NCBI GenBank assembly: GCA_963383645.1
Contig: OY726560.1
Location: forward strand, 147,937,052-148,001,051
Length of the DNA: 64,000 bases
DNA from: Muscardinus avellanarius
Lineage: Eukaryota > Chordata > Mammalia > Rodentia > Gliridae
Direction of reading: 5' to 3'
The notes below the pieces were generated by a model. The model was not told the origin of the DNA. It saw nothing but the letters and a program-made list of their open reading frames with translations, and made no database searches. Within the stretch, counting starts at the first letter, position 1. Every line of letters begins with the position of its first letter. A program made the position numbers and the translations under genes. Shown here piece after piece: positions 1 to 64,000 of the stretch.

Positions 1-127
1 TATTTTTTATATTTTATTTGGAAACAGGGTCTCTTAAGTCAGCGCGGCTGGCTTTGAACTTATGTGATCCTCCTGTCTCCGCCTCCCAAGCGCGGGGATT
101 ACAAGCATGCACCACCAGGCCCGGCTA
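1..127 (-). repeat. B1-dID-type SINE, subfamily A, cut by window edge
   Basis: On the minus strand this reads as the head of the dimeric SINE: a CCGGGC start, a box A-like region, the box B region and the CCCTGTTTCC end of the B1-like part. The ID-like tail is lost off the window edge. Confidence 0.85.
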
Positions 128-384
128 ACTGACAATATTTTTGCTTATTTGTATTTATTTTTACCCATTCTTATCCTTTAGCCTTCCCTTGTCTTTTTTA
201 TGGCCTTCTAGCTTTTTATATGTTATAGATATCACAGATTTTTGTCATTCCTTGTCAGTTTTATTTTTTATGTCTTGGTTCTTAGTAATATGCTTTTTTA
301 GTCAAAGTTTATAATGTTTTGTTGGAATTTTTAGTCCTTTAATCTGTATGCATTTCAGGCTTCGGAACGCCTGTACTGCTATAA

Positions 385-463
385 GATTTTTTTAAAAAAT
401 TATTATTGGTGCATTGTAGTCATACAACTTAATGGAGTACAAGATGGTAGAGGCATACAAGAT
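385..463 (-). repeat. L1 3' end fragment
   Basis: The motif 'ttattggtgcattgtagt' followed by 'tacaagatggtagaggcata' is the reverse complement of the L1 3' terminus seen repeatedly in this window (for example at 7165 and 63015). Only the terminal ~80 bases are present. Confidence 0.75.
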
Positions 464-2436
464 TTTAAACAATGTGTTTTTTTTCTAGTACTGTGAAGGA
501 CTTGGGGAAGGAGATTTCCAGGCAGGCAGAGAGCGTCCTGTGAACAGGCTTGAGGAGGGTGTGCATCAGGCAGGAGCAAAGGCGGCCCAGTGGGGTAGCG
601 GATGCAGATCCCAGAAAGCCTTCATAGCCACCATGAGGACCAGTGTTTATACTACTGAACCTTCTCTCTTACTATATGAGTACTAGTGTGTCATAGTGAT
701 TATTCCTTAAGCACTGCATCTGTGGTTTAGAGCCATACTTATGAAAGGCGTCTTTAAAAAAATTCTTAACATCTGCTATTGGTACAGTATTCCTTGATGT
801 ATCCTAGTGTTTAAAATGCCTTTTATCATAGTTATAAGAAAAACATGATTCCTCCTGGTTGTTATTGTTTTAGGGATGTGAATATACATAACTTTCTTTG
901 TATTTTCTCAGGTAAAGTTGCCTATTATGCTATTGGGCAAAGCATTTAATCAGCACAATGTCAATTGCTCACAGCCGAGATTATTTTTAACTACAGCAGC
1001 CACAACGAAGAATAGCTCAGTATTTTGCTTACTTGGACCCAAACATTAATTTAAAACCCTCAGTCATTTTCAGTTTTCAAGCTTTTCTGGTAGAAAAATA
1101 CCTAAAAGCACTCAGGCAGCAAGAATAGTGAAGAGTCACAAATCATGGCTTTGTTGAAACCTGACCTAGTTGACGAGATAAGTCAGCTCACTAGGAAAAC
1201 TATAAGCTCTGTTAAAAAACAAAACAGCAACAACAAAAAAATCAAATATCCCAAGAGGAATACAACTGGGAAAAGAAAAAAAATCTTTATTGCTGAGAGA
1301 AGCAGAATTGAGCAGGGAGTTGGCACTGCTATAAATTAAACTTTTCCAAAACAGCAGTATTTTCTGACAGAGCTTGGCCATTTTATTCTGGAATGCAACT
1401 TAGGACTGATGCAAATATTTTCTTTTCATTTCCAGAGGACAGAAACCTGGAGAAAGATTTGTAATCTTGATATTAGGAACTTTCCACCCTTTTTAAAAAG
1501 TTTTTTTTGGGGGGGAATCTTTGGGTAACTTAGGAGACAGAGTCAAAACTTTTTAAAGTTTCTATTTATCATAAAGTAAATGGTTCAAGCTATCATGGAC
1601 ATGATTGTGCCTCAGTTCAGCCCTGACTCAGAAATATGTTAAGAAATATTTTTTGTGGTATAACTTTCTATCTCTTATCTTTTTTCTGATCCCCCATATA
1701 ACCTTTATAACAAAAATTTCTGTTGATTGTGAAACCACCTCATTTTTTTTATCTCATTAGTATACTAAGAGTTTTATTTTGAAGATTCATTTAAACAGTA
1801 CCTATGAGTAGGTCTGGATTTCCAACTCAGTGCCATAACAAAACTCAAGGAATTAGTTAGGATATCACAAAGAAAGGAGTTATCCAAAACAAACGCTATA
1901 TATACATTGTTGGTGACTATGAGAAACTCTTATTTCTGAATAGTTAATAAGAGGAACTGGGCAGATCCAGTGTTTTCATTCCTTTTGCTCCATTAAAGCA
2001 TGCAGGCTCTGTTTAATAATATCAGCCTCGTCCAGCTCCTGCCTCCCTTGCCTCCCCATGGCCTCGGCTGTGCCGAGCAGCGTTCTGGAGGCATTTGTTT
2101 TTACTTATCCTCCTGACTCCAATTCCTGTCACTTTCTCTATTATACTTTTTCTCATACTTGCCAAGACCTTTTTGTATTAGATGTTTCAGCATAGATATC
2201 CTAATTAAAATTTAAATTATTGTTACTGCAAGCTTTCTATAGTTACTGACTCTATGGGACTTCTCAGGTCTTGACTGAATGGAAAATGTGGAAGTGAAGC
2301 ATAAAGGCAGAGCAGTACCAAAAGTGAGATGAGGAGAGACTAGAAGACAAGCAGACAAGACCTCAAAGCGGACAGTTAACAGAATTTTAAGGAAGAAGAC
2401 GGTTAAACATATGCACTTTCTAAGAATCATTTGCTA
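464..2436. other. Intronic stretch without recognised gene
   Basis: This is mostly AT-rich single-copy-looking sequence. Short open frames at 1145-1339 and 1166-1381 overlap on opposite strands and lack splice or family signals. A slightly GC-richer patch at about 2010-2100 has no assignment. I looked for the missing 5' coding exons of CCDC172 here and saw none. Confidence 0.5.

Positions 2437-2440
<4 letters not shown>

Positions 2441-2471
<31 letters not shown>
2441..2471 (+). repeat. (GT)n microsatellite
   Basis: An uninterrupted TG run that replaces the poly-A tail of the adjoining minus-strand SINE. Confidence 0.95.
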
Positions 2472-2473
<2 letters not shown>

Positions 2474-2618
2474 TACTGGGGGTAGAACACAAGGGCTTTC
2501 TACCCCTGGGCTATACTCCCAGACCTATATTTTATTAGGAAACAGGGTCTCACTAAGTAGCTGAGGCTGGCTTTGAACCTGTGCGACCCTCCTGTCTCAG
2601 CTCCCAAGTGCCCGGCTC
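2472..2618 (-). repeat. B1-dID-type SINE
   Basis: It reads 'tggtactgggggtagaac' through 'cccggct', a reverse-complement dimeric SINE with an internally shortened head. TTGCTACTTTT occurs on both sides (2430-2440 and about 2622-2632), as expected for a target-site duplication. Confidence 0.8.
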
Positions 2619-3254
2619 TCATTGCTACTTTTTAGTTGTGGATCTGTAGTCTCATTTTTCATGTTATAGTAAAATAATGAGTTAAGTGCCATGTGTCACA
2701 GAGCTCTGTATAATATTTGTTACTTTCTCTTAAGAAAGGTCATGAATGCATTTGGAAATTTTAGCTCTTAGCTGTTGGTAGCTGAAACAAAGCTGGTTAG
2801 CTTCTAAGTCCTTCAAGTAAAGCTTTTCTGAATTTGAATTATAAATTTGGTTAAGCCTCATTAAAATATATTCATTTGATAAGTAAGATTTTCTCCATTT
2901 TTAGATTTTGACACAGGTCCTCTGTAGCAGATTCATGTTAGCAACAGAATTAGAATTCAAGAGTTTTCACTGTGAGAAGCATAGTGCTTGAAATATCTTA
3001 GTAGATGAATGATTATTTAAGCTTGACACTCAGTCTCTGAAGCATTGTTGAGGGCACTCAGGGTTTCTGCCCACAGTAACAGTCCTAAGAAGTGTGTCGT
3101 ACACATAGCCTTCTCAGAAGCTCTCATGGATCAGTATTTGTGAACATTTTCTCTACTTTGAATTTATACTGTTTGGAGAGATTGAGGTCCCTTTTTTAGT
3201 TCTAGAATGATCTTTACTTTGGAAAAGTTCTAGTGTTTTCATGTTAACATCATG

Positions 3255-3395
3255 ATTTAGAGTGAGAGAAGTCAGAAGACCGGGATTTTAGTCCTGGGTT
3301 TGCCTTGATTTAATTATGTAATATTTACTGAAGTATTGAAGTTCTCTGGGCCTTACTTTATTCTAATTTACATAATAAGTACTAAATATCCTCAA
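3255..3395 (+). repeat. MIR-like ancient SINE
   Basis: The order of elements fits a diverged MIR: an 'agtcctgggttt' core, a 'tgta-at' stretch, then 'tctctgggccttactttat' and 'taataagtac'. Divergence is high, so another ancient SINE is possible. Confidence 0.5.
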
Positions 3396-4846
3396 ATATT
3401 ACACAAAATAAAAAGTAATAGAATTGAGGATCTTTGACTGCATTGTCAATTTTTATATGATCGTATAAACTTGGATCGTATAAAGCTTTCTAGTTTCTGT
3501 CTTCTTGACTAGTAAAATACCACCTACTTCAATCTTCTTTCTCCCAATTTTTAAAATATAATCTCAGTTCCTTTGGTCCTGTAAAATATATCTCTCTAAT
3601 CTTTCTCTGTTGATATTTTTCTTAAAATAGGGTTGATGAAAATAGCACCAAGTACTGTAGGTGCGGGCAAATGTAAGAAATGTAAGATCATATTTTCTAT
3701 TTTATTTCAGCTATTTTTTAAAAATTCCAATATTTCTAGAATGTTTTGACCACAATATTTCAAAATGTCTTTTAAGCCAACCCTTTGCCTCTGGACTAGA
3801 CCATTCCTAGGCACTTTACTCTTCAGTCTCTTCTGGGACAGAGATTTCATAGCCTGCCTCTCACCTTGAGGAGGTTCTTATAACTAACATAAATCTTGCT
3901 TTCTGCAACTTAAGTTGAATTTGTATCTTTTTTTCTTTTCTCTGTAGAGATGGAAACAACCCATCTGAAGTGATGCTCCCTTATGAAGGCTGGTGCCAAA
4001 ACTGTAGAAAAATATTTCAGTCCTGCATCATTTTTAGATTTTATATATGAAAGCTTCCTGACTTTGATTTCAGTATGCATGTCTAAGAAGATGCCATTTT
4101 TAAAAGTCCAAATAAAATAATAGTTACCTATCTAATGCTAGTGTTTATCTTTTGTTGTTTAGAACCAAATAAGTCACTAAAATGAATGAATTCCTATAAG
4201 GAATAGAAATAGGGGGATGGGAGAGAAAAAGTAGAGACCTTTCCCCACATTTGCTGCGATAACCAGCCGGGCTGGTCTTGTTTGTAGGGGACTTGTTGAA
4301 TGCCTAAAGCGGAAGTGGCTGCCTCTCACACTACCGGCTTGGCTAGATTACTAACCAATATTGCAGGCTCTGAAGATAAAAATGATCTAATATTTAAGAA
4401 TGAGGCCTTAAAACCTATTTGAGAAATTTAACAGGTTTATGTTTTATTTCATATCGTTATAGTAATGCATTTTGGGTTTTGCCTAATTTTATAGATTTGC
4501 ATCTCATATTATTATATTGTATAAATGACTTATTATATTCTATAAGTGTGTAGAGTAAAAAAGCTTTAGTTCCCAACCTAAGAATTGTGCTAGAGAGGGG
4601 GAGGGAAAACAGTCCCTGCCCTTGAGGAAAAAATAGACTAACTGGGGAAAGAGATTATAAAATTGTAAGTATGAAACACTTATAAGCTAGTAAATATACA
4701 GTAAGATATTAAATGTGAATTTAACCTTAGATTTTAAAAATTAATTCAGAAAATGTTTTATACTATGTATGTCTGTTTTGTTAACTAAGTAGCCTAAAAT
4801 GTCTAATTAATTGTTGTATTATGATTTTTCTCTTTTCACTTTGAAG
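3396..4846. other. Intron immediately upstream of first visible CCDC172 exon
   Basis: AT-rich sequence without recognised exon or clear repeat. It ends in a pyrimidine-rich tract (4820-4842) and AG at 4845-4846, which serves as the acceptor of the next exon. Confidence 0.5.
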
Positions 4847-4963
4847 GTTCAACAATTTTCTGAAAAATCCTTCCTCTTAGAGCTTTTGAAAATTCATGAA
4901 AATGCTTTATACAGACAGTGTGGAGAAATTAGAAACAAAAAGAGTATGCTTCTCCAAACCTTA
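4847..4963 (+). CDS. CCDC172: CCDC172 internal exon (first in window)
   Basis: This exon encodes 39 residues starting [20 protein letters not shown], with acceptor AG at 4845-4846 and donor GTAAGT at 4964; both ends are in phase 0. From memory, it matches the middle of mammalian CCDC172 (also called TEKT2BP1), a roughly 258-residue coiled-coil protein reported to bind tektin-2 and to lie in the sperm flagellum. The six exons in this window join without a frame break into 203 residues, so about 55 N-terminal residues are encoded left of the window. The sequence is rich in Glu, Lys, Leu and Gln with no signal peptide or membrane segment, as expected for an extended coiled coil. An open frame extends upstream from 4811, but that part is intronic polypyrimidine sequence. 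The main uncertainty is the exact exon boundary, not the family. Confidence 0.9.
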
Positions 4964-5408
4964 GTAAGTCTCCAGCCACTCAGAAAAAAGTCAGCTTCAA
5001 TATCGTTGTCAACGAGTAGTTAAATATACTTAGACGTACTTTTAGAAAATTATCCATATGCATAGGGACTGATAGTACTATTCAGATAAGTAAAAGTATT
5101 AAGTGCTTTTAAAACCAGTTGTTAGAGCAATATAGTTTGAAAGACTTCTATTGACAGGGATGTAATATAGAAATTATTTGCAATTGTAATAAGCCTAAAA
5201 GAAGGAGTGCAACTGATTTGGATTGCTTAGGCATTGATACCTTGGTTTTATTGCTTTTGAAAGGCAGAAAGTTTTGTACTTTGGGTATATTTATGGATGT
5301 AGCAAAAGAATGGCTATCATTTACCTGTTTTAAAAGTTAGAACTAAAACTGAGCAGTAGTTTTGAATGCCAAGGGCAGTTTGAAGATATAACTTGTGATT
5401 AGTTGACC

Positions 5409-5604
5409 TTTTTTTTTTTTTTGTGGTGGTACTGGGGTTCCTGGAAGCCCTTCTACCTCCGGGCTGCACTCCCAGACCTATTTTATATTTTTATTTGGAA
5501 ACAGGGTCTCCTAAGCCAGCATGGCTGGCTTTGAACCTGCGCGATCCTCCTGTCTCCGCCTCCCAAGCGCGGGGATTACAAGCGTGAGCCACCAGGCCTG
5601 GCTA
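5409..5604 (-). repeat. B1-dID-type SINE, subfamily A, full length
   Basis: A poly-T run at 5410-5422 (the A-tail on minus) is followed by the complete tail, 'tggaaacagggtctcctaag', the head with an intact box B, and the end 'ggcctggct'. It lies in the 1.3-kb intron between the first two visible CCDC172 exons, antisense to the gene. Confidence 0.9.
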
Positions 5605-6296
5605 ATTATTTGACATTTTAAAGAAAATACATTTAAAGATATTGAAAAATACAGAAGTTAGAACCAACCGATGTGATAGTTTTTAGTGACATGGCCATTT
5701 TCTAAATGTGGCTTATAATTATTTGATATCTCTTAGAAAAGTGGAAAAATACAATAATTATTAGGTTCTAGTATTGTCAAAAAGTTTTGGTCTTTGGTTT
5801 GTTTGGTGTTTTGGGAAATATTTATTTCCATACTATGTTGATATTTCATAATACATAAACTTATGAATCGATTTTGAAATGAATATATAATTTTGTTTCC
5901 ATCAATCTACATTTAAAAATACTTTCTTGAATATCCTTGCTTGTTTCTTTTTTTTCCTTTTTTTCCTTATAAAACTAATTCCTTTGACTGTAGATTTTAA
6001 TTTTATGGCATATATGATTATAAAGTTTCGTTCACAAATAAATACAGGTATGATGAGTGGTACCTCAGTAATTCTTACAAAACTTTAAGAAGAACTATTC
6101 CATCTGAAGATACTTTGTTTTAAGTACGTAATATTTTCAGTTTTCTACTAGAGTAGTAAAGCATTCTTATAGTAAGATGAGGAAGCATAATTTTATACTT
6201 TTGTTTTTACTGCTTCTTAATGCTTATATTTTAAATCACTAAGGAAAAATATTATTACAACCAAACTGTATTTGCTTTTTTATTTCTGTTTTTCAG

Positions 6297-6462
6297 GAGG
6301 ATATAAAGAAAAAAGCGACTGAAGAGGAGGAAAAATTTAATAAGGAAATTACAGACTTCAATAATGAGTATGAAATAATAAAGAAAAGAGAGCTTTTGAT
6401 GAAAGAAAATGTCAAGATTGAAATCTCTGACTTAGAAAACCAGGCAAATATTTTGAAAATGG
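6297..6462 (+). CDS. CCDC172: CCDC172 internal exon
   Basis: It encodes about 55 residues beginning [20 protein letters not shown] and ending NQANILKM, plus the first base of a split Glu codon. The acceptor is a strong pyrimidine tract ending in CAG at 6294-6296. The donor is GTATGA at 6463 (phase 1). The strongly charged heptad-like sequence is typical of a continuous coiled coil. This is the block I recall as most conserved in CCDC172 ([20 protein letters not shown]). The intron before it is 1,333 bases and holds one antisense SINE; the intron after it is about 17 kb. Confidence 0.93.
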
Positions 6463-7154
6463 GTATGAATATATACTACCACCTCATTTGTTTGGCAATA
6501 ATAAAAATAATTGTGAGTTTTTAGAAACGTAACTTTTTTATAAGCAAATATGCAAATTGTTATTTCATAGTTACTCTGTAACTTGTCCTAATGAATTTTT
6601 TTTATCGTGAGCATTCTCAAAGTCTTTCTAAGTACATTTAGTCATTTGTTCAATGTAAATATCCTTTTATTGTTTTTATGTAATAGAGACTTTCCAGGTC
6701 CTGACAGTATGAAGTTAAAAAGTAGAAGCAGCAAATACATAAGCATGTATTTACAGTACACCGTGGTGGGAAAGAAATTATGAAGTTAAAACTGGTGGTG
6801 TGATTCTCATTTTGCCCTCAATCCAGTATAAACTAGGAAGAAAGGTTATATAGTGGATTGAGGAGAGTTTTATTTCATGAATTCTAGTATGCAGATTATT
6901 GCAATCTGTGATAAGATACTGAGATAAATCAATTGCCACAGAGAGGAGAGAGGATTAAAGGCATGTTTAGGAAGAATGACAGGACTTTGTTATTGATTAA
7001 TGTGGATGGAAATAGGGAAAGTAAAAAATCCGTTTTCAAGCATCAGCTGTCCTATGAAAGCTTGGTTTTGAGTCTCTTCATTTAAAGTAGGTCCAGTTGC
7101 AGGTGATGCTTCTTGGTCGTCATTCCTATGTAATTCCTTGAGTTCATTTTCTTA

Positions 7155-7615
7155 TTTTTAAAAAAAATTTTTATTGGTGCATTGTAGTAACACATCCAAA
7201 GGGGTACAAGATGGTAGAGGCATACATGCACACATCATTCACTTAGCCCTTCCCTACTTCCCTCCCCATTTTCTTTCTCCTCTCTCCTTCTCAAGTTTGG
7301 CTTAGTGATTGACTTTGCTATATTTGTGAATATACATCATGTACATTAGGATATTTTTCTCTTTCCCTCTCAGTCCCCCTCAGTTAAGTCACCTTATTTG
7401 CTCATCTATAGTTTCTGCTTCTTCATCTAGAGTTCCTCCTATGATCCATTTTCTCCCTAGCTTCCACATATTAGGGAGAGAATCTGATTTCTTACTTTTT
7501 GTGATTGACTAATCTCACTTAGCATAATGTTCTCCATTCCATCCATTTCCCTGTAAATAACGTAATTTTGTTGTTCTTTATGGCTGAGTAAAGTTCCATT
7601 GTGTATATATCCTCT
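7155..7615 (-). mobile_element. 5'-truncated L1, 3' UTR and end of ORF2
   Basis: It starts with the reverse complement of the L1 3' terminus ('ttattggtgcattgtagtaa'), then a pyrimidine-rich 3' UTR. It ends in ORF2-like sequence 'ttctttatggctgagtaaag.ttccattgtgtatatat', the classic region near the ORF2 C-terminus. Confidence 0.85.
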
Positions 7616-8389
7616 TGATCTGAAGACCTCAAAGTAAAGAGACTAGTTTTCCCTCATAAGTTCCAGAATACTACAGTGAAAGAGATATAATAGTAGAGAA
7701 CTTCTGTTTGGAAAAGGGAAAAAACAAGAAAGGCACAGGTGTTTTTGCTCCATAGCAGTTCTGAAATACAATTATGGAAATATTGTAAATTCCTTGATTA
7801 GGGCTCAGGCATCCTCTGCCTAGGAGTGATCCTAGCAGCTCTGCCCTCTGTGTTCTTTTCCCCTTCCCCTGGCTATTCTTTTTTAGTGAGAGCTGGTGTG
7901 TGCTTACAGCTGCTGCTTTTCTCAGCTTGCTTCTGTTCTGAAGAAGACAGGGAATCCAAGGATTCCATTTTCACTTTTTATTGTTTATTCCTGCCCATTT
8001 CAGTCCAAACACAGCATATATGAAAATACAGATATTTATAAAACTTTGTAAGCCTCACATGAATCTTACTGAGATTGACTTCATTAGGAAAAAAGCCATA
8101 ACTGCAAATCTCTTTGTGATATGCTTTCCTTTTTGGGGGCTTCTACTGAAACTGATGAGAAATAACATCCTGTGCCTCTTATTGGCTTTCTAGTTCGATT
8201 GGATGGTTCTCTGAGGCATCACCTTGGATTTTTTTGAGAGTGAAGAAAAAAGTTCTAAATATTTTTGATCTTGTCGATAGGCCATGGTTTCTAAGAATGG
8301 TATGGGTTTTATTTTACTCTCAAGCCATTTCTTACTGGTGAGATCCTAGAAGGAGAGAATATTATAAATAGGCTTTCTCAGGTGTTTTA
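7616..8389. other. Intronic stretch, no gene seen
   Basis: Short open frames at 7826-8023 and 7981-8193 overlap, have no family resemblance and sit in a known intron. No repeat recognised. Confidence 0.45.
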
Positions 8390-8653
8390 ATTTCCAGAAC
8401 AACTAATGAGGAAAAATACATAGATATATAGATAAAAGAGCAATATGTAAATTATAAAGGAATCTTCAAAAATACTAATATATTCTGACTGAAAGTGGGA
8501 AAAAGGAAATAGAGGCACAAAATCTTCAGAAAATAAATGGAAAACAATTAAGTGATAGGCCCAAATCTCTCTGTCAATAATTACATTAAATGTTACTGGA
8601 CTAATCACTACAGTCAAAAGGCAGAGCATATCAGGATGAAAAAAAAAAAAGAC

Positions 8654-8877
8654 TCAATAAGCCAGGCATGGTGGCGCACGCTTGTAATCCCAGCATTTGG
8701 GAGGCTGAGACAGGAGGATCTTGGTTTGAGGCCATCCTCTACTACTTAGTGAGGCCCTTTACAACTCAGTGAGACCTATTTCAAAATAAAGAATAGAAAA
8801 AATAGGGCTGGAGGTTTAACTTGGAGGTAGAATGCCCCTGGATTCCATCCCCAGTACTGGGAAAAAAAAAAAAAAGA
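8654..8877 (+). repeat. B1-dID-type SINE, subfamily B
   Basis: The head runs from 'gccaggcatggtggcgcacg' and the tail 'gggctggaggtttaacttgg' leads to 'ccccagtactggg' and a poly-A. AAAAAAAAGACTCAA occurs on both sides, a target-site duplication inside the L1. Confidence 0.93.
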
Positions 8878-9034
8878 CTCAAATATACTTCCAAAAGAAA
8901 GTCTTAAGGAAACTTAAAGATACAAAGAGGTTTAAACCAAATCAGTTAAAAAAAAATCCATGTAAATAGTAACCACAAAAAGGCTAACGAGGCTATGCAA
9001 ATATCAGATAAAATGACTGAGATGAAAAATAGTA

Positions 9035-9190
9035 ACCAGGCATGGTGGGTTTTGTCTGTAATCCCAGGGTGTAGGAAGCTGAGACAGGGGAATCACAGGT
9101 TGGAAGCCAGTGTCGGCAACCCTGGAGACCCTGAACCTAAGAAAAAGTAAAGTAAGATGGTGCTGGGGGTACAGCTCAGAGGTAGAATGT
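9035..9190 (+). repeat. B1-dID-type SINE, diverged and 3' truncated
   Basis: It opens 'accaggcatggtgggttttg' and ends in an ID-like 'ggtgctgggggtacagctcag'. The tail stops within 'aggtagaatgttacc'. Confidence 0.8.
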
Positions 9191-9716
9191 TACCATACAT
9201 AAGAAAGAGAATTTTGTAATAAAGAAAAGATAAATTTTTAATAAGTTAATAGACTGAAATTATCCACAATATAATCTCTAATGACAAGGGTTTCTAAATT
9301 AAAAATCAGCAACAAATATCTACAAAACCATAAACATTTGGGAATTAAACACACTTATAAATAATTCATGAACCAGAGGTAAAATCAGAAGTAATTTAGA
9401 AAATATTTTGAGCTGAGTGATAGTACAGATTTAATGTAACAATCTTTTGTTAAAGGAGATACACAGGTACCTTTTAATGCTTATATTAGTAAAAAAATAA
9501 AATAAAAACAATGGCCTAAGATCAATGATAGAATGTTTTACTTGTTGAAACTACAGAAAGAGCAAACAAACTGAAAGTAAAAATAACTGCATTTGAAATA
9601 GAAGAAATAGAAAACTGAAAAAATAAGGAAAAGTTTATACTTCCTGATGTTAAAATTTACTAAAATTAAACATACTATTTCACTGGCTTATGAATAGGAA
9701 TATAGAGCATAGACCA

Positions 9717-10021
9717 TGTGATGGTTTGATTCTGCAGTGTCCCTCACAAAGCTCCCTTGTTGAAGACGTGGTCCAAGTGAAGCAAGATGGAGGCAGGTGG
9801 AACTCTGGAGGTGTGGGCTGGGGACTATATTCATCCCCTGCCTCCCAGCCGCCACAACCTGAGTACCTTTCCCCAGCCCTGGCCTGCCACCATGATGTTC
9901 CTGTCTGGAGCTAGCTGACCACAGACTAAATATTTGAAATTGTGAGACAAAATAAATATTTCCTTCTGTAAGTTATTCTTGTCTGGTATTTTGGTCACAG
10001 CAAGACGAAGCTGACTGACAC
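9717..10021 (+). mobile_element. ORR1-like solo LTR (ERVL-MaLR)
   Basis: It starts TGTGATGGTTTG, has an internal 'gccaccatgatgttc', a polyadenylation region 'gagacaaaataaatatttcc', and ends 'ggtcacagcaagacgaagctgactgacaca', all typical of ORR1 LTRs. Flanks GACCA and GAGCA differ by one base and fit the 5-bp duplication of ERVL elements. It sits inside the old L1. The open frames over it are chance. Confidence 0.75.
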
Positions 10022-10720
10022 AGAGCATAGTAGAACAGAAGAGTCCAGAAGTAGATATAGATACTTAAACATTTGATTTCAACAGAGATGGCATAGCAGT
10101 TCAGTGGGAGAAAGGAAAGCCTTTTCAACAAGTGGTGCTGGAACATTTAGACAGGGATTGTACAGTAATGACTCTTAACCCTTTCTGCACACCATCTTAA
10201 AAATTAACTCAAATGAACTTAAGCATAGAATCTGAAATTATGAATCTTCTAGAAGAAATCAGAAAATTTTAACCATCTTGGAAAGGGGAATGACCTCCTA
10301 GATGGGACATAGAAACATGAACTGTAGAAGAGAAAAAACACAACTGAATTTAAAATAAAAATTTAAGACATGTAAGAAAATGAAAAACTAAAGACACAGA
10401 GAAAGTATGTCTGCCAATGTATTCTTATAACCTGAAAATAGTAAGGCAAAAAAGCCAACTTAAAAATGGGGGGGGGGTGTTGAACTTTATCATAGGATAC
10501 TAATGACCAAAGAATTATGTGGAAACATACCAGAAAATACAAATTAAAACACAGTGAAATATTCCCATTATATTCATTTAATCAAAATTAAAAAGACAAA
10601 CTAAACCAATATTGACAAGAATGCGAACATCTGAAACTCATATAGGAGTGATGAAAATGTAAAATGAATGGTACAGTTGCTTTGAAAAGTTGGTTTGAAG
10701 GTTCTTAAAAGTCTTTGAAA
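10022..10720 (+). mobile_element. Old L1 ORF2 fragment (continuation)
   Basis: Decayed ORF2 in sense: 'ttcaacaagtggtgctggaaca', 'agaatctgaaattatgaatcttctagaag' and later 'gaaaatgtaaaatgaatggtacagttgc' follow in the usual L1 order. Confidence 0.75.
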
Positions 10721-10918
10721 GCTGGGCATGGTGGCGCACACTTGTAATCCCAGTACTTGGGAGGTTGAGACAAGAGGATCGCAGATTCGCGGCCAGCCTC
10801 AGCTACTTAGGCCCTCGCACCTTAGTGAGACCCTGTTTTAAAATAAAAAATAAAAAATAGGGCTGAGGTGTAGCTCGGAGGCATAATGCCCCTGCGTTCT
10901 ATCCCCAGTATCATAAAA
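10721..10918 (+). repeat. B1-dID-type SINE, subfamily B
   Basis: A full dimer from 'gctgggcatggtggcgcaca' to 'tctatccccagtatcataaaa', inserted in the L1. Confidence 0.92.
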
Positions 10919-11024
10919 AGGAACAAAAAAATCTTGGAAGTCTCTCTGTGGATAAGAGTTCTGTAACAAAGGAAGAGTGGAGGTAAGGGGAGGGTTTGTA
11001 GTGGAAAAGTAGGGTCATCTTTTT

Positions 11025-11256
11025 TTAAATTCTTTTTCTGTGTGTGTGTGGTACTGGGAATGAGACCCAGTGGCATTGTACCTCTGAGCTACACCCCCCA
11101 GCTCTAGGTTTTTAGTCTATTTTAAATTTTGAAACAAATTCTCACTGAGTTGCGAAGGGCCTCGCTAAGTAGCTGAGGCTGTCTGTGAACCAAGATCCTC
11201 TGGTCTCAGCCTCCCAAATGCTGGGATTACAAGTGTGTGCCACCACGTCCAACGTT
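11025..11256 (-). repeat. B1-dID-type SINE
   Basis: It reads 'ggtactgggaatgagaccca' through 'gtgccaccacgtccaac' in reverse complement. A short GT run precedes it. Confidence 0.9.
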
Positions 11257-11794
11257 AATTTCTCTTTTTTGAGGTGAGAAATATTTGAAAATATTTAAGT
11301 TTTGAATTGTTTGAGCCAGTATAGAGGTAGAATTTAATATTCAACAAAGAAGCAAAGTTTCTAGAGAAGACTGGAAGTAGTGTACACATGGTAAGACTGG
11401 TAGTTATTTTGAGAAGAAGAAAACAAATAAAAAATCTGGAAACAACCTATGTGTCCATATCTAGGGGACTTCATCAGAGTTTTCATCTTACTTTTCCTTT
11501 GTGAATATATTTTTATGGTAAAAGCTACTGAAACGTGCAGATCAGAGGAAAACATAAAGAAATTAAATGCCAAATTATGCTCCTTAAAATTGAATTTGTT
11601 ACTTTTGCTCTCAAAAATAAAGGAAACTGCCTATTTTCCTGTAGCATTATCCTATACCATTACTAAGCAGTTTTATCAATAATTTTAGTCTTTGCCAATA
11701 TTAGCTTTTTGTTAGTTAAGGAAGTTAGTCCCTATCATGTGTCTTGTAAATATTGTTTCCTTGTTTATTGCTTGCCTTTTGGATTTGCTTATAG

Positions 11795-11795
<1 letters not shown>

Positions 11796-11839
<44 letters not shown>
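11796..11839 (+). repeat. (GT)n microsatellite
   Basis: About 22 uninterrupted TG units, followed by a mixed pyrimidine-purine stretch. An open frame over it is a low-complexity artefact. Confidence 0.95.
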
Positions 11840-11840
<1 letters not shown>

Positions 11841-11949
11841 ATGCTTGCACACGTGCACATGAGTGTACATGTGTTTAAATGCCATAGAAATATAGAAATG
11901 TATCTCTCACTATAATTAGTCTTTTCCTTTATAGCGTCTGAATTTTGTC

Positions 11950-12440
11950 TCTAACTTAGCCTTTCTTTGTGTATGTATTTTTTTCAAAAGTTCAGCCATG
12001 TGTATTTATAATTTTGTTTTCCTTTCTTAATTTATATTTTACATCCATCTAGAACTTAATGATAGAGATAGGGTTCCAATTTTGCTTTTTCCAAATAACT
12101 GGATGGCTGTTTCATATTATTTATTATATAATTTATCTATTTCAACCAGTGGCACTTGTCATATAGTAAATTCACATTATATATGTATGTGTCATGCACA
12201 TGTCTTTCTGTACTCTGTCTGCTCTACTTTGTTTTGTGATTATTTTACTTTCATAACATGCCTTGGCATCTACGGGGACAATCCTTTCTTCTTGGTTTTC
12301 ATTATTCATATCCTCCTGGGTTTGTTTTATTAGGCAAAAGTTAATTATTGTCAAGTTAGAAATTATCTTGTGTTTTAATTAGATCTGCACCAAATTTATT
12401 AAGGAATATAGGGGGAAAGACATTGCCAGTCCTGACTCTT
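11950..12440 (-). mobile_element. Ancient L1 ORF2 fragment
   Basis: Antisense L1 blocks are recognisable but diverged: 'gggttccaattttgctttttccaaataactgg' and 'ggttttcattattcatatcc'. No frame survives. Confidence 0.5.
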
Positions 12441-12879
12441 CCTACCCAAAAAACAAGATTTCAATTAAAGCTTTGCCTTTTTCTTGTTAACATCTCTCTA
12501 AGTATTACTAAGTATCATAAATGGTATCTTTTCCTCTGTGGTATTTTTTTTCTGGTTACTGTTTATCTATAGGTCAGTGACTTTTTTCCATATTCTAATT
12601 TTCGAATAACCTACCTTATCAAATTCTTTTATTTGCACTTTATTCACTGAGGTTTTTGTATCAGTTTCAGCTAATGATAACTTTGTTTTGTAATACCTAG
12701 TACATTTTAAAATCAGTTTCATTGATAATTTTAGGACATTGTTAAGTACTAATTATTTTTGAAAATATAGAGTTTTATCATTAATCATAATGCAGCATTG
12801 AAGATCACTTTCTCCTCCTACTTGCTGTCTGCCTCCTCTCTTCTTCCCTCTCCCTTCTCCCTCCACCCCCCCAATGAGT

Positions 12880-13079
12880 TATATTAATAAATATCCTGTC
12901 GTTAGCCTTACTTAGTGTGGTCTCTTAGTCTTCTAGTATATTACTGAATTTTTTTTGATATTAAGATTTTTGCATCAGTGTTTATGAGCAAGGTTTATTG
13001 TGTGTGTTTGAGCGTGTGTCTTCTATTACTGAATTATTTTCAGTAAGACTTTTACATCATTGTTTATGAGCGAGATTTA

Positions 13080-13117
<38 letters not shown>
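12880..13117 (-). mobile_element. L1 fragment with internal duplication and (GT)n
   Basis: The sequence 'tattactgaatttt...agatttttgcatcagtgtttatgagc' resembles antisense L1 ORF2. A second, diverged copy of the same ~70 bases lies at about 13024-13085, followed by (GT)n at 13082-13117, so the fragment was tandemly duplicated around a GT tract. Confidence 0.55.
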
Positions 13118-13121
<4 letters not shown>

Positions 13122-13749
13122 GACTTTGCAAAAGGAATGTGAATTCTTTTTTCCCTAGTTAAAAAAATGTAAATTTGAGGCACATCATATCCCTCAGGTT
13201 TCAAAAAATCACCTGTGGAACTGTTTCGGGTGACTCCTTGATAGTAGAAGTAGAGAAGGGAGGCTTCAGCTCTGAGCAGGTGAGAGGGCCCTTTTCTTCC
13301 CGGCAGTTTTAGTTTCCATTGTCCTGCCTCTCAGTGCTTGCTCTGTCCCCTTCTCATTTGTGCCACCACACCTGCATTTCCTGACACTTGGGTTTCCCCC
13401 TTTCTTCCTTCTTCCCTTGGCCTCCTCCTCTGATCTTCCTGCTGAGCTTTCATCCCTCAACTCTGAATAGTTAGCCAGTTGCAATGGGTTTTGAATAATC
13501 TCCATTCTAAGCCTTTCGTGGCTGGTTTTATTATTTTCTATTGAAGAGTGTTTTCCCCAAATCATCTTTGATTTACTGCTTTTTAAACCTCAGAGTTATA
13601 TTCTATTATTGCACCTTGAAGTTACCAAAATATTTCAAAATACTAAATTTGTGTATTTGAAAAAGATGATAGTAATGGTCTATTATACTGAGCCTCCTAA
13701 GTTATGCTTTATGTAAAAGTATCCCAGGAAACATAGCAAACCAAGATCG
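13118..13749. other. Intronic stretch, unassigned
   Basis: It contains a pyrimidine-rich segment at 13380-13460. A 99-residue minus-strand open frame at 13266-13565 is purine-run coded (Arg, Glu, Lys, Gly) and has no family resemblance. I see no gene. Confidence 0.4.
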
Positions 13750-14135
13750 CGGCATATTTTGTCACTCCTAGCATCTGTCCTCCTTCCAGTCTCACCCTGC
13801 AGTCTCCTTGCTGAAGATGCATTGACCTCTCCTGTTCCCCAGATCACGTGGTGCTTCCTCTCGGGACCTGTGAATGTGCTCTATCTGCAAGTCTTCTCTT
13901 AACTTTTACCTCTTTAACTCAGTCCTTCTGATCACAGGTCAAATGCTACTTCCTCAGAAAGTTCTCTGCTCCTCTCTCCTTCCGGTTGCATGTTGGGTGA
14001 GTGGTTCTGGCTGTGTTCTTTCATAGTTCTCTTTACCTATTTGTAGTTCAATGTAATCATATACTTTATGCTTATTAATTCACGTTTCTCTCCCCCACTA
14101 AAGTATATATTTCTACAGGGGTAAGAACTTCTTTT
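13750..14135 (+). repeat. L2 LINE 3' region
   Basis: The L2-type order is visible: 'ctcaggtcaaatgctacttcctcagaaagttctctgc', then 'ttctttcatagttctcttta' and 'ctcccccactaaagtatatatttc'. Diverged. Confidence 0.6.
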
Positions 14136-14169
14136 CTCATAAATATACTTTGGAAATTCTCTTAGAATA

Positions 14170-14459
14170 TTTATTCATTCATTCATTCAGTAATATTTAT
14201 TGTATACTCTGTGTATCAGACACTGTTACAGGCATTGGTGTAACTATAAACGACCAAAAGAGAAGAAAAAAAATCTCTCCTTTTGTGGAGTCAATATTGA
14301 AATAGAGGAAACAGGAAGGAAGGAAGAGAGTAAGGAAGGAAGGGAAGTAGGGAAGGGTGGGTGAGGAGAAAAGTGAGGGAAGGAGGGTTGTTAGCCTAGG
14401 TGGTTGCATCTGTAGCACGGTTTCCGATGCTCAGGGAAGGCCTCACTAATGAGGTATAT
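14170..14459 (+). repeat. Ancient interspersed repeat, left part, with GGAA tract
   Basis: It starts with 'attcattcattcattcagta' and 'tatcagacactgttacaggca', resembling a widespread ancient mammalian repeat I cannot name with certainty. A purine tract of GGAA repeats occupies 14308-14392. The repeat is split by chimeric element copy 1 and resumes at 17219. Confidence 0.5.
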
Positions 14460-14774
14460 ATATATTTTTTTTGGTGCACTGTATTCATACATCATGGTAG
14501 GATACATACTTTTGTAGACATACATGCACACTTTTCCCAGTCATCCCCCACCCAATCCCCACCCCATTCTCTTCCTATCCCTCCCTCCCATGCTTGGCTT
14601 AGTAGTTGACATCTAGTATTATGGCAATTTATCTAAAATTAAAAATGATAATCTCACATAACAGTTTCATTTGTCTGATAGCAAGCTTTTGATGACTTAA
14701 AGATAACATTTCAATATTTCTTTTTGCTTTCGTTCTTACCAGAGAATATTTTTTTTTCTATTTTTTAGGTGAAA

Positions 14775-15490
14775 CTATCATATATTTATATATTTATTTT
14801 TCAGAAAAAAATCTATCCTACTGTGAAATATGGACTCTAGGTACCCAAAACGATCTTGAAAAAGAACAAAGCTAGAAGATATATAGTTTCTGATTTCAAA
14901 CCATATAAAGCTACAATAATTGAAACAGTGTAGTACTATTATGAAGGCAGATATATAAACCATTGGAGTTAAATAAAAGCCTAGAGCTAAATTCTTCCCT
15001 ATATTGTCAAGTTATTTTTGACAAGGTTTCCACGAACATTTGGTGGTGGAAATAATAATCTTTTAACTAAATATAGTTGAAAAATAATAATTACATGAAA
15101 AAATAAAATTGGACCCTTACCTAATCCCATATACAAATAATAACTCAAAATAGATAAAAGACTTAAATATAAATCTTAAGACTATAAACTTTTAGGAGAA
15201 AATCTGGGTCATAAAACCTCACAACATTGAAATTGGCAGTGATTTCTTGGTTATGATTTCAATGGCACAGGCAACAGAGGAGTATACAAACTCCCTAAAA
15301 AAGAAAAAATAATATTGTATATCCAAAGACAATGTAAACAGAGTTAACAGTTACTAATAGAATGGGATAAAATATTTCCAATTGCTATATCTGAAGGTAT
15401 ATTAATATTCCAACTAGAAATCCTAAAAATTAACAACAATAAAGGCAAACAATACCCTTTAGAGATAGGTAAAAGACTAACATAAATAAT
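14775..15490 (+). repeat. Inverted older L1 ORF2 segment inside chimeric copy 1
   Basis: On the + strand (opposite to ORF1) the bases follow L1 ORF2 in order: 'gatcttgaaaaagaacaaag', 'ctgatttcaaaccatataaagctacaat', 'tatttttgacaagg', 'tggacccttacctaatccca' and 'agataaaagacttaaatata'. All frames are closed, so it was already decayed when captured or has decayed since. The segment is homologous in all three copies, so it belongs to the element. Confidence 0.85.
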
Positions 15491-15545
15491 GAATCTCCAC
15501 AGATAATCAATCTTAGTTGTCTGTTGGATGGAAAATCTTGTTTCT

Positions 15546-16428
15546 TTAGTTCTGGAGTGTGTTACCTATTTCTTCTTTGTAGTTAATCTCTTTGAGTATT
15601 TTCTCTAGTGCTGGTTTTGAATACATAAATTCCTTCAGTTTCTGTTTGTCATGGAAGCTTCTTATTTCTCCATCTAATTTGATAGAAAGTTTTGCTGGGT
15701 AGGAAATTTTTGGCTGGAAGTTGTTTTCTCTCAGAGTTTGGAATATGTTACTCCAAGCCCTTCTGGCTCTCATGACTTGGTTTGGGAAGTCTGGAGTGAT
15801 TCTAATTGGTTTGCCTCTGAGTGTCACTTGGCCCTTTGTTTTTGTTGCCTTTAAGATTCTCTGCTTGGCTTCCACATTGGTCATTTTGACAATTATGTGG
15901 CGTGGGGATCCTCTTCTCCGATCCTGTCTAAAGGGAGTTCTATAAGTTTCCTGGACCTGTGTATCGACCTCTTGCTCTATGTCTGGAAAATTTTCTGCTA
16001 TTACTTCCTTGAAGAGATTGTTGATCACTTTGGTTTCACTTTCTTTTCCCTCCTCTATTCCAATTATTCTTAGGTTAGCTCTCTTAAATTGGGCCCATAT
16101 TTCTTCAATATCAGATTCCTGCTGTCGGATATTTTTTTCTAGATTAGAAACTATGCGTTCATTTTTGGATTGCTCATCTTCTAAGAGCGAGATTCTGTTC
16201 TCCATGTGGTCTAATCGGTTGTTTGTGCTTTGAATTGAGGCCTTTACTTCATTAATTGCATCCTTTATCTCTTTTTGGCTCTCTCTGAGTTCTTTTCGAA
16301 GCACCTCTATTATTTCTAGTTATTTTCCTGATTTGATCTTCTAGAAATCTCTGATTTTCTGTTTTATCGGGTTCTGATGTTGTGGGGTTGTGGGCATTTA
16401 TTGCTCCAGTATTATTCCTCTTTCCCAT
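15546..16428 (-). pseudogene. L1 ORF1 of chimeric copy 1, frameshifted
   Basis: ORF1p-type RNA-binding protein of a LINE: a trimerising coiled coil, an RRM-like domain (NLRIIGIEEG) and a C-terminal domain (ISYPAKLSI). The ATG is at 16428. A two-base deletion near 16318, relative to copy 2 at about 40563, shifts the frame within the early coiled coil and leaves two overlapping open pieces, 16426-16252 and 16304-15546. Downstream of the shift, about 16 of 251 residues differ from copy 2. Confidence 0.9.
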
Positions 16429-17200
16429 GATTTCAGAAGTTTGTACCTTCTCTGGGTTCTTCCCTTGGGTCACTGTGACTTCACTTAAGGTGTTCTGGAT
16501 CTCGAGTCAGTAGTATCTCAGACCCCACTACTCCTTTACTGGGTTGTAGCACAGAGTCTCCGACCCAGAGAGTCGATAGAGGCTGCTTTAGACTGTGGGG
16601 GGTGCCAGGTTGCATGTTCTCCTATGGTGTGATATCTCAGCCACCGCCCCTCCCCCACTGGGTCAAGTTCTAGGGAGTACAGTAATGGGATTTCTCCTCT
16701 GTGGCCCGCAATTTGACTCACTGTTCTTGAGTACGCAGATGTAGCTGTACTAGACTTGGTGAATTCGGTGCTGCTGCCGCCGGTGGCAATATGGCACCGC
16801 TGCTATGTCCTCGGCTGTGGGGCTGGTGTTTTTCTTCTTGGTTTTGATTTCCACTCTGTATCCCTGCGGCGTGTGCTGAGCTCGGCCACTGGGAGCTTTA
16901 GATGCTCTCTGCGCAGAGAAATCCCGCCTGGCTGTTCCGCAGCTCACCTCAGCTTGCTGTAGCCATCCCGTGAATTTGCCGGTGCCGCTGGCAGTATGGC
17001 GCTGCTGCCGCGTCTGCCGCGGCCTTGGGCGTGAGGCCGGTGTATCTCCTCTTTGGCTCTGTTCTCAGTCTGCTTTCTCTCTGGAGCCTGGTGATTTTTT
17101 GTTTCACTGGTGATGGTGTTTTCTGGCTATGAAAGGTGCTGATTTTGTGGTAATGGAGATTTGTTGTTTTCGGGGCTCTTAAGCCCCACTTTTCTCGGTC

Positions 17201-17217
17201 GCCATCTTCCCGGAAGT
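17201..17217 (-). promoter_or_regulatory. ETS/YY1-like motifs at the 5' end of chimeric copy 1
   Basis: GCCATCTT at 17201-17208 (AAGATGGC on the element strand) is a YY1-type core, and CCGGAAGT at 17210-17217 is an ETS-type core. A YY1 site in this position is known in the human L1 5' UTR, where it sets the transcription start. Function here is inferred. Confidence 0.55.
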
Positions 17218-17218
17218 C

Positions 17219-17790
17219 CTAATAAGGTATATTTGAATAAAACCTGAAAGTGAAAAGAAAGGGGCCCAAATGGGTACTGGGGAAGAGCACTTCACAGGTA
17301 AGATTGGCAGGCAAAGCTCCGGTAGGGAGATTGTGTTTAATCTGTTTTTGAGTAAAAGCAAAGAGCCCAAGTTCTTTAGAGTAGAAGGAAAGGTCATGAG
17401 GTCAGAAAGGGAACAAGAATCACCTGGACCCTGTGGGCTGCCCTCTGACTTTCACTAGTGAGGTTAGAAGACATCGGAGGCTGTGAACAGAGGAGTGAAA
17501 AGTCTCACGTCTTACAGGTTCCTCTGGCTGCTGGAGAAGCACTTAGAGGAGGTAAAGGCAGAAATAGGGACACCTGGGGAGGAAGGGGCAGTAATGTTTG
17601 AGAGGGGATGTTGGTTTAGATAAGGGAAGAAGCAATGGAAATGCCAGTAGGTATTCAGATTCTGGAATCTATATTTTAAAGTTTGCTGAGCAGGATTTTC
17701 TGATGAACTAGGTGTGGGAATGGAAGAACAAGAGAGATACTAAAGTTGATCCAAAGTTTTTGGCCTCAGAAATTAAAGGGATAGACTACT
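17219..17790 (+). repeat. Ancient interspersed repeat, right part
   Basis: It continues the repeat interrupted at 14459. The text 'acctgaaagtg', 'aggtcatgaggtcagaaagg', 'cctctggctgctggagaagc' and 'gatccaaagtttttggcc' follows the order of a long ancient mammalian repeat, diverged and unnamed here. Confidence 0.45.
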
Positions 17791-18315
17791 TGATCTTCAG
17801 TATATATTTGTGAAATGACTTCATTTTTAACATCTGATAATTACAGATGAAAGGATTGATCACTTTTGGCTTCAAAATAATGACTATAATGATTGCTATA
17901 ACATTACTTTTAAATGTTCCTATGACACATTTCTTCCAGTTGGTCAGTTTTTCTTGAATGTGAGGCAAGTTGTATATTTTACTTTTTATTTGCTTGGTAA
18001 TATCTGTTAATGATTGACAATGTATATATGAGGAAAATTGATGTTAAAAGATGGGAGTGAATTTTGATTGTTTTACTTTGTTTACTATACATAGCAATAA
18101 AACTGAGCTATTGATTAAAACTGTTTTAAGCAGTGAAAGAAATTGAAAGTGATTACCACATCAGTTACACCCCATAAAGCTTTAAATAATTATAATAGTA
18201 AAATAAGGATAAGGCAGTGGGAAGTGGGGGAGGGGAACTTATCACCACAGCACAGTGTTTTAGTTCTGCAAGTTTTGTTAGAAAATGGAAATTTTTTTTT
18301 AAAGAATCAATCTTC

Positions 18316-18513
18316 AGCCGGGCATGGTGGCGCACGCTTGTAATCCCTGCACTTGGGAGGTGGAGACAGGAGGATCGCGTAGGTTCGAAGCCAGCCTCAC
18401 TGGCTTAAGAGACCCTGTTTCCAAATAAAAATATAAAACAGGTCTGGGAGTGTAGCCCGGAGGGTTTCCAGGAACCCCCAGTACCACTAAAAAAAAAAAA
18501 AAAAAAAAAAAAA
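18316..18513 (+). repeat. B1-dID-type SINE, subfamily A, full length
   Basis: It runs from 'gccgggcatggtggcgcacg' to 'caggaacccccagtaccac' with a poly-A of about 24 bases. Box B reads GGTTCGAAGCC. AAAGAATCAATCTT before it and AAATCAATCTTT after it suggest the target-site duplication. Short open frames over it are SINE artefacts. Confidence 0.95.
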
Positions 18514-18684
18514 TCAATCTTTCAATCTCAGTCTACTTAGCCTAAAGAGTCAGGACTAAGAAAATAATCCTTTCTCAGGAATAGATCCAAAAATTTTCTA
18601 TCATTCTTACCTATGTTTTGCAAAGATATTTTATCAAAGAACATCTGATAAATCATCTAATAAAGAATAAAAAGTATTTATTTT

Positions 18685-18874
18685 AGGTGGGATTGAGCCA
18701 GGGACATTCTACCTCCAGGCTATAGCCCATGCCTTATTTTATTTTTTGTAAACAGAGTATCACTAGGTTGATGAAAGTCTTACTGGTTGCTGAGGCTGTC
18801 CACAAACCTGCAGTCCTCCTGTCTCAGCCTCCCAAGCACTGCCATTACAAGGGGCACCACCATGCCTGGCTCTT
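18685..18874 (-). repeat. B1-dID-type SINE, diverged
   Basis: A reverse-complement dimer from 'gggattgagccagggacatt' to 'caccatgcctggct', with an extra block in the head. Confidence 0.85.
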
Positions 18875-18879
18875 AATTA

Positions 18880-19082
18880 CTTTTTTTTTTTTTTTTTGGT
18901 ACTGGAGATGGAACCCAGGGGCACTGTACCTCTGAGCTACATCCCCAGCCCTTTTTTATTTTTGAAACAGCGTCTCACTGAGTTGTGAAAGGCCCCGCTA
19001 AGTAGCTGAGGCTGTCCCTGAACCATGATCCTCCAGTCTCGGCCTCCCAAATGCTGGGATTACAAGCGTGTGCCACATGCAA
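18880..19082 (-). repeat. B1-dID-type SINE, subfamily B
   Basis: Poly-T 18881-18897, then 'ggtactggagatggaaccca' through 'gtgtgccacatgc'. It adjoins the previous SINE directly. Confidence 0.92.
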
Positions 19083-19304
19083 AGCTTGACTTTTAATTTC
19101 TTAAAATATTGTGTTATAGTATCCTAGAATGCATATCTTAATTGTTAGATGTAGTTATATTTAAAATTTTTACCTCTTAGCAAAAACACAAATGTGAATC
19201 TATTAATTTTTATAGGACTGTCAACTTATTACCTATATCAATGGGCAAAAATATTGTGAATAATCAAAGATATTTGAAGACAATCATATGATTCATTTTA
19301 ATTC

Positions 19305-19450
19305 AGTTCAACACACTTTCTTTAGCACCTACTCTTGTGCTCTCTCTATATTTATACAGTTCTAGGCACTAATACAAGAATTGAATAAGCACGATTCCTG
19401 TTTTCCAGGAGCTTATGGTCTAATGTGGAAGACAGACAAGTAAAAGATAA
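19305..19450 (+). repeat. Ancient interspersed repeat
   Basis: 'tttagcacctactcttgtgc', 'cagttctaggcactaataca' and 'caggagcttatggtctaatg' match the opening of the same ancient repeat class seen at 14170. Confidence 0.5.
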
Positions 19451-20095
19451 CTTAAATATTATGTAATTGGCTTTTACTTATGATCAAAAAGGAGAAATGA
19501 ATGGAATTTTCCCTCCTACTGCAAAGTTAGAAGACTGGAGAAAATAATATTAAACACTATTTTCAGATATTAAGAACAAGAAACAATGTAGGACTGTGAT
19601 TCCTGATGGAGAGGAAACCAGCAATTAAGGAGTACTCCATCTGCACACAGATTTTGGTCAGTAATGCTGTGAAGAGGAACTTGAACAATGACAAGTGATC
19701 AGAAGGAGTTGATGACACAGAGATTTTAGGTCAGGGAGGCCAAGTCAGTCCTTGAGAGAACGGTCCACACAGAGAAGCAGCGTCAGAAGTTTATGTAGAG
19801 GCCCCGTTGAATCTTTGGCTGTGTGTTACCCACTGTGAACAGGAAACTGCACTAGGCTGAGTAAAGAAAAACGACTGGAAAGTGAAAGGGTAACAATTCT
19901 AAGAACTCACGTGCATTGAGAGACATTTATTTTTTATCATGGTATATGATTTCATTAAGCAGAAGAGTCCTGACTTAGTAGAATTAAATTAGTCGAGATT
20001 TCATCTTTTTTCCTAGAGGTTTTTATTAGCTACAGCACCAGTATCTTAGGTTTGACTAAGTTCTAAGACCACACTGTTAGAAAAATTGAATGAAA
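19451..20095. other. Intronic stretch, no gene seen
   Basis: No open frame of note and no repeat I can name, although it may be the decayed body of the repeat starting at 19305. Confidence 0.4.
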
Positions 20096-20172
20096 AACCA
20101 GACATGATGATACACACCTGTAATCCCAGTACTTGGGAAGCTGAGACAATAGGATCACAAGTGCCCAGCCTT
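20096..20172 (+). repeat. B1-like SINE head fragment
   Basis: 'ccagacatgatgatacacac' to 'gcccagcc' is a diverged 7SL-derived head without a tail. Confidence 0.75.
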
Positions 20173-20264
20173 GCTATAGTCTTTAAACATATTTCACAGA
20201 GTTATCTTTTTGGGGGAAAAACTACCAAATAAATAGTTTTTGAAGAAATTACTGTTAATAATAA

Positions 20265-20266
<2 letters not shown>

Positions 20267-20317
<51 letters not shown>

Positions 20318-20390
20318 GTACTGGAGATTGAACCAGGGTTTTATACATGCTAGGCAAGTGCTCTACCTATAAGCTTATCCTCAGCTCTTT
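20267..20390 (-). repeat. (GT)n followed by ID SINE
   Basis: A GT tract (20267-20316) is followed by the reverse complement of an ID monomer, with 'gagattgaaccagggtttta' and 'catgctaggcaagtgctcta'. The tract probably arose from the ID tail. Confidence 0.85.
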
Positions 20391-20859
20391 TTAAAAATAT
20401 TGTTTTGAGACAGCGTCTATAAAATAGAAGAGAAAATGTTAACTTTTGAATAATGGCAACATAGGAAATACAGCCAAGAAAGTTTGGTGAAGAAGCATTT
20501 TAGGTTATGTTATAATACAGGTTATATCTGAAGAAGAAATAAAAAGAGAGCTATTATATGGATATATCTTTTGCCTTGAGATTAAGAAATATATTATCAA
20601 GAAATTTATACCATATACCACAAACTCCACTGGTGAATGTGACATTAAAACAGTACTTGTCTCTCCAGATTGTCCATAGAGTATACACAAAAGATCCTGA
20701 GCTGATTAAATAGTTCCTTTTGTCAAAATTAAACATCTCATTATATTTATCTTTAAAAGACAATTTTATTTTTATAGCATTTGCAGCCATACTGAACTAA
20801 CCCCACTGAGTTCAGACAAATATTAAAAATTGTTCATAAACTGTGGTCTCTTATATGCA

Positions 20860-21905
20860 GAGAGGAATGACTTATGGGTAGCTCTTTGGGCATAAGGAAT
20901 GTTGTCTGATTATGATCATAGATGCACATGCATTAGTTTGACAGTTTGGTTTCCATTCTTTTGGGTAGATACCCAGAAGTGGTATTGCTGGATCATATGG
21001 TAAGTACGTTCCCATTCTTCTGAGGATCCTCCATACTGTTTTCCAAAGTGGTCGCACTAATTTGCAATCCCACCAACAATGTATTAGCGTTCCCACTTCT
21101 CTACATCCTCGCCAGCATTTGTTACTGTTTGTGTTTTGAATGATTTCCATTCTGGTTGGAGGTAGGTGAAATCTCAGGATAGTTTTAATTTGCATCTCTC
21201 TGATTGCTAATGATGCTAAGCATTTTTTAATACATTTATTGGCCATTTGAATATCTTCTTTTGTGAAGTGTCTATTTATTTCACTTGCCCATTTTTTGCC
21301 CATTTTTTGATTGGGTTATTTTCTTTTTTCTTTTTTTTTTGGTACTGGTGATGAAACCCAGGAGTATTCACCCACAAATTACACCCCCAGACCTATTTAT
21401 TCCTTATTATTCCTTTTTATATTATTATATTTTTATATTATTCCTTTTTATTCCTTATTTTGAAATGGTGTCACTAAGTTGTAGAGGGCCTCACTAAGTA
21501 GCTGAGGCTGTCCACAAACCGTGATCCTCCTGTCTCAGCCTCCCAAGTGCTGGGATTACAAGTGCACACCGTCACACCTGGCTACCCGGGTTGTTTGCTT
21601 AGTGTTGAGTTCCTTAAGTTCCTTGGGATTTTTTATATACAAGATCATGCTACCTTTAAACAGATAGTTTTACTACTACTTTACTAATGCGGATGTCTTT
21701 TATTTCTTTTTCTTGCTTGAATACCCTAGCTAAACTCTCCAGTACAGTATTGATTAGAAATGGTAAGAGTGGATATTTTTTTTCTTTCTCCTGATCTTAG
21801 ATAGGAAAGTCATTCTTTCACTAATGAGTTTTATAATGGCTATGAGTTTTTTCATAGATGCCTTTTATCGAGTTAAGAAAAATTTCATCTATCCCTGGTT
21901 AAGTG
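20860..21905 (-). mobile_element. 5'-truncated L1 ORF2, interrupted by a SINE
   Basis: The minus strand encodes the L1 ORF2 C-terminal region in a 143-residue open piece (21303-20872): [40 protein letters not shown] and [21 protein letters not shown] splits it at 21328-21584. More diverged reverse-transcriptase-region sequence continues to about 21905. No endonuclease or reverse-transcriptase frame is intact. Confidence 0.88.
21328..21584 (-). repeat. B1-dID-type SINE inside L1, expanded AT spacer
   Basis: 'ggtactggtgatgaaaccca' through 'gtcacacctggct'. The A-rich linker between tail and head has grown into TTATTCC/TTATATT repeats (21396-21460). Confidence 0.9.
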
Positions 21906-22289
21906 TTTACTTTTTATCTTTCCATTTAGTTCTTCATTAAGATCATGTCCCTGTGAATCTTTATAAAAGTAGTTGTAAATTCCTGGTCTTCAGTCGCATC
22001 ATCTTTGTCATTTCTGTGCATATTTCAGTTGACCCAATTTCCCCCTTGCCCTAGTTATTTTCACATTTTCAGATGTCTAGTGATTTTGGACTGCATACGA
22101 GACATTGTGTTTACAATTCTGTTGAAGGTTTGAGTTTTGCTATCTTCCTCTAAATAATAGAGACATTGTTTTAGCTAAAGTTATTTTTTACCAGACATTT
22201 ACATTGCTATGGCTCAGATTAAAACCTTGTTTATAACATTTTTATAGGGTGGGTCTATAGTAGTATTTAATATAGGTTATTTTCTTTTT

Positions 22290-22380
22290 ATATATCTGTT
22301 TATTGGTACAATGAAATCACACATTATACTGAGATTCAAAGTGATACAAGCATACACACACACACATATGTAGTGTGTAC
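22290..22380 (-). repeat. L1 3' end fragment with CA repeats
   Basis: 'tttattggtacaatgaaatc' and 'gtgatacaagcatacacaca' are a diverged antisense L1 terminus leading into ATAC/CA simple repeats up to about 22460. Confidence 0.6.
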
Positions 22381-22462
22381 ACATGTATACATATACACAC
22401 ATGGCTCCTGGGTTGTATATATATGTAAACATACATACATACATGCATATACATATGCACGT

Positions 22463-22745
22463 GTGTTATGGTTTAAAATGTCTCTCAAAACCTCGCATGT
22501 GGGAAATGCAATAAGGTTCAGATATGAGACATGGCTGGAGGGTTTGGTCACTGGGATCTAGAGACAGTTTTTCTCTGCTCCTGCTGCCATGAGTAGAGTG
22601 GACCTTTTCCTTCCCCCTCTTCTATGCACTAAAGCTTTGCTACCAAGCCCTTTTTCTTCTGTAAGCCAATTGCCCATGGACTGACCCCTGAAACCTCTGG
22701 AATAATGTTCAAGCAGTCTAATAAATGTGTAAATGGAGTTCGAGA
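22463..22745 (+). mobile_element. ORR1-like LTR, diverged
   Basis: It begins GTTATGGTTTAAAATGTC, with 'gcaataaggttcagat', 'ctgccatgagtagagtg' and 'ctgacccctgaaacctctgg' in MaLR order. The 3' end is decayed and no duplication is clear. Confidence 0.6.
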
Positions 22746-23230
22746 AGATTATGGCAGAATAAAAAGCATTTGAAAAATTTAGAGATGAATTTTAACAGAT
22801 GAATTGGCATTAGTTGTGAAAATCAAGGGAGGTCGGGGATTTTAAGTAGAAGAAACAATATTTGTAATATTGAGAAAGACTTTAGTTATGTAGTAAATAC
22901 TGTACTAAATACAGTAAATACTCTTAAATAAATGCTCTTTGGTTATAGAGGTTTATTTTCTTATTATCTTCTTAGGAGTTCATTGTACTTAGTGATATTA
23001 CATAGTTTGGATTATCTTTTGTTAGCCTAACCACCACCTAACATCTTTTTTGAAACACTTGGTGATTAATGAGTGCTGGTTAGTTTATTAAAGACAGTTT
23101 CTAGATGGTCAAGGGAAGCCATTTGGAGTTTAAAATTTATGCTGCTTAAATTTTTATTATATGAGAAAAAGTTAATAATGCTGATATATTTAGGGAAAAG
23201 CCTAAATATTTAAAATGTGTTTTTTATTTG
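22746..23230. other. Intronic stretch, no gene seen
   Basis: AT-rich with no recognised exon or named repeat. Confidence 0.4.
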
Positions 23231-23502
23231 TCTGTTTCTAGACATTTTAGAGGTTTTGTTTTCTGTTTCTTTGAAAAATGCCATTGGAATTTTTATGGGA
23301 ATTGTATTAAACCTGTATGTTGCTTTGGGTAATATGGACATTTAAACACTATTAATTCTTCTGATTCATGAACATGGGATATATTTCTCCTTAGCTTTGT
23401 CTTCAATTTTTTAAATCAATGTTTTATAGTTTCCAAGCATACAAACTTTCATTTCCTTGATTAAATGTATTCCTAAGTAGTTTTTAGATGTTATTGTATT
23501 TG
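23231..23502 (-). mobile_element. Ancient L1 ORF2 fragment abutting a CCDC172 exon
   Basis: Antisense L1 text is clear: 'gccattggaatttttatggg', 'tgctttgggtaatatggaca', 'ttcttctgattcatgaacatgggatat', 'gattaaatgtattcctaagtag' and 'gatgttattgta'. Homology stops within about 10 bases of the splice acceptor at 23508-23509. Confidence 0.85.
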
Positions 23503-23509
23503 TTTCTAG

Positions 23510-23611
23510 AAGTGAAATCATTGGAACAGGAGAGTGGCCAGTTAAATGAACTTCAAAGACAAAAGAATGAATTGACACAAGAGTTGTTTACTCTCCAGAG
23601 AAAATATAAAG
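23510..23611 (+). CDS. CCDC172: CCDC172 internal exon
   Basis: It encodes [20 protein letters not shown] continuing to LFTLQRKYK (34 residues). It starts by completing the Glu codon split at the previous exon and ends one base into the next codon (phase 1). The acceptor is TTTCTAG, and the donor is GTATTT at 23612, a weak match to the consensus. Glu/Gln/Leu heptads continue the coiled coil. The preceding 17-kb intron ends in antisense L1 sequence that reaches the branch-point region. Family assignment rests on the in-phase joining and remembered similarity to CCDC172. Confidence 0.92.
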
Positions 23612-23764
23612 GTATTTTATTTTTGTGTTAGTTTATTTTGCTTGGTAAAAGAATATAGCAGGGATATATTATCCTTTCAAAATATATTAATCTGTTGGGA
23701 TATGGTATTAGTATAAAAAAGGAATAGATACAACACTGAATTGGTGTTACAGCTGATATTATTA

Positions 23765-23765
23765 C

Positions 23766-23814
<49 letters not shown>
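23765..23814 (+). repeat. (ATG)n trinucleotide repeat
   Basis: About 16 GAT/ATG units in the poly-A position of the adjoining minus-strand SINE. On the minus strand one frame reads poly-His, which is not a gene. Confidence 0.95.
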
Positions 23815-23816
23815 CA

Positions 23817-24003
23817 GTAGTACTGGGGATGGAACCCAGGGGCAATCTACCTCTGAGCTATTTTTTTTGTTTATTTTGAAACAGGGCCTCACTAAGTTGT
23901 CGAGGGCCTCTCTAAGTAGCTGAGGCCTGTCTACGAACCACTATTCTCTTGTCTCAGCCTCCCAAATGCTGGGATTACAAGCATGTGCCACCATGCCTGG
24001 CTT
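23817..24003 (-). repeat. B1-dID-type SINE, subfamily B
   Basis: 'gtagtactggggatggaacc' through 'ccaccatgcctggct'. It occupies much of the short 674-base intron. Confidence 0.92.
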
Positions 24004-24079
24004 TACCGCTGATATTATTAATATTATAAATTCTGCAAAGATCTTTTTTGTGCTTTCAGCTGCTATGTTGAAGTAGAAA

Positions 24080-24255
24080 ATAAAAAAATATTCATATGTA
24101 TATTTGATGTGCAATACAAAAAATTTGACTCTTTTCATGAGTGAACAAAAGTAACCTTTATGCTGAATATGTATACATGTTTGCATCCCAGTGAATCTCA
24201 CTATGATGTATAATTACAATGAATCAGTACAAGTGCATTTAAAAATAAAGCAAAA
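24080..24255 (+). repeat. L1 3' terminal fragment
   Basis: 'tgtttgcatcccagtgaatctcactatgatgtataattac' parallels the L1 end at 54085-54150. It lies about 30 bases before the next exon. Confidence 0.75.
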
Positions 24256-24285
24256 GGTTATAAGAATTTTTTCTTTACTGTTTAG

Positions 24286-24388
24286 TTCTTAAAGATGAAG
24301 AGAATGAAGCCATTTTTACTACCAAATACCTAGAGGGAGAAAAAATAAAAATCAAAGAAAAGCCTCAAAACGATGCTGAGTGCTTAAG
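24286..24388 (+). CDS. CCDC172: CCDC172 internal exon
   Basis: It encodes [20 protein letters not shown] continuing to PQNDAECLR, 35 residues including split codons at both ends. The acceptor TTTAG ends at 24285 and the donor GTGAGA begins at 24389 (phase 2). The exon is unusually rich in Lys, Glu and Ile. It precedes the largest visible intron, about 25.3 kb, which carries chimeric element copy 2. Confidence 0.92.
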
Positions 24389-24654
24389 GTGAGAGTTTTC
24401 TATTATACTTTTATATAAGATCTGGAAATTTCTAAGACTTCATCAAAAAGCTAGGTGCCTATGTTTCTTAAAAAGTTCCAGATAAAGACATTTTTTTCTT
24501 CTATGTTTATCATGAAACTTACCAAAAGCAAACACTTCACTGGCTAAAAATTGCTACATATCAGTTTATGAGGCATTGGGTTGATGATAGTGAAATCAAT
24601 TTTATTTTTTGTATATTACATGGAGTGTTATTGTCGTTTTAATATACAAGTCAA

Positions 24655-24778
24655 GCCGGGCATGGTGGTGCATGCTTGTAATTCCCCATACTTGGGAGGC
24701 TGAGACTGGAGGATCCAGGTTCTCAGCCAGCTTCAGCTGCTTAGTGAGGCTCTCTGCAACTTAGTGAGGCCCTGTTTC

Positions 24779-24826
<48 letters not shown>
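24655..24826 (+). repeat. B1-like SINE with (CA)n tail
   Basis: The head runs from 'agccgggcatggtggtgcat' to 'gaggccctgtttcaa'. The ID-like tail has been replaced by (CA)n at 24779-24826. Confidence 0.9.
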
Positions 24827-24828
<2 letters not shown>

Positions 24829-24922
24829 TATCTCCAAGGCAATCTACTTTTATTCGTAATGTTTTTAGGGGAAAGCATTGAAATCATATTTAATTTTTCT
24901 AGGTTCAGGGGAGGGAGTATCT

Positions 24923-24994
24923 ACTTCAAGTAAAATAACAGTAGATGATTTTACTTGTTACTCTGGTATAATCTACTGTTATTTTGCTTGAAAT
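24923..24994 (+). repeat. Imperfect 24-bp inverted repeat (hairpin)
   Basis: Arms 24923-24946 and 24971-24994 are complementary at 22 of 24 positions; one of the two exceptions is a possible G-U pair in RNA. The loop is 24 bases. TTGTTACTCTGGT also occurs twice (24955-24967 and 24995-25007), so the structure may have arisen by a local template switch. Confidence 0.8.
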
Positions 24995-26104
24995 TTGTTA
25001 CTCTGGTTTGGTTCCTCAAGAATGGGGAATGTGTTTTGTGTATGGACTATTTAGATGCGTTTTATGAATTTGGATAGTGGAGTAACGGCTGTTGTTTGAA
25101 GTGACATAGTCATAAACTTGAGAAAAGGCCTCATTTTTTTGACTATTACTTATTGGTAATTTGGGATTACATTTATTGAGTTCCAAGTTTTAAAGAAGCT
25201 CTTATACTTCCTGGGCTTCATATGAGAAAAGAATCTTCATTACAGAATCTATGAAGTAGCAAATGAAGCCCTTCTCACATAAATCATACAGGAAATATGT
25301 TCACTAGAGCCGAGCAAATGCTTCATATTGGCAGTGTATTGCCTTAGGCTGTCATTTTAGTAGATTGTGAGAAAATATTTGCAATTTAATTTTATGTTAA
25401 GTTTTATAAGCATAAAATATTAACCTCTTGGGTGATATGTATGATACAGAATGAATTTTCGTAATGACAATCTGCTCATTGATTCTTTATCCTTTAAAAA
25501 ATGGTAATGCCCTCTGGTATCATCATACTTAGTAGTATAAGAACTTCTACTATAAATTCTGGTTTTGTGGGTTTATCACTCAGTCATAAAATTTTCCCTA
25601 AGTTAAATTAAACACATAGCATCTGTTGGAGATTGCTTTTTCCTTCATAAACAGTGACAGAGGAAGTAGTGACAGAAATGTCAGTCCAGGTACCTCGTCC
25701 ATCCACTGCATTTTAGTGTTATTAATGAGATGCCAGTATTTATGGATTTCCACTTTAAAATCTTTGATATGTGTAATTAGCTTTTCTATAATGAGTTTCA
25801 TGAAAGGATTCCCAAGTGAAAATTTCTCAAGTGAAGAGTGAAATCAAAATATTGAGTTTAAATATTTTAAGAAAAAGGACCATCTATCTTATAACTAGTG
25901 CAATAATACTAAGGATGACAAAAATGGTAGAACATTTATTCAGCTTCATCTTAAAGGTCAAAATTAAGTGAATTTTATTTTTAAATTTTGGAATAGAATA
26001 GTCTTTTTATCTATGTGTTAAAATATATACTGAGTTTTCCAATAGTTAACATTTTTCTTAATTTTTCAGATCTGACCTCTAGTGGAGTAGATATTATTTT
26101 TATA
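24995..26104. other. Intronic stretch, no gene seen
   Basis: No exon or named repeat recognised. Overlapping opposite-strand open frames at 25598-25841 are chance. Confidence 0.4.
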
Positions 26105-26322
26105 GCAGTCTTTCTCAAACTACCACTATTTTAGGCTGGATTATTCTTGACTGTGGATGGCTGTCCTACACATTGTAAGATGTATAATGGTCTGAACCCA
26201 CTACATGCCAGTAACACCACCCACCTCTTAGTTGTGACAACCCAGAATATCACTAGACACTGCTAAATGTCCCCTGGGGTGGAGGTGGGGAGTAGCAAAA
26301 TCATCCTTAGTTGAGAACCAGG
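26105..26322 (-). mobile_element. MER5A-like hAT-Charlie DNA transposon
   Basis: 'gtctttctcaaactaccac', 'tgtcctacacattgtaagatgt', 'tgacaacccagaatatcactag', 'ctgctaaatgtcccctgggg' and the end 'agttgagaaccagg' follow MER5A in reverse order. It is non-autonomous and inactive. Confidence 0.85.
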
Positions 26323-26429
26323 TTTATTATAAGGTTATAATTATATTTCCACTTTTAATAAACTTTAACCAGTAAGAAAGCAATTATAAGAGAACACCTT
26401 AATATGAGTTCATCTCTATGAACTTATTC

Positions 26430-26930
26430 TTTCTTCAGTAGTCCCACCTTATCCACCATTGCACTTTCCTTGGTTTCAGTTATAGATGGCAAACTGTGGT
26501 CTAAATATGTTAATATTTTTCTTGACTCTTTCAGAAGAAATAGACCACATTCATATAGTCCTTATTATATTGTTTAAATTTTTCTATTTTATTATTGTTG
26601 TTAATCTCTTATTATGCCTGAACATTAAAGATCGACCCCTAGTGGATGCTTAAAACCACAGATAGTATAGAATTTTATAGATGTGGTATTTTTTCTTCTA
26701 TATATCTGTGATAAAGTTTACAAATTAGACACAGTAAAAGATTAACAATAACTAATAATAAAATAGGACAATTGCAGTAATACTATAATGAAAATTGTGT
26801 AAAATTTTTAAGTTGCTTTTTTTAGAATTTTCTATTTAATAATTTCAAACTGCTACTGACCCTGATAATTGAGAGAACAGGTAATTAAAACTGAAGAAAG
26901 TGAAACCACTTATAAGGAGGAACTTCTATG
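26430..26930. mobile_element. Tigger-derived (TcMar) non-autonomous DNA transposon
   Basis: One end has 'gtagtcccaccttatccac' with 'ggtttcagttatagatgg'. The body has 'acccctagtggatgcttaaaaccacagata' and 'acagtaaaagattaacaataactaataataaaat', and a related end lies near 26920. The layout is of a decayed Tigger-type MITE. Confidence 0.7.
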
Positions 26931-27167
26931 TGTGTGTATATGTATATATGCATATATAGATTATGTAAAATGTACATATGTGTGTAAAGTTTTATATTTA
27001 GAAAATTAATCTGCCATGTTCAGGAAGATTAAAGATGTTATTCTTTAATGTATTTAATAGTTCCTGCTTTACGTAATATTTCCCTTTATAAATACCAAGA
27101 TGTTTAATTACTTACAAATTATATTTTGAATAGGGTGGAGCACACTAGTCAACCTAGAGACTACTTT

Positions 27168-27364
27168 TTGTGTGTGTGTGTGTGAGGTACTGGGGTTTCT
27201 GGAAGCCCGTCTACCTCCAGGCTACGCTCCCAGACCTATTTTTTATATTTTTATTTGGAAACCAGGTCTCTTAAGCCAGCGTGGCTGGCTTCGAACCTGT
27301 GCGATCCTCCTGTCTCCGCCACCCAAGCGTGGGGATTACAAGCATGCGCCACCATGCCCGGCTA
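27168..27364 (-). repeat. B1-dID-type SINE, subfamily A
   Basis: A short GT run, then 'ggtactggggtttctggaag' through 'ccaccatgcccggct', with box B intact on minus. Confidence 0.93.
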
Positions 27365-27384
27365 GAGACTAGTTTTTTAAATAT

Positions 27385-27545
27385 ACATCTCTATTGGTGC
27401 ACTGTAGTCTGACATACTGTAGTTCAGAGTGACAGGGCTGCACATGCACCACAGTACTTGATTGACTTTCCCCTCCCCAGCCCCTCCCCTCCCCATGCAT
27501 AGTATTGAGATTGGCACTGGTAGTTTCACATGAATTCATGTAGAC
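27385..27545 (-). repeat. L1 3' end fragment
   Basis: 'ctattggtgcactgtagtct' followed by the pyrimidine-rich 'ttcccctccccagcccctcc' of the L1 3' UTR in reverse complement. Confidence 0.8.
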
Positions 27546-27714
27546 TATTGTTATAATTAACACTTACTGAAACCAGAGGTTTGGTGAATTCATCAGAAAC
27601 CTCAGAAGCGTCCTGTAAGTATAACTAAGCTAGTTTTTGTTCTATTTTAAAAAATATTGTTTATGGAGAACAGAAATGATAAATATCTGGGTCTTGATAG
27701 ACAGTAAACCTAGA

Positions 27715-27940
27715 GGTTAAGATTATAATAAATTTTCCTGAATCTCAGCTCTGCTACTTACTAGGTCAGTAACTTTAGACAAGCAACTTAAACTTTTCTA
27801 TGCTTCAGTCTCCACATCTATAACAAAAGGTTAATAATACTACCTACCTCAAATATTATAGTAAAATATTTTAAAATATACAATTCAATATATAAAGTCC
27901 TTATAAACAGTGCTTGACATATATAATTACTAGCCATAAC
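27715..27940 (+). repeat. MIR SINE
   Basis: 'aatctcagctctgctactta', 'acaagcaacttaaacttttc', 'ttcagtctccacatctataa', 'taatactacctacctcaaat' and 'aacagtgcttgacatatata' match MIR along its length. Confidence 0.85.
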
Positions 27941-28179
27941 TACTTATAATTTCATTTTCATATTATACTATCTGTAAGAGTTTCATATCTTTCAAATTTC
28001 TTTCTCATTTCTTCTGTTTATTCTTTAAGTGTAAAGGTTTCCTGGACGTTAATCAAGGATTCTCTTTTAATTTGTACTTTTAATGGGCTCCTTTACTTGA
28101 TTCAGTGATTTTAGTCATAATCTACATATAATTTTCAAGTATGTGTCCTGAACTCTTTATTTTTTATAACTTTTGTTTG

Positions 28180-28300
28180 TTTGGGGATGAGGGTCTCGCT
28201 ATGGTGCCCAGGTTGGTTTCAAATTCCTAGTTTCAAATGATCCTCCCTACCTCAGCCTCCAGAGTATTTGGGATTGCAGGTACAGGCCATGGCACTGGCT
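28180..28300 (-). repeat. 7SL-derived monomer (B1-like)
   Basis: 'gagggtctcgctatggtgcccaggttgg' to 'ggcactggct' is a reverse-complement 7SL-type monomer with the GCCCAGG region kept, older than the dimeric SINEs. Confidence 0.75.
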
Positions 28301-28419
28301 CTGAATCCCTCTTTCTTCACTTTCCATCCTGAATTTCCAAAGGCTAATATAAAGAGAAATTGATTTGAAATTATTCTGTCTTGTTTAAACAAACAGACAA
28401 AACTAAACCTTCTTATTGA

Positions 28420-28565
28420 AAGCATGAGAGGGAGGGCTGGGGAGGGAGTGGTGTGGGGACTTGGAGGGGCTGGCTGGGTGATATGTGCATTTATGTCTAC
28501 ACAAGTTTTTTTTGCTTCATTATGATGTATACATACAATGCACCAATAAAAATTTTTAAAAAGTG
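28420..28565 (+). repeat. L1 3' end fragment
   Basis: The G-rich polypurine 3' UTR, then 'tgtgcatttatgtctacaca', 'cattatgatgtatacataca' and 'atgcaccaataaaaat', an L1 terminus in sense with an A-rich tail. Confidence 0.88.
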
Positions 28566-28719
28566 TAAAAAGCAAAAATAAAAAATAAACATTAAAAAAG
28601 AGAAAGCTTTAAGGGTCTTTAATAAGTTCTGACTAACAACCATCTCCCTACACTGTTTTTTCGCATACCCTTTATTAGTAGTGCATCAGAATATGATTCG
28701 TATTTTGCATATCCACAGG

Positions 28720-29550
28720 CCTTCAAACCCAAATGTCCTTCACTCTTTTATCTGTCAAAATCCAGCTCAGTCCTCAACACCCAGCGCATGTATCATTTTT
28801 GATGAAGTTCTCACCACTGTTACCTTACCCCAATTCATCACTGCTTTTGGTTGTTTTTACCTACAAAATACGTTTTGAACTTTCCCACTTCTCTATGTCC
28901 ATTGCTTCTACCCAACTTCTAGCCACCCCTCTCTCTCACCTGGACCTCAGTGACAGTCTCTTTCCTGCTCTTTTTCCCTACTCTCCTAGCCTTTAACCTG
29001 TGATAATTTCATCACGTTATTCCCTTCTTTAAGTTATTTAATGAATTCATAATAAAAATTAGAACCTAAAGTCCTTAACATGACCAACCCGACTCTTCAC
29101 GAGACGACCTCTGACCACCTCCCAGGTATTATCTTCAGGCGTGGTCCTTTTCTCATCCGTTCCTCGGACACCCCCAGTTTTCTTCCACCTAAAGCCCTTT
29201 GTATTTACCTTTTCATCTTCTACAGTGCTTTGTTCCCTGCTCTGCCTGCCTGATGGGCCATACCCCATCCTTAAGTCTCAGTTGAAATGTTTCCTCAGAT
29301 CTTTTTCTATGATCTAAGTCATGTAACCTATCAGTTTTCCTAGCAGTATCCTGTATTTTTTCCTTTGCAGAACACATTCCATTTTGTAATCACATATTTA
29401 TGCATTTATTTTGCTGATGTCTGTCTGGATCATGTGTTCAGTAAGAAGAATGATGATGTCTATTTTGTTCACCATTAAATAGATATCTGTCTTTGATAGA
29501 GATAGCATACAGTAGGTATCGAAAAAATAAGTACAGGAATAAATGAATGT
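28720..29550 (+). repeat. L2 LINE 3' region
   Basis: Typical L2 order: 'taagtctcagttgaaatgtttcctcagatc', 'gcagaacacattccattttg', 'ttattttgctgatgtctgtctgg' and 'gatagcatacagtaggtatc'. The part before 29030 is less certain. Confidence 0.65.
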
Positions 29551-29639
29551 AATCGTGTAAGCATTCCTCTGCCATTGTTTTCTATACCCACAGATAACTG
29601 GTTTATAATTGTGTTATCATTAATCATAGCTTATGATAC

Positions 29640-29745
29640 AGTCTGTCTCACTAGACTGGGGACTCCAGTGCATCTCCCTTTCAGTCTCTGCATCTAGCAC
29701 AGTTAAGGGCACGCAGTGCTCAATACATATTTGTTCCTGTGATTA
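29640..29745 (+). repeat. L2 LINE 3' end fragment
   Basis: 'ctagactggggactccagtg', 'ctctgcatctagcacagtta' and 'cacgcagtgctcaatacatatttg' match the L2 terminus. Confidence 0.7.
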
Positions 29746-29829
29746 AGTCCGCATATAATTGAATTTTTACTACCAAAAAAACAAAAGTTCTTCATGTATA
29801 TTCAGTGTTATTTGCAAAGACATGGTATA

Positions 29830-30240
29830 TTTTACCCACTGGGATAGTTTCACTTTGGAATGGAATTCTTTTTACTCCTGATTTTCCCTTTAGTTTGGAA
29901 AAGCTGTACCAATTTAACCCTCCTGGCCTCAGCCTGGTCCCTCCCTCACTTTTCTTAAGCGGGGAGGAGTGCCTCAACCTGGTCAGTTTGGGAGGGTTCA
30001 CTGGGTCATGTGGAGCCCAGGTCCTTCCTTGCCCTGTGGTTTTCAGCCTGGCCTGACTCAGAGAAGGTGTTTCCTCTGCCCCTCTACCTGCTTGTTTTGT
30101 GGAGGTAGGACTGAGAGAGGGCTCCCGGGGTCCAGTGCTGCCTCCAGGGATGTGAGTTGTTAGTCTGCTTATGGAGTTCAGTACTGGACACCCTTGCCTG
30201 CAGGTATTAGTCACATTCTCTACCATGTGCTGCATCACTA
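29830..30240. other. GC-richer intronic block, unassigned
   Basis: Richer in G+C than its neighbours. A 148-residue minus-strand open frame (29792-30238) spans it, but it is low in hydrophobic residues and has no family resemblance, splice context or start context. It may be an old LTR or other repeat. Confidence 0.35.
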
Positions 30241-30440
30241 GGAAGTTAAATGTTTAGCCTCCCTTTTTCCTCATTTTTTAATTGGGAAGATTTGAGGTGG
30301 GAAAGAAGAGTGCTCTATATTGGGCTCCTACAAACTCCCAGAACCTTTTATATTTTATTACTACTCAACACTAAGGTTACCAAAATACACTTGAGTTGTG
30401 ATTTTTTTTAAGGCACTCTAAATAGTAACATAGCAGACAA

Positions 30441-30606
30441 TTTTAAACATTTCATTTTCTTTACCCCAAAAACTTTTTTCTAGAGTGGTTTTTACGTCTT
30501 ATATAACCAATATTTGTGCTCATTTAATACAACAGGAAGCATGTTTCAGAAATAAATCTGTGAAATCAACAGCATGATATTTTCATTCTGAGCATTTATA
30601 AGATAG
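30441..30606 (+). repeat. Direct duplication, copy 1
   Basis: About 165 bases from 'ttttaaacatttcattttct' to 'gagcatttataagata' recur at 32199-32364 with roughly three base differences. Confidence 0.95.
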
Positions 30607-31079
30607 TACAGTTTTGTGAAGAGCATAGTTGCAATGGAAACTGCATGAAAATTAATCTACATTTGCTGCTGAGAGATGCTGAATGCATTTTAGGTAGTCT
30701 TAAAGCACTGCTGTTGCCTCTTCAATATAAAAGTCATCCAGTTAAATTGGTCATAGAGGTCACACTGATGGTTCTTAAATTTATAAGAAGGCATAAACAT
30801 TATGAGACTAAAATACCATAAACTTCTCCAAAATATATGCTGATGAATATGTATGTATATTTACACATACATATTTTTATTTGATCAAATATATGTTTAT
30901 GGATATATGTATTGAATATATATCTGCATACACATATATAAATTGTGAGAATAGGTTAGATTGAATAAAAATTTTAAACACTACCAAGATGTAAAATGTT
31001 AGAGTCTCCTTTCTCATCACTGACTCTGATGTACAAGGTCTGTCTCATCATTGTTAAAAGTTTGTTGTATATCTTCCAG

Positions 31080-31345
31080 AGTTTATGTGTTTCTCTTTAT
31101 GTTCACATATATGCAGGTATTTTCATGTGATTTAGCAACAGTAGTATTATAGGGTCATACATACTAGTCTGTAATTTGCTTATCAAAATATCATAAACAG
31201 TTTCCATGTTAATTTGGACATCTTACATTGTATGGAGATGCCATATTTATCTTATCATTCTCCCATGAATGCATGTACAAGACATAATTGTTAATAAATG
31301 GACATATTTCTATAAATATATCCTTAAATGCTTATAGCAATGCTT
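31080..31345 (-). mobile_element. Ancient L1 fragment
   Basis: Diverged antisense ORF2/3' sequence: 'tagtctgtaatttgcttatc', 'atgttaatttggacatctta' and 'tcttatcattctcccatgaa'. Weak assignment. Confidence 0.4.
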
Positions 31346-31428
31346 CTATAATATTATTTAGAATAAGCATCATTTAATATAGCAATAGGAGTTGTTATCC
31401 AGGTTACATTTAGAAAGAGTCCACATTT

Positions 31429-31648
31429 ATTTTTATTTATTTATTTATTTTTTGGTGGTACTAGGGTTCCTGGATATCCTTCTACCTCCGGGCTACACTC
31501 CCAGACCTATTTTTTATATATATATATATTTTTTATTTGGAAACAGGGTCTCTTAAGCCAGCGCAGCTGGCTTTGAACCTGTGTGAACCTTCTGTCTCCG
31601 CCTCCCAAGCACAGGGATTACAGGCGTGCACCACCACGCCCAGCCTCC
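31429..31648 (-). repeat. B1-dID-type SINE, subfamily A
   Basis: A TTTA-rich tail, then 'tggtggtactagggttcctg' through 'ccaccacgcccagc'. CCACATTTATTT flanks both sides (about 31421 and 31647), the target-site duplication. Confidence 0.93.
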
Positions 31649-31649
31649 A

Positions 31650-32198
31650 CATTTATTTTGCTCTTTGTTTTCAACTAGAACTAATTCAAAGTGAACAAGT
31701 GTAACATATCTCATTCAGCTCTAAAGTTTCTGCAAAACGAGAGTCAAATAATTATGTATTGGTACCACACCTATATTATTTTATTCCCTTTTTAAAAATT
31801 TATAAAATATAAAAATCCCCATTTAATTCCAAGATCATTCCTAGCTATATATCTGGTTGAATATTTCTGTTGACTCTGCATCTTTTCTGTAGAACTTCAT
31901 TATTTATTCACTAGCAGAAGTGTCTCTATAGCATCGATTATGTAGCCTTCAAGCTAATAGAGAGCTCTTGTTTTGTGAATTCTTGGCACATACTGTAGTT
32001 ACTCAAGCTCCTAAGTAAATATAGGGAAAATTTGTTGACATTCTCAATTGATTATTTTAAAAGTTGCATTCAAATATAAATGTACCTATTTGCCTCTAAA
32101 TTTTGAAATAATTTTGAATATTATATAGACCATATACAACATTTCAGTGATCGTTTCCTAAATTCTTTCATATCTTTGATATATTTTAAACATTTCAT
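31650..32198. other. Intronic stretch, no gene seen
   Basis: AT-rich with no recognised feature, ending in a short repeated 'taaacatttcattt' that leads into the duplicated block. Confidence 0.4.
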
Positions 32199-32364
32199 TT
32201 TTAAACATTTCATTTTCTTTACCCCAAAAACTTTCTTCTAGAGTGGTTTTTACGTCTTATATAACCAATATTTGTGCTCATTTAATACAACAGGAAGCAT
32301 GTTTCAGAAATAAATCTGTGAAGTCAACAGCATGATATTTTTATTCTGAGCATTTATAAGATAT
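32199..32364 (+). repeat. Direct duplication, copy 2
   Basis: Near-identical to 30441-30606, same orientation, start-to-start distance 1,758 bases. Differences seen: one T/C in the T-run, 'aaatcaac' versus 'aagtcaac', and 'ttcattc' versus 'ttattct'. No poly-A or matching flanks suggest retroposition. Confidence 0.95.
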
Positions 32365-32381
32365 AACAGATATGACATATT

Positions 32382-32408
32382 AACCCTGTTATAAGATATA
32401 ACAGGGTT
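32382..32408. repeat. Perfect 11-bp palindrome with 5-base loop
   Basis: AACCCTGTTAT, loop AAGAT, ATAACAGGGTT. The string 'ataagatataacag' of its centre also occurs at about 32356-32369, at the end of the duplicated block. Confidence 0.85.
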
Positions 32409-32930
32409 GTTGCTTTTTTATGCTTATATTTATAAACAAATATCCGTTGGTGTGTGACTGGGGAAAATAAGAAAAAATATGTGCCAAGAACTGGTACCTA
32501 CACAGCCAACCCAGGATTTTGAGTGAGGGAAATGCTGGCAAGTTGCCACCCTCTTCCTGCTCCATTTCCAGGTTTCTCTGATGCAGCCCACATACCTGGG
32601 AGGACTCTTACCTGTTGGGTCATGGCTTGGACAAGGGAAAGCATAGTTAGAAAATTGTAATTTTGCTTCAGTGCATTCAACTTTCAAAATCATTTTCAGA
32701 AACAAATTATATATTACTTTTGAAAAGTAACATATTACTTATAAATAACTTTACATACTTATTTTATTTGTATATAACATATATATGCTTAAATTACTTT
32801 AAAAAGGTAATTATATTCAAATTTCACCTAAATAATTTTCACATGAACTAATATAGAAAAATAATATTTATTTATATATTTTCAATAATACAAATGGTAT
32901 TTTAATTAACAAGTTTATGTAAAATACATT

Positions 32931-33139
32931 TTTTTTTTTGGTACTGGGGATGAATCCCAGGGTCATTGTACCTCTGAGCTACATCCTCAGCCCTATTATT
33001 TAGTCTTCTTTTAATTTTTGAAATGGTCTCACTGAGTTGTAAAGAGCCTCACTAAGTAGCTGAGGCTGTCCGAACTGGGATCTTCCAGTCTCTACCTCCA
33101 GAATGCTGGGACTACAAGCGTGCGCCACCACCCCTAGCA
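32931..33139 (-). repeat. B1-dID-type SINE, subfamily B
   Basis: Poly-T, then 'ggtactggggatgaatccca' through 'caccacccctagc'. AAATACATT flanks both sides. Confidence 0.92.
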
Positions 33140-33149
33140 AATACATTAT

Positions 33150-33540
33150 TGTTGAAAGGAAATCAGTGCCTCTAAGAGACATCAGCACTCCCATGTTAAT
33201 CGCAGCACTATTCACGATAGTCAAGGTGTAGAATCAACCGTGGCCATCAACAGGACGGAAAAAGAACATGTGACACATATAGTGCAATAGCAATCTGCCT
33301 TAAGAATAGAAGACAATCCCCTCACTTATGCCCACATAGATGGACTAGAGCACATTATGCTAAGTGAAATGAGCCCCTGGAAAATAAATGCTCCATGATA
33401 TGCTACATGATCCCACTCACACTTGGAATCTAAAAAATAACTGATTGTGTAGACCTTGAGAGGAGAAAACTGGTTTTCAGGAGTTGGGGACAATGAGAGA
33501 TGTCAGTAAAAGGGTTTAAGTGTTTAGTTATGCAGAATAA
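33150..33540 (+). mobile_element. Old L1 ORF2 end fragment
   Basis: Sense text 'agcactattcacgatagtca', 'ccatcaacaggacggaaaaa', 'cattatgctaagtgaaatga' and 'gatcccactcacacttggaatctaa' is the C-terminal ORF2 region. Frames are broken. Confidence 0.8.
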
Positions 33541-33577
33541 ATAAGGTCTGTTTTAATAATACATAATTAATTACATT

Positions 33578-33661
33578 TTATGTTATTTTATTTGTGGTCC
33601 TGGGGATGGAACCCAGGAGCATTCTACCTCCAAGCTATACTCCCAGTTCTTTTTTGTCTAT

Positions 33662-33700
<39 letters not shown>

Positions 33701-34015
33701 TTTGTGGTACTGGGGTTCCTGGAAGCCCTTCTACCTCTGGGCTATACTCCCAGACCTATTTCATATTTTTTATTTGGAAACAGGGTCTCCTAAGCCAGCA
33801 CAGCTGACTTCGAACCTGCGTGATCCCCCGTCTCCGCCTCCCAAGCGCGGGGATTACAAGCGTGCGCCACCATGCCTGGCTTTGTCCCTTTATTTTGAAA
33901 CAGGGTCTCACTAAGTTGTGGAGGGCCTCACTAAGTGACTGAGGTTGGCTGCAAACCTGTCTCAGCTTCCCAAGTACTGGGGTTACCAGCTTGTGCCACC
34001 ATGCCTAGCTTTTAT
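33578..34015 (-). repeat. Nested SINEs: subfamily A inside subfamily B
   Basis: A subfamily B SINE is split after 'agctatactcccagttcttt' (about 33655) and resumes at about 33883 with 'tttattttgaaacagggtctc'. Between lies a (TTTA)n tract (33657-33702) and a full subfamily A SINE (33703-33882). Both are on minus. The open frames here are SINE artefacts. Confidence 0.9.
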
Positions 34016-34238
34016 ACTTGAAATTTGCTAAAAGAGATCTTAAATATTCTCACCATGCCCACTATAATTATGAGAGGTGATATTTTAATTAGTTTGTGGT
34101 CATTTCACAATGTGTGTAATATAGATATAGTATATATATATATATACTGTATATATACACTATCGTATGTGTATTTGTATACATACATAAACATCATAAT
34201 GAGGTGCTCATGAACTTCAAGGGAGTAATGACATTATT

Positions 34239-34239
<1 letters not shown>

Positions 34240-34286
<47 letters not shown>
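34240..34286 (+). repeat. (GT)n microsatellite
   Basis: About 23 uninterrupted GT units in the tail position of the following minus-strand SINE. Confidence 0.95.
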
Positions 34287-34760
34287 TGCTGGGAATTGAA
34301 CCTAGAAGTGTTCTTTCTCTGAATTATACTTTTTTTAACTTTCCCTGAATTATACTTTTTTTTTTTTTAACAAGATCTCAACTGGGCGTGGTGGTGCATG
34401 CATGTAATCCCAGCATTCAGGAGGCTGAGACCAGAGGATGGCAGTTTGCAGACAGCCTTAGCTACTCAGTGAGGCCTTCTACAACTTAGTGAGACCCTGT
34501 TTCAAAATAAAGAATAAAGAAGAAAATAGGGCAGGGGGTGTAGCTTGGAGGTCGAATGCCCCTGGCTTCCATCCCCAGACCCACAAACAACAACAACAAC
34601 AACAAAAACAACAACAACAACAACAACAATAACAACAACAAGATCTCATTAAGGTGTAGAAGGCTTCACAAAGTTGTTGAGGCTGGTCATGAATCTACAA
34701 TTTTCCTATCTCAGCCTTCCAAGTACTGGGTTTATAGGTGTGTACTACCACACCAGATTT
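34287..34760 (-). repeat. Minus-strand SINE split by a plus-strand SINE
   Basis: An old minus-strand dimer ('gatgctgggaattgaaccta' ... 'accacaccagattt') is interrupted at 34381-34636 by a plus-strand subfamily B SINE ending in (CAA)n. The 12-bp target duplication AACAAGATCTCA is at 34369-34380 and 34637-34648. Confidence 0.92.
34381..34636 (+). repeat. B1-dID-type SINE, subfamily B, with (CAA)n tail
   Basis: It runs from 'actgggcgtggtggtgcatg' to 'ccatccccagaccca', then CAA repeats (34586-34636). The poly-Asn open frame over the tail is not a gene. Confidence 0.93.
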
Positions 34761-35039
34761 GTTATTTCTAAAAAAAATCAAATCACACCATGAATCTTAA
34801 ATATGTACAATTTTAATTTGTCACTATGCCTCCATAAAACTGGGAAAATAAAACACATCTCTTTTTGAAGTTAAAGTAATTGGGTCTTCTTTAGTGAGGT
34901 ACAAAAGAAAACGCATGTTTCAAATGTAGACAAGTGTATCTGGCCAATTAAGATTCCTAGGTAAAGAACTATCTTAAAAATGCCAATTATATGATAATAT
35001 ATACAATAAAAATCTTGTCTTGATTGAGCAGGTGTTTTT

Positions 35040-37150
35040 ATTTATTTTTAACTTATTTTTAGATGCTTTTATTGGTGCATTATCGTCTCACATTATATTG
35101 TAAATCATGTTGACAGTGATATACCTGCACACAGCATTTGGTATTCCCCCCATCTCCGGCTACCTCCCCATTTCCTTCCTTTCCCATACAGAGTATTGAG
35201 ATTGATAGTATTTTTACATATGTACACATAGCCAATGGTAGCAGTTCCTTCAATGAGTCTCACTCTTCCGCCTCAAATTCCCATAGAGCACCTCCCTAGC
35301 TTCACTGAGGTTTCTCCTCTATTATCTAGAGGCCCTCTGGTATCCCATTTACGCCCAGCTCCAATTACTCCTAACTCCACATATTAGAGAAAACTTATAA
35401 CCCTTCACTTTCTGTGTATGGTTAATCTCATTTAGCATAATGTTGTTCAGGTCCTTCCATTTTCTTGCAAATGACATAATTTGTTCTTTATCACTGAGTA
35501 GAATTCCATTGTGTGTATTTCCCATAATTTTGTAATCCACTCATCTGTTGATGGAGACCTAAGTTGGGCCCCAAATCAGCTATTGTAAATTGTGCTGCTA
35601 TGAACATGAGTATATATTACTATATTTCTGATTTCAGCCCCTTTGGAAAGCTATCCAGGAATGGTATAGCCAGATCCTATGATGGATCCATTCCAATTTT
35701 CTGAGGAATCTCTATACTGATCTCCATAGGGGCTGAACTAATTTGCAATCCCACCAGCAGTGTAAAAGAGTTCCTATTTCCCCACATTCTCACCAACATA
35801 TATTGTTTTTTATTACTTACTGATGTTTGCCATTCTGATTGGGGTTAAATGGAATCTCAGTATAGTTTTGATTTGCATCTCCCTGATTGCTCTTGATGTT
35901 CAACACTTTTCATGTATTATTGGCCATTAGTATTTCATCTTTTGTGAAGTGTCTATTCAAATAAGTTGTCCATTTCTTGATTGCATTATTTCTATTTTAG
36001 TGTAAAGTCTTTTAAGTTCTTTGCAAAGATCTTCTCCCTTTCTTATGGTTTCCTTTGATGAGCAGAAACTTTTTAATTTAATGCCATCCAATTAATAATT
36101 CTTATTTTAATTTCCTGAACCTTGAAAGGGAGGTCTAGTTGAGGAAGTTTCTATCTGTGCCTATATGTTAGAATGTTGGACCTATGCCCTCCTCTAGCTT
36201 CAAAGATTCAAATCCTACTTCTAGGTCTTTGATCCACTCCTGTGCAGGGTGAGAGGTAAGAATTTAGTTCCGTTTTTCTACAACTAGATAACCAATTTTC
36301 CCAACACCATTTGTGGAAAAGGATGTCTTTTCTCCAGTGTATGCATATGTGTCTGGCATCTTTGTTGAAAATCAATTGGCTTTAAGTTTTTGGATTTGTT
36401 TCTGTGTCTTGTATTCTGAACTCTTGGTCTATGTGTCTGTTTTTGTGCTAATACCATACATTTGTATTACTGTACCTCTGTAGTATTATTTGAAGTCATA
36501 AATTGTGATGCCTCCTGCATGATTCTTATTGCTGAGAATTTCTTTAGTATTCAGAATTTTTTGTTTCTCCATATGAAATTTATGGCTGCTTTTTCTAGAT
36601 CTATTACGAATGGCATTGGTACCTTGTTAGGGATTTCATTGACTCTGTAGGTCACTTTTGGTAAAATGGCTATTTTGATAATATTTATTTTGTCTTCCCA
36701 ATGGAGATCTTTCCATCTTCCACTTTCTTTAAAGTGTTTTATAATTTTCATTGTAGGTGTCTTTTACCTCCTTGGTTTGGTTTATTCCTAGGTATTTTAT
36801 TGGTTCTGAAGTTATTGTGAATGGAATTATTTTCTGGATTTCTTTCTCAGTGGACTCATAGTTACATATAGAAAAGCTACTGATTTTTATAGGTTGATTT
36901 GTATTCCACTACTTTGCTAAATTTGTTGATCAGCTCTGTTAGTCTTGTGTTTGAGTTTTTGGGTCTTCTAAATATAGAATCATGCCATCTACAAATAGAG
37001 ATACTTTCAGTTCTTTTCTATTTGAATTCCTTTTATATCCTTCTCTTATTGCTCTGGCAAGAGTTGAGGACTGTCTTAAAAACTAGTGGTGATAGAGGGC
37101 CATCTTTGTCTTGTTTCTGATTTTAAAGGGAATTCCTGAGGGAATTAGAG
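35040..37150 (-). mobile_element. 5'-truncated L1 (about 2.1 kb)
   Basis: It starts with the reverse-complement L1 terminus ('tttattggtgcattatcgtc'), then the 3' UTR and a long stretch of decayed ORF2. Recognisable blocks include 'ctgagtagaattccattgtg', 'ttgctatgaacatgag'-like text, 'atttgcaatcccaccagcag' and 'tattcctaggtattttattgg'. A minus-strand piece at 36751-36551 reads YRVNEIPNKVPMPFVIDLEK, from the ORF2 reverse-transcriptase-to-C-terminal region. All frames are broken. Confidence 0.88.
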
Positions 37151-37634
37151 ACAACTACTCTTTAAAAGTATTTATTAGAAGGGTATTTATGGCTGTGCAC
37201 ACATCTGATGTTCAAAATTAATAACTTGCTGTCTTAACTAAGCACTCCTTGGGATTTCTATTTATTATTAAGTTCTTAAAAATTCAGAACACAATGAACT
37301 TCACATACATGATTTGTTTATTCATCTCTGTAAAAAATGTTTTTCTTCTCTAGGTGTTCTTAGAATACATATAAACTCTGTGATTTCTAAACATAATAAT
37401 ATATTGAATACCTGTGAACAAACTAAAACATTACCAATAATTTGCCCTAGGTATGGTTCCTCCTTTAACTTATATTATCTTACCCTGGATGTAATTAATA
37501 TCCCTACTGTAGTTCATCTTCTTGTACTTGTGTATTATATGACCTCTTTGATTCATTTTCCTGCTTTATTATATAATTTATTTAAATGTATATCATATGT
37601 TTATATATAATCCATCCATCATATGTATGTGTGT

Positions 37635-37638
<4 letters not shown>

Positions 37639-37682
<44 letters not shown>
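37639..37682 (+). repeat. (CA)n microsatellite
   Basis: About 22 CA units. Confidence 0.95.
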
Positions 37683-37684
<2 letters not shown>

Positions 37685-37776
37685 CCAAACAATCTATTCA
37701 TTGTATTTGCTTGTTTTTGAATTTTGTAAAAATGGTATTATACTGTCTGGGGCTTCTTTTCTTTTCTTTTTCTTTC

Positions 37777-37962
37777 TGGTACTGAGGATGAAACCCAGGG
37801 GCATGCTACCTCCAAGCTACACCCACAGACCTATTTTTTTTTTTTTTGTCTTTTTATTTTTGAAACAGGGTCTCACTGAATTGCAAAGGGCCCCGCTAAG
37901 TGGCTGAGGCTGATCTGGTCTCAGCCTCCAGAATGCTGGGATTACAAAGTGCCCACCATGCC
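37777..37962 (-). repeat. B1-dID-type SINE, shortened head
   Basis: 'ggtactgaggatgaaaccca' through 'cccaccatgccctac'. TGGGGCTT..TTTTCT flanks both sides (37747 and 37968), a likely target-site duplication. Confidence 0.88.
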
Positions 37963-38424
37963 CTACATTGGGGCTTGTTTTCTATTCAACATTGTTTCTG
38001 AGATGTACCTATATTATTGGTCAGTGTAGATCAGTGAATATATCACAGCCTTTTCTCTTTGATGGACAGCTGGGTGATTCCAGGTTCTTCCTGGCACAGT
38101 GGTGTTGCTGTTTGCATGCTGCTAGCATGTGCCAGAATTTCTCTATGACATATCTGGAACTGCTTGGAAGGTTGAGCTTCAAGATAATGACAGGCTGTTT
38201 TCCAAAGTGATTAAACCAATTTGTATGTCCATTATTACGTTACACAGTTTTGCATTGATCCTCATCTTCCTCAATACTTTATTTTCAGACATTAATTTTT
38301 GCCAGTCTTATGGATATGAAATGTTATTTTGTGATTTTAACCTCTAGTGCCCTGACTCTCTATGTAGTTGAACGTTTTTCATCTGTTTATGGCCCGTGCA
38401 TTTCCTTTTCTGTAAAATGCCTCT

Positions 38425-38701
38425 GAATTATTTTCGATCAGATGGTATGCTGTATGTATGTTTGACATATATACCATGCATATATATGTATATAGAGGAC
38501 TTCATTCAGATTTTGTATTCATCCTATTGCTCAATTAGTTTATTCTTATTCAAAAACTCCTAATTACTATTAGATGCACACTGTTCAACTATAATTGCTT
38601 AGTTACTGTTACTTTATAATGAGGTATAAGGTAGAATAATAGTAAAGAATAAGGGGCACCTTATTCTTTTCATCTTCTCCAAAAGTGTCTTGATTATTCA
38701 T
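38425..38701. other. Intronic stretch left of chimeric copy 2
   Basis: AT-rich, no gene seen. It ends at the target duplication AGATCTTTGTTTTT (38702-38715). Confidence 0.4.
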
Positions 38702-39029
38702 AGATCTTTGTTTTTATTTTTTTATTTTTATTGGTGCACTGTATTCATACATCATAGTGGGATACATACTTTTGTAGACATACATGCACACATTGCCCAG
38801 TCAGCCCCCACCCGATCCCCACCCCATTCTCTCCCTATCCCTTTCTCCCATGCTTGGCTTAGTAGTTGACATCTAGTATTATGGCAATTTATCTAAAATT
38901 AAAAATGATAATCTCACATAACAGTTTCATTTGTCTGATACCAAGCTTTTGATGACTTAAAGATAACATTTCAATATTTCTTTTTGCCTTCTTTCTTACC
39001 AGAGAATTTTTTTTCTATTTTTTAGGTGA

Positions 39030-39740
39030 AACTATCATATATTTATATATTTATTTTTCAGAAAAAAATCTATCCTAATATGGAATATGGACTCTAGGTA
39101 CCCAAAACGATCTTGAAAAAGAACAAAGCAAGAAGATATATATTTTCTGATTTCAAACCATATAGAGCTACAATAATTGAAACAGTGTAGTACTATTCTA
39201 AAGGCAGATATATAAACCATTGGAGTTAAATAAAAGCCTAGAGCTAAATTCTTCCCTATATTGTCGTTATTTTTGACAAGGTTTCCACGAACATTTGGTG
39301 GTGGAAATATTAATCTTTTAACTAAATATTGTTAAAAAATAATAATTACATGAAAAAATAAAATTGGACCCTTACCTAATCCCATATACAAATATTAACT
39401 CAAAATAGATAATAGACCTAAATATAAATCTTAAGATTATAAACTTTTAGGAGAAAATCTGGGTCATAAAACCTCACAACATTGAAATTGGCAGTGATTT
39501 CTTGGTTATTTCAATGGCACATGCAACAGAGGAGTATACAAACTCCCTAAAAAATAAAAAAATTATTGTATATCCAAAGACAATGTAAACAGAGTTAACA
39601 GTTACTAATAGAATGGGATAAAATATTTCCAAATGCTATATCTGAAGGTATATTAATATTCCAACTAGAAGTCCTAGAAATTAACAACAATAAAGGCAAA
39701 CAATACCCTTTAAAGATAGGTAAAAGACTAACATAAATAA
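39030..39740 (+). repeat. Inverted older L1 ORF2 segment inside chimeric copy 2
   Basis: Same order of L1 ORF2 blocks as in copy 1, on the strand opposite to ORF1, with small indels relative to it (for example at about 39264 and 39508). One 61-residue frame on minus is chance. Confidence 0.85.
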
Positions 39741-39796
39741 TGAATCTCCACAGATAACCAATCTTAGTTGTCTGTTGGATGGAAAATCTTGTTTCT

Positions 39797-40681
39797 CTAG
39801 TTCTGGAGTGTGTTACCTATTTCTTCTTTGTAGTTAATCTCTTTGAGTATTTTCTCTAGCGCTGGTTTTGAAGACATAAATTCCTTCAGTTTCTGTTTGT
39901 CATGGAAGCTTCTTATTTCTCCATCTAATTTGATAGAAAGTTTTGCTGGGTAGGAAATTTTTGGCTGGAAGTTGTTTTCTTTCAGAGTTTGGAATATGTT
40001 ACTCCAAGCCCTTCTGGCTCTCATAACTTGTTTTGGGAAGTCTGGAGTGATTCTAATTGGTTTGCCTTGGAATGTCACTTGGCCCTTTGCTTTTGTTGCC
40101 TTTAAGATTCTCTGCTTGGCTTCCACACTGGTCATTTTGACAATTATGTGGCGTGGGGATCCTCTTCTCCGATCCTGTCTAAAGGGAGTTCTATAATTTT
40201 CCTGGACCTGTGTATCAACCTCTTGCTCTATGTTTGGAAAATTTTCTGCTATTACTTCCTTGAAGAGATTGTTGATCCCTTTGGTTTCACTTTCTTTTCC
40301 CTCCTCTATTCCAATTATTCTTAGGTTAGCTCTCTTAAAATGGGCCCATATTTCTTCAATATCAGATTCCTGCTGTCTGATATTTTTTTCTAGATTAAAA
40401 ACTATGCATTCATTTTTGGATTGCTCATCTTCTAAGAGCGTGATTCTATTCTTCATGTGTTCTAATCGGTTGTTTGTGCTTTGAATTGAGGCCTTTACTT
40501 CATTAATTGCATCCTTTATCTCTTTTTGGCTCTCTCTGAGTTCTTTTCGAAGCACCTCTATTATTTCTACAGTTATTTTCCTGATTTGATCTTCTAGAAA
40601 TCTCTGATTTTCAGTTTTATCGGGTTCTGATGTTGTGGGGTTGTGGGCATTTATTGCTCCAGTATTATTCCTCTTTCCCAT
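39797..40681 (-). CDS. L1-type ORF1 protein, intact (294 aa)
   Basis: RNA-binding, trimer-forming ORF1p of a LINE-1-derived element; such proteins coat the element RNA and act as nucleic-acid chaperones in the cytoplasmic RNP. The start is the ATG at 40681 (MGKRNNTGAI); an in-frame GTG 15 codons upstream is not a eukaryotic start. Residues about 27-113 are heptad-rich coiled coil (LRKELRESQKEIKDAINEVK). An RRM-like domain begins at RANLRIIGIEEG (117-128). The conserved basic stretch FRQDRRRGSPRHIIVKM is at 167-183, and the C-terminal domain has ISYPAKLSI (242-250) and ALEKILKEI (274-282). It is shorter than the ~340 residues usual for human ORF1p, mainly in the coiled coil. No stop or frameshift. 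No ORF2 follows; the stop is succeeded by the inverted segment. Whether it is expressed is unknown. Confidence 0.9.
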   Translation of the reverse strand: MGKRNNTGAINAHNPTTSEPDKTENQRFLEDQIRKITVEIIEVLRKELRESQKEIKDAINEVKASIQSTNNRLEHMKNRITLLEDEQSKNECIVFNLEKNIRQQESDIEEIWAHFKRANLRIIGIEEGKESETKGINNLFKEVIAENFPNIEQEVDTQVQENYRTPFRQDRRRGSPRHIIVKMTSVEAKQRILKATKAKGQVTFQGKPIRITPDFPKQVMRARRAWSNIFQTLKENNFQPKISYPAKLSIKLDGEIRSFHDKQKLKEFMSSKPALEKILKEINYKEEIGNTLQN

Positions 40682-41455
40682 GATTTCGGATGTTTGTGCC
40701 TTCTCTGGGTTCTTCCCTTGGGTCACTATGACTTCACTTAAGGTGTTCTGGATCTCAAGTCAGTAGTATCTCAGACCCCACTACTCCTTTACTGGGTTGT
40801 ATCACAGAGTCTCTGACCCAGAGAGTCGATAGAGGCTGCTTTAGACTGTGGGGGGTGCCAGGTTGCACGTTCTCCTATGGTGTGATATCTCTGCCACCGC
40901 CCCTCCCCCACTGGGTCAAGTCCCAGGGAGTACAGTACTGGGATTTCTCCTCTGTGGCCCGCAATTTGACTCACTGTTCTTGAGTACTCAGATGTAGCTG
41001 TACTGGCCTCGCTGAATTCGGTGCTGCTGCCGCCGGTGGCAATATGGCGCCGCTGCTACGCCCTTGGCTGTGGGGCTGGTGTTTTTCTTCTTGGTTTTGA
41101 TTTCCACTCTGAATCCCTGCAGCGTGTGCTGAGCTCAGCCACTGGGAGCTTTAGATGCTCTCTGCGCAGAGAAATCCCGCCTGGCTGTTCCGCAGTGGCT
41201 CACCTCGGCTTGCGTAGCTGTCCTGTGAATTTGCCGGTGCCGCCGGCAGTATGGCGCTGCTGCAGCGTCTGCCGCGTCCTCGGGTGTGAGGCCGTTTATC
41301 TCCTCTGTGGCTCTGTTCTCAGTCCGCTTTCTCTCTGGAGCCTGGTGATTTTTTTGTTTCTCTGGTAATGGTGTTTTCTGGCTGTGAAAGGCGCTGATTT
41401 TGTGGTAATGGAGATTTGTTGTTAGCGGGGCTCTTAAGCCCCGATTTTCTCGGTC

Positions 41456-41472
41456 GCCATCTTCCCGGAAGT
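41456..41472 (-). promoter_or_regulatory. ETS/YY1-like motifs at the 5' end of chimeric copy 2
   Basis: GCCATCTT at 41456-41463 (AAGATGGC on the element strand) and CCGGAAGT at 41465-41472 lie within the first 18 bases of the element. Their position parallels the YY1 start-site element of other L1 promoters. Activity is inferred. Confidence 0.55.
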
Positions 41473-41489
41473 CAGATCTTTGTTTTTTA

Positions 41490-42365
41490 ATATAAATTTC
41501 TGAGTTAACTTAAAATATTTATGAAAATTCTTTTTAATTTTGATTGCAATTTAACTTATCCTATATTCACTTCAGAAAAAAATTTACGTACTTATTAAAC
41601 TGAGAGTTCCTGTCTTTGAACTTAGGATATCTTCATTGATTTAAGTTTTCTTTAATATCTTTCAATAAAACTTTATAATTTTCTGCTTTTCAATATTGTG
41701 CATTTTGGTGAGTTTTATTTTTTAGGTAGCTTGTACTTTTAGATAATGTTATAAATTATGCTTTTAAACAAATGTATATGTTCTGACTGTTCAATGCTGG
41801 TACATAGAAATATAGGAAAATTTTATATGTTGACTTTCTGATCAGTGTAACTCAGTGATAGAGTGCTTGCCTAGCATGCACAAGATGCAATTACCATCAC
41901 TGCAAAAAGAAAAAAAGATAACTAGAGTCCATTATCACATGTAGAAATAATGAAGAGTAATTAACTGATACCATCAAATATCCAGTCAGTGGCCAAATTC
42001 TCAATGACCTATAAATGTCATTGATTTTTCAGTTTGTCTAAATTAGGTTCCAAATAATGTATACACATATCAATGAGCTAGAATGTCTTCTAAATTTATT
42101 TCAATCTGGAAGTTCCCCCTTTTTTAATTTATAAGTTTTTTATTAGAGAAGTTAGATATTTTTATACCATAGAGTTACTAAGAGTCTAAGTTACGAATGG
42201 GTGCTTGATTTCATCAAATGTTTCTTTCTGCATATATTGATATAATAATATGCATTTTTCTTCTTTAATCTGTTACTATAATAAATGGCATTCATAAATA
42301 TACAAATACTGAGCTGTTTTTAAATTCCTGGAATAACTCAACTTGACATGTTTCCATCAGGTTTT
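41490..42365 (-). mobile_element. Old L1 ORF2 fragment
   Basis: Antisense L1 blocks: 'cttaggatatcttcattgat', 'caataaaactttataatttt', 'tgatttcatcaaatgtttctttctgcatatattgat' and 'taaattcctggaataactca'. Chimeric copy 2 was inserted at its edge. An ID-like scrap occurs at about 41850-41900. Confidence 0.7.
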
Positions 42366-42560
42366 AATTTTTTTTTTCTGGGGCAAGAAGCTATCCAGGC
42401 TGCTCCTACCCTTGCTTAGATCCACCAGTCATTTCTCTAAGGACCTCCGGTACACTTGAGCTGGCACTGAGCGGCGGATCACAGTGCCAGGTGTGCTCAC
42501 TGCTGCTTACTGTCACTGGGACTAAGTACTTGCCGTGGGCACAACCCACAATGTCAGTTT
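42366..42560. other. GC-richer block, unassigned
   Basis: A compositionally distinct patch in AT-rich surroundings, starting after a T-run ('ttttttttctggggcaagaa'). Either strand could carry a short decayed retrocopy, but I recognise no product and frames are interrupted. Confidence 0.35.
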
Positions 42561-43009
42561 ATAATCATGAATTTATACTGATTCCCTCCAATTAAAATCT
42601 GAAATGAAAGGGTTTGTCTTCGCCTCCCCATAGTCTGCATCTATACTTACCTTTTTCTAGTGAAAAGTCTGATTCTTAACAACATCCATGTAATTATTCA
42701 TTGCCTAAACTTTGTAATATTAAACATGATTTTAAATTGGTATCTGTGTACTGCCATGAACAATAAGCCTACTAAATAAAATATAGGCTCCTTCTGTATT
42801 TTGTATTATCATATATCTCACCTAAGGTATATAGACTATGTACAAAAATTAGTTCAATTAAATTTTCAAACATTTTTCTTGGATTATAAAATTGAAATGC
42901 AGTTAGGTTTTTGTATATCTAACTTAAGTGCTATTTTGTGTCAAGCTTTATGGATTTTTTTTTGCCAGTCTTATTGATTAAATTTTATTTGATGGAGATG
43001 TGAAACATT

Positions 43010-43770
43010 ATTTTTCAAAAGTCAGAAGAGTATAAAACGATACCTAGAGGAATCTCACCGCATCCCCTCTGTATTTCATTCCATTTTCACTCACTGCTGC
43101 AGAGAGGCATCTCCACTAGTTTATGGATTATCTTCCCTGTGTCTTTTTACAAAAATTACTGGTTAAATATGTATTCTTTTCTCTTTCACAAACAATAACA
43201 CCCTGTTTATAATCTTTCTATCCTGTTGTTTTTCATTTGATAATGCATCCTCGAACTCACTCTATGTTAGTTAAAAAGAGATTATTTTCATTTTTATAGA
43301 TGTATAATACTTCATCATAATGGGTGTACTAAACTATTTAATCAGTTTCTTATGAATGGATACAGAGATTTTTTCCAGTATTTTGTTATTAAAATAATAC
43401 TGCAGCCGGGCGTGGTGGCGCACGCTTGTAATCCCAGCATTTGAGAGGTTGAGACCAGACGATCGCGGTTCGTGGACAGCCTCAGCTACTTAGTGAGGCC
43501 CTCTGCAACTCAGTGAGACCTGGTTTCAAAATAAAGAATAAAAAATAGAGCGGGGGCGGGGGGTGTAGCTCGAAGGTCAAATGCTCCTGGGTTCCATCTC
43601 CAGATCCGCAAAAATAAAATAATACTGCAGCAAATAACCTTGAACATAAGTTGTTTTGTTTTTACACAGCACATTACTAGTAATAGAATGGCAAGGTCAA
43701 AGGAAAATGCAAATACAGTTTTATTAGCATCACACTCTTTATTGAGATTGTACCATTTTGAATTTCTTTT
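43010..43770 (-). mobile_element. Ancient L1 fragment, interrupted by SINE
   Basis: 'tttttatagatgtataatacttcatcataatgg' and 'tttcttatgaatggatacag', with continuation after the SINE at 43631, fit an old antisense L1 3' region. Confidence 0.55.
43406..43615 (+). repeat. B1-dID-type SINE, subfamily B, with target duplication
   Basis: 'ccgggcgtggtggcgcacgc' to 'ccatctccagatccgcaaaa'. A perfect 15-bp duplication AAAATAATACTGCAG is at 43391-43405 and 43616-43630. Confidence 0.95.
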
Positions 43771-43989
43771 TTTTCTTTTTTTTTTTTTTTTTGCAGTACT
43801 GGGAATAAAACCCAGGGGCATTCTGTCTCCAAGCTACACCTCAGCCCTATTTTTTATTCTTTATTTTGAAACAGGGTCTCACTGAATTGCAGAGGGTTTC
43901 ACTAAGTAGCTGAGGCTGTCCGTGAACTGTGATCCTCCTGTCTCAGCCTCCCAAATGCTGGCATTACAAGCGCGCGCCACCACGCCCAC
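43768..43989 (-). repeat. B1-dID-type SINE, subfamily B, with target duplication
   Basis: Poly-T, then 'gcagtactgggaataaaacc' through 'gccaccacgcccact'. CATTTTGAATTTCTT flanks both ends (about 43753 and 43991). Confidence 0.94.
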
Positions 43990-44231
43990 TCATTTTGAAT
44001 TTCTTATGGTGATGTTTGAGCCCATTTGTTTCCCCATAGCCTCACTAAAAGTTTTTTGTTGAGCATTGGCAACCTCATAAATGAGAAATAGTATCCCTGA
44101 ATAGCATAATTTCCAGTCTTTATTCTGAATAAAATTGAGCATTTTTAAAATATGTTTAAGGGCAACTTGTATACCATTCCCTATGAACTGTCTCTTTTAA
44201 AATTATGTGCTGGGCATAGAACCCAGGGCCT

Positions 44232-44475
44232 AGCCGGGCATGGTGGCACCCGCTTGTAATACCTGCACTTGGGAGGTGGAGACAGGAGGATCACGCAGGT
44301 TTGAAGCCAGCCACACTGGCTTAAGAGACCCTCTTTCCAAATAAAAAAATATATAAAATAGGTCAGGGAGTGTAGCCCGGAGGTAGAAGGGCTTCTAAGA
44401 ACGCCAGTACCACCAAAAAAAAAAAAAAAAAAAAGAAAGAAAGAAAGAAAAGAAGAGAAAAGAAAAGAAAAGAAC
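44232..44475 (+). repeat. B1-dID-type SINE, subfamily A, with expanded tail
   Basis: 'agccgggcatggtggcaccc' to 'acgccagtaccaccaaaaaa', then A-run, GAAA and AAAAG repeats. A 14-bp duplication AGAACCCAGGGCCT is at 44218-44231 and 44476-44489. Confidence 0.95.
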
Positions 44476-44649
44476 AGAACCCAGGGCCTCCCACCTGAAC
44501 TGCTAGTTTATGACCTTTCTATATTTTCACATCAAGGTTTTGGTCATATTCCCCTTAGGTTAGAAAATTTCTTCATGTGGCAAATGTTTAATTCCAGAAT
44601 ATCATTTGCCTTTTGACTTAGAGTAATTTTTGCTATGAAGAAGTTTTCT

Positions 44650-44755
44650 GAGACAGGGTTTTATTATTTTGCCTTTGCTAGCCTTGAATTCACAATTCTT
44701 CTGCTTCAGCCTCCCAAGTAGCTCGATTTCAGGTATGTAGCGCTGTACCTGGCTG
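44650..44755 (-). repeat. 7SL-derived monomer (B1-like), old
   Basis: 'gagacagggttttattattt' to 'gctgtacctggct' on + is the reverse complement of a single B1-type unit. Confidence 0.7.
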
Positions 44756-45208
44756 TTAGTCATTTTTTAAACATAGTTGAATTTTAAAATCTTTCTTTTA
44801 TTTTATGTATATTTTAAGCCATAGTTTAAAACTATTTATCCATATTCAATGAATAAAGAAATTTACTTATGCTTTCATTTTGTCCTCCTTTGGTTTCACT
44901 TTTCATATTTAAATATTTCATCCATTTAGAGCATATACATTGTGAAATATAGATCCAGTTTTATCTTTGATATTCATTTATATGCATTTGTGTCCTAAAA
45001 CTTTTAAAAAGTCTTTTTCTTCCAGTGTTTTGAGGGACCCCCTTTCTCACATTCTAAATGTCTTTTGTACTTAAGTCTATGTCTTCTGTGTGTCTTACTG
45101 CTCTATTTATACACCAGTATTGTGCTATTTTAATTACCAAAGGTTAATAGTATGTAGTACGACAACATCTGGTAGGGCTAGTCACCCTGCTTTGTTTTCC
45201 CTTTTCAG

Positions 45209-45262
45209 GTGCATGCGTGCGTGCGTGCGTGCGTGCGTGCGTGTGTGTGTGTGTGTGTGTTT
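45209..45262 (+). repeat. (GCGT)n-(GT)n compound microsatellite
   Basis: About seven GCGT units followed by about ten GT units, inside old L1 sequence. Confidence 0.95.
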
Positions 45263-45949
45263 GTGTGAAGTAAAGCATTTAAGAGCTTTCTTGATTGTTT
45301 ATTTTGTTTTCTGTATGAACTTAAGGATCAATTTGTCTAGCACCAGGGGGGAAAAACTTATTAGTATTTTTGTTGGGATCACATTGAGTTGATTTAACTT
45401 GGAATAATTAACATTTTTATGATGTTCTATCTGAGGATAAAGTACTGTAGTTATTATTGATGACAATAAAGCCTACTTACTTTTGTATGCTAATTTTATA
45501 TTTTGCCACCTTACTAAATTATCTTACTTTTTGAGTGTACTTTCTCATTGATTCTCCAGGCATATTGTCACATCACCTGAAAACTGAAGTAGTTTTATTA
45601 CTACTCTCAAATTCTTATGCCTCTAGTCATTTTCTCTAGATTAATTTTGGTGAGTTAATCCAGCAAAATATGAAAAACAGGTAGAGGCAATGAACATCAT
45701 TATTCCTGAAGGAATTGCCTCTAGTGTTTCCCTAGCAAATGTGACATACACATACATTAGTATAAAATACTTCTAATAGTTATTCATATTTATATTATAC
45801 TAAATTTATATTTATAGTATTAATATATCTATATGTTTAAAATAGTTTATATATATATATTTAGGACTGATGTTTTAATTGTGCAAAAAATCCATTAATT
45901 TTAACTTTTACTGGTAATTTTCATCAAGGATCTATTTTTAATATATACA

Positions 45950-46171
45950 TATACATATATATATATATATATATATTTTTTTTTTTTGGTGGTACTGGGG
46001 TTCCTAGAAGCCCTTCTACCTCCGGACTAAACTCCCAGACCTATTTTTACATTTTTATTTGGAAACAGGGTCTCCTAAGCCAGCGCACGCGGCTGGCTTC
46101 GAACCTGCGCGATCCTCCTGTCTCTGCCTCCCAAGTGCGGGGATTACAAGCGTGCGCCACCATGCCCGGAT
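45950..46171 (-). repeat. (AT)n plus B1-dID-type SINE, subfamily A
   Basis: An AT run and poly-T, then 'ggtggtactggggttcctag' through 'gccaccatgcccgga'. ATTTTTAATAT flanks both sides. Confidence 0.93.
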
Positions 46172-46520
46172 TATTTTTAATATTTTAAAGGTGGGAAATA
46201 GTAGTGTGATCAGTTATGTTAATATTAATATTGAACTACACATTCATTCCTGAAATAAATCCTAATTGATCATCCTGGATTCTCTTTCTAATGTGGTATT
46301 GGTTTGGTATTTTGCCAGTATTTTATTTATAACTTTTGGCATGGGTATATATCAGTGTTATATTTGCTTCAGGAAGAAAGGTAACTGTTTTCTTCATTTT
46401 TATACTCACCCAGTTTATATCATTTTGGAATTATCTAGTTTCTAAATGTAGTTTTTGTTTTTTGTTCATAATATAGTTCTTAAAATTTTTCTCCATAGAA
46501 AAATAAAACAATCTCTTTTT

Positions 46521-47077
46521 TTTCATTCAGATATGGTACCTGTGTGAAAAAATAGACAACTTGGAAGGGCTTTAACCTTTAAAGACATCAAGAAATGGAA
46601 ATTAAGGGCTCTAGAGAGACAAAGGTCATTAAATAAGAAAAACATACAAGCACCCCACACACACACCCAACGCTAAGAGAGCTTTTGTCTTAAAAACTCT
46701 CCGTTTCTGCAGCAGGGCCTGCTCTGGCCTGTGAGGCCCAGCCTGCTCTCACTACTCCACTCTTGCTCGCTGGGGCTGGACCGTCCACTTGCCTGGGCCC
46801 CTTTTCCTTTCTCCTCCCTTCCATTTAATTGCTGCTTAATTCCCTCCCATTGGTGCAGGATTCACAGCAGGTTGTAGATGTTCATTTCCCTGCTTAAATG
46901 TAATTTCAAGTTTGCAATATTTTCTGTTTCCTAGTTAGCTTGTCTGTATGGTTTATGGGAGATTTGCTGAGAGGTTTTTTTTTTTTTTTTTTCCAATTTA
47001 GGTGATGGTTGTCATCTTACAGGAACCTGGACAACCAACTTTCTTTCCCACCCCCCCTCTTTCTCCCCCCCTCTCTC
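46521..47077. other. Intronic stretch with GC-richer core, unassigned
   Basis: The core at 46690-46860 is G+C rich with homeodomain-like TTAATT sites and a CCATTGG. No frame, no named repeat. A T-run and C-rich tract lie at 46976-47075. Confidence 0.4.
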
Positions 47078-47290
47078 TGGCTTATTGAAGTATAATTGGC
47101 ATATAGTAAATCGGTATCCCTTTTTAGGATACAGATTTGAGGCTTGCAAAACAAAATCAGTCATGTAATCACCACCACACCCTAAAAGTTTTTTCTTGCC
47201 CATTTATAGTCAATGCCTGCAGTCTACCCACACCATTGGTCTATTTTCTTTTCCTAGTTGTGCCTTTTCTAATATGTCAGGTAGGTGTAA
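47078..47290 (-). mobile_element. Ancient L1M-type 3' fragment
   Basis: 'cttattgaagtataattggcatatagtaaat', 'gtaatcaccaccacacccta' and 'tcttgcccatttatagtcaa' follow an old L1 3' region; its orientation is uncertain. Confidence 0.5.
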
Positions 47291-47431
47291 TGAAAACTGT
47301 AAAGTCTAGCTAATGCACTTGAGATTCATCGTACTGTTTCATATGCCAGGGATAATGGCAGAGAGTTTTACAAAAATAATGAAATACTTCAAAGCACAGA
47401 TGGTCTCAGAGAACACCAAATAGCATTTTTT

Positions 47432-47619
47432 TAGGGGGGCAGGGGATGGAACCTAGGCACGTTGTACCTCCGAGTTATACCCCCTGCCCTATTTTTTATT
47501 CTTTATTATTTATTTTAAGAGAGGTTCTCACTAAGTAGCTGAGGCTGTCCGCAAACCGCAGTCCTCCAGTCTCAGCCTCCCGAATGCTGGGATTACAAGC
47601 CTGGGCCACCATACCCAGC
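47432..47619 (-). repeat. B1-dID-type SINE, subfamily B, shortened
   Basis: 'ggggcaggggatggaaccta' through 'gccaccatacccagct'. TAGCATTTTTT occurs before it (47421) and after it (47620). Confidence 0.9.
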
Positions 47620-47629
47620 TAGCATTTTT

Positions 47630-47820
47630 TTTTTTTTGGGTGGTACTGGGGTTCCTGGAAACCCTTCTACCTCCAGGCTATACTCCCAAACCTATGTTTT
47701 ATATTTTTATATGGAAACAGGGTCTCTTAAGCCAGCGAGGTTGGCTTCGAACCTGCGTGATCCTCCTGTCTCCACCTCTCAAGCGCGGGGATTAAAAGCG
47801 TGCGCCACCACGCCTGGCTT
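47630..47820 (-). repeat. B1-dID-type SINE, subfamily A
   Basis: Directly adjacent to the previous SINE. 'ggtggtactggggttcctgg' through 'gccaccacgcctggct', near consensus. Confidence 0.94.
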
Positions 47821-47879
47821 ATTTTAAAAAGGTAAACTATACACATCATATTCAAACCTCTCAAAAGCAAATATAAAGC

Positions 47880-48880
47880 TAAAAATCAAAAAGAAAGAGA
47901 GCAAGTTGACTTGTCATTAAATTATACAAGTCTCGGTATGTTTCCCTTCACATCCCATCCTCTGTATACAATAATGATGTTGGTAGTGATAACTTCACAC
48001 ATATCATAATTTGAACTCTGTTTCATCCTGATTTTCCTCTCAATTTCTTCCCTTCCTTCCACTGTTCCACTGGTCACTCTCCTCAATTATCTAGAATCTC
48101 TTACCTTCTTCTTTTCCCTCTAGCTTCTGCATATGAGAGAAAATATTGAACTGAACTTTCTGAGACAGACTTATCATGATATTCTCTGATTCCATCCATC
48201 TCTCTGCAAATGACATAATTTTGTTGTTCTCTATGACTGAGAAAAATTTCATTGTGTATATATACCCTATTTATCTGTTGATGAACACCTAGTGGTTCCA
48301 TAATTTGGCTATATTTAGACAAATAAAAGTTGATTGAATTTTTTGCCAACAGACTATACTACAAAAAAAGGCTGCTACGTTTTTCATAAAGAAGGATTGG
48401 ATGCCAAATAGAACTTTGGACCTTATATTTCCCTGATCACTAATGTAATTGAACACCAATTCATGTTTCTGTTAGTCATTAGAAAACTTGTTTTGCATTA
48501 TCTGTTAAAAATTGGATTTTTGTTTGTTCCTGTTTTGTATTGTATTGTCTTTTTCTTATAGATGTGTAGTTCTTTATGTATTATGATATAATCTGTTATT
48601 CTCATCTCTACTGACTTTACTTATACTGGATTTTCTAGTTCTATGCTTTGTGATTTTTTTATTATAAACTCATTGTTGATTCTCAGTGTATGGACGATGT
48701 GTGGGTCTAAATATATTAGGGTTTCCTATAGAGGGGATTTCCTTTTGCTGTTGTTGGTATCTATGGGAAATTGTTGGTCTTAAGTGCTTGAGGATCGGGT
48801 TCAGCACAGGTTCACGTTGATCTGTACTTTTCATCTAATTGTCAGTCTGTGATCATTAAGGTTTATGAGAGTAATGTTAC
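47880..48880 (-). mobile_element. Old L1 3' end and ORF2 fragment
   Basis: 'ttgttgttctctatgactga', 'aaatttcattgtgtatatat', 'ctgttgatgaacacctagtg' and later ORF2-like antisense text. The 82-residue frame at 48101-48349 is an L1 remnant. Confidence 0.7.
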
Positions 48881-49029
48881 TTTTCCTGTCTGCTCTCAGG
48901 GCAGCTTCACACTCCTAGCTACCCATTTTAAGTCTTAGTGTTCTGCCTTTTTAATTTTTTGGTAGAAATGGAAGATGACATCTTCACTATTTTCCACACT
49001 AAATATAGGCATAAAATAGATTTTGGGTT

Positions 49030-49196
49030 TTTTTTTTTTTTGGTACTGGGGATGAACCCAGAGGCATTCTACCTCCAAGTTACACGACCAGTCCTATTTT
49101 TTACTCTTTATTTTAAAACAGAGTCTCATTAAGTTGTAGAGGGCTTCGCTAAGTAGCTGAGTACTGGGGTTACAAGTGAGTGCCACCGCACCTAGC
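49030..49196 (-). repeat. B1-dID-type SINE with internal deletion
   Basis: Poly-T, 'ggtactggggatgaacccag' to 'accgcacctagct', missing part of the head. Confidence 0.9.
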
Positions 49197-49204
49197 TTTG
49201 AAAT

Positions 49205-49704
49205 AATTTTTCTTAAAAAATTCAAATTATTTGAAAACAATTGGGGAAGAACATGAATGTTTAATTTTCTTAAAACATTTTAATTACACATGCATTTTAT
49301 AAAGTTAATTTTAGAGCAATGTGAAATATCACAATTTTTTATTCTTGAAAAATTTTTAGATTTAGAGATGCTAAATAATTTAAACAAGTTTATTTAGTTT
49401 GTTAGTGGCCAGGACTAAAACAGGTTATCTGATACAGTACTATGTTTTTCCTACTAAACCATGTTATTCTTATCAAAAGACCAATAAATGTTTATAACTT
49501 ATTTTCTAACATTATTTTCTTTATCTGAATTTTTCCTCAAACTTTATAAAGTCTTCAAAGAATTACAGAGAATTAAAATTTGTAACTTCTTTACTTTTGA
49601 CTTGAAATTCTGATTTTTGAGCTATAAACCCATCACTGTATATACAATAAAAATTATTATATATCAGTTCAGTGTTCAATTCATTGAATGATTTTTTTAA
49701 ACAG
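49205..49704. other. Intron end before CCDC172 penultimate exon
   Basis: AT-rich, no repeat recognised. It ends in ATTTTTTTAAACAG. Confidence 0.4.
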
Positions 49705-49792
49705 ACTAAAAAAAGAATTAGAAGTTCATAAGGAAGATGACTTGGAAAGTATTTATGAAGCTCTCCAATCAGAAGTAGAATTTTTGGAGTCG
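49705..49792 (+). CDS. CCDC172: CCDC172 penultimate exon
   Basis: It completes an Arg codon (AG from the previous exon plus A) and encodes [20 protein letters not shown] continuing to EVEFLES, 29 further residues. The donor GTAAGC is at 49793 (phase 0). Acidic, leucine-spaced sequence continues the coiled coil towards the C-terminus. The following intron is only 995 bases and contains one sense-strand SINE close to the last exon. Confidence 0.93.
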
Positions 49793-50534
49793 GTAAGCCA
49801 TCACTGCTTATTTAACTTCTGTTTTGCATCATTCTACCAGTGGTAAGAATGTTTTTTCTGAATTACATATGTTTGGAGTAGTTTTTACCCCTCTGAAAAA
49901 CCTAATAAACAACAATGAATAAAACTAAAGACAGAATATAAATCTGTAAAGTATTTTGAGTTCCCAGAGAATTAGGTACCACATGAAGCAAGTTTTAGTC
50001 AAATAGAAGATTATAGTTTCAAACTAAGTTTTTCAGTCTGACCTCACATATCCATGACTGAAACTATCCTGTTATTAGAGGATTATGCACTAAAGAAGTT
50101 TAATAATCATAATGCTTAAAAGCATCTTGTTTTTGATAGGCATACATTATGTTTTATTTGATCCTGAAACTTTGTTACAGATTTTTATGATCTAAAAAAA
50201 TAGATTTAATTATTGGAAGCTTATTTTCAGATTGTGTGGGAGCACTTTAAATTACTTTAACTGCTTACTTTGGTTGTTTATAAATGCCATGCTGTATTTT
50301 AATACAAGACATGCATAGCTTTAAAGTATGTTTAAATATAGTTTTAATTTGATACATTACATTTTGTTTCATGTTTATTTTCTGTAAACATTTTATGTTC
50401 AAAAATGTTTCACTTAGGTTTAGAGTTATATTTTCGATAAAACCTTTTGAAAACACCATTTAGAAATGCCCAGAGTTATCCCTGTGCTAAATTTAAGTAA
50501 ATTTTATGTGATTCCTTTATTAAGAATTTAGGTT

Positions 50535-50742
50535 GAGGCCAGGTGTGGTGGTATGTACCTCTAACCCCAGCTATTTATGAGGCTGAAGCAGGAAGATCAC
50601 AAGTTTGAAATCAGTCTGGGCAACTTAATGAGATTCTATCTCAAAATAGTTTAAAGGACTGAGATGTAGGGTAGCTCATGAGAGAGTGCTTGAGAAGCAT
50701 GCATGAGGCCTTGGGTTCAATCTCCAGTGTTGGGGGAAAAAG
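50535..50742 (+). repeat. Older B1-dID-type SINE next to the last CCDC172 exon
   Basis: 'gccaggtgtggtggtatgta' head and a near-canonical ID tail ('gtgcttgagaagcatgcatg', 'ggttcaatctccagt'). It ends 46 bases before the exon at 50788. Confidence 0.85.
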
Positions 50743-50787
50743 AATTTGATTTTCTTTATGAATACTCATTGTATGTTTACTTTTCAG

Positions 50788-50823
50788 ACATTGGCACAGA
50801 AAGATCTTCAGGAAAACAAATAA
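50788..50823 (+). CDS. CCDC172: CCDC172 last coding exon portion
   Basis: It encodes the C-terminus TLAQKDLQENK followed by TAA at 50821-50823. The acceptor is a pyrimidine run ending in TTTTCAG (50781-50787). The C-terminal LAQKDLQE matches the CCDC172 end as I remember it. The total coding length of the six exons (612 bases including the stop) is an exact multiple of three, with phases 0, 0, 1, 1, 2, 0 at successive exon starts. This supports all boundaries together. Confidence 0.93.
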   Translation, partial: TLAQKDLQENK

Positions 50824-52228
50824 CTTTTCAAGAGTGATGAGCCATCTGAGACTTGGTCAGGGCATTTTAGAATCAAATTGTTGCGGCAGATGCATGATTA
50901 GTAACCTAACCATGATGCTTGTGCCAAACCTGAGGACCAGAATATTCATCGGTTGGTACCTAGAACTAGTTCGTTAACACATAAAGTAATCTTTGTGTTG
51001 TCAGTCAGTGGACCTCTAAGGGCTTTTGTGTAGTCTGGTTTCTAAAGGAAGAGAAAGAGGTAGATGCTGTGTTTCCACACCCCTTGCATGCCCTGCCCTT
51101 AGCTATCTCTCCTTTCTGGCCTGTTGTTTTCATTCTTTATTCTCACTTAACCTCGGGTCCAGCCAAGCACACATAAGAAGGAATGCTCAGCTTACCGCCT
51201 CAATTTTGTTGGTGCCATTTCCACCCAAAAAGGTGATTGCTTTTATTTTAATCCTTCTCCAATCATAAGATGTCTGTTGACAGAGTCCTCTGAGGCTATT
51301 CATCTTGTAAAAGCCACTTTTTTCCATTTTCTCTGTGTATCTGTAGAGTTAAAAGTCCGGGGCACCTGCAGCCATTTCTTAGCAATTTGTGCCTGCCAGT
51401 TTTCTTCCTAATGCCAGTGTTGCTTAGGATGAAGATAAGTTATCCACTTGGGGAGAGACATAATCACCTTATGGCCATCAGGATTCGTTTTCACTGGCAG
51501 CCTGAAACATTGCAACAGAACACTGTACTTAGGGTTGGATCAAACTTAGTATTACCACCAAGTTTCCAGCATCACTTATTTTTCTACTGTCAGTACTCCT
51601 GACTAGCTAGAAAGGTTCATTTTCACTGGTGTCTAAAACTGTGTTGAAACTATTTAACAAGGCCCTGGTTCGGGGCAGGTAGGTCAAGGGAACCAAACTT
51701 GCTTAGGGAGATGTGCTAATGTTAGGTCCATGTTCCCTTTCTTATTGTTGTGTTAGTGTAACACCAAATATGAAATGTTCACAAATGCCTTGGATCTACT
51801 CATGTTAAGGTGTAGAGGGCTTAGAACTAGTTTCGAGACAGTTCTTATTTCAATACCAAGTTTTTGTATTTGATGTTTTACACTCTTATATTTTAAAAAT
51901 TAATAAACTTAAAACACTCACTTTTGGGATATATACCAATTGCTATTGGTTTAAATAATTTGCATCTCCAGAAGTAATTTCTATTTTTATTTTCTAAATA
52001 TTTAATTATTTTTTGCTTAAGAAAAATTAATTCTGCGAGAGAATTATAATCTATTTTATATGCAAATATAGAATGGAAAATGGTTATTGGGATTGGTCAT
52101 GACTTAAGTTCTGTCTTATTTTAGCTCATTTGTTTACCCATATCCTGTCTCATGCATATTATTATATGTATGTCATATTATTAATATGCAGAATGAGTTT
52201 ACAAATAAAGCTCTTTTCACTTGCCAGT
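50824..52228 (+). other. CCDC172: CCDC172 3' UTR (predicted)
   Basis: Repeat-free sequence of about 1.4 kb after the stop codon. AATAAA signals occur at 51902-51907 and 52204-52209; the second is followed by a T/G-rich stretch (52227-52250), so it is the likelier main polyadenylation site. The end is inferred, not shown. Confidence 0.6.
52204..52209 (+). terminator. CCDC172: Candidate CCDC172 polyadenylation signal AATAAA
   Basis: Canonical hexamer with a downstream T/G-rich element within 20-45 bases. An alternative lies at 51902-51907. Confidence 0.55.
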
Positions 52229-52739
52229 AGTTTTTGTTCGTTTTGGTTTTGTAGCTAAAATATTAATGTGAACAAGAGATCTGCTGCCTATTTATATAGC
52301 TCACGTGCAGTGTCATATATGCACAATAAGCCTACTGATGTTACTGATCTTTCACATGTATGCCACATAGAATATGTAGAGTTAATATTTAGTAATAGGG
52401 TCAGGATTTATATAAATTGAATTTGAAAAAAGCTAAGGATTTAGTATTTTTATTATTTCAAAATGATTAAAGTACAAATTTTATGATTTAAATGAATTTT
52501 CATTCATGATTACCGTAGCACTGCATGGTGGAGTAATACAAGTAATACAAAGAACTACCTATGTGATACCAATCAGAATAACAAAGACTCTTACAATTGA
52601 TGTGAGTAAAGGAACAAATTCTCTGAAGCAATAGAAACATAACAACCAGTAGGAATCACAATGTACAAAGCTCAACTCTACTGTTGATATAAAATAGCAG
52701 TGTCTTAGGTCTGGTTTCAGGTTTTTTTTTTTAAGGTAG

Positions 52740-54155
52740 ATCAAAGACTGTATTAGAAATTTAGACTATAAGCTTTGCAATTACTAGAAGAAAACATAGG
52801 ATCAACTCTCAACCTAGAAGCACTGGTAAAGACTTCCTCAATAAGATCCTTAAAGCTCAGGAAATAAAACTAATAATTAATAAATGGGATGGCGTCAAAA
52901 AGCTTTTGTGCAGCAAAGGAAACAATCAGGAGTCTTAAAGAGAGAGCCGACTGGGAGAAAATCTTTGCCAGCTAATCTTCTGGTAGAGGACTAATATCTA
53001 GAATATATAAAGAACTCAGAAATGCCCAACACTAAAAAATGCCCCAAATGGGAAATTGATATGAATAGACAGTTCTCAAAAGAAGAAAATCAAATAGACA
53101 ATACACATATAAAAAAGAAAATTTTCGACATCATTAGCAGTTAGAGAAATGCAAATCAAAACTACACTGAGATTTCATCTAATTTCAGTTATAATGGCAA
53201 TCATCAGGAATACAAATAATAATAAATATTGATGAGGATATGGGAAACAGGAAATCATATATATTGTTTGTGGAATTTTAAAGTAGTATAACCACTATAG
53301 AGATGAGTATGAAGTTTCTTCAAAAGACTAGGAATGGAGCTGGGCATGGTGGCGAACACTTGTAATCCCAGCATTCGGGAGGCTGAGACAGGAGATTGGG
53401 GTTCTCGGCCAGCCTCAGCTACTTAGTGAGGTGCTTTGCAACTCAGTGAAATGCTGTTTCAAAATAAAGAATAAAAAATAGGGCTGGAGATGAAGCTTGG
53501 AGGTAGAATACCCATTTGTTTTATCCCCAGTACCGCAAAAAAAAGAAAAAAGAAAAAAGACTGAGAATGGAACTGCCATATAACCCAGCTGTCCCACTCT
53601 GTATTGTTCCAAAGGCATTAGTCAAAATACTCTAATGATGCATGCATATCCATGTCTATAGTCACACAATTCACAACAGCTACACTGGGACCCATCTAGG
53701 TGTCTGTCAGCAGATGAATGGATGAAGAAAACATGGTGTATATAGACACAATACAGTTTTACTCAGCCATAAAGAAGAAGAAAACTGTCATTTGCAGGAA
53801 AATGGATGGAACTAGAGAATATTGTGCCTCGTAGGATGATCTAGTCTCAGAAAATTAAAGGCCGAATATTTTCTCTCATATGTGGAAATTAGGAAACAGG
53901 AAACATCAGATAAATGAGAGAGACAAGTAGAGCAGTGGGAGGGGACTGAGTGAGGGGGTGGTAAAGGGGAGAGGAGAGTGGGAGGGCACTTTACAAATGC
54001 TGTTCCTTGTGTGACGGCCACTAGTATGGACGGGGTGGGCTGCAGGTGGGACCTGAAGGGAAACACTCCGAGCTGTGTGCATGTTTGTATCCCTTTGAAC
54101 CTCACTATGATGTATAATTACAGTGTAACAGTAAAAGTGTATATAAAAAAGAAAG
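52740..54155 (+). mobile_element. 5'-truncated L1 ORF2 and 3' UTR, interrupted by SINE
   Basis: Sense ORF2 text: 'agaagaaaacataggatcaa', 'gcttttgtgcagcaaaggaaacaatca', 'aatcaaatagacaatacaca' and 'gagaaatgcaaatcaaaact'. After the SINE come 'ggaactgccatataacccagctgt' and 'tttactcagccataaagaag', then a polypurine 3' UTR and the terminus 'cactatgatgtataattaca'. Frames are broken. Confidence 0.88.
53337..53556 (+). repeat. B1-dID-type SINE, subfamily B, inside L1
   Basis: 'gagctgggcatggtggcgaa' to 'atccccagtaccgcaaaaaa'. AAAGACT/AAAGACTG with 'agaatgga' on both sides marks the insertion. Confidence 0.93.
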
Positions 54156-54159
54156 TTAA

Positions 54160-56465
54160 GTCATAAAACTCCTAAGTAGGAAAATTAACCGAAATTATCT
54201 GGGTAAAAATGCATCTCAGACTGAATTTAATGACTCTGGAAGTAAGACTTTGGCTCTAGAGAAAGGCAGTTTTTAAACAAGTGTGTATTCATTAAATAAG
54301 TTCATTTAATTTGCCATATATTTAGTTATAACCACCGTGCAGACTGGCCTAAAGTAATACTGATGTGGCTCTGAGGTTCCCGGCTTGTCACTGCAGCTCT
54401 TTATGCAACCAGAGTTCTCTTTGAAACCACTTTCTAGTGTTCAGCTTCCCATTGGGGGTAATAGTAAAATGTATAGACAGTTTGCTGCGTCTGAATGCGG
54501 GAGCATCAGCATAAGTATAGGGTGCAGCCTGGCCCCTGGTCTTTTCTTCTTAGCTTGGCCCAATTAGTGAAATGAGAAGGAAAAGTTCATCTCTAGGTAT
54601 GCACAGTTAGGATGATTTCTATTCTATCCGTTTTTTCAATGGTAGTGTTTTCTTCTGTAAAAGCAACAAAAATTGAGAGTACTTTGTTTGCTTGCCTGGC
54701 TGTTTTTCCTTGAAACTTACAAAACCATGGTTGATATTCAAAAAGTCTTAAGGTTGAGGTCATTGCATTGTAATGAATTAGAATCTAGAAAACAGAGTCA
54801 ATTGGGCTTGGTAATTTATTGTAGATTGGGAATTATGCTGAGGACAATCTGTTGAGTCTCTTACCAGATGGGCACGCAGTAATTCAGCTGGCTGGCTGCA
54901 GATGGACAGACGGCATACACTGGACAGGTCCTGTCCTAAGCTTTTGCAGAGGACAAAGTCCCTTTCTGTTCTGTCCCAATCAATCATATATAACTGTCAC
55001 ACAAATATGAATAAATCATTTATTCGCAGTCAGGAAAACAGTAGTTCAGTGACATGATTAGAAGTAAATATGAAACAATTTTAATCCTGGGTGTATTAGG
55101 GTAAGGTGTTCTGTCATTCAAATATTTATAGGTTAATATTTGAAACTGAAGTTGTTCAATGTACTAAAAATATTTTATCATTTGAAGCTGATCTGTTTTA
55201 GGTGAACTTTTATGGTTTTTTTTTTACCCCTCTTCTTTCTTTTATCATACTGAAAAGTACTTAAGTGAAGCAAATATATTTGCCTCTCAAAATCTAGTTC
55301 AGAACATCTGTCCAGGGAATTTTTTTTCAGGATGTGAACTAAAAATGAAAAATATTTTTTGTCATTAGCCTGAAGCAGGGATTAAGTCTTGGGGTTTTGT
55401 GGCCCTTTTATCTTAAGACAACAATGCTTTTTTATGTAGGAAAAGGAAGGATGAAGTTATCTTTGAAGATGTTTGAGACAGGAATGCATAGCTAGTTGCA
55501 TTTGTACTTTCTAAACATTGCATATTCAGGTCGTTTTTCTTGGACTAATAGACAAATAATCATACAGCAAAGCAGGTTTCTTTTCATATTTAGCTTACTG
55601 ATATGACAAAAAGAATATTGAGACAATACTAATATGTGAAAAAAAATGATATCAGAACTTTCCTGTCTTTGATAAGGAAGAATCAAAATTTTATTTGTTG
55701 TTTATTTATGGAGGGTCACATTTATTAAGCATGAAGAAAAATTTTGCAGGGTAATGCATATTATAAGAACATATTTATTTGATTGTAGGAAAAAAAAGAA
55801 GTATAACAAAGAAAGCCATGACTGATGGTGAAGTTCTCTCCCAGCTGTTGCTGTGAAAATTATGAAGAGAAAAATCTGTCAGAATTGAATGCTTATTTAA
55901 ACAACTGCATTTGATACAAGGCAAATTTATTTTTAAAAGGCCTTTAAGAAATCAACAGCACCGGAATTCAAAGTAGCGATGTGAAATTAATAACAATGAC
56001 TGACATAAGTAGCTGCTCCAAACAAGGCCCAGAGAGTAAAGAAAATGAGTTTATTTTTTTCTCTTCCAACCAGAAGAGCTGCACTACTCTAATAATTCTA
56101 AGTTAATTATTTTCATACTTGTAATAAATTGTCATTCCAATTAGCTGGTAAATAAAATCTTGTTAAAATAAAACCCTCTTAATCTACATCTAATAGATGC
56201 AAATATAGTTACTAATGAATATTTCTGGATATGGCTCTGTGATTACTGAAAGTATTTGCAAGGGCAAGCCACCATCAAACAGGGCGTTGTTGAAACCGTT
56301 TTTGTGAATGTTGGACAAGAAGCTCCTGATTGGGTATAGGTAGCTCAGGGATAGTCATAGGGGCATGGTAATATCAGCCCTAAAATTTAGTGCCAACTAA
56401 AACTCTTAAAATTTCAGGGTTATATTTATTAAAACATTTTTACTCATCTAAAATCTCTTTTATTA
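54160..56465. other. Intergenic stretch, repeat-poor
   Basis: About 2.3 kb with no repeat or gene recognised. Within it, 55780-56140 has balanced, non-repetitive sequence with several TAATTA-type sites and could be a conserved non-coding element. Short frames (54385-54567, 54673-54855) show no family resemblance. Confidence 0.4.
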
Positions 56466-56467
56466 TT

Positions 56468-56682
56468 TTTTTTGTACTAAGGATTGAACTCAGGGGCATT
56501 CTACCTCCAAGCTACATCCACAGCCCTTTTTATTTTCTGTTTTGAAATAGGATCTTGCTACGTTGCTGAGAGTCTCAGAGTCTCACTAAGTTGCTGAGGC
56601 TGTCCTCAATTCTATGAACCTCTTGCCTTAGCCTCCTAAGTACTGGGATTTCTGGCATGCACCATCACTTTTGGCTTAAAAC
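56468..56682 (-). repeat. B1-dID-type SINE, older
   Basis: 'gtactaaggattgaactcag' through 'gcatgcaccatcacttttggct', diverged from the other copies. Confidence 0.87.
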
Positions 56683-56689
56683 CTCCTTA

Positions 56690-57295
56690 TTGGGATTATA
56701 TTTTGAGACCAAGTATATATTGCAGTATCTTTTAAGAGGAACCCAGGTTTTCACTAATGATCTGACCTGTGTGTGGTTATAGAAAGCAGTGGGCCTTTTT
56801 ACAGCTTAATTGCTTGGGCCTCACTCATAATATACTTAAAAATATATTGCTTTTCAAAAATTTTTGTAATAAAATTCAACAAATGTTATAAAATTTGAGA
56901 ATTATATAATTCATCCTTTTACCAGAAAACATTGACTAATCATAATCAGCAAATATGAATCTTTAATTAACTGAGAAAGAATAATTTTCAGCAGTCCTTG
57001 AGGGAAAAAGGGGGGATAAATTGGTATAAAAGAATTGAATAGTATTAAAAATTCACCATCTGGATATCTCTTGAAAGTAATGCCTATTCATCCCATTTTA
57101 TTATACTTTCTAGAGATGTGCTTATTTTCAGTACTGCTCTGTGATCATTGATATTTAAGGTGATAACCAAAGGATGGCAATGTCTTCAAATACCAAATAA
57201 TAAGAAGAATTATATTCATTTCAGTACCCGCTACGACAGAAATCTAGACTAATGAAAAAATTCCAGAAAGATCAATGTGTGGAAATTCTGATTAA
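56690..57295. other. Intergenic stretch, no gene seen
   Basis: AT-rich with no recognised feature. Confidence 0.4.
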
Positions 57296-57299
57296 CTTG

Positions 57300-57650
57300 A
57301 ATTTAGCACCCTTGCTCATTTCTTCCCCGTCTGTCCTTTCTTCCATCTCTCCATCAGCTTGGCTCCTGCTGGAGGTGTTCTGTCCCGTCCTCCTCATGCT
57401 CGCCAGCCACAGGGCCTTCTGCACCCAGGCTGACCATGCTCCCTCTGCCTGGAGGCTCCTCCCCTTGACCTCTGCATGGCTGCCTGCTTCCCTCAGTCAG
57501 GATCAGCCAAGTCATCTACTCAGAGAAGAGAAACCTCCTTGAAAGGGTCAACCTAAAGTAGCCCCACAGCCACATTGTCACAAACACTGGCTTAATTATC
57601 TTCATACTCCCATAAACAGAGGTTCTATGACAGCAGTGATACTGTCTTTC
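57300..57650 (+). repeat. L2 LINE fragment
   Basis: 'ccagccacagggccttctgc', 'catgctccctctgcctggag', 'ccttgacctctgcatggctg', then 'gttctatgacagcagtgata' follow L2 order. The 96-residue frame over it is an L2 artefact. Confidence 0.65.
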
Positions 57651-57654
57651 ACAC

Positions 57655-57865
57655 ACTGTGTGTGGGGGTGGGGGATGGAACCCAGGGGCATTCTACCTCT
57701 GACCTTCACCCCCCTGCCCCACTTTATTTTTTATTTTGAAGCAGGGTCTCCCGAAGTTGCCAAGGATCTTGCTAAGTTGCTGAGGCTGTCTTTGAACCCA
57801 TGATCCTCCTGTTTCAGCCTCTCAATTACTGGGATTACAAGCATGAGCCACCACCCCAGACTGTA
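57655..57865 (-). repeat. B1-dID-type SINE
   Basis: 'gggggtgggggatggaaccc' through 'agccaccaccccagact', with a GT scrap before it. Confidence 0.88.
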
Positions 57866-57869
57866 CACT

Positions 57870-58584
57870 ACCTCTTCCTTAGTGGCATATGTGATATGTT
57901 CGAGTAAATATGTGTTGAAATATGGTTTGAATATGAACAGCCCATATTTATTAAGGATTTAAGCATAAATTATTGATTCTCTAGTTAAACCAGAGGATAC
58001 ATTTATTGCTGATTATCTCTTTTGGTTGAATTACTCTTTTCTCTCATTTTTTTACTCTTTCAGAAGCTCTGTTTACTTAGCTGAGAAAACGGTAATGATA
58101 ATTTTGCTAATTTCAGAACCTATCTATGTAGAACAACTATTAAAAGCATTGAAAATAAACTAGAATATTATGGTCCCATATCCCATTTTGGAAGAAGTTG
58201 TGGATCTCCCCGTGGTCATTTATAGCCCACTATTATCAAGCTGTTGATCAGCAGATAATGGTTATGAATACTTACGTTCCACCAGCTGTTAGAATAGAGT
58301 GAAAATTGTAAGTTGCTTGCAAGCTATGAATGCGCATTAGAGTACCTTAAAAGCATTATTTCTCATGGTAATAGAAAGTTTTGAAATGTGTTTGCTCTGT
58401 GGTTTATTCAGTCTTTCTGATCTGAAACACAAAGTTTAAGTAATCCTGGTTTTATTTGGCACCATATTTAGAAAAATATATGAGTGCCATCTGCTGGCAA
58501 TTCCTAGTACCACATTGAGCCCAACATTGGAGGGACTGGTTTTTTTGTGTGCTCAAGTTTGAGAATGACAAATCCTTATAGGAT
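57870..58584. other. Intergenic stretch, no gene seen
   Basis: No repeat or gene recognised. Confidence 0.4.
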
Positions 58585-58587
58585 GAT

Positions 58588-58692
58588 CCATCCTCTCTGC
58601 CTCCCTTTACCCCATCCTCCTTTCCTCCAACCCTTCTTCCCTTTTTCCTTTTCCCTTCCCCCTCCCTCCTTCCCATCCTTTCTTTCCTCCTT
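58588..58692 (+). repeat. Polypyrimidine tract
   Basis: About 100 bases almost entirely C and T, with few purines. Such mirror-rich tracts can form triplex DNA. The 74-residue minus-strand Gly/Arg/Lys frame is its shadow. Confidence 0.9.
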
Positions 58693-58775
58693 CATTTGTA
58701 GTAGATAAAATTTAAATCCCTATATGTAGTTTCCAGTTATTCAAATATATATATATAAAAATCTCGACTTCCAGG

Positions 58776-58783
58776 AAGATGGC
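58776..58783 (+). promoter_or_regulatory. YY1-like core at the 5' end of chimeric copy 3
   Basis: AAGATGGC begins 11 bases into the element. The adjacent ETS-like core seen in copies 1 and 2 is altered here (CTTCCAGG). Confidence 0.5.
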
Positions 58784-58794
58784 GACCGAGAAAA

Positions 58795-58814
58795 GCGGGG
58801 CTTAAGAGCCCCGC
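58795..58814 (+). other. 8-bp perfect hairpin near RNA 5' end of chimeric copy 3
   Basis: GCGGGGCT, loop TAAG, AGCCCCGC. The counterpart in copy 2 (about 41425-41444) and copy 1 (about 17174-17193) keeps at least seven of the pairs, so the structure is a family feature. Confidence 0.75.
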
Positions 58815-59552
58815 TAACAACCAATCTCCATTACCACAAAATCAGTGCCTTTCATAGCCAGAAAACACCATCACCAGAGAAACAAAAAAATCACCAGGCT
58901 CCAAGAGAAAGCAGACTGAGAACAGAGCGCAGAGCCACAGAGGAGATACACCGGCCTCATGCCCGAGGACGTGGCAGCAGCGCTTTACTGCCGGCGGCAG
59001 CGGCGAGTTCACCGGACGGCTACAGCGAGCTGAGGTGAGCCGCTGCGGAACAGGCAGGCGGGACTTCTCGGTGCAAGGAGCATCTAAAGCTCCCAGTGGC
59101 TGAGCTCAGCACACGCTGCAGGGATTCAGAGTGGAAATCAAAACCAAGAAGAAATACGCCAGCCTCAGGGCCGAGGGCGTAACAGAGGCGTCATATTGCC
59201 ACCAGCGGCAGCAGCAGCGAATTCACCGAGTCTAGTACAGCTACATCTGCGTACTCAAGAACAGTGAGTCAAATTGTGGGCCACAGAGGAGAAATCCCAG
59301 TACTGTACTCCCTGGGACTTGACCCAGTGGGGGAGGGGCGGTGGCTGAGATATCACAACATAGAACGTGCAACCTGGCACCCCCCAGAGTCTAAAGCAGC
59401 CTCTATCGACTCTCTGGGTCGGAGACTCTGTGATACAACCCAGTAAAGGAGTAGTGGGGTCTGAGATACTACTGACTCGAGATCCAGAACACCTTAAGTG
59501 AAGTCATAGTGACCCAAGGGAAGAACCCAGAGAAGGCACAAACTTCCGAATC

Positions 59553-60470
59553 ATGGGAAAGAGGAATAATACTGGAGCAATGAATGCCCACAAACCCACA
59601 ACACCAGAACCCAATAAAACAGAAAATCAGAGATTTCTAGAAGATCAAATCAGGAAAATAACTGTAGAAATAATAGAGGTGCTTCGAAAAGAACTCAGAG
59701 AGAGCCAAAAAGAGATATAGGATGCAATTAATGAAGTAAAGGCATCAATTCAAAGCATGAACAACCGATTAGACCACAGGGAGAACAGAATTTCGCTCTT
59801 AGAAGATGAGCAATCCAAAAATGAACGCATAGTTTCTAATCTAGGAAAAAATATCCGACAGCAGGAATCTGACATTGAAGAAATATGGGCCCATTTTAAG
59901 TGAGCTAACCTAAGAATAATTGGAATAGAGGAGGGAAAAGAAAGTGAAACCAAAGGGATCAACAATCTCTTCAAGGAAGTAATAGCAGAAAATTTTCCAA
60001 ACATAGAGCAAGAGTTTGATACACAGGTCCAGGAAACTTATAGAACTCCCTTTAGACGGGATCGGAGAAGAGGATCCCCACGCCACATAATTGTCAAAAT
60101 GACCAATGTGGAAGCCAAGCAGAGAATCTTAAAGGCAACAAAAACAAAGGGCCAAGTGACATTCAGAGGCAAACCAATTAGAATCACTCCAGACTTCCCA
60201 AACCAAGTCATGAGAGCCAGAAGGGCTTGGAGTAACATATTCCAAACTCTGAGAGAAAACAACTTCCAGCCAAAAACTTCCTACCCAGCAAAACTTTCTA
60301 TCAAATTAGATGGAGAAATAAGAAGCTTCCATGACAAACAGAAACTGAAGGAATTTATGCCTTCAAAACCAGCGCTAGTGAAAATACTCAAAGAGATTAA
60401 CTACAAAGAAGAAATAGGTAACACACACCAGAACCAGAGAAACAAGAGTTTCCATCCAACAGACAACTAA
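59553..60470 (+). pseudogene. L1 ORF1 of chimeric copy 3, degenerate
   Basis: It aligns with the intact ORF1 of copy 2 from its ATG at 59553. Two in-frame stops interrupt it: TAG at 59718-59720 in the coiled coil and TGA at 59901-59903 just before the RRM-like domain. The ancestral stop (TAG in copy 2) has become CAG, so the last open piece (60099-60470) reads on to 60470. Confidence 0.92.
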
Positions 60471-60479
60471 GATTGGTTA

Positions 60480-61255
60480 TCTGTGGAGATTCATTATTTA
60501 TGTTAGTCTTTTACCTATCTCTAAAGGGTACTGTTTGCCTTTATTGTTGTTAATTTTTAGGATTTCTAGTTGGAATATTAATATACCTTCAGATATAGCA
60601 TTTGGAAATATTTTATCCCTTTCTTTTAGTAACTGTTAACTCTGTTTACATTGTCTTTGGATATACAATATTTTTTTTTTATTTTTTAGGGAGTTTGTAT
60701 ACTCTTCTGTTGCCTGTGCCATTGAAATCATAACCAAGAAATCACTGCCAATTTCAATGTAGTGAGGTTTTATGACCCAGATTTTCTCCTAAAAGTTTAT
60801 AGTCTTAAGATTTATATTTAGGTCTATTATATATTTTGAGTTAATATTTGTATATGGGAATAGGTAAGGGTCCAATTTTATTCTTTTCCATGTAATTATT
60901 ATTTTTCAACAATATTTAGTTAAAAGATTATTATTTCCACCACCAAATGTTCGTGGAAACCTTGTCAAAAATAACCTGACAATATAGGGAAGAATTTAGC
61001 TCCAGGCTTTTATTTAATTCCAATGGTTTATATATCTGCCTTTAGAATAGTACTATACTGTTTCAATTATTGTAGCTTTATATGGTTTGAAATCAGAAAA
61101 TATATATCTTCTAGCTTTGTTCTTTTTCAAGATCATTTTGGGTATCTAGAGTCCATATTCCATATTAGGATAGATTTTTTTTCTGAAAAATAAATATATA
61201 AATATATGATAGTTTCACCTAAAAAAATAGAAAAAAATATTCTCTGGTAAGAAAG
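60480..61255 (-). repeat. Inverted older L1 ORF2 segment inside chimeric copy 3
   Basis: On the minus strand it follows L1 ORF2 in order, matching the segments at 14775-15490 and 39030-39740. Its recurrence shows it is part of the element and not an independent insertion. Confidence 0.85.
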
Positions 61256-61564
61256 AAAGTAAAAAGAAATATTGAAATGTTATCTTTAAGTCATCAAAAG
61301 CTTGGTATCAGACAAATTAAACTGTTATGTGAGATTATCACTTTTAATTTTGGATAAATTGCTATAATACTAGATGTCAACCACTACGCCAAGCATGGGA
61401 GGGAGGGATGGGGAGAGAATGGGGTGGGGATCGGGTGGGGGCTGACTGGGCGAAATGTGCATGTATGTCTACAAAAGTTTGTATCCCACTATGATGTATG
61501 AATACAGTGCACCATTAAAAAAATAAAAAATATACATATATTTGTATATACATATAAAAATCTC

Positions 61565-61830
61565 ATAGAAGGAACTCTAGACAAAAGAGGAGAAACCACT
61601 GATAAGCAAATAACTGGGAGTGAAGTGGGGGTAGAGATAAATTCCCTAATGTAGATTCACAAGCATATCAATGTCAATCACTAACTAAGCCAAACATGAG
61701 GTGGGAGGGGGAGGGATCAGGGTGGAATGGGGGAGGGCTAAATTAATGATGTGTGCATGGATGCCTCTACCATCGTGTACTCCATAAAGATGTATGACTA
61801 CAGTGCACCAATAATTTTTTAAAAAGTCTC
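61565..61830 (+). repeat. L1 3' UTR and terminus
   Basis: 'actaactaagccaaacatga', a polypurine stretch, 'tgtgcatggatgcctctacc', 'aaagatgtatgactacagtg' and 'caccaataattt' form a sense L1 end directly after copy 3. Confidence 0.85.
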
Positions 61831-62007
61831 AAATACATATTTGACACTAATCCTTACATTAATATTTCTGTACTTAAGAAAATACTGTCTAAGGGATTGA
61901 AAAGTAAAATTTTAGCAATATTATAGTACTGTTTCCACTTTTGCTAGCTTTAAGGGAAACTAATTGGTTTGATTAATGCATTTAAAAATTATTTTATTTT
62001 TTTTAAT

Positions 62008-62193
62008 TTTTTGGTGGTACTAGGGATGGAACCCAGGGACCTTCTACTTCTGGGCTACACTCCCAGACCTATTTTATATTTTATTTGGAAACAGTCTCTT
62101 AAGCCAGCTGAGGCTGGCTTCGAACCTGCACAATCCTCCTGTCTCAGCCTCCCAAGCGTGGGGATTACAAGCATGCACCACCACGTCCGGCTA
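62008..62193 (-). repeat. B1-dID-type SINE, subfamily A
   Basis: 'ggtggtactagggatggaac' through 'accaccacgtccggct'. CATTTAAAAATT flanks both sides (about 61979 and 62194). Confidence 0.93.
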
Positions 62194-62199
62194 CATTTA

Positions 62200-62879
62200 A
62201 AAATTTTTGAACAACAACAAAAACTTTCAGTCTGCTTTTCAAAGATTAATTCATGCATGTTAATCCAGCAAATAAAGTGAAGTCACTCCACTTAGGGTGG
62301 CTTGCCGATCAGCTTTACCACTAGATAATTATTTCCTTTTAAACTTAAAGTCCAGATTCAAATTTTGAGTTTTGATCTCTCATGCTAGGTGTTATAATAG
62401 ATAATCTCTCATCCTGAGCATCAGCCTAACAGCTGGGAATCGTGGTAACTGTTCCATAGCCAAGGGGACGGAGGCTGCCAGGCTGAGTAAGTCATCAATA
62501 TCGTTGCAGTTTTGAAGTAGTTTTAAATTCAGGGCTGCCTGCAGTCAGTACTCTCTAATAAATGCTGTTATTATTGAATTCAGGAGGCCCGATGCAGGAG
62601 AGAGAGCTATTTCTTCCAGAGATACAGTAGCAGTGTATTCAGTACCAGGAATATTTAAACTTTTTTTTGCTGGGGGAGGCCACCACTTAACTCCTTCCCA
62701 TAATGTGTGGAGGTTATTCAAACAGAAATATCCCTTCTTTGTTAGTTTATGCATTTCTCTGCCAAGTGTCTCCTAGTACCACCAGGCAAATTGGGCATGC
62801 CCTCTTTACCTCACAGGACATTTTCAGAATATGCATTATAGTATTATTCAGCAGTGATATAATTATTATTCTCCTCTAG
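62200..62879. other. Intergenic stretch, no gene seen
   Basis: No repeat or gene recognised. A 69-residue minus-strand frame (62545-62754) has no family resemblance. Confidence 0.4.
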
Positions 62880-62990
62880 ATTTCATACTTTGAGAAGGCA
62901 AGAATTTCCATTCATTTATCTTTCTGTTTCTGGTCCATATTAAAGTATCTTGCAGATACCCAATAAATGTGAAAGACTTCATGCATATGG
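62880..62990 (+). repeat. L2 LINE 3' end fragment
   Basis: 'tttcatactttgagaaggca' and 'cttgcagatacccaataaatg' match the L2 terminus. Confidence 0.6.
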
Positions 62991-63004
62991 TTAACCTATA
63001 CTTT

Positions 63005-63778
63005 TTTAACATATTTTTATTAGTGCATTGTATTTATACATCATAATGGGGTAAAAAACTTGTGTAGACATAAATGTACACATCACCTAGCCAGCCCCCA
63101 CTCAGTCCCCACCTCACTCCCTCCCCATCCCTCCCTCCCATGCTTGGTTTACTGGTTGACTTCCATATGAATAAGTACATCATGCTCTTTAAAGCTTTTC
63201 CCTCTCCCCTACTCCCATCCCCACAGTTAGGTTGCCTTATTTGCTCCTCTATAGGATCTCCTTTTTCACCTGCAGTTCCTCCTATGACCCCTTTCACCCT
63301 AGCTTTCACATATTAGGGAAATCATCCGATTCCTTACTTTTTGTGACTGACTAATCTCGCTTAGCATAATGTCCTCAAGATCCATTTCCCAGTAAATACC
63401 GCAATGGTATTTTTTTTATGGCTGAGTAAAATTCCGTTGTGCACATATCCCACAATTTTGTAATCCATTCATCTGTTGATGGACATCTTGGCTGGCTCCA
63501 TAGTTTAGCTATGGTGAATTGTGCAGCTATGAACATAGATACACATGCATTAGTTTGGTCATTTGGTTTCCTTTCTTTTGGGTAGATACCCAGAAGTGGT
63601 GTTGCTGGATCGAATGGTAGATTTGTTCCCATTCTTCTGAGGATTCTCCATACTGTTTTCCAAAGTGGTTGCACTAATTTGCGATTCTACCAACAATGTA
63701 TTAGAGTTCCCACTTTGCCACATCCTCGCCAGCATTTGTTGTTGTTAGTGTTTTGAATGATTGCCATTACCTGGCGGG
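63005..63778 (-). mobile_element. 5'-truncated L1, 3' UTR and ORF2 C-terminus
   Basis: A reverse-complement L1 terminus and pyrimidine-rich 3' UTR, then a 99-residue open piece (63674-63375) with [20 protein letters not shown] and [20 protein letters not shown], the ORF2 C-terminal region. It is the least decayed ORF2 piece in the window with the one at 20872-21303, so it belongs to a relatively young L1 lineage. Confidence 0.9.
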
Positions 63779-63902
63779 TAATATGCTTATTTGAAATAAC
63801 AGAAATCTGAGTAAGCTTTTGTTTTAAGGGAAAAAAATTGTGATTTTATGTTTACTTGAATACATATTTAAATGAAGGTGTAAAACTTTGCTTTAAGAAG
63901 TA

Positions 63903-64000
63903 ATATAAGCCAGTTTGGTTCCACAGACCTGACATCCCAGCTACTTGGGAGGCTGAGGTAGGAGGATTATAAGTTTGAGGGCAGTCTGGGTAACTTAGTG
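63903..64000 (+). repeat. B1-like SINE, cut by window edge
   Basis: 'agccagtttggttccacaga' head, 'agctacttgggaggctgagg' and 'gcagtctgggtaacttagtg'. Continues beyond the window. Confidence 0.8.

Follow-up and report, generated by a model that had tools for sequence, protein, structure and literature searches.

HAL1 (half-L1) elements are known mostly as old families, the proteins of L1 favour their own RNA, and inversions at L1 ends are frequent. According to the available portions of the papers, the HAL1s described earlier encode ORF1 only and rely on the L1 enzyme in trans (PMC5322556, PMC5753468, PMC3627910), and the guinea-pig HAL1 has reportedly maintained the coding capacity of its ORF1 for 29-44 Myr (PMC3627910). 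The accessible part of PMC5753468 also describes L1 5' and 3' UTRs that were swapped for unrelated sequence during evolution.

The elements analysed here come from a 64,000-nucleotide stretch of the dormouse genome (the window). They resemble the mammalian HAL1 families, as characterised in works that cite Bao and Jurka (2010), in being derived from L1 and having ORF1 only, an A-rich tail, target-site duplications (TSDs) and a presumed dependence in trans. Compared with those characterisations, they appear to differ in carrying an antisense piece of ancient ORF2 in the 3' UTR, which is also present in a young L1, and in including copies down to 0.2% from their own majority. They are also comparable to the guinea-pig HAL1, another lineage of this kind from a rodent whose ORF1 is able to code, and to the L1 lineages with replaced UTRs, as portrayed in the accessible part of PMC5753468, in having recruited UTR sequence. 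Unlike in those lineages as described there, the recruited piece is a decayed, reversed L1 ORF2 fragment common to L1 and HAL1. Finally, an inverted ORF2 segment upstream of the 3' end is a feature of twin-primed (5'-inverted) L1 insertions, but here the junctions are family-wide and the unit itself multiplies.

Three HAL1 copies in the window

Three copies of about 2.75 kb (A, B and C) align over their whole length, and local alignments gave 95.5% identity between B and A and 93.2% between B and C. All of them present the order proposed in the preliminary description: L1 5' UTR, ORF1, antisense ancient ORF2 piece and L1 3' end. Sense ORF2 is absent from the three window copies, which are therefore not autonomous L1s.

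Copy A is located on the minus strand at about 14470..17218, as delimited by alignment and TSD, with its 5' end at 17217-17218. It comprises the 5' UTR (16429..17217), ORF1 (15546..16428, disrupted by a private 2-nt deletion), the antisense piece (14844..15510, distal end approximate), a stretch without known origin (14610..14843, approximate) and the L1 3' end (14470..14609). The ORF1-side L1 sequence meets the antisense piece between 15510 and 15511. Copy B (about 38729..41473, minus strand, same basis) has an open ORF1 of 294 codons plus stop encoding an L1 ORF1p (39797..40681), and an antisense piece whose approximate limits (39090..39757) were projected from the family alignment; the L1 3' end occupies 38729..38882 (inner end approximate). 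Copy C, delimited in the same way, is on the plus strand at about 58766..61517, with an ORF1 disrupted by stops (59553..60437), the antisense piece (60478..61145, ends approximate) and the L1 3' end (61363..61517, inner end approximate). An ordinary, older, 5' truncated L1 at 63012..63768 (minus strand), used for comparison, has a 3' UTR without the antisense piece.

The ORF1 product of B is an L1 ORF1p (Pfam PF02994, E=1e-26; PF17490, E=6.6e-23; LINE-1 ORF1P in PDB, E=2e-58), and HAL1 ORF1 shares 84-94% DNA identity with ORF1 of L1s having a sense ORF2. In the HAL1 family, L1 similarity ends 34-35 nt past ORF1, and only decayed antisense ORF2 follows. This middle part was recognised as L1 ORF2 by tblastn (E=5.5e-9, 27% amino-acid identity, many stops) and presents 59% DNA identity to L1 ORF2 across 318 columns. 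The final 140-150 nt, approximately, are an L1 3' end, 84% identical to that of an old L1, and the roughly 215 nt between the antisense piece and this end gave no match to anything named.

Regarding insertion, the flanks of A, B and C are unrelated from the very ends of the elements. The TSD of A has 14 nt with 1 mismatch (17219..17232 on the 5' side, 14446..14459 on the 3' side), that of B 14 exact nt, and that of C about 13 exact nt inside a 20-nt AT-rich match, in agreement with the 13-14 bp first reported. Since each copy has unrelated flanks and its own TSD, these are three independent insertions, and together with the fixed junctions this upholds the initial proposal that each was inserted as a complete unit by target-primed reverse transcription. 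Among 36 old copies, the TSD measures at least 9 nt in 28 and only 7 nt in 4, and it was not found in the other 4; a few of these matches are A-rich and weak. All six young copies examined have TSDs, as judged by eye. The A-rich tail and the L1-type TSDs are those of a HAL1.

The high share of full-length insertions, already remarked upon from the window copies, extends to the family. The 5' end is reached by 38 of the 42 older-subfamily copies examined (three from the window plus the 39 others that scored best), and 7/7 young copies read begin no more than 14 nt from it. ORF1 is reached by at most 6/23 stretches of the L1 comparison set, two of which contain N runs; this is a post hoc comparison between groups unlike in age and length.

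A genome-wide family with fixed junctions

The copies form a genome-wide HAL1-type family with a single fixed ORF1/antisense junction. A first look yielded 2,520 and 2,034 candidates, and 40/40 scored were confirmed in each set, only the best candidates being scored. The internal junctions are identical in 36 aligned copies, and the ORF1/antisense junction is present in 20/20 sampled young loci; junctions differing from copy to copy, which would have counted against a family, were looked for and do not occur within it. Source and offspring copies were recognised by transduced flanks, one pair being backed by the tree, and there are at least two source copies. Hence, with these and the confirmed candidates, the element is seen to propagate as a distinct family. 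This, together with an L1 ORF1, the lack of a sense ORF2, the A-rich tail and the TSDs, bears out the HAL1-like identity suggested at the outset.

At least two subfamilies exist, and the window copies belong to the older one. In the younger subfamily, ORF1 is open over 305 codons in 7/7 copies read, and these seven are 0.2-0.8% away from their own majority. One copy (L072) proved to be a member of the youngest subfamily found and not an old copy. As a separate observation, one fetched copy (L032) contains an inversion.

A 3' UTR piece shared with a young L1 and the probable origin of the element

The same antisense piece was found in a young L1. In the one element read in letters, in two pieces that stop short of the extreme 3' end and the 5' UTR, ORF1 is followed by a sense ORF2 with an open frame of 1278 codons and, directly after it, by the antisense piece. 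The 1278-codon frame is present in 65/150 scored ORF2 loci. The junction between the ORF2 end and the antisense piece is spanned at 40/40 scored loci, mostly with equal score, and 21 of these coincide with the 150 loci detected through the ORF2 protein. The piece is 89-90% like that of HAL1, begins about 145 nt further in and is absent from the old L1s examined. Its position behind ORF2 indicates that HAL1 and an L1 have the inverted segment in common as part of the 3' UTR; for the same reason, an origin of the middle from host DNA adjoining a founder insertion was dropped. The preliminary description had taken the inverted ORF2 to be a part of the element, as the fixed junction supports, and not a standard HAL1 feature; the segment is not peculiar to the half-L1. 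That description would have counted against its proposal any copies in which a sense ORF2 stands intact after ORF1 and before the 3' end; such copies do exist in part, namely as the young L1.

Four sister elements present an ORF1/antisense junction unlike that of the HAL1 family. They retain the inter-ORF region together with about 190-200 nt of ORF2 in sense, and their antisense stretch is longer, beginning about 120 nt further out than in HAL1; the piece is longest in the sisters, intermediate in HAL1 and shortest in the young L1. In the ORF1 tree, built on a 539-nt ORF1 end and with weak inner support, HAL1 clusters with the sister elements and one L1 (L085) with support of 100/97. The HAL1 5' UTR was compared with that of one old L1, to which it has a similarity of only 59%.

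Regarding this data, HAL1 is probably an L1-derived non-autonomous lineage that has its 3' UTR in common with L1 and arose through ORF2 loss, being most simply a long-lived derivative of an L1 by ORF2 deletion. An ancient antisense L1 fragment would have been taken up into the 3' UTR of an L1, and HAL1 would have been born from such an L1 through internal loss of ORF2. Its RNA, with an L1 5' UTR and ORF1 and without ORF2, would be inserted by target-primed reverse transcription using ORF2 protein provided in trans by an L1, and the lineage would have persisted alongside its L1, splitting into subfamilies and staying active until very recently. We infer that ORF2p is supplied by that L1, that the direction was from L1 to HAL1 and that HAL1 uses its own ORF1p. 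HAL1 did not descend directly from the present L1, because the piece starts about 145 nt inward in that L1 and about 120 nt outward in the sisters. The low 5' UTR similarity, the weak inner support of the ORF1 tree and the reading of a single young L1 in letters also count against this account.

In the opposite order, HAL1 came first: an ORF1 unit would have fused to DNA that already held an L1 3' end and an antisense piece of an old L1, and an L1 would later have acquired this 3' UTR by recombination or template switching. This would fit the antisense piece being longest in the sisters and longer in HAL1 than in the young L1, as well as its absence from the examined old L1s. However, the sisters keep the start of a sense ORF2 beside the antisense stretch, as expected from deletion in an ORF2-bearing parent, and an L1 with sense ORF2 (L085) sits within the clade of HAL1 and sister ORF1s, so this order is considered unlikely. 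That the chimera is an invention of HAL1 alone, the piece in the young L1 having been captured independently or having landed there as an unrelated nested insertion, draws on that L1 being the single one read in letters. It is very improbable, since one junction recurs at all 40 scored loci, 21 of them found independently through the ORF2 protein, and since a recent HAL1 insertion would give 98-99% identity instead of 89-90%; a private nested insertion was rejected on the same two grounds. Separate L1 insertions inverted by twin priming, or duplicated DNA blocks, were rejected in spite of the commonness of L1-end inversions and the one inverted fetched copy. Twin priming would leave a junction private to each insertion, but the junctions are identical in all aligned copies and at the sampled young loci, and the inverted piece is preceded by an ORF1 in sense; duplicated blocks do not agree with differing flanks and a separate TSD in each copy.

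Compatible with ORF2 loss from an L1 is a further possibility, which deserves consideration although it is held to be somewhat doubtful: ORF1 could be merely carried, HAL1 being copied as a passive RNA without its own ORF1p. ORF1 is open in just 14 of the 36 old copies. Variants common to at least 4 old copies are 10 non-synonymous and 4 synonymous (n=14), close to the 9.7 to 3.5 expected without selection, and the old and young subfamily majorities differ in ORF1 by 13 non-synonymous and 9 synonymous changes (P=0.105). On the other side, none of the changes that disable ORF1 could be traced to descent shared by several copies. A frameshift common to four copies of equal ORF1 length was discarded, as the deletions and indels are independent, and the stop that three copies have at codon 101, always the identical C-to-T change within a CGA codon, may reflect recurrence instead of inheritance. 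Moreover, the sources of the young subfamily had an open ORF1, as seen in the seven copies read and in 131/131 stop-free best ORF1 matches, which were selected for quality; 20/20 loci sampled from these matches continue into the antisense piece. The guinea-pig HAL1 ORF1, said to be maintained for 29-44 Myr in the available part of PMC3627910, also argues against mere carriage. Between HAL1 and the sisters, ORF1 differs at 16/500 positions and the antisense piece at 43/514 (P=0.0004), but this lower divergence is no proof of selection within HAL1, because the connecting path may pass through L1.

Implications for HAL1 biology

HAL1 resembles a freeloader that was active until recently, and the young L1 its provider: both are very young, the former with ORF1 open and the latter with ORF2 open, and they occupy one genome and have 3' UTR material in common. 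With this pair, two questions become directly testable: does a HAL1 require an ORF1p of its own, and by what means does a partial L1 gain access to ORF2p despite the preference of L1 proteins for their own RNA? Furthermore, an odd junction within a repeat need not signal a new kind of element, as it can stem from UTR sequence that was inherited. More speculatively, and with a low probability, the 3' UTR bearing antisense ORF2 could be a useful module traded between HAL1 and L1, the provider perhaps having received it from the parasite, and kept because it would help RNA uptake or full-length copying by the L1 enzyme. If this were true, the dormouse would show, as a live case, how a half-L1 evolves together with its provider via a common 3' UTR.

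HAL1 copies and other repeats in the window

The HAL1 (half-L1) copies A (14470-17218, minus strand), B (38729-41473, minus strand) and C (58766-61517, plus strand) could be aligned end to end and have flanks unrelated to one another, which confirms the preliminary description of three elements with one architecture (5' UTR, ORF1, antisense ORF2, L1 3' end). Identity to B is 95.5% for A and 93.2% for C. In element orientation, each copy begins with a CpG-rich 5' UTR of ~790 nt, followed by L1 ORF1, ~35 nt of L1 sequence and an antisense piece of ancient L1 ORF2; then come ~215 nt that match nothing named and a ~150-nt L1 3' end bearing an A-rich tail. The ORF1 of B, recognized as L1 ORF1p by Pfam and PDB searches, is open, and those of A and C are broken. 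Three copies in a 64-kb window are unusual, with ~0.06 expected if the genome had 2,520 copies. In the subset of the open-access literature covered by a full-text search, no HAL1 described as carrying an antisense ORF2 segment was found among the papers listed.

The window also contains a 5'-truncated L1 of an older group (63012-63768); the antisense piece is absent from its 3' UTR, and its best other copies are 93% identical (12,367 candidates). A 179-nt direct repeat (30438-30616 and 32196-32374) shows 96% identity at a distance of 1758 nt. The SINEs at 5421-5603, 27181-27363, 47637-47819, 34357-34538 and 43381-43562 are presumably B1-ID composites of the type seen in squirrels, dormice or beavers, and would point to a rodent host.

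Old and young HAL1 subfamilies across the genome

A search with 1 kb of the 3' part of A gave 2,520 first-look candidates, of which the best 40 were scored; these cover at least 967 of the 1001 query bases with 96-100% identity. The old-subfamily set (A, B, C and 39 other fetched loci, drawn from the best-scoring matches) contains 36 full-length copies out of 42 under a strict rule, and 38 reach the 5' end once L012 and L031, each altered internally by a deletion or insertion of its own, are counted. L022, L034 and L039 start at positions 168, 419 and 414, respectively, and are not full length, and in L032 the 5' part is inverted, resembling the outcome of twin priming. Among the 36 strict copies, target-site duplications are at least 9 nt long in 28 (a few of them A-rich and weak), only 7 nt long in four and not found in the other four. 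Divergence and ORF1 were also assessed in these 36 copies: non-CpG divergence from the majority row averages 1.3% (0.6-3.3%, C being the highest), and ORF1 is open in 14, with a stop at codon 295 in 10 and no stop within the 885 nt read in four. Codon 295 is the usual end of ORF1 in the old subfamily, and the young one reads through to 305 codons.

The young subfamily was searched with a HAL1 copy adjoining an L1 (L055/L072), and the best 40 of 2,034 candidates all showed 99-100% identity over 1000-1001 bp. Six of the best-scoring copies were fetched, all with a target-site duplication as judged by eye (L072 outside this count). Including L072, all seven start at most 14 nt from the 5' end, have an open 305-codon ORF1 and differ from their own majority row (2,763 columns) by 6 to 22 substitutions. 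In a protein search with the L072 ORF1, the best 131 of 68,929 candidates were all stop-free (97-100% identity), partly through selection, since these are the best-scoring ones. All of 20 loci sampled from them continue from ORF1 into the antisense piece, with a single locus showing a substitution next to the junction; therefore, the sampled best ORF1 matches in the genome are HAL1s.

Amplification of HAL1 and the state of its ORF1

The full-length share had been regarded as notable. It is higher in HAL1 (38/42 to the 5' end) than in L1, even with a crude length correction, although the two groups are unequal in age and were chosen differently: among 23 L1 3' ends checked upstream (3 + 20), at most six reach ORF1, L056 being more diverged and doubtful and L065 reaching only the ORF1 end.

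Flanking sequences indicate that complete HAL1 copies act as sources. In L028, the 3' flank of L018 sits between the element end and the target-site duplication of L028 itself, and L029 has a shorter stretch of this L018 flank. Likewise, L024 carries a flank of L035 between its end and its own target-site duplication. The tree joins L035 and L024 (support 100/99) and does not join L018 and L028. L030 is a HAL1 inserted into another HAL1, with its target-site duplication inside the latter. Variants common to many old-subfamily copies are distributed inconsistently in the alignment, a pattern that exchange of sequence between copies, or simultaneous activity of several sources, might produce.

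Since complete copies act as sources, HAL1 would probably be transcribed from its own 5' UTR; its RNA could encode ORF1p, and L1 ORF2p would copy it at A-rich nicked sites. The insertion marks (target-site duplications and tails) are observed, and we infer that L1 is the source of the enzyme.

The lasting openness of ORF1 may point to selection on it. The differences between HAL1 and old L1 ORF1 (21, 18 and 46 at codon positions 1, 2 and 3) have a strong third-position bias, but this path includes L1 evolution. In the cleanest comparison within HAL1, the old and young majority rows are separated by 9 synonymous and 13 non-synonymous differences (neutral non-synonymous share 0.73, P=0.105), with 2.6% difference in ORF1, 3.7% in the antisense and adjoining part (P=0.18) and 6.8% in the 5' UTR. 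The 14 variants common to at least four old copies are neutral-looking (10 non-synonymous, 4 synonymous).

The antisense piece and the origin of HAL1

In an old L1 (L050 and L051), an ORF1 86% identical to that of HAL1 is followed by sense ORF2 and a 3' end 84% identical to that of HAL1, and the antisense piece is absent. In the 17 L1 loci whose reading extends past HAL1 position 1711-1712, similarity to HAL1 stops there. Concerning related structures, the sister elements L076-L079 (C3:136801000, C13:38984199, C1:239631700 and C3:131353900) resemble HAL1 at 93.6-96.3% in the ORF1 end, which is followed by the inter-ORF region and ~190-200 nt of sense ORF2; their antisense stretch is ~120 nt longer than that of HAL1, at the end next to sense ORF2, and the L1 3' end is seen in two of the four within the fetched stretch. 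They are possibly a second half-L1 family out of the same L1 lineage. The sense ORF1-ORF2 L1s closest to L076-L079 are 90-94% like L085, an L1 with sense ORF2, and form no tight group. Three further L1-like loci (L073, L074, L075) match across the ORF1/ORF2 border, then show other internal breaks, and are without the antisense piece.

Young L1s carry the antisense piece as well. In an ORF2 protein search, 147 of the 150 loci scored (the best of 120,770 candidates) are stop-free over the matched part, and in 65 the frame is open for exactly 1278 codons. One young L1 with this frame, read in two pieces, has an ORF1 end 93.6% like young HAL1 (419 nt), then sense ORF2 and, 36 nt past the ORF2 end (stop identified by eye), the antisense piece, 89.6% like young HAL1 over 442 columns and read to HAL1 position 2304 only. 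The junction between ORF2 end and antisense piece is spanned in all 40 scored loci (the best of 1,572 candidates), 21 of which also belong to the 150 loci of the ORF2 protein search; the 1278-codon frame is present in 13 of these 21. Thus, HAL1 and a young L1 share the inverted segment as 3' UTR material. Hence, the preliminary description was right that half-L1 carries this segment with a fixed junction (20/20), but the segment is not exclusive to HAL1 (40/40). The intact sense ORF2 elsewhere, named there as a counterexample, does occur with ORF1 and the antisense piece in the young L1, as far as it was read. Finally, the antisense pieces of young L1 and young HAL1 have diverged by ~10%, which argues that HAL1 would be an old side lineage rather than a recent deletion derivative of today's L1.
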